Source: a virus
Length of the DNA stretch: 34,131 nucleotides
Direction: 5' to 3' (one strand)
IMG/VR virus record: IMGVR_UViG_3300043450_000456
Span: 1 to 34,131 of that record
Numbering within the stretch: position 1 is the first letter of the stretch; each line of letters starts with the position of its first letter. The notes beneath the pieces were generated by a model. The model was not told the origin of the DNA. It saw only the letters and a program-made list of their open reading frames with translations, and searched no databases. The translations under genes and the position numbers were made by a program. Positions 1 through 34,131 of this stretch are shown one piece after another.

Positions 1-1041
1 CAAGGAGCCATCACCGCAGCACCCGGCGAGGTGTTGTTTTTTGCTGATGGCCTCCGCTACGACGTTGCCCGGCTGCTGCAGAAGTCGTTGGAGGTGATGG
101 GCATCACCGGCAGCCTCACCACCCGCTGGGCGGGACTACCCACCGTCACCGCCACCGCCAAGCCCGCGATCACGCCCCTGATCGGCGAGATCCAGGGCCA
201 AGCCCTGCCGGAAGACTTCGCTCCACCCTTCCGCTCCGGCAAGCCCACCAGTGCCGCTGAGCTGCGCAAGGCCCTCACCGCCCAGGGCTACACCGTGCTG
301 GGCGACGACGAGCTGAACATCCCCGCTGGCCCAGAGGCGCGGGGCTGGCTGGAGATCGGCGATCTCGATCATCGAGGCCATCAACTGAATGACGACCTCC
401 CGGGTCAGATCCAGCCGGAGATCGAACGGCTGGCACTCCGTATCCAGAAACTGCTGGAAGCCGGTTGGCTCTCCGTAAAGGTCGTCACCGACCACGGCTG
501 GTTGTTCTGCCCCGATGGCTTGCCCATAGCTGAGCTGCCCAAGCACCTCACCGCCAGCAAGTGGGCCCGCTGCGCTGCCATCAAGGGCGACTCCCAGGTG
601 CCAGTGCCCACCGCCGCCTGGAGCTGGAACCCCAGCGAGCAGTTCGCTACCCCAAGCGGCGCTGCCTGCTTCAACACAGGGGGCAGCTACTCCTATGCCC
701 ACGGCGGCATCAGCCTGCAGGAATGCCTCACCCCCGTGTTGGTGGTCTCCGGCGGAGCAAGCAGTGCGCCCACTGCGGCTATTACCGAGATCAGTTGGAA
801 GGGCCTGCGCTGCAACCTGGAGGTGAGCGGCGGCACAGCCGGCATGTCAGCCGACCTGCGCCGAGAAGCCGCTGGCGGCCCCTCGGTGGCCACCACGGCC
901 AAACCGATCGACGATGGAGGAGCCCGCCTGCTGGTGGAAGATGACGAGCTGGAAGGTGCAGTGGTGGTGGCGGTGCTGTTGAGCCCTGATGGCCGGGTGA
1001 TCGCCCAACGCCGCACCGTGGTGGGAGGAGCCAACGCATGA
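1..1041 (+). CDS. pglZ: PglZ, BREX alkaline-phosphatase-superfamily protein (3' part only)
   Basis: The reading frame is open from the first base, so only the C-terminal ~346 residues are present. PglZ is a core BREX protein with an alkaline-phosphatase-like metal site. The expected motifs are visible in order: FADGLRYD near the left edge, GLPTVTATAKP soon after, TDHGW in the middle and YAHGGIS about 100 residues before the end, where the metal-binding Asp and His residues fall. The stop overlaps the next start as ATGA, so pglZ and brxL are translationally coupled. The pglZ-brxL order occurs in BREX type 1 and type 4; the subtype cannot be set without the upstream genes. In BREX, PglZ is needed for host DNA methylation and phage exclusion, but its substrate is not settled. 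Confidence 0.9.
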   Translation, partial: QGAITAAPGEVLFFADGLRYDVARLLQKSLEVMGITGSLTTRWAGLPTVTATAKPAITPLIGEIQGQALPEDFAPPFRSGKPTSAAELRKALTAQGYTVLGDDELNIPAGPEARGWLEIGDLDHRGHQLNDDLPGQIQPEIERLALRIQKLLEAGWLSVKVVTDHGWLFCPDGLPIAELPKHLTASKWARCAAIKGDSQVPVPTAAWSWNPSEQFATPSGAACFNTGGSYSYAHGGISLQECLTPVLVVSGGASSAPTAAITEISWKGLRCNLEVSGGTAGMSADLRREAAGGPSVATTAKPIDDGGARLLVEDDELEGAVVVAVLLSPDGRVIAQRRTVVGGANA

Positions 1042-3113
1042 GCAGCGCCGACATCGCCGCCACCAGCGAGATGGACCATCTCGACCAGCTCGGGGCCAAA
1101 GCCTTCGATGGCTTTCTGGTCCGCAAGGACCTGGTGCGCAAATACTCCCGGCAATACCCGGTGCCCACCTACGTGGTGGAATTCCTGCTGGGCCGCTACT
1201 GCGCCAGCACCGATCCAGCAGAGATAGAAGAAGGTCTGCAGATCGTTGAGAAGCAGCTCCAGGGTCGCACCGTGCGCACTGGAGAAGAGGAGCTGTTCAA
1301 GGCCCGCTCCCGTGATCAAGGCAGCGTCAAGATCATCGATATCGTGCGGGCCCGGCTCGACACCCGCAGCGATTCCTATGCGGCAGAAGTGCCCAGCCTG
1401 GCCATCAAGGATGCCCAGATCGATGACGAACTGGTGCGCGCCAACGAGCGCATGCTTACCGATGGCTTCTACGCCGAGGTGACGCTCGAATACGACCCGG
1501 TGATTGCCCAGGAGCGCAACGGCCGGCCGTTCCGCATCGCCGGGCTGCGGCCAATCCAGATGTCCAACCCCAACGTGTTGGGGATATTGGCCAAGGGCCG
1601 AGCTGCTTTCACCACAGACGAGTGGCGCGACTTCCTGATCCGCTCGATCGGCATTGAGCCAACCGCCCTTGATGAGCGGGCCAAGATGGTGGTGCTGCTG
1701 CGCATGGCTCCCTTTGTGGAGCGCAACTTCAACCTGGTGGAGCTGGGCCCACGCGGCACAGGCAAGAGCCACCTGTTCCAGCAGATCTCGCCCTACTCCC
1801 ACTTGATCTCAGGCGGTAAGGCCACCGTCGCCAAGATGTTCGTCAACAACGGGAGCGGCCAGCGCGGCCTGGTCTGCCAATACGACGTGGTCTGCTTCGA
1901 CGAGGTGGCCGGCGTGTCCTTCGATCAGAAGGACGGCGTCAACATCCTCAAGGGCTACATGGCCTCCGGCGAGTTCAGCCGCGGCAAGGAGAGCATCCGC
2001 GCCGAGGGCGGGATCGTGATGGTGGGCAACTTCGATGTCGATGTGGAGCAGCAGCAACGCATCGGCCACCTGCTCAGCCCCCTGCCGCGTGAGATGCGCG
2101 ACGACACGGCCTTCCAAGACCGCATCCACGCCTACGCGCCGGGCTGGGATTTCCCCAAGCTCAACCCCAACGAACACCTCAGCAGCCACTTCGGCCTGGT
2201 GAGCGACTTCCTCAGCGAATGCTGGAGCCGCCTGCGCGATGGCAGCCGCTTGGCGGCGATGCAGAACCGCATCCACCTCGGTGGCGCCCTCAGCGGCCGC
2301 GACATCGAGGGTGTCAACAAGACCGTGAGCGCCCTGATCAAGCTGCTGTTCCCCGATCCAGAGATGGAGATCCCGGACGAGGATCTCGAATGGATCGTGC
2401 GCCTGGCGCTGGAATCACGCCGCCGCGTCAAGGAGCAGCAGAAGCGCTGCCTCAAGAGCGAGTTCCGCAACACCCACTTCAGCTACACCCTCGGCCTCGA
2501 TGGGGTTGAGAAGTTCGTGGCCACCCCCGAGCTCCACAGCGACGACGCCATTGACGGCGATCCACTGCCGCCTGGCCAGGTGTGGGCCATCAGCCCCGGC
2601 ACCGGTGAAACCGGCCCCAGCCTCTACCGAATCGAGGTGGCCGTAGGGCCCGGCAGTGGGGTCAAGATCCTCAACCAGCCCGTGCCCCCTGCTTTCCGCG
2701 AGAGCACCAAGGTGGGCGAGCAAAACCTCTACTCGCGGGCGAAGAGCCTTGTCGGTGACCGCGACCCGCGCGGCCATGAGTACTCCATCCAGCTGCGCGC
2801 CATGGACAACGACCGCAGCGGCGCTGGCCTGGGTCTACCGGTGATGATCGCCCTGGTTGGTGGCTTGCTTGATCGCAACACCCGCGGAGGCACCATCATC
2901 ATTGGCTCTCTAAATCTGGGTGGCTCGGTGGAGATGATTCCCAATGCCATCGCCATAGCCGAACTGGCAGTAGAGAAGCAGGCCAAAGTGCTGCTGATGC
3001 CCGTTTCGGCCCGTAGGGCACTCAACGATCTACCTGATGACCTGTGGACCAAGATCTCGATGGAGTTCTATAAGGATCCAGAGGATGCGGTGTTTAAGGG
3101 ATTGGAGGAATAG
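1038..3113 (+). CDS. brxL: BrxL, Lon-like AAA+ BREX protein
   Basis: This 691-residue protein has the usual BrxL length and architecture. It carries an AAA+ ATPase core with a Walker A motif GPRGTGKSH (about residues 238-246) and a Walker B motif VVCFDEVAG (about 284-292). A C-terminal Lon-protease-like domain contains DRSGAGLGLP around residue 594 and GSLNLGGSVEMIPN around 628. The Lon Ser/Lys dyad looks incomplete: a Ser sits in SGAG, but the position of the Lon lysine (GGLKEK in Lon) reads GGSVEM. BrxL is the terminal effector-type ATPase of BREX type 1 and 4 operons and is thought to act on DNA. The start overlaps the pglZ stop (ATGA). The gene ends the operon; a 44 bp AT-rich gap follows. 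Confidence 0.93.
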   Translation: MSSADIAATSEMDHLDQLGAKAFDGFLVRKDLVRKYSRQYPVPTYVVEFLLGRYCASTDPAEIEEGLQIVEKQLQGRTVRTGEEELFKARSRDQGSVKIIDIVRARLDTRSDSYAAEVPSLAIKDAQIDDELVRANERMLTDGFYAEVTLEYDPVIAQERNGRPFRIAGLRPIQMSNPNVLGILAKGRAAFTTDEWRDFLIRSIGIEPTALDERAKMVVLLRMAPFVERNFNLVELGPRGTGKSHLFQQISPYSHLISGGKATVAKMFVNNGSGQRGLVCQYDVVCFDEVAGVSFDQKDGVNILKGYMASGEFSRGKESIRAEGGIVMVGNFDVDVEQQQRIGHLLSPLPREMRDDTAFQDRIHAYAPGWDFPKLNPNEHLSSHFGLVSDFLSECWSRLRDGSRLAAMQNRIHLGGALSGRDIEGVNKTVSALIKLLFPDPEMEIPDEDLEWIVRLALESRRRVKEQQKRCLKSEFRNTHFSYTLGLDGVEKFVATPELHSDDAIDGDPLPPGQVWAISPGTGETGPSLYRIEVAVGPGSGVKILNQPVPPAFRESTKVGEQNLYSRAKSLVGDRDPRGHEYSIQLRAMDNDRSGAGLGLPVMIALVGGLLDRNTRGGTIIIGSLNLGGSVEMIPNAIAIAELAVEKQAKVLLMPVSARRALNDLPDDLWTKISMEFYKDPEDAVFKGLEE

Positions 3114-3157
3114 ACATATTGCTATCCCTATTTGTCCTTGACTGTTATGAATGAACT

Positions 3158-4174
3158 ATGAACTCCATTCAGGCCCACTCGGACGACCTTGGATTTGACA
3201 GCGAAGGTATTCACTTAATGGCCTCCATTAAATACTGGGCGTTGCTGGACGAGGCAAGCAAGAGCGTGTCATTCAGCAGGCTTCGCAAGCATTTCATGAA
3301 TGATCAGAGCAAAGACCGCGAAAGACAGGCTTACGGCAATAGAAAATATGAATGGATTCAGCAGTGGTACGAGCTAGCCGCCAAGCTGCTTGGCCTTGGG
3401 CCAGTACTGCCAGAAGATCAACTAAAATCCAAAGTCTGTGAGTCCAAATTTACTGAATTAAAGAAGTCCGCAATCTGCGTGGAGCTTGCCACGTTCTCAT
3501 CCTATTACTTGACAGGTGAGAACAAGGAGGGCGAAAGCCTTTCCTTCGACGATGATGACAGAAAGCTTTATCTTAATTATTGTGCGGGCATCATGGATGA
3601 AAGCCCAGCAACACTCTGGCTAGCCTGGAAGGAATTTAATAACTGCATTGAAAAGATTGTTAAAGCCAATAGTGGCCAGAATTACACCTGGGCCTTTGTT
3701 GGTGTAGGTGTCGCAGCGTTGGCGGTATTTGCCCTACCAATTGCTGGCGTAATTGGTGGTGTTATGGGTCTTAGTGGAGCTGCGGCTAGTTCAGCAGGTC
3801 TTGCGCTTCTTGGAGGTGGATCACTTGCGGCTGGGGGCCTGGGCATGACAGGTGGGTACATTATTCTTGTAGCCGGTGGTGCGATAATTTCTTACGGAAC
3901 AGGCTCAATGCAGCATCAACAGAAGCTCCGAGAAATCAGCAAGGAGGATTTATTGATTAACTGCGGGAAGCTATTTGCTGCCGCCAAAGTTTTTGATCTT
4001 TATGGGGAACAAACTGGCAACATCTGCAAACAAGCCCTACGCCTACAGACAGATCTAGAAGCCGATGCCGACAACGCTTTCCTTGGTGGCAACAAAGAAA
4101 TTGGACAAGCAATGGAAGCTAAGTCCCAGGTTATGCGTTCATTTCGAAGACTGCTAAGGGGTGACCTTCAGTAG
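3158..4174 (+). CDS. Unknown protein with a long glycine-rich membrane segment
   Basis: Not recognised as a known family. The 338-residue protein has a polar, helical N-terminal half rich in Lys and Glu. A hydrophobic stretch rich in Gly, Ala and Val follows at about residues 173-250, including GGVMGLSG and LLGGGSLAAGGLGMTGG, long enough for two or three membrane passes. The tail is an amphipathic helical region. The layout resembles membrane-inserting effectors, but that is inference. It follows brxL in the same direction after 44 bp and is followed after 35 bp by a small coiled-coil gene, so the two probably form one unit. The DNA is clearly AT-richer than the BREX genes, which suggests separate acquisition. 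No strong ribosome-binding site is visible before the ATG. Confidence 0.8.
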   Translation: MNSIQAHSDDLGFDSEGIHLMASIKYWALLDEASKSVSFSRLRKHFMNDQSKDRERQAYGNRKYEWIQQWYELAAKLLGLGPVLPEDQLKSKVCESKFTELKKSAICVELATFSSYYLTGENKEGESLSFDDDDRKLYLNYCAGIMDESPATLWLAWKEFNNCIEKIVKANSGQNYTWAFVGVGVAALAVFALPIAGVIGGVMGLSGAAASSAGLALLGGGSLAAGGLGMTGGYIILVAGGAIISYGTGSMQHQQKLREISKEDLLINCGKLFAAAKVFDLYGEQTGNICKQALRLQTDLEADADNAFLGGNKEIGQAMEAKSQVMRSFRRLLRGDLQ

Positions 4175-4209
4175 GATCTTCATCACCAACCTCTTTGCTC
4201 CAGAAACCA

Positions 4210-4662
4210 ATGTTAAACAAGTTTTGGTCGTTATTCCTTAAAACTCTTTGGCCGGCACTATGGCCCATCATTAGAGAGACGGTTGTTGAGATTACGCAAG
4301 ATCTTTTTACACGCCTGAGGGAACTAATTTCAGAACGATTTACTAAGACGACCTCAGATCAAGAAAAACAGGCAGAGCAGAGGGCGGTTGACGCCGAAGA
4401 AAAGTCACGAGAGGCATCTAGCGACAACGAGCGGATCCAGGCCGAAGCAGAGGCCAAGGCCTGGAGAGAAGTCGCCCAGCAACTGAAGGCCGACAATGCC
4501 ACTTTGAAGCAGGAGCTTGAGGAAGCTATCCGTCTATCTCAAGTTTATGCGCGTAAGCGGATTGATTCTGAGGCTGAACGAGACAAAGCTCAGGAGCGGA
4601 TTATGAGCCTTAAGCCGCCTTCCGAGGCAGGAAGGCTGCCAACAGCAGAAAACCAAGACTAA
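4210..4662 (+). CDS. Small protein with amphipathic N-terminus and coiled coil
   Basis: Unrecognised protein of 150 residues from ATG 4210; a TTG at 4195 would add five. The first ~35 residues are hydrophobic or amphipathic (WSLFLKTLWPALWPIIRETV), fit for membrane association. Residues ~55-135 are dense in Glu, Lys, Ala and Gln with heptad-like spacing, a likely coiled coil. The C-terminus is a short polar tail. The gene is 35 bp downstream of the glycine-rich membrane protein, on the same strand and with similar AT-rich composition, so a two-component membrane complex is plausible. No catalytic motif is visible. It could be a partner, anchor or antidote of the upstream protein, but the sequence does not say which. 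Confidence 0.72.
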   Translation: MLNKFWSLFLKTLWPALWPIIRETVVEITQDLFTRLRELISERFTKTTSDQEKQAEQRAVDAEEKSREASSDNERIQAEAEAKAWREVAQQLKADNATLKQELEEAIRLSQVYARKRIDSEAERDKAQERIMSLKPPSEAGRLPTAENQD

Positions 4663-4892
4663 CCATAGACCTGGAAAAGTACTTTCGCCAATTTCTTTTA
4701 GTGCCAATCCAGATATCTACTCACCCCAAAGAGCATTCTTTCTTTGGCTCCAACAATATGTCCGCCTTGATATTAACATTGCCGCCTACAGGCTACTGAT
4801 CACGGTGATGTATATACACTTGCCCACGCTGCTCTCTAGTCTTATTCAAAATCTCTCCCTCAGACCACTTCACTGTTGGAGGAGCTAAAGAG

Positions 4893-5195
4893 ATGATCTT
4901 CCCCTGCTTCAAGTTTGCACAACTCGCCATTCGCCCCAACTGGTACGACAACCTCGGCGACGCCATGGACGAGGAGGCTCGCGTCGCATCCATGCGCACC
5001 TCTGCCGGCTGGGAAGCCGGCGAGGGCGGCTGGTCCTCCCCCGACGGCATCCACGAAACCGACTGGGCAGACGAAGGCTGGCCCTTCCCAGAGGACGCCG
5101 ACTTCGCCACCTGGTTCAGCGCCGCCCACCACAACGAGGCCCCGGGCGCTGGAGTCAACCCCATCCCCTACCCCAATGCTCCTTCCAGCGCCTAA
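4893..5195 (+). CDS. Small acidic Trp-rich protein, unknown function
   Basis: A 100-residue protein preceded by a good Shine-Dalgarno sequence (TTGGAGGAG, about 10 bases before the ATG) and a TATATA element further upstream near 4810. The product is acidic and rich in Trp and Gly (WEAGEGGW, DWADEGWPF, DADFATWF). It has no membrane segment or recognisable domain. GC content returns here to the high level of the surrounding genome, so it may not belong to the AT-rich pair before it. The overlapping +1 frame reads as a Pro/Thr-rich shadow. Its role is unknown; it could be host-derived or a part of the mobile element. Confidence 0.6.
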   Translation: MIFPCFKFAQLAIRPNWYDNLGDAMDEEARVASMRTSAGWEAGEGGWSSPDGIHETDWADEGWPFPEDADFATWFSAAHHNEAPGAGVNPIPYPNAPSSA

Positions 5196-5730
5196 TCCCC
5201 CTGCTTCAAGTAGAGAACAGAAGCGGAGTAAGTCTCGGCGAAAGAAATAATCCTTCGTCCATTTATAACCAGCTAGACAGTGGCGGGGTAGAGGAAGTTC
5301 CAGTAGTCATCTACCAGATGGTGTCTTAAATGCCATTGCCCAGCAGCTCGGGCAGGCCATGCCACCTCCAAACTTAATAGAGCGCCCTGGGTAGCCGAAC
5401 AAATAGCTGCTCAGCGCAAATTGCAGTTGGACGCCCAGCACCTACTGCGCTGAATTGAACGGAAGTGGGCCTATTGAGCTTCTGAACGCTGCCGGAACTG
5501 GTCCAACACTTCAGCAATGCAATCGGGTCAGCCGTGGGGATGCTTGCTCAAGGTTGGCTTGCTGCAAAGCGCTCGCGGCGATTGGCTTGCCACCAGGCCG
5601 TCAAACACCCACCTGAATCCCTCGTCCAGTCCTCGCGCTGCGTCAAGGATCGGGCCATGCGCCCCTGCGGGGCGTCCTTGTCACATCCCTGCGGCTGGCC
5701 GTTGGGGGTGGGGTTCTCTGCCGTCCCCAG
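5196..5730. other. Gene-poor stretch before the sigma factor gene
   Basis: I see no convincing gene in these 535 bp. Short frames are broken by stops. A stretch around 5380-5450 in one frame resembles the end of a coding sequence (reading APWVAEQIAAQRKLQ) but has no start, so it may be a gene remnant. This is one place where the left boundary of the mobile element could lie. No attachment-site duplication could be matched within the window. Confidence 0.4.
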
Positions 5731-6318
5731 ATGGCTGCCCCGCTTTCCCGCTCTGCCCTCCGTGCCCGCGATGCCCTGGTGCTCCAGCACCTGTCGCTGG
5801 CTGATGCCGTTGCCTCAGCTGTAGCCCGCCGCTTCTTCCCTTTGGTCGAGCGGGAGGATCTGATCCAGGTAGCCAGAGAAGCCCTGCTTCGTTCAGTGCT
5901 GCGCTGCAAAGCAGGTGAGCCGGCTGAGCCCTATCTGCGCCGCTGCATCTCAGGTGCCCTGCAGCATCACCTGCGCGATCGGGTGCGGCTGGTGCGCATT
6001 CCACGCCGGCTGCATGAGCAGGGTCAGTGCCCCCTGGGTCACATCAGCCTTGATGGCCACGCCGCTGGCGAGCCGTGCCTGCTCGATCAGCTGGCGGCCC
6101 CAGAGCAAGAAGCAGCCGGGGCCACTGATGATCTGGCGCTGGAGCAGCTTGTAGATCAGCTGCCTGCAGCTCAAGCCACGGCCCTGCGGCTCACCGTCCT
6201 TGAGGGCCTGTCGCTGCGGCAGGCAGCAGAGCAGCTGCAAATCAGCGCCATGTCAGTGCAGCGGGCCCAGAAGAAGGCTCTTGAGGCTCTGCGGCAGCAG
6301 CTGGTGGGGGCGGGCTGA
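5731..6318 (+). CDS. Sigma-70 family RNA polymerase sigma factor (regions 2 and 4)
   Basis: The 195-residue protein has a region 2 at about residues 15-95 (AVARRFFPLVEREDLIQVA and YLRRCISGALQHHLRDRVR, followed by the promoter-reading VRIPRRLHEQ). An acidic linker follows, then a region 4 helix-turn-helix near the C-terminus (EGLSLRQAAEQLQISAMSV, then QRAQKKALEALR). It should direct RNA polymerase to its own promoters. It is the only gene here reading toward the phage-like minus-strand block, whose last gene ends 15 bp away, so the two are convergent. It may serve the element's late genes or be a host group-3-type sigma factor. A second, truncated sigma factor lies at 24211-24900. The start is uncertain; several in-frame codons exist upstream. 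Confidence 0.85.
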   Translation: MAAPLSRSALRARDALVLQHLSLADAVASAVARRFFPLVEREDLIQVAREALLRSVLRCKAGEPAEPYLRRCISGALQHHLRDRVRLVRIPRRLHEQGQCPLGHISLDGHAAGEPCLLDQLAAPEQEAAGATDDLALEQLVDQLPAAQATALRLTVLEGLSLRQAAEQLQISAMSVQRAQKKALEALRQQLVGAG

Positions 6319-6333
6319 GGCCCTCCTCACCAG

Positions 6334-6525
6334 TCACTGCTGGAACACCAACGTGGAGAGCGGCCACCAGCCGCCGCCGCCCTCGTCGTAGGCCAGCTCC
6401 ACCATGGGATCGGCATTGAGGGACTCGAGCGCAAGGCTGAGCACCGTTGCGCCGCTCTCTGGGCTGATCAGATCCCGCCAGCAGCGCGAACCAATCGCTG
6501 GCAGGGGTGCCTTGGTGTCAGTCAT
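6334..6525 (-). CDS. Small unknown protein, last gene of the structural operon
   Basis: A 63-residue protein whose ATG lies three bases after the stop of the beta-propeller gene, so it is almost certainly co-transcribed and translationally coupled with it. The sequence is acidic, with a Gly/Trp-rich C-terminal part (DEGGGGWWPLSTLVF). It has no membrane helix and no known domain. Being the last gene of the fibre-type block, it could be a fibre chaperone, cap or small virion protein; this is inferred only from position. Confidence 0.6.
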   Translation of the reverse strand: MTDTKAPLPAIGSRCWRDLISPESGATVLSLALESLNADPMVELAYDEGGGGWWPLSTLVFQQ

Positions 6526-6528
6526 GGT

Positions 6529-7578
6529 TCAGGGGCTCACCATCACCCGGTTGCCAGCGCCGCTGTTGCTCACAGCGGCGAACTGACGCCGCTGGGGCGA
6601 CCAGCAAAGCGAGCGCCAACCCAGATCAGCTGGAGAGCTGCGCACCATCCAGCTGAGGCCATCGCCGCTGGTCATGATCCGGTTGCCGGTGCCGCTGCTG
6701 GCCGCCGCCACCAACAGCTCCCGCTCCGGCGCCCAGCAGAGGGAGGTCCAGGCGTTGTCGGCCGCCGAGCTGCGGCTGCTCCAGCTGATCCCGTCAGTAG
6801 AGGTCATCACCCGGTTGCCCCGACCGCTGCTGCTCAAGGCCACCAGCAGGCCGAGCTCCGCTGCCCAGCAGAGCGCACCCCAGTTGTTGTTGGTGGCGGC
6901 CGTCCGCAGCGTCCAGTTGCGGCCATCGCTTGAGGTCATCACCCGCTGGTTGCCGCCGGTGCTGCTCACCGCCACCAGCACCCCCAGCTGCGGCGCCCAG
7001 CAGAGGGAGCGCCATTCCTGATCTGCAGCAGCCTGGCGGGCTATCCAGGTGAGGCCATCGCTGGAGGTCATCACCCGGTTGCCCGTGCCACTGCTGGCCA
7101 CGGCTACCAACAGGCCCAGCTCGGGTACCCAGCAGACCCCTGTCCAGTTGTTGTTGGCCGGCGTCTGGCGCAGGGTCCAGCTGCGGCCATCCGGTGAGGT
7201 CATCACCCGATTGCCAATACCGCTGTCGCTGACGGCAACAAACAGCCCCAGCTCTTTGGCCCAGCAGAGGGCCACCCAGTTCTGATCGGCTGCTGATGGT
7301 TGGGCACTCCAACGGATGCCATCGCTTGAGGTCATTACCCGGTTGCCCGTGCCGCTGCCCGCCACGCAGGCGTAGAGCTGCAGCTCCGGTGACCAGCAGA
7401 TCGCCTGCCAGCTGTTGTCTGCCGCTGAGCGCACGGTTGACCAAACCACCCCGCTGATACCCAGCACTGGCGGCGGGTTCAGCAGCTCCGCCAGCGCCGC
7501 TGCCGGCAGCTGATAGGTGCCGGCCTGGGGCCCGGTGGAGCGGGTGATCGCCAGCAGGTCGCCTGGTTGGAGGGTCAT
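6529..7578 (-). CDS. Seven-bladed beta-propeller fibre-type protein
   Basis: From ATG 7578 the product has 349 residues (a TTG at 7590 is a weaker alternative). Residues ~1-45 hold a QPGDLLAITR anchor-like motif. Residues 52-315 are six complete 44-residue repeats and 316-349 a shortened seventh. Each repeat follows the pattern AADxxW..LCW.PEL.LLVAV.SSG.GNRVMTS.DG..W. The seventh lacks its final DG..W strand, while the strand SGVVWSTVRS just before the first repeat supplies one, giving a closed seven-blade ring with velcro closure. Such propellers occur in virion adhesion proteins, so a receptor-binding fibre or head fibre is likely. It lies in the minus-strand structural operon directly after a protein that shares its N-terminal motif. 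Confidence 0.82.
   Translation of the reverse strand: MTLQPGDLLAITRSTGPQAGTYQLPAAALAELLNPPPVLGISGVVWSTVRSAADNSWQAICWSPELQLYACVAGSGTGNRVMTSSDGIRWSAQPSAADQNWVALCWAKELGLFVAVSDSGIGNRVMTSPDGRSWTLRQTPANNNWTGVCWVPELGLLVAVASSGTGNRVMTSSDGLTWIARQAAADQEWRSLCWAPQLGVLVAVSSTGGNQRVMTSSDGRNWTLRTAATNNNWGALCWAAELGLLVALSSSGRGNRVMTSTDGISWSSRSSAADNAWTSLCWAPERELLVAAASSGTGNRIMTSGDGLSWMVRSSPADLGWRSLCWSPQRRQFAAVSNSGAGNRVMVSP
6540..7425 (-). repeat. Tandem 132-bp coding repeats
   Basis: Six full and one partial unit of 132 bp encode the propeller blades. The codons for NRVMTS.DG recur every 132 bp; on the plus strand they appear as gaggtcatcacccgGttgcc-like blocks. Units differ by many substitutions, so the array is old enough to have diverged but still keeps an exact length. 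Confidence 0.85.
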
Positions 7579-7590
7579 CAGCTGCGGCAA

Positions 7591-8268
7591 TCAGGGCAGG
7601 GCGGGCAGGGTGCTCAGGTCAAGCGGCATGTAGTCGCCGGCCGGCTGGGCAGTGGCCATGGCTTCCTTGAGGGCTGCTGCATCGACGGCGGCGCCCTCGG
7701 TGCCGGCGGTGAGGTCCTCGGCAGCCGCTAGGCGCAGCACGCCTGCAGCAGCGGTGGTTGCGGGATCGACGCTCAGCAGCGGTTGGGCGGGATCGCTTTC
7801 ATCAACGCTCAGTGGTGCAGCCACCTGGATGCGGATCACGCCGGCGCCATCGGGGCCGAGAGCAGCATTGGCACTCCAGCTGGTGCCGTCAAACAGCAGT
7901 AAATCCCCCTGGGCGATCTGCTCACCAGCAAGGCCCTGCCAGCTGGCCAGGGCAGGACCGCCAGCACTGGCCAGGTAAACATCCCCGACTGCAGCACCTG
8001 CCGGGGCCTCGGTGGTGGTTGGGTCGATCGCACCTCGGTAGGTGAGGGCACCGGAGATTGCGGCATGGAGGGTGCCATCGGCATCCACCGACAAGTTGGT
8101 GCCGGGCTTGATTGCACCGATCGCAGCCGCCGTGGCGGGGCTCAGCATGAAGGCCTTGACCTCATCAGCAGTGGCCCGGAATGGCGTGCTGCCGCGCTGC
8201 ACCAGCAGCAGGTCGCTGGGCTGGGGCTGGGAGCGGCTGGTGGTGCGGCTCTCGGTGGTGGTGGCCAT
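7591..8268 (-). CDS. Phage structural/fibre-type protein
   Basis: From ATG 8268 the protein has 225 residues (a TTG at 8280 would add four). Near its N-terminus it has QPSDLLLVQRGSTPFRAT, which matches the spacing of the motif in the next protein (QPGDLLAITRSTGPQAGTY). This pattern is seen at the start of virion fibre or attachment proteins. The middle holds an Ala/Gly-rich segment with GDVYLASAGG and LLFDGTSWSA, typical of low-complexity phage tail proteins. The C-terminus (ALKEAMATAQPAGDYMPLD) resembles a fibre tip or trimerisation region. No enzymatic motif is visible. It sits between an 80-residue protein and the beta-propeller and probably forms part of the same virion appendage. Confidence 0.7.
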   Translation of the reverse strand: MATTTESRTTSRSQPQPSDLLLVQRGSTPFRATADEVKAFMLSPATAAAIGAIKPGTNLSVDADGTLHAAISGALTYRGAIDPTTTEAPAGAAVGDVYLASAGGPALASWQGLAGEQIAQGDLLLFDGTSWSANAALGPDGAGVIRIQVAAPLSVDESDPAQPLLSVDPATTAAAGVLRLAAAEDLTAGTEGAAVDAAALKEAMATAQPAGDYMPLDLSTLPALP

Positions 8269-8310
8269 GACTATCAGCAAAGAAAAAGGGTTGGGAGATC
8301 AGAGCTCGAG

Positions 8311-8553
8311 TCAGGGCGGCAGGGGGCTGAGCAGGCGCAGGTCCAGCGCGAGCACCACCACCCCATTGCTGGCGGTGGCACTGATGAGCGGCGCCAGAGC
8401 TTGCACCGAACTGACGCCCCCGGCTGGGGGCGGTTCAGGGTTGCCGCCGTCCTGCAGCTGGGCCTGACCCAAGAAGATCACCCCCTGCGGCCGACTGCTG
8501 CTGCGGCACTGGGCCGTCAGCTCGACCAGCACAGCCGGATCGGGAGTGGCCAT
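8311..8553 (-). CDS. Small structural-operon protein, probably longer at its N-terminus
   Basis: The first ATG gives 80 residues, with a Pro/Gly-rich middle and a hydrophobic end (NGVVVLALDLRLLSP). The same frame stays open upstream to 8643 and reads as sensible protein (LITANCNRASAFLAGGWQQL), with no ATG, GTG or TTG. A CTG at 8634-8632 overlaps the stop of the upstream gene as CTGA, analogous to the common ATGA coupling, so the true product may be about 107 residues from a CTG start. Its function is unknown; it lies among capsid-associated and fibre genes. Confidence 0.6.
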   Translation of the reverse strand: MATPDPAVLVELTAQCRSSSRPQGVIFLGQAQLQDGGNPEPPPAGGVSSVQALAPLISATASNGVVVLALDLRLLSPLPP

Positions 8554-8630
8554 CGGCGCCAGAACAGTGCTGCTGAGCTGTTGCCAGCCCCCAGCCAGGA
8601 ATGCGCTGGCTCGGTTGCAGTTGGCCGTGA

Positions 8631-9251
8631 TCAGAGCAGGGCATCACCCAGCTCCAGGGCAGCGAGGTCCGCTGCAGCCGTGTCGTTGGCCTGGGCTTCC
8701 AACGCCGTGGCCTGCTCAATCAGCTCCGCCTTGGTCTGGCTGCTATCGAGGTCCACGCCATGGACAGCCGAGCAGTAGTCGACGATCTGGGCCTTGGTCA
8801 TCGCCTGGAAGTCGGTGACCTCGGCTGCCAGCAGGGCGTCCCCGCTGCCAGCTCCGCCAGTGGCGGTTTCAGTAGGGGGCTCCAGTTCAGTGGTAGCGGC
8901 CGCCTCCCGCTCCAGGGCTGGTTCGAGAACAGGTTCGGGCTCTGGTTCGCCATCCGGGCCTGCTCCCTGATCGGGCTCTGGTTGTTCCGGCTCGGGTTCC
9001 GATGACGGCGGCTCCGTGTGCAGCTGCCAGCCCAATGCCTGCCAGCCAGCCAAATGAACCGGCCAGATCGAGCGGCTTTCGCCGTCCTTACTGATCAGCA
9101 GCTGGCTCGGCGGCAGCAGGGATTCATCACCCACCCCCGGATCCGGGGTGACGGTGAGCCGCTGCTCCGGTCCGTCCAGCGGCACCGGGGTGGAGGCGGG
9201 GTTGTTGCTATCAAGAGGCTGCAACAGTTGCAAGGGCATTGCGGTGTCCAT
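8631..9251 (-). CDS. Structural-operon protein with HeH/LEM-like C-terminal domain
   Basis: ATG 9251 is preferred because GAGGTGA lies six bases upstream; the product is 206 residues. The N-terminal part has short beta-like stretches (QRLTVTP, SQLLISKDGESRSIWP, WQALGWQLHT). A Pro/Glu-rich low-complexity linker covers about residues 84-128. The C-terminal ~35 residues (MTKAQIVDYCSAVHGVDLDS, then SQTKAELIEQA) match the helix-extended-helix fold of HeH/LEM and Rho-N-like domains found at the ends of phage virion proteins, where they may touch DNA. It sits two genes downstream of the capsid gene. A head-completion or neck role is a guess. Confidence 0.68.
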   Translation of the reverse strand: MDTAMPLQLLQPLDSNNPASTPVPLDGPEQRLTVTPDPGVGDESLLPPSQLLISKDGESRSIWPVHLAGWQALGWQLHTEPPSSEPEPEQPEPDQGAGPDGEPEPEPVLEPALEREAAATTELEPPTETATGGAGSGDALLAAEVTDFQAMTKAQIVDYCSAVHGVDLDSSQTKAELIEQATALEAQANDTAAADLAALELGDALL

Positions 9252-9261
9252 GGCACTCACC

Positions 9262-9696
9262 TCAAAGCCCCTGGTTGGCGGTCAGCGCCACGCACATCCC
9301 GACCGGCGTGCTGGGGGAGATCACAGCGCGGGCCAGCCGCAGGCAGGGCGGCACAACTAGTTCGCTGTCGGCTGGATTCAGCAGCAGGGCAGCACCGCTG
9401 ATGCTTGCCTCCACCTTGCCGCCAGCAGCGGGGATAGCGACCGCAGCGGCAGTTATCCAGCTGCCGGCTGTGCCATCAGCCAGCAGCGGCGCTAGCTCCA
9501 GCGTCACAGTTACCGCGTCGCTGTGGCCGGGGTGAGAAGCCACCAGCACAAAGGAGCAGGAGGCATCGAGGTCGGTGCCGAGGTTGATGACATCGCCGCT
9601 GCTGCGGCTGTGTTCGTAGCAGTCGGTTGCCGAGTGGTTGATCCAGCCGACGAGCACCGTCTGGGCATCAAGCAGCCGGGTGGCTTGGGTGGTCAT
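9262..9696 (-). CDS. Probable small virion protein (head decoration-like position)
   Basis: A 144-residue beta-rich protein (SFVLVASH, VTVTLELAPLL, SWITAAAVAIP, ALTANQGL) without membrane or enzyme motifs. GGAG lies about 12 bases before the ATG. It follows the major capsid gene by 75 bp and precedes the HeH/LEM protein by 10 bp, the place where decoration, stabilisation or head-tail joining proteins are commonly encoded. No family was recognised. Confidence 0.65.
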   Translation of the reverse strand: MTTQATRLLDAQTVLVGWINHSATDCYEHSRSSGDVINLGTDLDASCSFVLVASHPGHSDAVTVTLELAPLLADGTAGSWITAAAVAIPAAGGKVEASISGAALLLNPADSELVVPPCLRLARAVISPSTPVGMCVALTANQGL

Positions 9697-9771
9697 GGAT
9701 GGAACTCCAGATCAAAGGGGGACAAATCAGTTGGCGCGGGCAGGCTTATTGCGTTGCCCAGCAGGCGGCGC

Positions 9772-10713
9772 TTAGGGCACCACCAGCGGCATCGGCGCCA
9801 CGTTGTAAAGCCGTGCCGCTGCCTTGCGGTTGCACACCGCAAAGCCCACGTACCAATCCACGCGCGTGCGGAACACCGGTGCGTCATGCACCTCCCCGAA
9901 ATCACGCACCGCAATGCCATACCTGCCCTCAAACGGACCCTGCAGGCCGCAGACCGCCGCATCACCCAGTACGCAGCAGTAGATGGAGGTGGTGCCAGCT
10001 GGTTCGTCGTAACCGAGCACCGCATGGCCCTCGGCGTCTTCCTCCACCAGCAGGATCTCGATCCCCTCGAAGTAGTGGCGGCCGTCGATCACCTCATACA
10101 GCTCCCCGCCGGCCTGGCGGGAGGCGGTACTGATCTGGCGGCGGGCCGCCTTGCTGGCGATCAGAACCTTGTCGCCGCCGTAGCCGATCACGCTGTCGCT
10201 CAATGCCTCAAGCGCCAGCAGGTTGAGCGTGCTGCCGCCGTTGTCGATTGTTTGCTCGTCTCCAGGTGCCAGGCGCTTGCTCAGTCCGTTGAAGGCCCGC
10301 GGATCGAAGGTGTCATCGCCGTTGATGATCGCGGCTTCCAGCGTCAGACGCATGGAGCGCACCTTCATCTCGGTCTGGGCAGCACGGGCCTCGGGGCCCT
10401 GCAGATCCACGATCGAGCGGTCCACATCCAGGTCACCGCCAAAGAGGTGCACAAACTCCGAATCGGAGTTGATGACGCCGTAGCTCTGGCGGTAGCCCTC
10501 ATTCACTGCCCGAAAGCCAACGCGGGGGAGTTTCGTTTCAGCCGGGAAGCTCAGCGAGCCGCCGACAAGGTTGCGGAAGGGCAGGCGGCGCAGCAGCTCC
10601 CCCTCGGCAAAGGTCTTGAGCACCGCCAGCTGTTCAGCGCGGCGGGCATATTTCTGCGCCTCAATCAAGGTCAGGCCCAAGGGCACTCTCCCGGGGCCTT
10701 GCCCCAGTGACAA
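9772..10713 (-). CDS. Major capsid protein, HK97-fold type
   Basis: About 313 residues from a TTG at 10713; the frame is open further upstream, and a GTG at 10686 preceded by GGGAGA is another possible start. The sequence pattern is that of phage major capsid proteins: LTLIEAQKYA near the start, LLRRLPFRNLVGGSLSFPAE and VGFRAVNEGYRQSYGVI in the N-arm and E-loop region, a central INGDDTFDPRAFNGL, and a C-terminal P-domain-like end (GEVHDAPVFRTRVDWYVGFA, then AARLYNVA). There is no fused protease or delta domain, in line with the separate scaffold gene at 16611-17531. Between scaffold and capsid lie 5.9 kb of mostly plus-strand genes, an unusual interruption for a head module. Confidence 0.87.
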   Translation of the reverse strand: MSLGQGPGRVPLGLTLIEAQKYARRAEQLAVLKTFAEGELLRRLPFRNLVGGSLSFPAETKLPRVGFRAVNEGYRQSYGVINSDSEFVHLFGGDLDVDRSIVDLQGPEARAAQTEMKVRSMRLTLEAAIINGDDTFDPRAFNGLSKRLAPGDEQTIDNGGSTLNLLALEALSDSVIGYGGDKVLIASKAARRQISTASRQAGGELYEVIDGRHYFEGIEILLVEEDAEGHAVLGYDEPAGTTSIYCCVLGDAAVCGLQGPFEGRYGIAVRDFGEVHDAPVFRTRVDWYVGFAVCNRKAAARLYNVAPMPLVVP

Positions 10714-10862
10714 CAGCAGCTGTTGCCAGGTCGCGTCAGGACAGTCGGTTGGTGGTCTGCTCAGGGCATGGCGTTGGTGGCTGGCGGAGTGTTCGGCAGG
10801 CGCTCCGCAGGTTGCCCCAGTGCACCGGGGCGCGGTGGTCGCGTCCTGCTTGTCACACCGCC

Positions 10863-11075
10863 ATGGCCACCATTCCCGTTGAGCCAGCCTGCCCGATCCG
10901 CTTGATCTCGTTCCGTCTGGCCGCCAAAGGCAGCACGGAGGCGCGGCCGCTGTTTCTCGATGGAGAAGGGCAGATCTGCGCCGATCCCCACTGGCTGCCG
11001 CGTGAGCAGGCCCTGCTGCTGGCCCACAATCAGCAGCTGATCTGGGGTTCAGCCGCCAGGGTGATCGTGCTCTAG
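10863..11075 (+). CDS. Small protein, paralogue of the 16053-16271 product
   Basis: ATG 10863 gives 70 residues. The sequence resembles the product at 16053-16271 in length and in pattern: MAT..P..C.(I/V)RL at the start, ST..(A/C) before an F(F/L) strand and a Gly turn, LP.E.A...A..Q in the middle and a short hydrophobic strand at the end. Both are plus-strand genes inside the minus-strand element and both are followed by a GC-rich hairpin. Function is unknown; the size would suit a single alpha/beta domain. A longer reading from 10707 runs into the capsid gene's leader and is less likely. Confidence 0.6.
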   Translation: MATIPVEPACPIRLISFRLAAKGSTEARPLFLDGEGQICADPHWLPREQALLLAHNQQLIWGSAARVIVL

Positions 11076-11085
11076 GTGAGCACGG

Positions 11086-11109
11086 GCCAGCGGGCTAGGG
11101 CTCGCTGGC
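11086..11109 (+). terminator. Hairpin after the 10863-11075 gene
   Basis: A perfect 7-bp stem GCCAGCG/CGCTGGC with a 10-base loop lies 11 bases after the stop. Only a short TT follows, so it is a hairpin with likely but not certain terminator function. Confidence 0.5.
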
Positions 11110-11140
11110 TTAACCACGCCTGCCCGCTGATGCCTGGGCC

Positions 11141-11320
11141 TTACAGCGACTCCAGCCAAGAAAAAAGAAGGCGGTGCTTATTCATGCCCTCGATCGAAGC
11201 GGCAGGAACGGCCTTCACATGAGCGTCAGGGTGCTGGGCGAGGACGATATCCACGGCATGGGCCTCATCAAGGGCTTGCACCATCTCGATGCCATCGCCC
11301 AATGAGCCAGAGAAGAACAC
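11141..11320 (-). CDS. Possible small gene or gene fragment
   Basis: A minus-strand frame reads as credible protein (SLGDGIEMVQALDEAHAVDI, then VKAVPAASIEGMNKHRLLFS) and ends at 11141. A GTG at 11320 gives 59 residues and an ATG at 11284 gives 47. There is no clear ribosome-binding site, and the frame is closed by a stop just upstream of 11341, so this may be the surviving end of a longer gene. The pattern is clearly more protein-like than the other frames here. The function is unknown. Confidence 0.35.
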   Translation of the reverse strand: MFFSGSLGDGIEMVQALDEAHAVDIVLAQHPDAHVKAVPAASIEGMNKHRLLFSWLESL

Positions 11321-11429
11321 GGCGTAGTGGATGGGGTCTCCGAGTCAGCAGCCTTCCTTGATAGCAATGGCGGTGCGGTTCTGGCGCTGGCAAAGGCAGT
11401 GGTCAGCACCACGTCCGATGACCACCCCG

Positions 11430-12152
11430 ATGAGCGCCGAGCGGTTCAACGATCGCTTCCGCTTCTACCGCGATCAGCCGCAGCAGCAACGCGGAGTTTT
11501 GCAGCTGTTTGAAGCAATCAGCAGCAGCGACCAGGGCGCAGAGATCCTTGATGAGCAGGCCCCTTGGGCCATCGCCTTCAGCGAGCAGCCTCCGCAGTCG
11601 CAGCCCCCTGCTGGTGGTCTCGATCCCCGCGGTTCAGAGGAGGCCGGCATGGCTGGCCCACAGAAGCCGGCACCGGTCAAACCCGGTGATTCCTACCTGC
11701 TGGTGAATGACCGGGATGAAGACATGGAGGCCTATGACCACAGCGGCCGCTTCCTCTGGAAGATCCCCTGTCTGGCTAGGGGGCAGGGCGCTGACACCGA
11801 CTGGAGCCACACCAATACCGACACCCCGCCGGGTCTCTACAAGCTGGGGCAGCTGTATGCGGACTACGAGCAGAACCCGAATCCGCCCTGCTCCGATACC
11901 GCCATGGCCTACGGCTGGTACTCGTTTGATATGCAGGAGCTGGAGGGCCAGGAGGTCAAGGCCGGCCGGGCCGGGATCATGCTTCACGGCGGTGGTTCTG
12001 CCTGCGGCTGGCCCGGCGCCTGGGCTCCGCAACAGCCATTGCATCCCACCTTGGGCTGCGTCCGCATTCACAACGCCGATCTACGCGACAAGGTGCTGCC
12101 CCTCTACCGCCAGGGCACGGTCTATGTGGGGGTGTTTCAGGAAAAAAAGTGA
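11430..12152 (+). CDS. L,D-transpeptidase-fold (YkuD) cell-wall protein
   Basis: ATG 11430 gives 240 residues; ATG 11418 is an alternative, and the longer frame from 11331 looks non-coding at its start. Residues ~5-55 form an N-terminal module (FNDRFRFYRDQPQQQ) of unknown fold, followed by a Pro-rich linker. From ~85 a YkuD-like domain runs to the end: SYLLVNDRDEDMEAYD, then TPPGLYKLG, GIMLHGGG with the conserved His at ~186, and HPTLGCVRIHN with the catalytic Cys at ~210. YkuD enzymes form or exchange 3-3 peptidoglycan crosslinks. There is no signal peptide. The stop overlaps the start of a lysozyme-like gene by one base (TGATG), so a cell-wall or lysis role within the element is likely. Confidence 0.78.
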   Translation: MSAERFNDRFRFYRDQPQQQRGVLQLFEAISSSDQGAEILDEQAPWAIAFSEQPPQSQPPAGGLDPRGSEEAGMAGPQKPAPVKPGDSYLLVNDRDEDMEAYDHSGRFLWKIPCLARGQGADTDWSHTNTDTPPGLYKLGQLYADYEQNPNPPCSDTAMAYGWYSFDMQELEGQEVKAGRAGIMLHGGGSACGWPGAWAPQQPLHPTLGCVRIHNADLRDKVLPLYRQGTVYVGVFQEKK

Positions 12153-12730
12153 TGCCGGGGCCCGTGGACCAGGAGTCCGGGCCCCACACCAACCTGCAGC
12201 ACTGGCTGGAGTTCTTCTGCAGCAGCGCCGTAACCGAGGCCAGCCTGGGCGTCATCAAGCCCCTCACGGCTGAGGAGGCCTGCGGTTTCCTCGGCTGCAT
12301 GGTCATCGAGACCGGTGAGCCGGAGTTGGAGAACCTCGATGTAATCGAGGCAGGCAGTGGTGCCGGTCGCGGGGCCATGCAATACACCGGCGTGCGGCGC
12401 AGCGCCTATGACGCGGCACGTCAACAGGCCATCGAAGAGGGCATCGATCCCAACAGCAACAGCTGGCAGGAGCGGTATTTCGCGGAGGAGTATGCCGGCC
12501 TGCACGACCCGCCCGAGGGTTCGTTAATCGGCTGGACCCGGGTATTTGAGGACCGCCCCTCTGGCATGGATCCAGCAGCAGCAGCGGCCTACTGGACCGG
12601 TTCGGCTGCAGCGGCTGAGGGTTACTTCAGGCCCGGCACACCGCACCAAGAGCGGCGCCAGGCAGAAGCCCAACGGATCTGGGGTTTGTTCCAGGGCGGT
12701 GAGCTTGTGCTGCCTTCCGCAGGGGGCTGA
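12152..12730 (+). CDS. Phage tail-lysozyme-like muralytic protein
   Basis: ATG 12152 overlaps the preceding stop (TGATG) and gives 192 residues. The sequence follows the phage tail lysozyme pattern: EEACGFLGCMVIETGEPELE supplies the helix with a catalytic-type Glu, then GAGRGAMQYTGVRRSAYDAA holds the G.MQ(W/Y)TG..R motif of the family, then a helix (NSWQERYFAEEYAG) typical of this fold. It should cut peptidoglycan glycan strands. There is no signal sequence, in keeping with release by a holin, and the next gene encodes a small membrane protein. It could also be a virion-borne lysozyme. Confidence 0.72.
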   Translation: MPGPVDQESGPHTNLQHWLEFFCSSAVTEASLGVIKPLTAEEACGFLGCMVIETGEPELENLDVIEAGSGAGRGAMQYTGVRRSAYDAARQQAIEEGIDPNSNSWQERYFAEEYAGLHDPPEGSLIGWTRVFEDRPSGMDPAAAAAYWTGSAAAAEGYFRPGTPHQERRQAEAQRIWGLFQGGELVLPSAGG

Positions 12731-12755
12731 TCAACCGGCAGGAGGAAAAGGAACC

Positions 12756-13019
12756 GTGACACCAGAACCATCACCACGGCCACCCTTCGATCGCGAGCGG
12801 TTTGTTTTCAAGATGCTGGCGGTGGTGATCGGCACCCAGCTGCTGATCTATTCGTTGGCTGCTGGGGCTTGCGGCCAAAGGGCGCTCCAGGGCAGGCCTG
12901 TTGGTCAGATCTGCCCCGGCACACTTGAGCAGCTGCAGGGCGGCTTTGATTCCACCCTCAAGCTGCTGCTGGCGCTGCTGGGCGGTGCAGCGCTGTCGCG
13001 GATGGCACCTCCATCTTGA
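12756..13019 (+). CDS. Small two-helix membrane protein, holin-like
   Basis: GTG 12756 with AGGAGGAAAAGGA directly upstream gives 87 residues. Two hydrophobic segments are visible, MLAVVIGTQLLIYSLAAGA and LKLLLALLGGAALS, joined by a short polar loop with two Cys. The N-terminus is charged (RPPFDRERF). Small two-pass membrane proteins directly after a phage lysozyme gene are often holins or their regulators. No holin family is recognised from sequence, so this is by position and topology. Confidence 0.65.
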   Translation: MTPEPSPRPPFDRERFVFKMLAVVIGTQLLIYSLAAGACGQRALQGRPVGQICPGTLEQLQGGFDSTLKLLLALLGGAALSRMAPPS

Positions 13020-13073
13020 GCACTATCAAGCTCCTGATGCAACGCTTGCCGGTAGCTGCTGGTGCATTGCCGA

Positions 13074-13277
13074 TCACTGCGTAAAGGTTGAAGCCGGCTT
13101 ACCGCTCACGATGTGATCTTGGAGCGCGTCGCCCTGGGCGAGCTGTTCGGCGATGATGTATCTGAGGTTGCCTTGCCTCTCAGCCTTGATACCTAGAAAG
13201 GCAAGGTGGCTGCTCACGGTGTTGGCTTTGATGCCCCATCGGGTAGCCAGCTCCGCCATAGGTGTGAGCGTATCCAT
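13074..13277 (-). CDS. Small helix-turn-helix DNA-binding protein
   Basis: A 67-residue protein with a helix-turn-helix in its first half (PMAELATRWGIKANTVSSHL, then AFLGIKAERQGN) in the style of MerR/excisionase or HTH_17 domains. It has no effector domain and should act as a small regulator or recombination directionality factor. Two copies of the self-complementary octamer GACTAGTC lie just upstream of its ATG, a good candidate operator for autoregulation. It is convergent with the lysis-like genes. Confidence 0.65.
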   Translation of the reverse strand: MDTLTPMAELATRWGIKANTVSSHLAFLGIKAERQGNLRYIIAEQLAQGDALQDHIVSGKPASTFTQ

Positions 13278-13278
13278 C

Positions 13279-13298
13279 GACTAGTCGCGTGACTAGTC
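13279..13298. promoter_or_regulatory. Tandem palindromic operator candidate
   Basis: Two identical palindromic octamers GACTAGTC occupy 13279-13286 and 13291-13298, separated by GCGT, so their centres are 12 bp apart, about one helical turn. They lie one base upstream of the ATG of the helix-turn-helix gene, which fits cooperative binding by that protein. This is inferred from position. Confidence 0.5.
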
Positions 13299-13302
13299 CC
13301 GC

Positions 13303-13659
13303 CTACCTCGGACCATCAGGCACCCACTCCCACGGGTGCGGCTCATCTGACGGGTCTTTTATTAGATGACAGCCTTGATGATACTCCCCGTCTTTAAATT
13401 CATCCCCTGGTTGCTTATAGAGGTAGTCCCAGAAAACTTCGTAATGCCAACCTTTTGCAAAGGTACGTCTATTCATTTTCCGGATAACACCACGGCATCC
13501 GGCTTCCGGTGCTGGCACAAGGCTCCGGACGAAAATGGTAATAGGCATCAGCGGCCCTGCAGCAAGCATCATGCCGTTCCAGTAGTGCCTGTGTGCCTTA
13601 GCCCCTTCAGCCGTCAGAACCACTCGATCGTAGATTTTCCACTGAGGGCGGGGATGCAT
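13303..13659 (-). CDS. Unknown protein, aromatic and basic
   Basis: ATG 13659 gives 118 residues, with AGAGGT about 14 bases upstream; a GTG at 13701 is possible. The protein is rich in Trp, Tyr, His and Lys (WHYEVFWDYLYKQPGDEF, HPWEWVP) and has one hydrophobic stretch (MMLAAGPLMPITIFVRSL). No family was recognised. The DNA is somewhat AT-richer than its neighbours. It reads toward the small helix-turn-helix gene, and the two could share a promoter region at the inverted repeat near 13705. Confidence 0.55.
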   Translation of the reverse strand: MHPRPQWKIYDRVVLTAEGAKAHRHYWNGMMLAAGPLMPITIFVRSLVPAPEAGCRGVIRKMNRRTFAKGWHYEVFWDYLYKQPGDEFKDGEYHQGCHLIKDPSDEPHPWEWVPDGPR

Positions 13660-13704
13660 TGGCGCCGGATACCTCTGTAGGCATTTTCCCCCAACCGGCA
13701 CACC

Positions 13705-13722
13705 TAGGCCCAGTTGGGCCTA
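13705..13722. promoter_or_regulatory. 18-bp inverted repeat upstream of the 13303-13659 gene
   Basis: TAGGCCCA and TGGGCCTA face each other across a two-base centre. No T-run follows on either strand, so an operator is more likely than a terminator. Confidence 0.35.
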
Positions 13723-13780
13723 AAAGGACACAGCTCCAGCGGGTGTACTACCGGCAATGGCCACGAATCACACGCCGGAA

Positions 13781-14074
13781 TCACGCCCCGAGGGGCGCAA
13801 CTCCAAACCATGAACCACCTCCACGACTAGCCCAACTGGCACACCCGGCTCGGCGCACCTGCATCAGCAGCAGACACTCGGCCTCCTTCAAGGGAATAGC
13901 AAAGCCACCACCGCGGCGGCTGGCGGCCTGCTCCAGTGACTGCCGCAGCTCAGCAACCTCGTCATCAAACCAGCCGGCCATGTCGGGAGTACGGGGCCTC
14001 AACTCGCGTATGCGTTGCTCGGCTTCCTGGCGTTGGGGGGCAGATGCGGGTGATGATGACAATTTGAGCTTCAT
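13781..14074 (-). CDS. Small helical protein, unknown
   Basis: ATG 14074 gives 97 residues; the frame is open upstream to 14140. The middle is strongly helical and charged (RQEAEQRIRELRP, FDDEVAELRQSLEQAASRR), and a short Leu/Met-rich stretch follows. The first codons overlap, in another frame, the apparent end of a broken gene. No known domain is visible. It may be a small element-encoded regulator or a remnant. Confidence 0.45.
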   Translation of the reverse strand: MKLKLSSSPASAPQRQEAEQRIRELRPRTPDMAGWFDDEVAELRQSLEQAASRRGGGFAIPLKEAECLLLMQVRRAGCASWASRGGGSWFGVAPLGA

Positions 14075-14398
14075 GCGAGGCGAGTCGATAAGTCGCTTCA
14101 ACGCCATCGCGTTTTGATTCGGCAGCATCCAACTCGACAAGGCGCTTAAGTGCCCGGCAGTGCGCTGTGCATCAGGGTTGCGACCGCGATCGCTCCACTC
14201 GAAACCATTGGCCTCGCATACCTACCTACGAGTCACCCACTCAGCACTCCACGCTTCAAGCACCTGCTCCTGGGTGGTGTTAAGGATGTCGAGCTTGCCG
14301 GCTTCCTTGGCATTTTCAAGTTGCTTTTGCCATTGGTCAAAACTCGACACCTGCCGGTAGTTGCCGGCACCTGCACCGCAATCAATAAAAGATCGCAA
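14058..14398 (-). pseudogene. Broken gene with in-frame stop and frameshift
   Basis: The minus strand carries three consecutive pieces of credible protein that do not share one open frame. From a TTG at 14398 it reads SSFDQWQKQLENAKEAGK and TQEQVLEAWSAEWVTRR to a TAG at 14222. After that stop the same frame continues as CEANGFEWSDRGRNPDAQ. From about 14153 the frame shifts to LKRLVELDAAESKRDG and ATYRLASHEAQIV. The simplest reading is one former gene of at least ~110 residues, damaged by a nonsense and a frameshift mutation. Alternatively the first piece is a genuine 58-residue gene. Confidence 0.4.
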
Positions 14399-14724
14399 CC
14401 CTCACCACTACGCGCCTCGCCTACTAGGCGGCGTTGCTTGCAGTCAGGGAAGCAAGCCGACTCAAACAATCGAAATTCGGGTGTTTGATTGCTCCGCGCT
14501 TCCACCCGTTCGCTCCCGCTCGGGGATTCCAGCTCTGCGCTGAAAAGGCTGCACATCCGGCCTTGCTCCACCCAATCGCGCCTGCTCAGGGATTCCGCTG
14601 CACCCCAATCAGGCCCAGGTACAAAACTCTTGCGTTGCCCACCAGTGGCTTGCTCCGGGCTTCCTCAGTCTGAGGCCCTCCTGACGTCGGACCTCTGCTT
14701 CGGGAAGTCCCGTCGCTGCGCCCA
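14399..14724. other. Gene-poor stretch with two copies of a dispersed repeat
   Basis: I see no supported gene. Two degenerate copies of a GC-rich repeat (core TCGCGCCTGCTCGGGGATT) lie at about 14500-14529 and 14558-14598; further copies occur beyond 15520. Confidence 0.4.
14558..14598. repeat. Dispersed 41-bp repeat, copy 1
   Basis: This segment matches 15521-15561 at 38 of 41 positions. It has a shorter, more diverged relative at 14500-14529 and a 15-base core relative at 15627-15641. All copies lie between genes, as in REP-like intergenic repeats. Confidence 0.55.
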
Positions 14725-15045
14725 ATGGCGCAGAAGATCATGGTTTCTCTTTCATCTGCCGCCTCACCGTTCTGCAGGCCAGAAGAAGATCCGTTCCTGC
14801 TGCTCGAATCCACCCTCCGTTCCATCGAGGTGGTGCTGATGCTGCGGCGCAATCTGCCGCTACGCCGCACCTGGAGTGAGCAGCCCTATGGAGAGGAGGA
14901 GATCACCCGCCTGGAAGAGGAGGTCCTGCCCGCCATCCGCAAGTGTCTGGCCCGCGTTGATGAGCTCGATCAGCGGCTGGTTGCCCAGCATGAGTTGCTG
15001 GTGCTGCGCTGTGAGCTCGAAGCCAAGCGGCACGCCCTGGCCTAG
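14725..15045 (+). CDS. Small helical protein, unknown
   Basis: A 106-residue, mostly helical protein with heptad-like charge patterns (PYGEEEITRLEEEVLPAIRK, then ARVDELDQRLVAQHELLVLR). The first ~20 residues are less convincing, so the start may be further in. A strong hairpin follows the stop, supporting a real transcription unit. No known family; coiled-coil dimerisation is likely. Confidence 0.55.
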   Translation: MAQKIMVSLSSAASPFCRPEEDPFLLLESTLRSIEVVLMLRRNLPLRRTWSEQPYGEEEITRLEEEVLPAIRKCLARVDELDQRLVAQHELLVLRCELEAKRHALA

Positions 15046-15051
15046 AGGCCA

Positions 15052-15071
15052 TAGGCCCTGCCGGGGGCCTA
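15052..15071 (+). terminator. Terminator-like hairpin after the 14725-15045 gene
   Basis: TAGGCCC and GGGCCTA form a perfect 7-bp stem with a 6-base loop, starting seven bases after the stop codon. The run CTTTTC follows 10 bases later. This is consistent with an intrinsic terminator. Confidence 0.55.
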
Positions 15072-15149
15072 ATCCCGGCTTTTCTACCCTGTTGTCCTGC
15101 TGGAGTTCAGGGTCAGCGGTGGTGCACGGCAGGGGAGGGCACTTCCCCG

Positions 15150-15368
15150 ATGGTTCGCCCAAGCACCAGCAACCTGACGGGCTGGCAGCGCCGCAGCGTC
15201 AAGGCCAAGGCGAGCGCCCTGCCGGCGGCATTGACCCAGCGGCTTGATGGGCGCGAGAGGGGGCGTTTTTTCTCCTTCCTGCGATGCAAGCCACCTCCAC
15301 CCTGCTCCGCTCCAGCAGCACCAGGCAGCGCAAGGCCGGCCCGGCCACCACAGCAGCTCGGCAGCTGA
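15150..15368 (+). CDS. Doubtful small basic protein
   Basis: A 72-residue frame with GGGGAGGG about 14 bases upstream. The first half is basic (TGWQRRSVKAKASALPAALT, then RLDGRERGRFFSF) and protein-like; the second half is Pro/Ala-rich and overlaps a better frame starting at 15284. It may be real, or the front part of a frameshifted gene that continues in that frame. Confidence 0.3.
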   Translation: MVRPSTSNLTGWQRRSVKAKASALPAALTQRLDGRERGRFFSFLRCKPPPPCSAPAAPGSARPARPPQQLGS

Positions 15369-15460
15369 TGCTCTTCTCTTTGCCCGAGCCGAGCGCCTGC
15401 TGCTGGGATCTGATCTGCCCAGAGGAAGCCTGGGAGCAGCCCCTGCGCTGGGCCGTCTAG
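15284..15460 (+). CDS. Possible small protein
   Basis: A 58-residue frame whose second half reads well as protein (LMLFSLPEPSACCWDLICPE, then EAWEQPLRWAV). It overlaps the end of the 15150-15368 frame. A GC-rich hairpin-like sequence follows the stop near 15461. No ribosome-binding site is obvious. The function is unknown. Confidence 0.35.
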   Translation: MQATSTLLRSSSTRQRKAGPATTAARQLMLFSLPEPSACCWDLICPEEAWEQPLRWAV

Positions 15461-16052
15461 GGCCGAGCCCGGCTCGAGGCCGTTGCGCTTCGCGGCGCAC
15501 CGATCAGTGCCATCAACTGGCGGCCTTGCTCCACCCACTCGCGCCTGCTCGGGGATTGCGCGGCGGCCGCTGACCGACCCGACTAGTTGGCCGGGATGTA
15601 GCCAAGGGCCTATACCGCTACGCCTCTCGCGCCTGCTCGGGCTACGCGGCTCCGGCCGGGGTGAGCAGCAGCAGGGAAAGACTCACCGCCATGCCATGCC
15701 AGGCCCGCAGGCAGGTAAGGCCCCAAGCAACAGACGAACGCTGGCCGGGGTGCAGCAGAGCGGGCCAACAAGATGCCGCTACACAGCAGGCCGCATCAGC
15801 TGAGAACGGGCTACTTGGCAGTCCTCGATCGCCAGGGACGCCAGCAGGTCTATGCACCGGGCGCGGTGAGGAGGCAGCACGGGTCTTTCAGCAGGGCCAG
15901 TGGGGTACGGCTGGCCGGGCGTTGCGAAACCCCTCCGCAGCATGCCCCTGCGGCTCGCACTAGCAAGGGCTGACTCAAGGCTCGCTGTGCTCGCCCCTGG
16001 CTAGTGCTCACCTTTGGGGCGCTTGGTCGGTGTTCTCCGCACCACCCCAGCC
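15461..16052. other. Structured, gene-poor stretch with repeats and hairpins
   Basis: No gene is supported with confidence; a 66-residue frame at 15773-15973 is possible but weak. The stretch holds repeat copies at 15521-15561 and 15627-15641, a hairpin CCGCAG/CTGCGG near 15935-15953, and a long inverted repeat in which GCACTAGC at 15957-15964 pairs with GCTAGTGC at 16000-16007. The last may be a structured leader of the 16053 gene. Confidence 0.45.
15521..15561. repeat. Dispersed 41-bp repeat, copy 2
   Basis: It matches 14558-14598 with three mismatches. The spacing between the copies is about 960 bp. Confidence 0.55.
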
Positions 16053-16271
16053 ATGGCCACTCCCCAAGGCCCCGTCTGTGAAGTCCGCCTGCTTGTAGTT
16101 CACCGCTATCAGCCCGGCGTTCAGAAGCTCGGCTCCACTCCCTGCGAAGTCGAGTTCTTTGGCCGCCGGGGTAAGCCCGTCAAGAAGATGCGGCTGATCC
16201 CCGCTGAGAAGGCCTTTGCCTTTGCCCGCAAGCTGCAGGGCACCCCCGGCTGCACCGTCTCGGTCTGCTGA
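16053..16271 (+). CDS. Small protein, paralogue of the 10863-11075 product
   Basis: ATG 16053 gives 72 residues; the longer frame from 16014 adds a leader that looks non-coding. The protein alternates short strands with one helix (CEVRLLVVHRYQPG, CEVEFFGRRGKPVKK, LIPAEKAFAFARKLQ, CTVSVC). Its pattern of conserved positions matches the 70-residue product at 10863-11075, so the two are likely paralogues of a small alpha/beta family. Function is unknown. Two hairpins begin at its stop codon. Confidence 0.62.
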   Translation: MATPQGPVCEVRLLVVHRYQPGVQKLGSTPCEVEFFGRRGKPVKKMRLIPAEKAFAFARKLQGTPGCTVSVC

Positions 16272-16312
16272 GCCCTTGGGGCTCAGGCCCGGCTGCCGGT
16301 TGGTGGCCGGGC
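16270..16312. terminator. Double hairpin between convergent genes
   Basis: GAGCCC/GGGCTC with a 3-base loop (16270-16284) is followed by GCCCGGC/GCCGGGC with a 12-base loop (16287-16312). It lies between the ends of the plus-strand gene 16053-16271 and the minus-strand gene 16314-16589, so it could terminate both. Confidence 0.5.
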
Positions 16313-16313
16313 T

Positions 16314-16589
16314 TCACAGCCAATGCCTGTAGCTAGACCGCTGCCGCCTGGCCCTGGCCTTGGAGCGAGCACTCCCGAACTGGGGGCTGGTGCCATCGCG
16401 GCGGCGCCGCACCCAGGTTCCTTTTCTGATCAAGCCAGCATCTTGGGCGTTGGCGCGGCGTGCAGCAACGATCGCCCCATAGCCCCGCTTTTGTTTGGCG
16501 CGAGCACGGGAACGGGCCTGGCTAGCGCTGGCGGCCGGCACCACGGTGGATGTGGAGCGGTTGCGCCAGAACACCAGATACCAGGCCAT
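16314..16589 (-). CDS. Small Arg-rich basic protein downstream of the scaffold
   Basis: A 91-residue protein with a very high Arg content (SQARSRARAKQKRGYGAIVA, then KGTWVRRRRDG). It begins MAWYLVFWRN. The gene starts 22 bases after the scaffold stop on the same strand, so it belongs to the head module. The charge suggests nucleic-acid contact, for example an internal virion DNA-associated protein. No known family. Confidence 0.62.
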   Translation of the reverse strand: MAWYLVFWRNRSTSTVVPAASASQARSRARAKQKRGYGAIVAARRANAQDAGLIRKGTWVRRRRDGTSPQFGSARSKARARRQRSSYRHWL

Positions 16590-16610
16590 TGCTCCCTCCC
16601 GGCAGGTTGA

Positions 16611-17531
16611 TCAGCGCCGCGGTGCCGGTGCTCTGGGGGTGGTCGCTTTGACGGCCTCCAGGTAAAGCTCGGCGGTGCTCAGGGTCTGCAGGTTTGGTGC
16701 AGCGCTGTGGTCATGGCCAGCCTCTGCAACCGTGCCCGCATACAGGCCGCTGCGCTGCTGGAACAGGAAGCTGAATACCGGGTGGCGGCGCAGCTCCTCC
16801 ATGTAGTCGCCATCGCACAGCGCCACGCCATCGGCGGTGAGGGGCTGGCCCTTGCCGTCTACCGGCAGCAGCCGCTCGCGGCCGTCCACATCCCCCAGCT
16901 GGAAGTGACCACCGCAGAGCGTCACGAAGGTGTCAAAAAACGTCCCCCGTTCATCGCCGCCGACGCGGCCTTCCGCTTCTGAAAACAGGCGCTCCAGCAA
17001 GCGTTCCTTGCGCAGGTTCTGCACTTGGGAGCGGGCCTCATCCCGTTCCTTTTCAACGCTGCGCACGCGTCGGATGTTGGCCTCATTTAGCTGGCGTTCA
17101 CGGTCGCCCACCTGGCGCTCGAACTCTTCTCGCTTGCGCTCAGCGTCCTGCAGGCGGGCGTATTCATCGGGATTGATCTCCGAGAAGCGCGACAGCTGGG
17201 CGCGGGCCTTGCGCAGCTCTTTTTCGAGCTGGTTGCTGCGGCGGCGTTCGGCTCGCAGCGGTTCAGCCGTGCTGGCTGCTGGCGGGTCGTCGTTGTCGCT
17301 GCTGCCGGTGCTCGAGTCCTGGGGAGGGGCAGCGTCAAAGCTGTCGTCATCGGTGCCGCCGTCGTGGCCACCGGCCTCGTCGTCGCTCTCATCGAGGGGA
17401 TCGAGTTCAGCAGCTAGTGGAGCTAGGGAGCCAGCAGGGCCCTGGTTGGGTTGCTGCTGCTGCTGGCGGTAGGTCTGCCAAGGCACGGCAGGAGCAGGGG
17501 CAGGGGTTGAAAAGAAGGAGGAGGACATCAC
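16611..17531 (-). CDS. Capsid scaffold protein
   Basis: About 306 residues (a second ATG follows the first). A Pro/Gln-rich start is followed by a strongly acidic Asp/Ser/Gly stretch at ~45-90, then a long coiled coil at ~95-190 (NQLEKELRKARAQLSRF, RDEARSQVQNLRKERLLERL). The C-terminal part contains GGHFQLGDVDGRERLLPVDG and EELRRHPVFSFLFQ. Acidic N-terminus plus coiled coil is the usual build of a tailed-phage scaffold, which guides capsid assembly and then leaves. No protease motif is present. The capsid gene is not adjacent, being 5.9 kb further along the same strand. Confidence 0.75.
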   Translation of the reverse strand: MMSSSFFSTPAPAPAVPWQTYRQQQQQPNQGPAGSLAPLAAELDPLDESDDEAGGHDGGTDDDSFDAAPPQDSSTGSSDNDDPPAASTAEPLRAERRRSNQLEKELRKARAQLSRFSEINPDEYARLQDAERKREEFERQVGDRERQLNEANIRRVRSVEKERDEARSQVQNLRKERLLERLFSEAEGRVGGDERGTFFDTFVTLCGGHFQLGDVDGRERLLPVDGKGQPLTADGVALCDGDYMEELRRHPVFSFLFQQRSGLYAGTVAEAGHDHSAAPNLQTLSTAELYLEAVKATTPRAPAPRR

Positions 17532-17673
17532 CCATCACGGCTGTGGTGTTGCGGGCGCCCCGTCCGGGCTGCGCTCGCTCTCCCCTGTTGCCAGCAGCCG
17601 ATCCTGCTGCTGGCTAGCAACGCCAGAGGGCGTGCCGGTCCGCGTCAAGATGGAAAGCCCTGGTGCCTGGGCC

Positions 17674-18594
17674 ATGGCTGATATCACCTCCGTTACAGGT
17701 GCCGGCCTGGCCGCAGGAGCCGCCGCCGCCGCCAAGGTTCGAAAGGGTCTGGATCGCACCACCAAGGTTCTGGCGGTGGCTGCCGGCACGGTTGCGGCCT
17801 CGCTCAGCGAGCTCAACAACTTCGCGGTTGACCCCCAGCTCATCAGCCGCATCACATCTGCGGCCTCCAATCACGGCGTGGCTGCAGCAGACCTGCTGGC
17901 CAAGCTGCCCGGGGAGCTGGAGCACTACGGCACCGCAGCGGTTGATGGCTTCCTCAAGGGGGGCGATGCCCTCGGCAAGCACTGGTCCCACATCCAAAGC
18001 CGTTTCAACTCCCCCCACCTGGCCGCTGATGCGGCCAATGGCATCTGGGAGGACGGCTCGGTCAATATCAGCCGCGGCTCCAGCGACATGAGCTGGCTGG
18101 AGCGACTCCGGGCCAGCACGGACAACCACCTCGATGGACTGATCGCCGCAGCTCAGACCCCTGAGTTTTGGCAGCGCACCCTTGGCAATGCCGTGGAGGC
18201 CAGCGCCTATTCAGCAGCGATCACCGCGGTTGATCAACTGCTGGTGCACCGCGACGTGTTGCTCAACGGCACAGCCGATGAGCGCAAAGAGAGGCTCTTG
18301 CAGATCCTGCAGACCAGCGGCTTGATGGCCGCCGGAGCGCTGCCGGTCTCGGTGTTTCTGGCCGTGGCACTGATGCTCGTGCCTGGTCTGGCGGTGGTAA
18401 TGGGTCCGCTGGGGGTGATCGGCAGTGCCGGACTCGGGTTGAGGCTGATCACCTCTGCCGTGCGTCATCCCAGCCAGCAGGAGCGGCAGGCGGTCCAGCA
18501 GTTGCAGGGCTTGCTGCAGGAGCTGGCCTATGCCCAGCAGCGCGATAGCGACGGCAATCTGACCATCACCGTGCAGGCCCAGCCGGCGAGCTGA
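17674..18594 (+). CDS. Unknown membrane protein inserted in the structural block
   Basis: ATG 17674 gives 306 residues; a longer frame from 17632 is possible. The N-terminal ~30 residues are Ala/Gly-rich. A largely helical middle follows with a distinctive segment (ANGIWEDGSVNISRGSSDMS). Near the C-terminus is a hydrophobic region of about 45 residues (AAGALPVSVFLAVALMLVPG, then AVVMGPLGVIGSAGLG) that could cross the membrane twice. The gene lies on the plus strand between scaffold and LysM genes, both on the minus strand, so it is a moron-like insertion. Its family was not recognised. It shares a Gly-rich hydrophobic hairpin with the 3158-4174 product but no clear sequence similarity. Confidence 0.72.
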   Translation: MADITSVTGAGLAAGAAAAAKVRKGLDRTTKVLAVAAGTVAASLSELNNFAVDPQLISRITSAASNHGVAAADLLAKLPGELEHYGTAAVDGFLKGGDALGKHWSHIQSRFNSPHLAADAANGIWEDGSVNISRGSSDMSWLERLRASTDNHLDGLIAAAQTPEFWQRTLGNAVEASAYSAAITAVDQLLVHRDVLLNGTADERKERLLQILQTSGLMAAGALPVSVFLAVALMLVPGLAVVMGPLGVIGSAGLGLRLITSAVRHPSQQERQAVQQLQGLLQELAYAQQRDSDGNLTITVQAQPAS

Positions 18595-18622
18595 TCGGCT
18601 GAGACTTCTCAGGATCAGGACT

Positions 18623-18772
18623 TTGGCTCCCTTCCCCGGCACTGGTGGCCGGGCTGTCATTGAGCGTGAGACTGCTGATTGCGTTAGCCGTGGACAGGGC
18701 CAGCTGGTGGCGCAGCTTCTCGACAGCGACTTCCATGCCTACGTGGAGCATCTGGGCATGGAGGCGGCTTGA
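18623..18772 (+). CDS. Very small protein, companion of the membrane protein
   Basis: A TTG at 18623 with AGGA just upstream opens a 49-residue frame that reads as protein to the end (PFPGTGGRAVIERETADCVS, then LVAQLLDSDFHAYVEHLGME). It starts 28 bases after the membrane-protein stop on the same strand and ends 17 bases before the convergent LysM gene, so it fills the gap exactly. Its small size and position suggest a partner or antidote, but there is no direct evidence. Confidence 0.45.
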   Translation: MAPFPGTGGRAVIERETADCVSRGQGQLVAQLLDSDFHAYVEHLGMEAA

Positions 18773-18788
18773 GCCGTTGGGCTCTCCA

Positions 18789-19958
18789 TCACCCCGCCAA
18801 CTCGGGCAGCTCCTCCATCAGAGCTGCAGAGCGCCGGGCCGGCAGATAGATCCACTCCCCCGCCGGCAGCGGCGTTGAGGGCAAGTAGCCAGGCACCAGT
18901 AGTTGCGTCCCCGCAGGAATGGGCGTGGTGGAGCGGTAGACAGGCAGCAGCAGGGTGGTGCCTGAGGGCAGGGGTTCCTCGCTGGGCCAGCTGCTCAGCT
19001 CCGGATTGAACTCGCGGATCAGGGAGAGGCTGAGGTTCTGCTCGGCCGCCACGCTGCTCAAGGTCTCCCCCTCGGCTGTGACATAGGGCTGGCTCTGCTG
19101 CAGCACCGGGTTGAGGCTGCGCAGCTTGGTTTCGGTGGTGCCATGACGGCCAGCCAGTACCGCCAACGAATCACCCTCAACAGCGGTGATCGTTTGGGTG
19201 CTCTCAAGCTGGGGGTTACTCCGCCGCAGGGTTGCCACGGTGGTGCCGTAGCGCTCGGCGATCAGGTTCAAGCTGTCGCCAGCTCGCAGCACCAGCACGC
19301 TGTGGGGCCTGAGCACCAGCTGGATCGCCTCCCCCAGCAGCGGCTGCACCAGTAGACCGATGCCGCCGGGTCCGTAGTCCGCCCCGAAGTGCTGCACCAG
19401 ACATCCCGCGAACTGGGCCCGCCCTCCTGATGGCAACCCGCCCTGGGGCGAGAGCTGAGCAAGATCCCCGAGCCACATCACCCCCTGACAGGGGGCCTGC
19501 ACCGTGCCCAGCAGTGTTGGGTCCCAGGGCAGCGGTGCTTCGTCGCGGAAGCCGGGGGTGCCCCATTCGAGTTCAGCCGCCAGCCAGTCAAAGGTGTTGC
19601 TGGTGCTCACCGGCAGGATCGCTGAGCGGCAGAGGTAGCCCCGCAGCAGAACATCACCCGGGTCGGTGAGGGCGGTGTCGTTGTAGCCGCCCACGATGCC
19701 GCCCTGCTCCAGAAAGCAGTCGATCACGTGGCGGCGGATTGGGACCGGACTGCGGCTCTCGGGCCGGTCGACTTCAAATAGGCAGAGGCGGGCATTGGCG
19801 TAGGGCTGCAAGGCCAGCCATAGAGGCGCAGCAAGGGGCTGAGCCACCCGGCTGTCGATTGCGGGTGAGGCCGCTGGCAATCCCACCAGCTGGCCCCACT
19901 GCCCTGCATCCCTAACGGGGTTAAGTCCCTGGTTCAGCGGCGAGAGGGGCTGCTCCAT
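18789..19958 (-). CDS. Virion protein with three LysM domains
   Basis: A 389-residue protein. Residues 1-215 are of unknown fold and contain QGGIVGGYNDTALTDPGDVL. Three LysM modules follow at about 221-250 (VLVLRAGDSLNLIAERYGTT), 257-285 (ITAVEGDSLAVLAGRHGTT) and 292-320 (YVTAEGETLSSVAAEQNLS). The end has repeated LPSGTTLLLPVY and PAGEWIYLP strands. LysM binds peptidoglycan glycan chains. In phages it occurs in baseplate, hub or ejection proteins. Here it lies between the scaffold side and a gene next to the portal, suggesting a neck or ejection protein that holds the cell wall. The start lies three codons after the preceding stop. Confidence 0.78.
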   Translation of the reverse strand: MEQPLSPLNQGLNPVRDAGQWGQLVGLPAASPAIDSRVAQPLAAPLWLALQPYANARLCLFEVDRPESRSPVPIRRHVIDCFLEQGGIVGGYNDTALTDPGDVLLRGYLCRSAILPVSTSNTFDWLAAELEWGTPGFRDEAPLPWDPTLLGTVQAPCQGVMWLGDLAQLSPQGGLPSGGRAQFAGCLVQHFGADYGPGGIGLLVQPLLGEAIQLVLRPHSVLVLRAGDSLNLIAERYGTTVATLRRSNPQLESTQTITAVEGDSLAVLAGRHGTTETKLRSLNPVLQQSQPYVTAEGETLSSVAAEQNLSLSLIREFNPELSSWPSEEPLPSGTTLLLPVYRSTTPIPAGTQLLVPGYLPSTPLPAGEWIYLPARRSAALMEELPELAG

Positions 19959-19961
19959 CGC

Positions 19962-20474
19962 TCAACCCCGCACCAGAGATCCCTGGAAGGGATCGGTTTT
20001 GCATTGGCGCCAGTTCTGCAGCCGCGGCAGCAGCAGCGCCAGCTGGCCGATGTGTTGGCTGCGCTGCCGGTTCAGCACCACCGCCGGTGATGGGCCCGCA
20101 GGGTTCCACTCGCTTTCGGTTTCCTCCAGCAGGAGCTCGGTGGCGTAGTCGACCACCGCCAACTTGCTCAGCGGCAGCGGGTTGGGCACGACGCCACCGG
20201 CGACGCCCTTGCGCTTGGTACGTATTGGTGCATTGAGATCGGCTGGGGTCTGAACCGCCAGCTGCTGATCCAGGACCGCGATGGCATCGAGGTGCCCTTG
20301 GGCGGTGCACACCCCCGTGGGGTAGTGGGTCTGGAGCAGGGCCATCTCCCGGTTCAACGCCGCCAGGGCAGCACTGGTGACGGGGATTGAGAGGGCGATG
20401 CGCAGGGCTTCTCCATCGCCTGGGCGCCAGCTGCAGGTGGGAGGGGAGAACTTGGTCATGCCCTCCGTTGCCAT
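19962..20474 (-). CDS. Unknown structural protein next to the portal
   Basis: ATG 20474 lies one base after the portal stop and gives 170 residues; ATG 20459 is an alternative. The protein mixes helices (LRIALSIPVTSAALAALNRE) with a segment VVDYATELLLEETESEWNPA. It is neither membrane-bound nor enzymatic. Position directly after the portal and before the LysM protein suggests a head-completion or adaptor role. No family was recognised. Confidence 0.62.
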   Translation of the reverse strand: MATEGMTKFSPPTCSWRPGDGEALRIALSIPVTSAALAALNREMALLQTHYPTGVCTAQGHLDAIAVLDQQLAVQTPADLNAPIRTKRKGVAGGVVPNPLPLSKLAVVDYATELLLEETESEWNPAGPSPAVVLNRQRSQHIGQLALLLPRLQNWRQCKTDPFQGSLVRG

Positions 20475-20475
20475 C

Positions 20476-22053
20476 TCAGCTGCCCCCAGTGATCTCACCC
20501 AACCCCAGCTGCTGCCGCAGCTCCGCCCCATCGATCACCCCCCGCTCATGCAGCACCAGCCACTCCTGCACTGAGGGCTGAGGTTTACGCGGCGGCTGCG
20601 GCGGCACCAGCGGGCAGATCTCCACGCTGCAGGCCGGCGTGTCGGAAAGCTTTTCGCCGGTGAGGCGGGTCCATTGGCGCAGCAGGGTGCTGAGCATCGA
20701 GCTCTTCTGACCGGCCAACGACTGCAGCACCGCAAAGCTCTGGCCGGCGGTGAGCGAAATCTCCAGCTCGGTGCGGGCTGGACCATGGCCGCCAGCTGGG
20801 ATCAGTGCGTCGCGGCGCATTGCTTCTTCCAGCTGCTGAAGGTAGGCCCGGTGCTCCGCCAGCGAGCGGGCTTCTATTTCGACCCACTGGAACTTGGCGC
20901 CCTCTGGGAGGTCCATGAAGGAGGAGGTGGAGAGCACCAGGCGTTGAGGGCGTTGGGCATCTGTTCCGGCTCCTTGTGCAGATCCCAGAGCGCCATCACT
21001 GCGGCGGAAGCCGTAGGCATCCACCAGGCCCGTGCGCACGCCCACTGGCAGGGCCGTGCGTGACAACAGATCCTCGTAGTCGCTGCGGCAGCGGTAGTGA
21101 TTGAGGTACTGGTGCGCCAGGCCCAGGTGGGGCAGATCGCCCTCGCCAAAGGCGCTGCCATCTACTGAGTACCAAAGGGCCGGCAGGTCAAAGCGCTGCG
21201 GCAGCAGTGAAGGCTCCCCCACCGGCACCACGTCGTAGCCATCGACGGCACCGGGGTTGGGGTTGGCCTGCCAGCTGCGCAGCACCAGGCCGTCGTCCGT
21301 TACAGACAGGCTGCGGTACAGCCAGGCCTGTGGATCAGGCACCAGGCCGCCGTGAGCATCGATCACCACCGTGGGCACAGCGGCATTGCCTATGGCGTAG
21401 CGGGGCGGCAGGGCCTGCCGGCGTGGCTCCCGCCAGACGATCTCCACCGGCCCCGATGCCGGAGCAGCACTCGCGGAATCGGTGGACAGGCGCCAGTTGA
21501 GAAGGTCTCCCCTGGGTACTAGCTGCAGCCGCGGCAGGGAGAGCCGGTCACCCTTGGCGAGGGCTTCCAGCCGGTCACCTTCTGAAGGCCAGCGGTGCTG
21601 GGGCGGCAGCTGCAGGATCAGACAGCCGCCATCGCGCAGGGTGAGCAGATCGGCCAGGAACAGGAACACTCCCAGATCGGTGCCCTGGCCGTCCACGTCG
21701 GTGGCCACCCGGGTGAGGGAGTCGGGCAGCTCCTGCCAGGCCAAACGAGACAGCATCCCGGCGTAGGTGCGCAGAGCATCGCGGTAGAAGCCGGTGGGGC
21801 GGGCGGCTTCTAGTCGTTTGAGATAACAGGTTTCGGGTTCTTCTATGCCGCGGGGGAGATACAACGGTCGGCGGTTGGTGCTGTCAGGGAGTTCGAGCAG
21901 GGTCCAGCAGTCGTAGACCAGTTGAAGGCGATCCCTCAGGCCGGAGAGGGTGGGGTGTTCCAGCCAGGGGGGCTGGGCAGGGGGTTGGGGCTGCGTCTCT
22001 AAAGGGGAGGTGGAGCGGCTGGAGGTGACTGACTTGCGGCGGGTTGTGGGCAC
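20476..22053 (-). CDS. Phage portal protein, DUF4055 type
   Basis: A 525-residue protein matching the DUF4055 portal family. RRPLYLPRGIEEPETCYLKR is the entry pattern. It is followed by FYRDALRTYAGMLSRLAW and by ATDVDGQGTDLGVFLFLADL, the family's central motif, with GGCLILQLP after it. Later come the clip and wing segments (VVPVGEPSLLPQRFDLPALW and LGLAHQYLNHYRCRSDYEDL). The portal forms the ring through which TerL packages DNA. In most phages terL is directly upstream; here the sigma factor and a plus-strand nuclease gene lie in between. Confidence 0.82.
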   Translation of the reverse strand: MPTTRRKSVTSSRSTSPLETQPQPPAQPPWLEHPTLSGLRDRLQLVYDCWTLLELPDSTNRRPLYLPRGIEEPETCYLKRLEAARPTGFYRDALRTYAGMLSRLAWQELPDSLTRVATDVDGQGTDLGVFLFLADLLTLRDGGCLILQLPPQHRWPSEGDRLEALAKGDRLSLPRLQLVPRGDLLNWRLSTDSASAAPASGPVEIVWREPRRQALPPRYAIGNAAVPTVVIDAHGGLVPDPQAWLYRSLSVTDDGLVLRSWQANPNPGAVDGYDVVPVGEPSLLPQRFDLPALWYSVDGSAFGEGDLPHLGLAHQYLNHYRCRSDYEDLLSRTALPVGVRTGLVDAYGFRRSDGALGSAQGAGTDAQRPQRLVLSTSSFMDLPEGAKFQWVEIEARSLAEHRAYLQQLEEAMRRDALIPAGGHGPARTELEISLTAGQSFAVLQSLAGQKSSMLSTLLRQWTRLTGEKLSDTPACSVEICPLVPPQPPRKPQPSVQEWLVLHERGVIDGAELRQQLGLGEITGGS

Positions 22054-22403
22054 TGGCTGCTGCTTGTGGTCTCAGCTCTTGCCAGAAGCCGTGGTTGATC
22101 GCGCGCAAAGCCATGCAGAATCTGCATTGTTTGGTCGGGCCCTAGGGCAAGCGGGTCGATCAAGCCGCGGGGTTGAGTTCTTATCTGGATCCGTACGTGA
22201 GCCAGGCGTGATGAGGACTTTGCCTCGGACTAACTGCGACGCGGTGGGTTTCGACTTCAACTTGATCTGACTTCGGGTTTTTATGCGGACCAGAAAAAGT
22301 CGTACCATTTCCTAGTGAGATTTCGCCCAAATAGCGTTAGATTGATGGAGCGAGTCTCGCGGTTAGAATTTTTAGTGCTTGCCTGGCGCCACCGTATTTC
22401 GCA
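22054..22403. promoter_or_regulatory. Divergent promoter region between portal and DUF262 gene
   Basis: These 350 bp lie between two divergent genes. The right third is AT-rich. A perfect 15-bp palindrome with arms ATGCAGA/TCTGCAT lies at 22113-22127 and could be an operator. GTTAGA occurs twice, at 22336-22341 and 22362-22367, the same hexamer that is clustered at 27329-27620. No small gene is supported here. Confidence 0.45.
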
Positions 22404-24107
22404 ATGGAATTAATCGCAGAGACAAGATCAGTCAATCAAATACTTTCGCCAAATAAAAGATATATTGTGCCTCGGTTTCAACGAGAGTACTCCTGGAAAG
22501 AAGAGGAGATTGATGAGTTCTGGGATGATATAGTTCAACAAATTAGAATACAAGATGGGCGCTTGGTCCCATCTGAATATTTCATTGGTTGCATTGTTCT
22601 CGTGGGCGAAGAATCAAAGGCTTCCTATCAAATTGTTGATGGCCAGCAGCGTCTAACCACATTAACGGTTCTTCTGAGGTGCATAATCTCACGCCTTAAA
22701 GAGTTGAATGATGACGCGGCGGCTAATGCGCTTTATGCCAATGTAATTGAAGGCACCGACAACGATGGGAACCGATACTTCAAGTTAATCAATGAGACAC
22801 CGAAGCCTTTCTTTCAAAATGAGCTTCAGTCAATTGTGCCTCAGCACCTTAGCAAGCCCAAGACAATAGAGGAGAGACTTCTCCAGAACGCTAACACTAG
22901 ATTCAAAAAGAAGATTGAGTCGTACAAGCCCAAAAGCTTTTCAGACCTTGATGCTGTCAAGGCAATAAGAGAGCAGGTGCTCAATAATCTAAAGGTTATT
23001 CTGGTAACCGCCAAAGACGAGGACGACGCGTATACCATCTTCGAAACATTAAATGCTCGTGGCATTAGCCTCACTTCGGTTGATCTTATTAAGAACTGGA
23101 TATTCAAGAACTACAGCGATAAGCATCCACACGATAACGCAAAAGATGTCTGGGGTCAGATAAGAAACGATATAGCAAGGTTTTCTGACCTGGAAACGTT
23201 CTTCCGGCACTATTGGAATTCAAAGTACGCATTCGCATCTAACGACAGGCTCTACAAGAGCTTCAAGGATCAATTGCGCCGAGGACGCATTTCTTGCGCA
23301 CGTGATTTTCTGCTTGAAATAAAGTCTGCATCAAGTCGCTATCAAAAGATAGGACAACCAAGTGATACTGATTGGCCGGTACAAAAAGAAAAAGGGATAG
23401 CAAGATCTTTAGCGCTTATCAATCAGTACCGCGTCACTCAAGTTCGCCCCTTTTTGCTTGCACTACTAGAGGCACGCGAAAACAAGGTCATTGGTCAGAC
23501 AGAAATGATTGCTATTGTGCAAAATATTGAGACATTCCATTTCCTTTTTAGTAGCTTATGCCAGGAGCGTGCATCTGGACTGGAAGGCACTTACACGCGG
23601 GCCGCAAAACAAATCTACGCTGCTGGAGGTGATAAGGCAAAAGGACTTGCTGTTGTCAAGGCTTTGAATAATTCTCTCACAAAGAAGAAACCTAGCCAGC
23701 AGAAGATTAACTCTGCATTGCTTGGATTGTCATTTTCAGAGGGTAATGATTCAAATAAAAAGCTGATCCAAACGGCTTACCGAAAGATCGAGCACCACTT
23801 GCTGAAAACGACCGAGCTTATTTCTGGGAGCTTCTCCATTGAGCATATCAGCGACCAGTCTGCTGGCCAAGCCTGGATGCATAAGATTGGCAATCTTCTC
23901 CCTTTAGATGAGTCTATAAATAACAGAATTAAAGCGGGGCTCTCTTTTGAGCAAAAAAAGGTGCATTATGCAAAATCAAAGTTCAAGATTGTTCAATATT
24001 TTCTTTCGTGCAATCCTCAGGCGATATGGGAAGAGGATGACTCAAAACGCTGGTTTTCAGAAGTCAGCACCCTGCTCGTTGATTCAACTGCGCTTAAGCG
24101 AATATAA
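22404..24107 (+). CDS. DUF262/DUF1524 GmrSD-like nuclease
   Basis: A 567-residue protein. The N-terminal DUF262 domain shows VPRFQREYSW at residues 22-31 and IVDGQQRLTT around 77-86, the ParB-like nucleotide-binding core. The C-terminal DUF1524 region has the HNH-type motif EHISDQSAGQAW near residue 480 followed by KIGNLLPLDESINNRI. Fused proteins of this build act as modification-dependent restriction enzymes of the GmrSD type or as related anti-phage nucleases. The gene is much AT-richer than its neighbours and lies on the opposite strand, between the sigma factor and portal genes, so it was probably acquired as a moron. Which modification it senses cannot be told. Confidence 0.87.
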   Translation: MELIAETRSVNQILSPNKRYIVPRFQREYSWKEEEIDEFWDDIVQQIRIQDGRLVPSEYFIGCIVLVGEESKASYQIVDGQQRLTTLTVLLRCIISRLKELNDDAAANALYANVIEGTDNDGNRYFKLINETPKPFFQNELQSIVPQHLSKPKTIEERLLQNANTRFKKKIESYKPKSFSDLDAVKAIREQVLNNLKVILVTAKDEDDAYTIFETLNARGISLTSVDLIKNWIFKNYSDKHPHDNAKDVWGQIRNDIARFSDLETFFRHYWNSKYAFASNDRLYKSFKDQLRRGRISCARDFLLEIKSASSRYQKIGQPSDTDWPVQKEKGIARSLALINQYRVTQVRPFLLALLEARENKVIGQTEMIAIVQNIETFHFLFSSLCQERASGLEGTYTRAAKQIYAAGGDKAKGLAVVKALNNSLTKKKPSQQKINSALLGLSFSEGNDSNKKLIQTAYRKIEHHLLKTTELISGSFSIEHISDQSAGQAWMHKIGNLLPLDESINNRIKAGLSFEQKKVHYAKSKFKIVQYFLSCNPQAIWEEDDSKRWFSEVSTLLVDSTALKRI

Positions 24108-24198
24108 CCATGTGACTGCACTCATGCAATCCAACATCAGCATTCACCCAAGCCGATGCAGAGGAGTTGGTCATCAGCGAGAGATCCTGCGGGCACGT

Positions 24199-24222
24199 GC
24201 TGATGAGCGTTCACTCATCAGC
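24199..24222. terminator. Perfect hairpin at the sigma gene 3' end
   Basis: GCTGATGAG and CTCATCAGC form a 9-bp stem with a 6-base loop, and the sigma stop codon lies inside it. It sits between the convergent DUF262 and sigma genes. There is no T-run, so termination is likely but unproven. Confidence 0.45.
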
Positions 24223-24900
24223 AAAAGCAACCACACGCATTGAGCAGGCATCAACAATCTGTATCCACTGCTCCCGGGTTATCCCTATCCGCTCCAGCAT
24301 CTCGCCCACGCCAACTCCCGACGTCAGCAACCGCTGCCCCCGCGCATGGAACTCCCGCCATGTTGGCGGCACCTTGAGTAAGAAACCGTTGTCACGCAGA
24401 AAGTGGGTGATCTCCCCGTTGGCGTAAGTGCGGCCATAGGGCCGGAACGGACCCCGTGAGGGGTCATAACGGCGGGCCGCTTTTATCAGCCCAATCATCG
24501 CCAGCTGCAGCAAGTCCTCCTTTGGGTGGACGGTGCGGCGAGCGAAGTTACCGGCTATCTTCTCAGCCAAGTCCATTTGCTCCAGCGCCAGAGCGTCGGC
24601 AGCGGCATGCGGCCGCACGGGACGCTCACGCCGCGGCCGGTCGAGCGAAGCCTGACGGGCCGGAGCCCTCGGCGGATGCCGAGCAGGCTCTGCCCATTTG
24701 ATCTCCAGCTGCTCCGCTCGCGCACAACAAGCCGGCCGGCGGTAGCGGCGTTGCCGCAGCATCCGCGACGCACCGGAAGTCGTTCCCACCAGCACCACCG
24801 TGATCGGCAACGACAGCTGAAGCACTTCTGGTTGCCCATCCACAGGCGCCAGAGCCTGCTGGGGCAACTGCTCAGGGGCTGCCATCACTGCACCCGTCAT
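24211..24900 (-). CDS. Sigma-70 family factor lacking region 4
   Basis: A 229-residue protein. The first ~95 residues form an unusual basic extension with a hydrophobic strand (LSLPITVVLVGTTSG). Region 2 is clear at ~105-165 (KIAGNFARRTVHPKEDLLQL, then GLIKAARRYDPSRGPFRPYG), ending in RDNGFLLKVPP. A region 3-like helix bundle follows (EMLERIGITREQWIQIVDAC). The protein stops there, with no region 4 helix-turn-helix. In another frame after the stop, NAHQHVPAGSLADDQLL resembles the linker that normally leads to region 4, so the gene may have been cut short by a frameshift and the nearby insertion. It starts 20 bases after terL on the same strand. Confidence 0.8.
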   Translation of the reverse strand: MTGAVMAAPEQLPQQALAPVDGQPEVLQLSLPITVVLVGTTSGASRMLRQRRYRRPACCARAEQLEIKWAEPARHPPRAPARQASLDRPRRERPVRPHAAADALALEQMDLAEKIAGNFARRTVHPKEDLLQLAMIGLIKAARRYDPSRGPFRPYGRTYANGEITHFLRDNGFLLKVPPTWREFHARGQRLLTSGVGVGEMLERIGITREQWIQIVDACSMRVVAFADE

Positions 24901-24919
24901 CGCCTTCTTTTCTCCTCCA

Positions 24920-26578
24920 TCACCTGCTCATCAGCAGTGGCGTCACCACCGGCTGGATGCCCTGGGCCTTCCAGTAGCGGCCCTCCAGCCAGAGGGCGCC
25001 GTGACAGAAGGCATCCACCAGGTCCTTGCTGCCCTTGGGGAAACGGATCGCTTCCTCCACCAGCGGCTGGGCACGGTGGTGGAAACGAATTTGACCTGCT
25101 TCCACCAGGGGAGCGACGGCATGGGCGCGGGTTTCCTTGCTGCCTCTCGCGGTGATCGGCAGCATCCCCGGTACGCGTCGCCGGAGGGTTTGCAGCACGG
25201 CAGGACCGTTGGCGGCGTCCTCGATCAGCACGGCGTTGGGACGCAGGCCCTGCTGCTCCAGCGCCTGCAGGCAGCCCAGCAAAAAGCGAATCACATCCGG
25301 GAGGCCAAAGCGGTGCCGGGCAGCCCAGAGCACCTCCATCTCCAAGGCAGTGATTTGAGGCGGACCCTCGTGTTCGCCTGTGCGCGGGTTGAGCGGTCTC
25401 GGTGGTGGTGCCAGCAGACCCGCCAGGCAGAAGCCGCAGTAGTCGCTCTCTGCCTCCCCCTTGAAGGACAAGTCGCAGGAAAGCGCCAGCAGGGCGTACT
25501 GGCGCTGACGGCCAGTGGTCGCTCCTGTCGCCTCGCGGGGAAAGGGCGGCCGGATCCAGTTGCGCAGAAAGATTGATCCAGACGCTGGGCTGGGCCGCTG
25601 CTGATACAGCGCTGCCCACCAGTAAGCACCGAGGCGGGCGCGGATTTTGACCAGCTCGCTCAGCGGGAAGCGCTCCGGGCACAGCGCCTCTCCCGGTTGG
25701 CGCCAGTCCGGGATCAAGGTGCAGGTGGGCGGCAGCTTGGGGCGTTCAGCCCGCTCTTCTGCAACTGCGGGTAGGTCGAGCACGGTCCACTGCTGGGGGG
25801 CCTCGCCCAGCTCCTGCTCGTAAAGCCAGCCGATCACGTCTTGGTGGTCCCAGCGGGTGAGCACCACCACCTGGGCTGAGAGGTTCGGCTGCTCGTTGCC
25901 GTCTGGGCCCAGCACCATGGCCGGTTCAGCCCGGGTGAGCCACACCGAGCGCAGCCAGTCGATCAGCTTCTGCCGCAGCGCCGGGGATGCGGCATCACCT
26001 GGTCCCTTGTAGGGGTCGTCGATGATCCCCAGGCTGTAGCCCTTGCCGGTAAAGGGGCCATCCACACCAGCAGCAATGCAGCCACCGCGCTGGCGAGTAA
26101 GCCAGTTGCCCACCGCAGCTGAGTCGCGGGCCAGCAGGTGGCCGGTCACCCGGTAGAAGTGGCGCGCTTCTCTGGAGTGGGCGTAAGCCAGTTCGGCTGA
26201 GTACGAGGCGATTGCCGCAAATAGATGCGGGTAGCGCTGCAGGAAGTAGGCCGGGAACAACTTGGAGACCAGCAGCGACTTTCCCAGCCGCGGCGGACAG
26301 GTAACGATCAGCCGGCTGAGCTGGCCATCGGCCACCTGCTGGAGCAGCTCGATCAGCACGTCAGCCCAGCGGTGGAAGCCGTAGCGGGGGTAGGCCTCGG
26401 CGATAAAGCTGCGCAGGCTCTGGGGTTCCGCCTGGATTGGGGTGGTGGTTGTGGGCAGGTGCAGTAGGCCGGCGTCACCCCAGGGGTCGAGCTGGCTCAG
26501 CAGCAGACCGCCTTCTGCAGGGGCCTGTTGCGTGAGCACCGGTGCTGGCATCACGGTGGCGGCGGTGCTCACGGTCAT
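24920..26578 (-). CDS. terL: Large terminase subunit
   Basis: A 552-residue packaging motor. The ATPase domain has Walker A-like CPPRLGKS at 94-101 and Walker B LGIIDDPY at ~183-190. The SQVVVLTRWDHQDVIGWL-type segment that follows is typical of this TerL branch. The RNase H-like nuclease domain shows ALSCDLSFKG around 367, IEDAANG further on and the closing DLVDAFCHG. The start overlaps the small subunit stop as ATGA. TerL cuts and pumps DNA through the portal. All catalytic motifs look intact, so packaging could still be functional. Confidence 0.92.
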   Translation of the reverse strand: MTVSTAATVMPAPVLTQQAPAEGGLLLSQLDPWGDAGLLHLPTTTTPIQAEPQSLRSFIAEAYPRYGFHRWADVLIELLQQVADGQLSRLIVTCPPRLGKSLLVSKLFPAYFLQRYPHLFAAIASYSAELAYAHSREARHFYRVTGHLLARDSAAVGNWLTRQRGGCIAAGVDGPFTGKGYSLGIIDDPYKGPGDAASPALRQKLIDWLRSVWLTRAEPAMVLGPDGNEQPNLSAQVVVLTRWDHQDVIGWLYEQELGEAPQQWTVLDLPAVAEERAERPKLPPTCTLIPDWRQPGEALCPERFPLSELVKIRARLGAYWWAALYQQRPSPASGSIFLRNWIRPPFPREATGATTGRQRQYALLALSCDLSFKGEAESDYCGFCLAGLLAPPPRPLNPRTGEHEGPPQITALEMEVLWAARHRFGLPDVIRFLLGCLQALEQQGLRPNAVLIEDAANGPAVLQTLRRRVPGMLPITARGSKETRAHAVAPLVEAGQIRFHHRAQPLVEEAIRFPKGSKDLVDAFCHGALWLEGRYWKAQGIQPVVTPLLMSR

Positions 26579-27129
26579 GCCCTCGGCTCCGGTGGCTTGA
26601 TCGGTGCCCGCAGCAGGCCGCCGATTTCAGCGATCACCCGGAAGGCACCCACGGCTGCCGAAAACTGCTCGGAATCCATGGCCCGGCGGGCGCACTCATT
26701 GAGCGCAAAGATCTGCTCGGCCTGATGGCGCCGGCGGTCGGTGATCAGCTCCTCCACCATCCGCTCGCGGGCGAGGTTGAGGTAGCGGTTCACCGTCTGG
26801 CTGTTGCGGACCCCCCATTTCTCACCAGCATTTTCGAGGATCTGCACCAGCGGCAGTCGCTGAGCGATCCAAAGCTGGGCCTCCGCGATGCGTCGCTCGA
26901 TCTCCAGTCGGCTGGGTCTAGGGACTGGGATTGCCCCACGCTTCTGCCGCGGTGGATTGCCCTTGCCTACGGGGCGGCTGGGGTCAACGCCCACCGTCTC
27001 GCCCAAGGGCAGGCCGTCGGCGTCCTCTGCCAAAGCAGCAGTGCGCAGGGCTTCTATGGGATCGAGCTGGCGAGCCTCCAGCAGCGCAAGAGCACTGGGA
27101 TCAGCAGCGGGAGGGTGTCCGGCAGCCAC
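26575..27129 (-). CDS. terS: Small terminase subunit
   Basis: A GTG at 27129 preceded by AGGTG gives 184 residues; the frame extends to an ATG at 27219 but that leader is Cys/Arg-rich and unlikely. The protein has a helical middle (PSRLEIERRIAEAQLWIAQR, then WGVRNSQTVNRYLNLARERM), which fits a DNA-binding helix-turn-helix, and a helical C-terminal oligomerisation region. The stop overlaps the terL start (ATGA), the usual terS-terL arrangement. TerS recognises the packaging site; a cluster of repeated motifs lies 200-490 bp upstream. Confidence 0.8.
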   Translation of the reverse strand: MAAGHPPAADPSALALLEARQLDPIEALRTAALAEDADGLPLGETVGVDPSRPVGKGNPPRQKRGAIPVPRPSRLEIERRIAEAQLWIAQRLPLVQILENAGEKWGVRNSQTVNRYLNLARERMVEELITDRRRHQAEQIFALNECARRAMDSEQFSAAVGAFRVIAEIGGLLRAPIKPPEPRA

Positions 27130-27328
27130 GCGTAAACAACACCTGCAGAGGAAAAAGCAATGCCAACGCGAATGAGAGGCGGTGTATTTGCGTTCCCGAA
27201 AGCATAGCCGCGTTGCCAAGGGTTGCTCCCTGCCGCCGTGAGTCGCGCTACCGGTGCCGAGCGAGCCCGCTCCTGCCTGTCCACTCCAGGGCTGCTGGCT
27301 GCTGCTGCTGCTGGCCTGCCCGGGCCCG

Positions 27329-27620
27329 TCTAACAGGCCGGAGGGGTTCTAACAGCGTTCTAACAGCTGCTGTTAGACCTCAGATCCACTGCGCAGCAGC
27401 AGCTCTGGGGTGCTCTCCTCTTCTTTCTAACCTTCTAACAGAAAGAGATAGATACACAAGCAAAGAGGGGGAGGCAGGGGGTCTCTCCTGGATCAGGGGG
27501 GTGCACTGGGGTGTGTAAAGAGAGAGTCCCTACCCCCTGTAGGAGTGTTAGAACGTTAGATACCAGTCACTGCAAGGGGTTTCGCCCTAACAGCCCAGTT
27601 AGAGAACGGGCCCATCTAAC
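27329..27620. promoter_or_regulatory. TTCTAACAG iteron-like cluster (origin or packaging site)
   Basis: About eleven copies of TCTAAC or its complement GTTAGA (one with C for the first T) occur in 292 bp. In direct orientation they begin at 27329, 27348, 27359, 27426, 27434, 27586 (variant) and 27615. Inverted copies lie at 27370-27377, 27546-27552, 27554-27561 and 27597-27604. Two copies form a 19-base palindrome at 27359-27377. An A-rich purine tract (27441-27470) lies in the middle. The cluster lies between the primase end and the terS start, so it may be a replication origin bound by an initiator, the terS recognition site, or the control region of the late operon. Confidence 0.65.
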
Positions 27621-30364
27621 GCTCCGGAGCCGGTGAGCATGGCCAGGGGCAGGGCCACAGCCCGCGAGCTGCCCAGGCCGCGAAAGTGCACCAGCTGCGA
27701 GCGGCTGGCGCCAGGTAGGCGGCTGAGGATGGCACCCCAATTGGCCACCCAGGCGGTATCCGCCAGCATGCGGGCAATGGCTTCTGCGCTGTTGCTGATC
27801 AGCAGCTCCCCCTCCCGCACGCGGAGGCCATGGCGGGCCAGCAGGTCGGCGGCATCAGCGGGCCGCACCGGCTCCATCGGTGAGGGCAGGGCGCTGGACA
27901 CCAGCTCCACCAGTTCCAGCACCGTGCGGGACAGCACCGAGCGCTCCTCGCTCTCCACCCGCAGCTGGTGCTGCAGGATCCGGTTGAGGCAGCGGCGCTC
28001 ATCCGGGACCTCCGTGCTTTCGCGGTAGCTGCTCCAGTCCGCGCCATCGATCAGGCTCTGCACCTCCGCCGCGCTGGGCACGCGCGAGGCCTGCAGCGAC
28101 CAGGCACCGGCTAGCAAGGTGCCGTACTGATCGCCCAGGGCCTGGGAATCGAAGTGAGCGGCCGCCACCTGGGAGCAGACGACTATCGAGCGCCGGATCA
28201 CCGGGATCAGCGCCACGGTGCGGGCGATCAACCGGTTGGCGAACTCCGGTGTGATCAGCTGCTCGAGGTCCCGGTCCAGCGCCTGCCAGTGCGCCTCCCG
28301 CTGCTGCTGGGGGAGCTCGCTGGGGTTGCGCAGGTTGAGCGGCGCAAAGCGGCGCCGGTCGGCGCCCTGCTTGAGGCCGGTGGCGATAGAGGAGAGCAGG
28401 AACATCGAGCGCACCGAGTAGCGCGCCACCTCGCCTGTAGGTGAGCCCTTGACGATCGCTGCGCGGGATTCGGAACTGGCCACCCGCGCCAGCGCGAGGA
28501 TCGCCTGAATGCGCTGCTGGTCCTCGCGCTCGTTGCTCTCCGCCTCATCGATCAGCACCGGCAGGGCATCAGAGCGCAGGGTCTGGCGGATGCCAGCTTC
28601 TGTGACGCTGCCGACGAACACCTGCGCCAGATCGGCCAGCAGCACGCCGCAGAAGCGCTCAAACAGGTGCGACTTGCCCGAGCCGGCCGGGCCGCTCAGC
28701 CAGAGGTGGGGCCGCCAGCGCAGGGCACCACAGATCGGCGCCAGCGTCAGCCATCCCGCCAGCAGCATTGCGGAAGCCGGCACCTCCCAGTGGAAGCGGT
28801 CCGCCAAGGTGAGCACCAGCAGGGCCTCCTCGTCGCTGAGCGGCTGGGCAGCCCCCGTGCCCACTAGGGCAGTGCCGCGCTGGTAATGAAAGCGGCTAGC
28901 GAGGGTGGCACTGAGTGGCCGCGGCTCACCATCCACCACCAGGCGATCGCCCAGATGCAGCACGCAGCGGCCCTCGTCCCACCAGCTGCCGCGGCCGCGC
29001 AAGCGATCGGGATCGAACATTCCCACCGCCGCCTGACGGCAGAACAGATCAGAAGCCGCGGCCGTCCAGTTCACGCCCCGCTTATTGGGGTAGAGGGTTT
29101 CCCAGTAGGCCAGGGGCGCCAGCCGGCAGAGGTTCACGCCGCCGTGGGCCGAGGAGCCCAGCCGCATCACCTGGCCGGTGGAGCGCGGTTGATAGAAGTA
29201 GCCGTCGCTGTCGTAGCCCAGGCACACGTAGGGCTCACCGCCTGAGGGGCCTGGCCGCTCAGGCGGCACTAAAAGAGAAGCGCCGCCCTGCAGCACAGGT
29301 GCCGGATCAGCGGCCGGGGCTTTCGCGTCGTCGTCGGCCTCTGACTGCGGTAGTTGCACTGTTCGGCAATGGGCCTCCAGGTAGGCCTGGGCTTCTGCCG
29401 CACTCCAGCTGGCATCGGCCAGATCCCAGCCCGCTGCGCCCGGTGCATCCACCAGGTCCCAGTCCGCCTCCGTACTGCCCGGCGGCAGCACCACCGCCAC
29501 TAGGCAGCCGAGCTCCAGCAGCACGGCCGAGAGCCGCGCCATCGCCTCACGTCCACTGGTATCGGCATCGGGCCAGAGGCTGACGGCGCGGCCGGCTAAG
29601 GGGCTCCAGTCGACGCTGCCAATGGCCTGGCTGCCGCCGCACCAGCTCACCACCACGTGATCGGGGAACAGCACTACGGCGGCATCGGCTGCCTTCTCCC
29701 CCTCGGTGATCAGCACCGGCGACCAGAAGTGGCGCTCTAACTCCGCCAACCGGTAGAGCGGCCTGGGGGCACGCCAGTCGGAGCGGAACGGATCGCGGCG
29801 GGAGGGGAAGTGCCAGCCCCCAGCCAGCCAGGTGCGCTGCACGAACACCTTGCGCTGACGGCCGCCCTGCAGCAGATCCAGTCGCTGCACCCAGAACAGG
29901 GGTGCTCCGGCCGCGTCGGTGTAGCACCACTGGCCGCTGGCGCGGCCCAGCTCCGGCGGCGGGGCAGAGGGCGGTGGGGTGTCCGGGATGCGGGTAGGTC
30001 TGCCGGCCTTGCTGCCTGAGCGGCTGTGCCTGGGGCTGGCTGGGGCTGGCCGGTGCGGGCCTGGCTGCGCCGGCAGGGCCAGGTGGGCCTGGATGCGGCG
30101 GGCAGCTGTGGCGAAGTCCCAGCCAGTAAGGCGCAGCAGCAGATCCATGCCGCTGCCACCGCCACCGCGCTGCTCGCGGCCTCCGCACTGGTTGCAGAAC
30201 CAGCCGCCCGGGCCGTCATCGCGGTCCCAGCGGTAGCGGTCGGTGCCGCCGCAGGCGGGGCAGGGCTGATGGCGGTTCTCCAGCTGCTCCGGTGCCAGAG
30301 CAGCGAGCTCGATCAGCAGCCGCGGCCACTGGCCAGCCGCAGCTGCCAGCACATCGGTGGCCAT
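27599..30364 (-). CDS. Primase-helicase replication protein
   Basis: A 921-residue replication protein. A zinc ribbon at ~35-62 (CPACGG and CNQCGG) leads a primase module. A Toprim domain follows, with LITEGEKAADAA near 218 and SLWPDADTSGREA near 265. A second half carries a P-loop ATPase with GPAGSGKSH at ~558-566 and LIDEAESNE near 603, as in phage and plasmid superfamily 3/AAA-type replicative helicases. It should unwind and prime the element's own DNA. The start overlaps the ribbon-helix-helix gene stop (TGATG). The motif cluster at its 3' end is a possible origin. Confidence 0.87.
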   Translation of the reverse strand: MATDVLAAAAGQWPRLLIELAALAPEQLENRHQPCPACGGTDRYRWDRDDGPGGWFCNQCGGREQRGGGGSGMDLLLRLTGWDFATAARRIQAHLALPAQPGPHRPAPASPRHSRSGSKAGRPTRIPDTPPPSAPPPELGRASGQWCYTDAAGAPLFWVQRLDLLQGGRQRKVFVQRTWLAGGWHFPSRRDPFRSDWRAPRPLYRLAELERHFWSPVLITEGEKAADAAVVLFPDHVVVSWCGGSQAIGSVDWSPLAGRAVSLWPDADTSGREAMARLSAVLLELGCLVAVVLPPGSTEADWDLVDAPGAAGWDLADASWSAAEAQAYLEAHCRTVQLPQSEADDDAKAPAADPAPVLQGGASLLVPPERPGPSGGEPYVCLGYDSDGYFYQPRSTGQVMRLGSSAHGGVNLCRLAPLAYWETLYPNKRGVNWTAAASDLFCRQAAVGMFDPDRLRGRGSWWDEGRCVLHLGDRLVVDGEPRPLSATLASRFHYQRGTALVGTGAAQPLSDEEALLVLTLADRFHWEVPASAMLLAGWLTLAPICGALRWRPHLWLSGPAGSGKSHLFERFCGVLLADLAQVFVGSVTEAGIRQTLRSDALPVLIDEAESNEREDQQRIQAILALARVASSESRAAIVKGSPTGEVARYSVRSMFLLSSIATGLKQGADRRRFAPLNLRNPSELPQQQREAHWQALDRDLEQLITPEFANRLIARTVALIPVIRRSIVVCSQVAAAHFDSQALGDQYGTLLAGAWSLQASRVPSAAEVQSLIDGADWSSYRESTEVPDERRCLNRILQHQLRVESEERSVLSRTVLELVELVSSALPSPMEPVRPADAADLLARHGLRVREGELLISNSAEAIARMLADTAWVANWGAILSRLPGASRSQLVHFRGLGSSRAVALPLAMLTGSGALDGPVL

Positions 30365-30549
30365 CAGCGCTGGGGAGTTTGGGCCCCAGCAGGAGGTACG
30401 GGCTGCTGAGCGTTGAGCGACCGTCCCTCGCCACGCATCACCTGCACCAGGGTGCGGCGCACAAAGGAGGCACGACTCTCGATGCCCGCGGCATGGTCAT
30501 CGATCCAGGAGACCACGGCCTCCGGCAGCTGCAACTGGATGCGCTTCAT
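30364..30549 (-). CDS. Ribbon-helix-helix (CopG/Arc-like) regulator
   Basis: A 61-residue protein. The start, MKRIQLQLPEAVVSWID, provides the beta-strand, and SRASFVRRTLVQVMRG the second helix of a ribbon-helix-helix fold; the tail is disordered. Such dimers bind short operators. It is the first gene of the minus-strand replication operon and is translationally coupled to the primase, so it likely sets copy number or timing. Its operator may lie in the 80 bp divergent gap to the helicase gene, or in the TTCTAACAG cluster. Confidence 0.75.
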   Translation of the reverse strand: MKRIQLQLPEAVVSWIDDHAAGIESRASFVRRTLVQVMRGEGRSLNAQQPVPPAGAQTPQR

Positions 30550-30629
30550 GATGACGGCACAATGCTTGCCCGAAAGCCTAGCCGGTGTTTCGCAAGCCCT
30601 AAACTCTGTCTCGGTGCTGCCGTGCCGGT

Positions 30630-32024
30630 GTGTCCTTCCACCTGCGCCCCTATCAGCAGGAGGCCGTAGAGCGCGTGCGCCAGGCCTTCCTTTTTGGCCA
30701 TCGCGCCGTGCTCTTTGTGCTGCCGACCGGCGGCGGCAAGACCGTGGTGTTCAGCCACATCGCCAAGCAGGCCGCCGCCCGCGGCAAGCGCATCGCCGTG
30801 CTGGTGCACAGAGCTGAACTACTTGATCAGGCCTGCCGCTCCCTAGCGGCTATGGGGGTGCGCCATGGCGTGATCGCCGCCGGCCGCTCCATGAACCTGG
30901 CCGCGCCAGTGCAGGTAGCCAGCGTCCAGACCCTGGCCCGGCGCCTGGCGCAGCTGCCGGCCGATCTGTTCCAGCTGCTGGTGGTGGATGAGGCCCACCA
31001 CAGCAATGCCGGCACCTGGGCCAAGGTGATCGGCCACTTTGATCGAGCCCTGCTGCTGGGCGTCACGGCCACTCCAGTGCGAGGCGATGGCCGCGGCCTC
31101 GGCGAGTTCTATTCCGCCTTGGTGCTCGGCCCCAGCGCCGCCTGGCTCTGCGCCGAGGGCTACCTGGCGCCGGCGCGGGTGTTTGCCCCACCGCTGGGTT
31201 TCTCTGCGAAGGGCCTGCGGCGGCGGATGGGGGATTTCGACCTGAGGCAGGCCGCCGGTGAGCTGGGCGGCAGCCGCATCCTTGGCGATGCCGTCAGTCA
31301 CTACCTCAGCCACCTGAGCAGAAGCACGGCCATTGCCTTCTGCTGCTCGATCGCCCACGCGCAAGCCGTGGCGGAAACCTTCTCGGAACGGGGCGTGGCC
31401 GCGGCCTCGATCGATGGCTCGATGGACCCCCTGCAGCGGCGGCGGTTGCTTGAGCAGCTCGGCAGCGGTGAGCTGCAGGTGCTCACCAGCTGCAACCTGA
31501 TTGGTGAGGGGGTTGATGTGCCGTCGGTGGGGGGCTGCCTGCTGCTGCGGCCCACCCAGAGCCTGGCGCTGCATCTCCAGATGATCGGCCGCTGTCTGCG
31601 GCCCCAGCCGGGCAAGCAGGCGGTGATCCTCGATCACGTCGGCAATATCGAGCGTCTCGGTCACCACCTCGACGAGCAGGAGTGGAGCCTCGAGGGCGTG
31701 CGCAAGCGCAAGCAGAGCAAGGCCCCCTCCGTGAAAACCTGCCCGGAGTGCTTCTGCGCCATGGCCAGCGACGCCAGCCTCTGCCCGGAATGCGGCAAGC
31801 AGTTCCGGTCTGAAAAACGGCAGCTGGTGACGGTGGCCGGCGAGCTGAGTGAACTGAGCCAGCAGGAGCTGCGCAGAGAGCGCCGCCGCGAGCAGCGCCA
31901 GGCCCGCACCGCGGCTGAACTGGAAGCGCTGGGAAGCCAGCGCGGCATGAAAAACCCCAAGGGCTGGGCGCGGCATGTGATCGCCAGCCGCCAGGCGCGC
32001 GGCCAGTGGGAGCTGCTGGCATGA
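30630..32024 (+). CDS. SF2 DEAH-type helicase with zinc ribbon
   Basis: A GTG start at 30630 gives 464 residues. Superfamily 2 motifs are complete: PTGGGKT at 32-38 (motif I), DEAH at 120-123 (II), TATP at 146-149 (III), GEGVDVPSV (V) and QMIGRCLRP near 313 (VI). A zinc ribbon CPECFCAM...CPECGKQF lies at ~370-390, followed by a charged helical tail. It is RadD/phage-type in build and should remodel DNA during replication or recombination. It is coupled by ATGA to a VRR-NUC nuclease and diverges from the replication operon. Confidence 0.88.
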   Translation: MSFHLRPYQQEAVERVRQAFLFGHRAVLFVLPTGGGKTVVFSHIAKQAAARGKRIAVLVHRAELLDQACRSLAAMGVRHGVIAAGRSMNLAAPVQVASVQTLARRLAQLPADLFQLLVVDEAHHSNAGTWAKVIGHFDRALLLGVTATPVRGDGRGLGEFYSALVLGPSAAWLCAEGYLAPARVFAPPLGFSAKGLRRRMGDFDLRQAAGELGGSRILGDAVSHYLSHLSRSTAIAFCCSIAHAQAVAETFSERGVAAASIDGSMDPLQRRRLLEQLGSGELQVLTSCNLIGEGVDVPSVGGCLLLRPTQSLALHLQMIGRCLRPQPGKQAVILDHVGNIERLGHHLDEQEWSLEGVRKRKQSKAPSVKTCPECFCAMASDASLCPECGKQFRSEKRQLVTVAGELSELSQQELRRERRREQRQARTAAELEALGSQRGMKNPKGWARHVIASRQARGQWELLA

Positions 32025-32365
32025 GCGAGCAGGAGCTGCAGCAGCGGATCCGCCTTGAGCTGGGCCGCGGCCCGGTGCGGCTATGGCGCAACAACGTCGG
32101 CGCCCTACGCGATGAGCGCGGCCGCCTGGTCACCTACGGACTGTGCAAAGGCAGCAGCGACCTGATCGGTCTCAGCCAGGTCGTGATCGGCCCCGAGCAC
32201 CTGGGCCAGACCCTGGCGCTGTTCACCGCCCTTGAGGTGAAGACAGCCCGGGGCCGCTTGAGCGAGGAGCAGGAGAAGTTCCTGCGGCTGGTGCAGCAGC
32301 TCGGCGGCCGCGCCGGCGTGGTGCGTTGCCTGGACGATGCGCAGCAGCTCCTGCGCTTGCCCTGA
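32021..32365 (+). CDS. VRR-NUC domain nuclease
   Basis: ATG 32021 overlaps the helicase stop (ATGA) and gives 114 residues. The VRR-NUC motifs are visible: RNNVGA at ~23-28, GSSDLIGL at 44-51 with the catalytic Asp, ALEVKTARG at ~70-78 with the Glu-x-Lys, and a closing GGRAGVVRC. These small PD-(D/E)XK enzymes cut branched DNA and are common beside SF2 helicases in phages. The pair likely resolves replication or recombination intermediates. Confidence 0.88.
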   Translation: MSEQELQQRIRLELGRGPVRLWRNNVGALRDERGRLVTYGLCKGSSDLIGLSQVVIGPEHLGQTLALFTALEVKTARGRLSEEQEKFLRLVQQLGGRAGVVRCLDDAQQLLRLP

Positions 32366-32387
32366 GGAAGCATTGGGCGCTCAGGCC

Positions 32388-32591
32388 TCAGAGCAGCCGG
32401 CGACTGCGGCGAGCGAGTGTTCGCTCCACTTCATCAATGTTCCACAGCAGGGGCGGTCTGCTCACTCCGGCGCCGGCTGCTCGGAAATGGTCTCCAGCCC
32501 GCAGTACCCCATCTCTGCGCAGACGCAACAGGCTTCTGTCACTAATGCGTAGGGCCTCGCAGGCCTCCCGGGTTGAGTGTGTATACGCCAT
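32388..32591 (-). CDS. Excisionase-like helix-turn-helix protein
   Basis: ATG 32591 gives 67 residues; the frame extends to 32642. It begins with STREACEALRISDRSLLRLR, a MerR/excisionase-type helix-turn-helix, followed by RRDGVLRAGDHF, the wing typical of such proteins. PPLLWNIDEVERTLARR closes the domain. It lies directly downstream of the integrase on the same strand. It probably controls integrase direction or represses transcription. Confidence 0.68.
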   Translation of the reverse strand: MAYTHSTREACEALRISDRSLLRLRRDGVLRAGDHFRAAGAGVSRPPLLWNIDEVERTLARRSRRLL

Positions 32592-32907
32592 GGAGCGCCT
32601 GGGTTCGCCTGGATCGGAATGTAGGCGAACTTCCCGAGGCACAACTGTTCCCTGAGCCGCCTATCTGCGGGGCTGAACGTGTCAGCGTGCTGCCCCTAAT
32701 TTGGTTACTAAATAGAATCCTTGGTGGGGGTCTTTTCGGTAACCCCTCTCCTGCTTCCGGCTCTGCTGGTGTCCCATAGGGGAACCCGCAGCCCTTCTAC
32801 CTTGCTGACGCTGAAGTGCTGCGTCGCAAGCGGGGCAGGGGGCGCCGCGCAAACTTAATAATGTTTTCTGCATCCCATTTGGGAACCTGCGCTCCAGGTC
32901 TTTTGCA
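32592..32907. promoter_or_regulatory. Region between integrase and excisionase genes, with repeats
   Basis: A pair of direct repeats, TCCCATAGGGGAACCCGC at 32772 and TCCCATTTGGGAACCTGC at 32873, each holding a near-palindrome TCCCAT..GGGA, are operator or recombination-arm candidates. GGTTAC (32703-32708) and GTAACC (32739-32744) face each other across 30 bp. The region is AT-richer than average and could also hold the recombination core site. An 80-residue minus-strand frame at 32682-32924 overlaps the integrase end and is not well supported. Confidence 0.45.
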
Positions 32908-34131
32908 TCAGTGATCGGCATCAAGAGGGGGGCGGTTGACCAGTTCCCGTACCCGCGCTTCCAGGCGAGGCATCTCCAGCCGGCGGCCGTAGGTCTGCAG
33001 GTGCACCGCTGGTGAGTGGCCCATCAAGGCGGCGCTCTCGCGCACATGCAGCCCCAGGTCGAGGCCCAGCCGCAGGGCAAAGGCATGGCGCAGCCCGTAG
33101 GAGGTCAGCTCCGAAGGCAGCTCGGCGGCAATGGCCTGGCGCTGCTGCAGTCGCTTGAGCTGCTGGCTGAGCACTTCGCCAGGTGAGCGGTGCTGCACCA
33201 CGCAGTCCGGCAGTCCGTAGGTCAAGAAGCGATCGACGAGCTGCTGGCAATCGGCCGGCCAGCCAGCTGGGGGAACAGCGGGTACGCGGCGTTGGCCCGT
33301 GCTGCCCCGGCTGTTGCGCTTGGCATGGGAGACCACGGCCACGGGGTGCCCTTGCTCCTTGAGTAGCACCAGACCTTTGAGTTCAGCAGGGCGCAGCCCA
33401 AAGGCCACCAGGCAGTCCCAAGCCACCAGGTCGGCCGCCCCAAGACGAAGACTGGCCTCGACGCGCGCGCGTAGCTCAGTGATCTCCTCGTCACTGAAGG
33501 CGCGAACACCTTCCGGGGGCGCCACGGCCTTGCCATTGCCGCGCAAGGGCGCCAAGGACTCCGGCCAGGGCCAGCCAGCTGCCTTCCACAGCTGCCGGTA
33601 GCGGTTGAACGCCATCTGGCGTGAGCGGCTGTTGGGAGCCCAGTGCCGCAGGGTGGTTTGCAGCAGCTCCTCGTCGAGTAGCCAGTGCCGGTTGGCCGCT
33701 TGCTGCGTGAGCTTCCCGTAATAAGGAAGGTAGGTGCGCTGCCAGGTGGAGATCCCCACCGTCTCCCCGAGCAGTCCCTTCTCAAGCCGCAGGATCACCT
33801 TGTTCAGTTCCTCCGGGCGTAGCCGGCGCTCATTGCCTGCTGGGAGGCAGTCCTCCGGGGCTGGCCAGCGCCAGGTGCCAGCCATGACCGCTTCATGGAT
33901 GGCCATTGCTTCTGTGAGCGCTTCTGAGGTCTTGTCGGGCGCCGCGCTGGTCTGCAGGGTGACGGCCCGGAGCTTGGGAGCTGCTGCGGCAGGTTCATCA
34001 GGGCGGAGCGGCAGCTCGGCGCTCAGCACCCGCAGGCGGTCGTGGTGCAGCTGGAGAAACCAGCCACCCCGTCCGCCACGACTGCGCTTGAAGCTGCGGG
34101 AGAGGTCCTTGAGCCACGGCGGGCTGGCCAC
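32908..34131 (-). CDS. int: Tyrosine recombinase/integrase, cut by the window edge
   Basis: At least 407 residues; a GTG falls on the last three bases, but the true start may lie outside the window. The N-terminal part resembles an arm- and core-binding region. The catalytic domain has FGLRPAELKGL (first Arg), AKRNSRG as a possible Lys strand, TSYGLRHAFALRLG (second Arg; the usual first His is Tyr), LMGHSP (His) and HLQTYGRR with the nucleophilic Tyr. It should integrate the element, with the attachment site probably to the right of the window or in the 32592-32907 region. It is transcribed into the element, ahead of the excisionase-like gene. Confidence 0.9.
   Translation of the reverse strand: MASPPWLKDLSRSFKRSRGGRGGWFLQLHHDRLRVLSAELPLRPDEPAAAAPKLRAVTLQTSAAPDKTSEALTEAMAIHEAVMAGTWRWPAPEDCLPAGNERRLRPEELNKVILRLEKGLLGETVGISTWQRTYLPYYGKLTQQAANRHWLLDEELLQTTLRHWAPNSRSRQMAFNRYRQLWKAAGWPWPESLAPLRGNGKAVAPPEGVRAFSDEEITELRARVEASLRLGAADLVAWDCLVAFGLRPAELKGLVLLKEQGHPVAVVSHAKRNSRGSTGQRRVPAVPPAGWPADCQQLVDRFLTYGLPDCVVQHRSPGEVLSQQLKRLQQRQAIAAELPSELTSYGLRHAFALRLGLDLGLHVRESAALMGHSPAVHLQTYGRRLEMPRLEARVRELVNRPPLDADH

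Follow-up and report, generated by a model that had tools for sequence, protein, structure and literature searches.

The window analyzed here is the whole of IMG/VR record IMGVR_UViG_3300043450_000456, a fragment of 34,131 nt. It harbors genes for integration, replication, packaging, capsid formation, sigma factors and lysis, together with homologues of two neck proteins. The features are as follows (coordinates, strand, assignment, with support in brackets; E-values where a family is named):

1–3113, +, BREX genes pglZ (cut at the edge) and brxL (PADLOC PglZ 1e-112, BrxL 2e-286)
5731–6318, +, second sigma factor (Sigma70_r4_2 2e-9)
6334–6525, −, small gene ending the head operon, 63 aa (71–89% in relatives where found)
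6529–7590, −, propeller-repeat, adhesin-like protein, 353 aa (47% identity with a Synechococcus phage B23 protein)
7591–8280, −, fibre-like protein, 229 aa (weak collar-fibre match, 0.034)
8631–9260, −, 209-aa protein, unknown (44–76% in near relatives)
9262–9696, −, 144-aa protein (u144), head decoration protein by position only (both clades, 50–99%)
9772–10713, −, major capsid protein (phrog_212, 6e-54)
11331–12152, +, L,D-transpeptidase, YkuD (PF03734, 4.5e-5)
12149–12730, +, lysozyme of the lysis cassette (Phage_lysozyme2, 1e-8)
16314–16589, −, small conserved protein, 91 aa, unknown (near-clade copies 77–99% identical)
16611–17531, −, scaffolding protein (phrog_206, 3e-11)
17632–18594, +, accessory ORF, variable insert (only in Clear-D1 among 7 contigs and 9 genome stretches)
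18789–19958, −, probable head-completion stopper (residues about 50–220) with three C-terminal LysM repeats
19962–20531, −, probable head-tail adaptor, 189 aa, u189 (profile-profile, one BFVD match and synteny)
20476–22053, −, portal protein, 525 aa (phrog_145, 1e-19; DUF4055)
22404–24107, +, GmrSD-type (type IV) restriction enzyme, cargo (GmrSD_N 5e-40; PADLOC HEC-06/Orf5)
24211–24900, −, sigma factor adjoining terL (Sigma70_r2)
24920–26578, −, terminase large subunit, TerL (phrog_38, 7e-74)
26575–27219, −, terminase small subunit, TerS, by position (4-base overlap with terL; phrog_34910, 7e-4, function unknown)
27599–30364, −, primase-helicase (phrog_35358, 8e-128; Zn_Ribbon_Prim)
30630–32024, +, superfamily 2 type helicase (phrog_16, 4e-103)
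32388–32642, −, small protein, probable excisionase (phrog_5914, 0.32 only)
32908–34131, −, tyrosine integrase, 407 aa (phrog_1, 1e-5; Phage_integrase below its cut-off)

Profile searches confirmed the gene list of an earlier note made from the letters alone (integrase, primase-helicase, terL, portal, scaffold and capsid, with no recognisable tail), while its terS and excisionase were found to rest on position and weak matches only. Its statement that no structural-region ORF exceeds 525 aa held, the portal being the longest; the 567-residue ORF at 22404–24107 is longer but encodes the restriction enzyme, not a structural protein. The left limit of 6334 given in that note needs correction: the element probably extends further to the left, since defence-type cargo is found at this junction in relatives. 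The integrase ORF abuts the right edge of the window and could be truncated. Neither Rfam nor tRNA scanning gave a hit in the window, and the attachment site of its own element falls outside it.

The head genes are related to those of the long-tailed cyanosiphoviruses PSS2, S-CBS2 and S-CRES. Portal matches were obtained in eight phage records, exclusively PSS2, S-CBS2 or S-CRES1-3, at ∼29%, and the best-ranked phage records for TerL were cyanophages (34–36%). In a tblastn comparison of 88 proteins selected from PSS2, S-CBS2 and S-CBS1 with 98 element sequences, the PSS2 and S-CBS2 queries for capsid, portal, scaffold and TerL matched 55–90 of these sequences; the TerS of the same two phages matched none. 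In the capsid tree, the capsid of the window and 32 other element capsids (33) lay on one side of a branch, apart from seven phage capsids, and the element capsids formed one branch with several subclades. In the PHROG matches obtained for 20 proteins of the window and for three relatives, no head maturation protease family was seen, and a scaffold protein was present instead. The 144-residue protein had no BLAST match in 50,697 phage records, and the genes beyond it were not the same in the second clade.

The 189-residue and LysM proteins matched two adjacent neck proteins of the cyanosiphoviruses, in the same order. Profile-profile comparison of u189 with S-CBS2 gp011 and its S-CRES and PSS2 (gp061) counterparts gave a probability of 89.9% (E 1.7e-6, 79 columns) vs. 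only 0.2% for a Neck1 control, and the LysM protein compared with S-CBS2 gp013/S-CRES/PSS2 gp062 gave 95.8% (E 7e-9; control 0.2%). The homology is remote: single-sequence hhalign reached at most 43% and 63%, respectively, BLAST searches of the 50,697 phage records returned no match for u189 and, for the LysM protein, only matches limited to the LysM repeats, and the phage adaptors used as tblastn queries found nothing in the 98 element sequences. Neither gp011 nor gp013 has a PHROG family. The best BFVD match of u189 was F4YCJ2 (E 7.7e-3), and its length equals that of gp011. The u189 model (mean pLDDT 68.5) matched no solved structure above Z 5.2, a value reached with a neck chain of phage Sf14; its assignment as adaptor therefore relies on synteny, the one BFVD match and the profile match. 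The AF2 beta barrel of the LysM protein showed a weak likeness to the phage neck chains 8zdj_M, 8hdr_A and 8kef_A (Z 4.6–5.5); unrelated flavin-reductase barrels scored similarly, and the solved-structure rows were mostly LysM domains. The LysM part is absent from 11 of 34 listed homologues (187–211 residues) and hence is dispensable for assembly. From these sequence comparisons and models, it is inferred that u189 is probably an adaptor and the LysM protein probably a stopper.

By profile and BLAST searches, nothing was detectable tail-ward of the stopper; an undescribed tail type would escape these profiles. In the PHROGs scan of 20 window proteins, the matches labeled as tail were a baseplate hub (phrog_46) through the LysM repeats (1.5e-4), the collar-fibre match of the 229-residue protein and a tape-measure match of the coiled scaffold (0.17). 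No tail family came up in scans of the non-core ORFs of the closed elements CS-1330, Clear-D1 and G006. For two of these three, this covers 25 families of 33 and of 46; a rescan of 64 of the 93 scanned ORFs in the two gave 17 families, likewise without a tail family. ORFs crossing the borders of the stretches were omitted (four in CS-1330 and Clear-D1, four in FGCU6). The Neck1, tail-tube and tape-measure proteins of PSS2 and S-CBS2 matched 0 of the 98 element sequences by tblastn, and an Mtd-like protein was found in 3/98, the best being 60% identical to that of S-CBS1.

The head block was present in 7/7 related IMG/VR contigs and in 10/10 copies found among genomes of Synechococcus, Cyanobium and Vulcanococcus; the integrase and replication genes varied. 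The integrases of relatives shared 25–32% identity with that of the window; a homologue of the probable excisionase (39–48%) occurred in 4/7 contigs and 7/10 genome copies, and the primase-helicase of the window type in 5/7 and 7/10, with the superfamily 2 type helicase adjoining the primase in those relatives that possess it. The host genomes bear the names Synechococcus, Cyanobium, Vulcanococcus or cyanobacterial MAG in their titles. A relative of 49.8 kb is circular and contains just one 45-base piece of tRNA-Gly, close to its integrase. Repeats derived from tRNA bound the CS-1330 element (46.3 kb), and 56,093 bases lie between such repeats in Clear-D1, where two copies stand in tandem; in FGCU6, the repeats are 100.8 kb apart.

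The u189 gene was found in 56 of 400 family genomes, with eight matches in the genome of Cruz-8D1 alone. The LysM profile was excluded from prevalence, as its hits (99/299 genomes in the order) also count ordinary LysM proteins. A matching S-CBS2-type tail-tube gene was found in 1/400, a genome not among the 56 carriers. The Neck1 family phrog_5 was found in 0/56 carriers (control, 5/14 known genomes) and one tape-measure family in 1/56 (tape-measure control, 0/14); no other tail types were covered. In IMG/VR, S-CBS2-type tail tubes occurred at 218 places, two of them within samples also holding elements. The freshwater picocyanobacteria and phage papers searched in the open-access literature did not describe these elements in the sections examined.

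The head genes are maintained by purifying selection: computed on copies at least 75% identical, the capsid, portal, TerL and stopper genes had median dN/dS values of 0.05–0.13, with 0.18 for the 91-aa protein (near clade). A first computation over both clades (medians 0.14–0.64, many at dS near 1) was replaced. Inserts or stop codons occur in some copies: the LysM gene is split in Cruz-8D1, three listed u189 rows from family genomes contain an internal stop, and internal stops were present in near-clade stretches of u189 (3/18), capsid (1/18), sigA (1/13) and ykuD (1/17). Among the rows of the LysM profile, a stop was counted in 18, in at least one of them because the matched stretch overruns the gene end.

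Cargo in the examples examined comprised restriction, BREX, McrBC-like or CRISPR genes. The two kilobases of the GmrSD gene have a GC content of 43–47% vs. mostly 65–67% in the adjacent structural region. The BREX genes of the window are probably cargo of the element; in contig C9 (HJ21-Hayes), brxL (37% identical) and a pglZ-like ORF lie downstream of the head genes. Defence islands are likely to be interchangeable among elements, several of which carry large antiviral blocks. The CRISPR-like repeats in the FGCU6 element yielded 39 segments, and in the part of the comparison examined none of these matched the phage-type loci.

Taken together, the elements are best explained, with a probability of about 0.74, as an integrative lineage of capsid-forming, tail-borrowing satellites whose structural genes derive from the head portion of a cyanosiphovirus with a long tail. 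Tail borrowing is inferred and not shown, there being no particle, induction or transfer data. In this model, the element would excise, perhaps when a cyanosiphovirus of the S-CBS2/S-CRES type infects the cell, and copy itself via its own primase-helicase. Its own heads would be filled through TerS/TerL and closed by adaptor and stopper, and the tail of the other virus would dock onto this stopper. The particle may then carry the element (46–56 kb in the best-bounded relatives) and its defence cargo into a new cell, where it would integrate at a tRNA gene. The main interpretation of the earlier note, a capsid-forming integrative element lacking any recognisable tail, in a possibly cyanobacterial host, is supported by the cyanobacterial genomes in which relatives sit, the tRNA repeats, the recurrence of the head block and the lack of any tail family in the PHROG matches of three closed elements. 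A match of the LysM or 189-residue protein to a tail tube, nozzle or ejection protein, which it said would refute this, was not found, both matching probable siphovirus neck proteins. Several observations speak against the satellite explanation: no helper pair was identified; fibre or adhesin genes unneeded by a pure tail borrower are retained (propeller; Mtd-like in 3/98); known satellites average 9.5–18 kb by family (PMC10803314); and the neck homology is remote, the phage TerS unmatched and some copies broken.

It is also conceivable that the element is a short-tailed, podovirus-like temperate phage, in which a minimal unrecognised tail would be built from the adaptor, a nozzle supplied by the LysM protein, and the fibre and propeller proteins. 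The fibre-like and propeller genes do come after the capsid genes, an Mtd-like protein occurs in a few elements, and LysM would suit a part facing the cell wall. This is unlikely, however, as the neck homologues occur in phages that also bear a major tail protein and tape measure, assembly does not require the LysM part, the structure comparisons brought up no distinct nozzle match, and the genes past u144 differ in the second clade. Erosion, the other alternative of the earlier note, would make the elements relic prophages of PSS2-like siphoviruses with tails lost by decay. The PSS2 paper proposed this for islands of Synechococcus RS9917 that hold terL, integrase, sigma, ORF25 and lysozyme (PMC2784084), and the split LysM gene and internal stops agree with it. 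It is unlikely because of the low dN/dS across head genes and the single capsid branch with its subclades; moreover, the tail is absent throughout while neighbouring head genes persist, and a circular form exists.

The tail could instead be encoded elsewhere in the host genome, the element being half of a split phage or of a gene-transfer-agent-like system. The many copies per genome, as in Cruz-8D1, favour this reading, but, for the tail types searched, it is highly doubtful given the near absence of the S-CBS2-type tail tube (none in carriers), of Neck1 and, with a control that itself went undetected, of the tape-measure family. In a bolder reading, held to be a remote possibility, no tail is borrowed for entry: the neck with its LysM repeats, together with element-encoded adhesins of propeller, Mtd-like and collagen-like types, would attach a tail-less HK97-type head directly to the cell, or the head would ride another virion as MiniFlayer does. 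If true, picocyanobacteria would have a head virus that is tail-less or piggy-backs on others.

The satellite reading can be set against known systems. PSS2, S-CBS2 and S-CRES1-3 share with the elements the portal, the scaffold-capsid pair and the adaptor and stopper homologues, and PSS2 and S-CBS2 also the terS-terL-sigma order of the window; these phages continue into Neck1, tail tube and tape measure, none of which matched the elements by tblastn, and the elements do not qualify as complete prophages of this type. Capsid-forming PICIs (cf-PICIs) encode their own terminases, portal, capsid and head-tail connectors without tail genes (PMC10690885), and the elements resemble them in encoding terminases (TerS by position only), portal, major capsid and connectors (by remote homology) and no tail genes detectable by profile and BLAST. 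They differ in having cyanobacterial hosts, PSS2/S-CBS2-type head genes, defence islands, and a scaffold with no detected head protease, and in sizes of 46.3, 49.8, 56.1 kb or more, 3.3–4 times the cf-PICI average of 14 kb (PMC10803314); size and the undetected protease argue against membership. Tycheposons of Prochlorococcus insert at tRNA genes of their picocyanobacterial hosts, have a deep-branching tyrosine recombinase as hallmark, and have in some cases been proposed as satellites; integration at picocyanobacterial tRNA genes, seen in relatives of the window, is shared with them. Membership in either group is not shown. The Streptomyces satellite MulchRoom encodes a capsid, portal and scaffold as well as terminases, an adaptor and an integrase of its own, and its helper is thought to give a long tail (PMC10690885); by literature comparison alone, the elements are similar in having their own head genes and integrase, with a tail presumably from another phage, but MulchRoom has no recognised primase and its capsids are small (PMC10690885). 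Some islands labeled relic prophages could be recast as movers of defence genes, and strains such as Synechococcus sp. WH 5701 and Vulcanococcus limneticus, with isolated cyanosiphoviruses, offer a system for studying how head-tail joining sets helper range. According to a 2024 review, capsid-forming satellites could in principle exceed the helper genome size, but do not (PMC11389934); a lineage of 46–56 kb (once 100.8 kb between repeats), with its adaptor in 56/400 genomes of the picocyanobacterial family, would break the satellite size pattern.

The window, an IMG/VR record of 34,131 bases, carries its genes in the following arrangement.

Genes of the window
Minus strand, right to left: integrase, small probable excisionase, primase-helicase, TerS (by position), TerL, sigma factor
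Minus strand, continuing leftward: portal, u189 (a 189-residue protein), LysM protein, scaffold, capsid, u144 (a 144-residue protein), fiber-like genes, the last encoding a propeller protein
22404-24107: GmrSD/HEC-06-type restriction gene of low GC (third codon positions 45%), inserted between sigma factor and portal
Plus strand: helicase and lysis cassette (L,D-transpeptidase, phage lysozyme)
Left edge: BREX genes pglZ and brxL

The observation of the earlier note, namely, head, packaging and integration genes without a recognizable tail module, was confirmed. The ORF adjoining brxL (3158-4174), of low GC, matched the defense candidate PDC-M09A (2e-8).

Non-core ORFs of related elements in the genomes CS-1330 (55 of 57) and Clear-D1 (41 of 43) and in the IMG/VR contig G006 (38 of 38) were scanned against PHROG at a cut-off of E 1e-3. 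The scan returned 33, 20 and 46 families, respectively, and none of the 25, 20 and 25 inspected was a tail or connector family. Rescanning 64 ORFs of CS-1330 and G006 against PHROG gave 17 families in all, none of tail, and 45 ORFs of ≥100 residues in the cargo regions of the genome FGCU6 gave 19 families at 1e-5, likewise none of tail. A tape-measure family match was observed in one of 56 carrier genomes (L240, G211:C5), where it possibly belongs to a separate prophage.

When 88 chosen proteins of the cyanosiphoviruses PSS2, S-CBS2 and S-CBS1 were searched against 98 element sequences (overlapping stretches count separately; the capsid of L122 is only 30% identical), the capsids of PSS2 and S-CBS2 matched 90 and their portals 75. 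Matches of PSS2 and S-CBS2 numbered 78 and 83 for scaffolds, 56 and 55 for TerL, 60 and 58 for sigma factors, and 23 and 24 for lysozymes. The Neck1, tail-tube and tape-measure proteins of both phages matched none of the 98, and neither did their TerS proteins and adaptors. One domain of S-CBS2 gp031 and PSS2 gp087 matched 9 and 10 sequences, and the major tropism determinant (Mtd) of S-CBS1 matched three. At L104:6875-7918, a protein 60% identical to this Mtd lies downstream of the element's capsid gene; diversity-generating retroelements can retarget Mtd-type proteins. S-CBS2 gp036 (NC_015463 29477-30208), annotated as host specific protein J, matched 83 element sequences, with its best match where the scaffold gene lies, and is likely the scaffold. 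The reverse search, in 81 loci with an S-CBS2-type tail tube, detected no relative of u189, portal or u144; more distant relatives, from phages, were returned at 3 of these loci for the LysM-family query and at 2 each for capsid and scaffold.

Profiles of the two putative neck proteins were compared with 271 ORFs of the three phages (some counted twice in overlapping loci). The best matches were PSS2 gp061 (43%) and S-CBS2 gp011 (29%) for u189, and S-CBS2 gp013 (63%) and PSS2 gp062 (23%) for the LysM protein. The genes gp061 and gp062 are adjacent in PSS2, gp011 and gp013 are one gene apart in S-CBS2, and both pairs precede Neck1, tail tube and tape measure. Against four-phage alignments, the probability was 89.9% for u189 (E 1.7e-6) and 95.8% for the LysM protein (E 7e-9), and a control Neck1 alignment gave 0.2% for both. 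S-CBS2 gp013 also matched one element sequence directly, at the LysM-family gene (8e-6). For u189, the top entry of a BFVD search was F4YCJ2 (E 7.7e-3); for the LysM protein, F4YCJ4 ranked second (E 2.7e-4). The search gave no names, and we take these to be gp011 and gp013 because their lengths (134 and 167 residues) are the same. That u189 is the adaptor and the LysM protein the stopper is inferred from their gene order, from models that are helical for u189 and a barrel for the LysM protein, and from a weak resemblance to solved neck chains. In the clade of the window (18789-19958), the stopper core is fused to three LysM repeats, and second-clade homologues are shorter. The core of 187-211 residues stands alone in 11 of 34 listed homologues.

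Capsid relatives with 95-99% identity were found in seven other IMG/VR contigs, and gene order is conserved in all seven (portal, u189, LysM protein, scaffold, capsid, u144). Fourteen loci came out of a scan of bacterial genomes; the genomes that hold them have Synechococcus, Cyanobium, Vulcanococcus or cyanobacterial MAG in their titles. The same six genes were present in ten copies on nine genome stretches; in Cruz-8D1 an insert splits the LysM gene. The replication module is variable: the window's primase type is present in five of the seven contigs (one of the seven, G005, is a short fragment) and seven of the ten genome copies, and CS-1330 has a primase-like ORF of a different type. A second clade, with capsids ∼60% identical, occurs in genomes and viral contigs. 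Among 400 genomes sampled from the family of WH 5701, 56 matched the u189 profile, with up to eight matches per genome.

A prophage that had lost its tail by decay would be a rival explanation. Among copies ≥75% identical, median dN/dS was 0.05 for capsid, 0.084 for portal, 0.112 for TerL, 0.125 for LysM protein, 0.153 for scaffold and 0.22 for u189. In the capsid tree (midpoint rooting, three long phage branches), 33 element capsids fell on one side of a branch and 7 phage capsids on the other (100/99); the portal tree, with only two phage rows, added little. The tail-less state appears old and maintained rather than the product of recent decay, although individual broken copies exist.

In three genomes, element ends were located at tRNA genes. 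The two tandem elements of Clear-D1 (G010:C18:84274-196505, L051-L056), each of 56,093 bases, are delimited by a tRNA-Gly end present three times (46 bases each) and show zero mismatches across the 39.9 kb compared; recent double integration, a concatemer or an assembly effect are each possible. The CS-1330 element spans 46.3 kb bounded by a 50-base tRNA-Arg repeat. An 85-base repeat (96.5%) at tRNA-Gly spans 100.8 kb in FGCU6, which could contain nested insertions. Five further tRNA sites were tried, and none showed a second repeat of ≥15 matching bases at the expected place. The first 99 bases of G006 (49,900 bases) are repeated at its end, and the contig is therefore a circle or a tandem read-through; it has a single 45-base tRNA-Gly fragment near the integrase, as expected of an excised circle.

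In the window, the BREX genes lie at the seam beside the second sigma factor, where relatives also carry cargo. Reading by eye, G006 has McrBC-like and type I restriction genes at this seam, and its profile matches include methyltransferase families. In HJ21-Hayes C9, BREX-type genes follow the head genes. Clear-D1 carries genes for a methyltransferase and for a large helicase, and FGCU6 has repeat arrays together with genes of the Cas1, Cmr and Csm6 types. Several CRISPR-like arrays were observed at G015:C47 ∼210000-230300, in the same FGCU6 element as those genes.

As regards possible tail suppliers, the S-CBS2-type tail tube was found in eight phage records, identical with the eight in which a related portal occurs, and at 218 IMG/VR places, of which 80 were kept. 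It was present in one of the 400 family genomes, which is not among the 56 u189 carriers. The number in an IMG/VR record marks the sample, and in each of the samples 3300031758 and 3300044971 an element and a contig with this tail tube were found. This distribution could fit helpers mostly not resident in the genome, and no pair is proven.

The titles and abstract openings searched in the open-access literature gave no description of these elements. The PSS2 paper termed islands of RS9917 with terL, integrase, sigma, ORF25 and lysozyme relic prophages (PMC2784084); PSS2 gp025 is the portal matched by the element portal. The satellite interpretation raised in the earlier note is likely and well supported by sequence, and its tail-borrowing part is inferred only. 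The elements share the logic of cf-PICIs, which encode capsid, portal, terminases and connectors and no tail (PMC10690885). However, cf-PICIs average 14 kb (PMC10803314), in contrast to the 46.3-100.8 kb spans of the bounded elements, and according to a review they are not larger than their helpers (PMC11389934). Judged from sequence alone, the element's mode of action is likely that of a cf-PICI, although it is not classed as one.

What the first reader, a model, noticed from the sequence alone, without database searches (positions are those of the whole stretch)
27329..27620. Cluster of about eleven TTCTAACAG motifs between primase and terS
TCTAAC or GTTAGA appears eleven times in 292 bp of a GC-rich genome where it should be rare, including a 19-base palindrome, and an A-rich tract lies inside. 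The position fits a replication origin (next to the primase-helicase) and equally a terS recognition site. One site could serve both. The primase stop codon overlaps one copy.
Basis: partly seen in the sequence, partly recalled or inferred. Interest (0 to 1): 0.7.

Follow-up and report, generated by a model that had tools for sequence, protein, structure and literature searches.

The report
Phage replication origin with swappable specificity
The repeated TCTAAC words are the docking sites of a replication origin that sits directly behind the gene of the cyanophage protein that starts DNA copying; in some 180 related phages the repeat letters change in step with a few residues at that protein's tip, which suggests that phages change their origin lock and protein key together.

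Summary
The cluster is real: 10 exact TCTAAC/GTTAGA copies (an 11th has one mismatch) lie in 292 bp, the densest 6-mer cluster in the window. It is best explained as an iteron origin recognised by the C-terminal winged domain of the adjacent primase-helicase. In 171 of 171 testable relatives, including isolated phage S-H1, repeats flank the least stable 60 bp directly 3' of the primase gene, whatever gene comes next. The repeat word differs (CG-NNN-[G/C]-[A/G]), and its letters follow residues of one beta hairpin at the protein's C-terminus: R893 with C at position 6 (70/70 reduced rows), H/W/Y893 with G (36/40), K891 with G at position 3 (11/11). Eight of eight independent tree contrasts agree (p = 0.008). 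In two phage pairs the last 100-120 codons plus the repeats were exchanged between otherwise similar DNA. The rule also held in a VapE family not used to find it. TerS recognition is not supported: the same TerS occurs with different words, and the cluster occurs without that TerS. The layout is that of PICI/SaPI origins, but this is a full phage. New are the family, the apparent code and the cassette exchange. Binding and replication are untested.

The parts
27599..30364 (-). Primase-helicase gene (921 aa): Zn-ribbon, TOPRIM-like region, AAA+ helicase, C-terminal winged domain; proposed origin-binding initiator
   Evidence: Pfam Zn_Ribbon_Prim 1.8e-12, phrog_35358 DNA primase 8e-128; AF2 model of aa 379-921, pLDDT 90, aligns over nearly its whole length with SCCmec Cch helicase 5dgk, Z 14.9
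27602..28033 (-). C-terminal domain, aa 778-921, proposed iteron-binding domain
   Evidence: AF2 pLDDT 89.9; best VIA match is the SaPIbov1 Rep C-terminal domain, 8tch 452-556, Z 4.9 (weak)
27647..27706 (-). Last beta hairpin (wing), aa 887-906; specificity residues 890, 891, 893 (codon 893 at 27686-27688, His)
   Evidence: Top covarying columns for iteron positions 3, 5, 6 and 7 out of the whole ~540-aa alignment; 8/8 independent contrasts for position 6
27329..27439 (.). Right iteron group (terS side): TCTAAC at 27329, 27348, 27359, 27426, 27434 (+) and GTTAGA at 27372; includes the 19-nt palindrome 27359-27377
27547..27620 (.). Left iteron group (primase side): GTTAGA at 27547, 27555, 27598 and TCTAAC at 27615, plus degenerate CCTAAC 27586-27591; overlaps the 3' end of the primase gene
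27414..27473 (.). Least stable 60 bp of the region, candidate DNA unwinding element
   Evidence: nearest-neighbour stability, 99.1st percentile of the window; iterons on both sides here and in 171/171 relatives
27552..27589 (.). Degenerate copy of a second conserved cis-element (palindrome, consensus about AGATCCCTTGCGSCGCAAGGGATCT)
   Evidence: PWM hits in both orientations
27375..27412 (.). Second copy of the same palindromic element, other side of the AT-rich tract
   Evidence: PWM hits in both orientations
26575..27219 (-). Putative terS (named by position before terL; weak family match only; start codon uncertain). Neighbour, not the proposed reader of the repeats
24920..26578 (-). Terminase large subunit (neighbour; shows that the element is a phage, not a satellite)
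   Evidence: phrog_38 7e-74, Terminase_6C

Best explanation
The cluster is an iteron-type replication origin. The primase-helicase encoded immediately upstream binds the GTTAGA words through its C-terminal winged domain; the hairpin residues 890-893 read the variable bases. Oppositely oriented iteron groups, with innermost pairs 8-9 bp apart, flank an easily melted tract and would load two AAA+ hexamers there, which unwind and prime bidirectional replication. Shown here: position, layout, conservation, covariation and joint exchange of wing and repeats. Inferred: binding, melting, hexamer loading, and that replication starts here.
For: (1) Clusters directly 3' of the primase gene in essentially all 20 first relatives and in nearly all of 196 distinct loci, including isolated phage S-H1. 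(2) Iterons on both sides of the least stable 60 bp in 171/171; innermost left iteron '-' in 143/173, innermost right '+' in 157/173, innermost spacing mostly 8-9 bp. (3) Column scan of the 181-row alignment: the best column for iteron positions 3, 5, 6, 7 is residue 891, 890, 893, 893. R893-C6 99/100, H/W/Y893-G6 74/81, W893-G7 38/38, Y893-A7 21/21, K891-G3 12/12. (4) Tree without the wing: 11 changes of position 6; 8 independent pairs all agree, p 0.0078; K891/G3 5/5. (5) Cassette exchange: L074/L086 and L208/L235 are similar outside but diverged from about -300/-360 to +300 around the primase stop; L012/L016 share the left breakpoint. (6) Outside the training family: L386 and L411 (28-31% identity) have YF with GTTAGA; VapE-type proteins have HF/YF with GTTAGA and RF/RY/KF with GTTACA or GTAACA. 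(7) Fold: whole model like Cch (Z 14.9), C-terminal domain nearest SaPIbov1 Rep. (8) Known precedents: SaPI Rep and Cch2 bind downstream iterons through the C-terminal domain (PMC7581432); PICI origins lie 3' of rep with two iteron sets flanking an AT-rich region (PMC6092414).
Against: No binding, replication or origin-mapping data. Exceptions: L100 has H893 with GTTAC/GTAAC; five H893 loci have T at position 6; in L102 only the half of the cluster next to the primase fits its Y893; RF VapE loci L596 and L625 show no clear cluster. Position 4 has no clear determinant. The C-terminal fold match alone is weak (Z 4.9). Many sequences are related, so raw counts overstate independence.
Confidence: 0.92

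Rival explanations
1. The cluster is the TerS recognition (pac/cos) site, alone or in addition to being an origin.
For: In the window it lies just upstream of putative terS, and L015 and L239 have another type of TerS gene next to it.
Against: Same TerS with different words (L017, L021-L023); the word is shared by L014/L015 whose TerS differs or is absent; in L034, L058, L107 and S-H1 a DNA polymerase clamp gene follows, in L005, L008 and L060 a tail gene, with TerS of another family 1.8 kb away in L008. The word follows the primase wing.
Confidence: 0.03
2. The cluster is a partition or operator site for a ribbon-helix-helix protein.
For: An RHH (NikA-like) gene directly follows the cluster in 47 of 174 loci, and RHH proteins often bind short tandem repeats (own knowledge).
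Against: 127 of 174 loci, the window among them, have no such gene there; L074 and L086 keep 91-100% identical downstream DNA including the RHH region while the word changes from CGTAAGA to CGTAACA. RHH could still bind the conserved palindrome.
Confidence: 0.02
3. The repeats are a copy-control or autoregulation site bound by the primase (like the crr element of P4), and the origin is elsewhere.
For: Iterons commonly serve control as well as initiation (own knowledge); covariation shows who binds, not what for.
Against: The layout flanks melting-prone DNA in 171/171; no second cluster occurs in the window; in characterised PICIs this layout is the origin (PMC6092414).
Confidence: 0.04

Closest known systems
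SaPI / PICI rep-ori modules (SaPIbov1 Rep, SaPI5 PriRep, EcCICFT073)
   [quoted passage not shown]).
   Different: The host element is a full phage with terL, portal and capsid genes; Zn-ribbon/TOPRIM primase fused to the helicase, phrog_35358; a conserved palindrome lies inside the origin; the authors of PMC6092414 knew this layout from no other bacterial replicon in 2018.
SCCmec Cch / Cch2 self-loading helicases
   Same: Predicted fold similar over almost the whole length (5dgk Z 14.9); C-terminal domain of Cch2 binds direct repeats just downstream of its gene (PMC7581432).
   Different: No sequence match to DUF927 or HTH_56 in this protein; many more iterons, and on both sides of the tract.
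Phage P4 alpha protein and its ori/crr
   Same: Primase-helicase fusion with a C-terminal winged-helix domain binding repeats at the origin (reviewed in PMC4234260).
   Different: No second (crr-like) cluster in the window; origin here directly follows the gene.
VapE-type (PF05272) phage primase-helicases
   Same: Iteron cluster directly 3' of the gene in L428, L525, L548, L566, L572, L588, L621, L629 and the same residue-base relation at the wing.
   Different: Different domain family; not detected as a relative of the window protein by tblastn at 1e-10.

Membership tests
PICI/SaPI-type rep-ori module | Origin region immediately 3' of the initiator gene | tested here: met
PICI/SaPI-type rep-ori module | Two iteron sets flanking an AT-rich (melting) region | tested here: met
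   171/171 loci, window 27414-27473
PICI/SaPI-type rep-ori module | AAA+ initiator helicase with C-terminal DNA-binding domain of Rep/Cch type | tested here: inconclusive
   Whole model vs Cch Z 14.9 but C-terminal domain alone vs SaPIbov1 Rep only Z 4.9; no Pfam match to the domain
PICI/SaPI-type rep-ori module | Initiator binds the iterons; module drives autonomous replication | not testable with these tools
   Covariation is indirect
PICI (as an element) | Satellite without its own full set of capsid and packaging genes | tested here: not met
   TerL, portal, major head protein and scaffold in the window
P4 alpha-type replicon | Second iteron cluster (crr) besides ori | tested here: not met
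   One cluster only; elsewhere 5 scattered hexamers, two of them 26 bp apart at 22336/22362
TerS pac/cos recognition site | Sequence follows the TerS type | tested here: not met
   Same TerS, different words; cluster without that TerS
RHH partition site | RHH gene linked to the repeats | tested here: not met
   47/174 loci, none found in the window

The most novel reading that the evidence does not exclude
A portable recognition code: one or two residues of a C-terminal wing set the iteron bases in unrelated families of phage initiator helicases (basic residue with C, His/Tyr/Trp with G at position 6), and phages change their replication specificity group by exchanging a ~600-900 bp cassette of wing plus origin, presumably to escape origin competition, incompatibility or origin-stealing parasites.
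Probability: 0.55. Interest if true: 0.85.

Novelty: new variant of a known kind. Interest (0 to 1): 0.74.

Why it matters
It gives a sequence-only way to find the origin in a large group of cyanophages and to predict which initiator fires which origin. It offers several natural single-module swaps and a testable residue-to-base rule, so initiator-origin specificity, a long-standing question for iteron replicons, becomes open to direct mutagenesis. The joint exchange suggests selection for changing the replication group, a form of phage-phage or phage-satellite competition that has not been charted for cyanophages in the papers I could search.

Tried and rejected
Distant relatives of the primase in Bordetella, Pseudomonas and Serratia phages (L025-L028) show no such cluster next to the gene, so the layout is not universal for phrog_35358-like proteins. 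TerS and RHH readings: see rivals. The palindrome was checked as a host-wide repeat: at up to 3 mismatches it hits only 2 of 4 records, at 3 places in all, one of them (G002:C81) apparently the L019 cluster itself. Foldseek alone gave no significant match for the isolated C-terminal domain; a missing match is not evidence of a new fold. Sequence search of PDB with the profile found only chance P-loop matches. Words of L109 and L203 were judged miscalled and left out of the tree test; in the raw table they are the H>A and R>A cells. Position 4 of the iteron: no residue explains it well, and T/A there is partly a matter of strand choice for near-palindromic CGTWACG words. In VapE loci only 12 matched my simple C-terminal pattern. 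One hit (L600) is not a wing and was not counted.

Full report
What the window is. The window is an IMG/VR virus record of 34131 bp. It carries TerL, portal, major head, scaffold, a sigma factor, a weak tyrosine-integrase match and a GmrSD gene. Its closest relatives are Synechococcus-type genomes (GFB01 and several lake MAGs), freshwater virus contigs and the isolated Synechococcus phage S-H1. It is therefore a phage or prophage of picocyanobacteria, not a satellite.

The observation. Ten exact TCTAAC/GTTAGA copies lie in 27329-27620, against 3.57 expected in the whole window. No other 6-mer is as dense in any 292-bp stretch. The 19-nt palindrome (27359-27377) and the overlap with the primase stop codon are as described. 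The count is ten, with an eleventh at one mismatch.

Position is conserved, the word is not. Twenty relatives found with the primase showed repeat clusters at the same place, directly 3' of the primase gene, but with different words: TTAG, TAAG, TAAC, TTAC, GGAC, GAAC, TCCC and TTCC as cores of a frame CG-NNNN-A. Four more scans brought the set to 316 loci, 196 of them distinct. The clusters were found again by an unsupervised count of enriched 6-mers in the 600 bp after the stop codon. A few loci had too short a downstream stretch or no callable word.

Layout. In 171 of 171 loci with enough sequence, iterons lie on both sides of the least stable 60 bp. The innermost left iteron points away on the minus strand in 143 of 173 and the innermost right one on the plus strand in 157 of 173; innermost pairs are mostly 8 or 9 bp apart; the right arm reads ++-+++ in 57 loci, the window included. 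[quoted passage not shown]

The cluster goes with the primase, not with TerS. TerS and TerL like the window's are found next to the cluster only in the closest relatives, and there the words differ (L017, L021-L023). Elsewhere the next gene is a DNA polymerase clamp (L034, L058, L107, S-H1), a tail gene (L005, L008, L060), or a TerS of another family, in L008 and L010 at a distance. An RHH gene follows in 47 of 174.

Covariation with the protein. I aligned 181 primase C-terminal halves with callable words and asked, over all columns, which residue best predicts each iteron position. The best columns were residue 891 for position 3 (Lys always with G, 12/12), 890 for position 5, 893 for position 6 (Arg with C 99 of 100; His/Trp/Tyr with G 74 of 81) and 893 again for position 7 (Trp with G 38/38, Tyr with A 21/21). 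No strong predictor was found for position 4. In the AlphaFold model (mean pLDDT 90.3 and 89.9) these residues sit on one strand of the last beta hairpin, aa 887-906. Because the sequences are related I built a tree from the alignment without the wing: on 107 reduced rows with G or C at position 6 there are 11 changes; eight independent pairs on supported branches all agree with residue 893 (p = 0.0078), and five of five for K891 with G3. The table for reduced rows is R-C 70, H-G 13, W-G 13, Y-G 10, H-T 3, H-C 1. Two rows that I judged miscalled were left out there.

Exchange of wing and origin together. L074 and L086 are 90-100% identical at DNA level up to 300 bp before the primase stop, drop to 38-70% between -300 and +300, and return to 91-100%. 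Within that stretch lie the last ~100 codons and the iterons; Y893 with CGTAAGA is replaced by R893 with CGTAACA. L208 and L235 show the same from -360 to +300 (similar outside, though less so), L012 and L016 the same left boundary. L237 and L243 differ by R893H and by C to G at position 6 at about 80-90% DNA identity, though other residues differ too.

Test outside the family. Scanning the virus collection for a double GTTAGA word and a triple GTTACA word gave clusters 3' of other initiator genes. L386 and L411 (28-31% identical to the window protein) end in a YF wing and have GTTAGA. In VapE-type proteins (PF05272), H/Y at the corresponding place goes with GTTAGA (L428 and its identical copy L564, L566, L629) and R/K with GTTACA or GTAACA (L525, L548, L572, L588, L621); L596 and L625 have RF without a clear cluster. 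L562, a relative of the L386 kind by its LRRLP motif, has Arg and GTTACA (alignment by eye). The first scans fixed the word, not the residue, so the residue is the free variable there. This is a small but independent confirmation. Clusters also follow a DUF927 + HTH_56 (Cch-type) gene (L325) and a RecA-like protein with a MarR-type winged helix (L404), whose wings I could not align.

Structure. The AAA+ half resembles MCM, D5/E5, PriRep1 and NrS-1 helicases, and over nearly the whole length SCCmec Cch, Z 14.9. The C-terminal domain alone matches best the C-terminal domain of SaPIbov1 Rep (Z 4.9), with Cch and other winged-helix DNA-binding domains below it; these Z values are low and only suggestive. 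For SaPI Rep and Cch2 the C-terminal domain is known to bind downstream iterons (PMC7581432).

Mechanism, with status. Recognition of iterons by the wing: supported by covariation and joint exchange, not by binding data. Melting of the tract at 27414-27473 and loading of two hexamers in opposite directions: inferred from layout and from PICI/SaPI precedents. Self-priming through the Zn-ribbon/TOPRIM part: inferred from domains. Reason for diversity (avoiding competition, incompatibility or origin theft): speculation.

Second element. A palindrome near AGATCCCTTGCGSCGCAAGGGATCT occurs inside the origins irrespective of the word: 384 of 459 PWM hits (both orientations counted) lie in the 8% of sequence that is the 600 bp after the stop, in 132 loci. 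Its function is open.

Limits. The loci are metagenome contigs for the most part, some duplicated across samples; E-values and counts are not independent except where the tree test was used. The literature search covers only the open library, and ten searches; no earlier report of the residue-base relation or of these cyanophage origins was found, which does not prove that there is none.

Noticed in passing
window 27375-27412 and 27552-27589; many loci, e.g. L086 +25 and +186 after the primase stop: Conserved ~25-bp palindrome (about AGATCCCTTGCGSCGCAAGGGATCT), often two copies ~160 bp apart flanking the AT-rich tract, independent of the iteron word; further copies 1.0-2.4 kb downstream in some phages. 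Possible hairpin, priming or host-factor site.
   Followed up: partly
L102 4587-5000: Chimeric origin: the half next to the primase has GTGAGA words (fit its Y893), the other half GTTACA words; recombinant or assembly chimera.
   Followed up: partly
L100 wing VVHFKGAGAKSRATRLPL: The one clear exception to the 893 rule with G/C: His with GTTAC/GTAAC words. Five other H893 loci (L110-L113 group) read CGTAAT.
   Followed up: partly
L024 (S-H1) 8729-9094, L058 4817-5185, L102 4953-5258: A NikA/CopG-like ribbon-helix-helix gene directly follows the origin in 47 of 174 loci; might bind the palindrome or act in control or partition.
   Followed up: partly
L404 6321-6578; L325 4375-4642: GTTAGA clusters also directly follow a RecA-like ATPase with a MarR-type winged helix (L404) and a DUF927 + HTH_56 protein (L325): convergent use of the same word by unrelated initiators.
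   Followed up: partly
window 22404-24107 (+) and 22336, 22362: GmrSD-type restriction gene in a low-GC island (43-47% GC within a ~66% GC genome), likely a recent acquisition; two GTTAGA hexamers 26 bp apart lie just upstream of it.
   Followed up: no
window 3001-5000: Second low-GC stretch (48-49% GC) with an unidentified 338-aa ORF at 3158-4174.
   Followed up: no
window 30630-32024 (+): DEAD/ResIII helicase gene on the + strand, divergent from the primase; the overlapping minus-strand ORF 30843-31976 has no family match.
   Followed up: no
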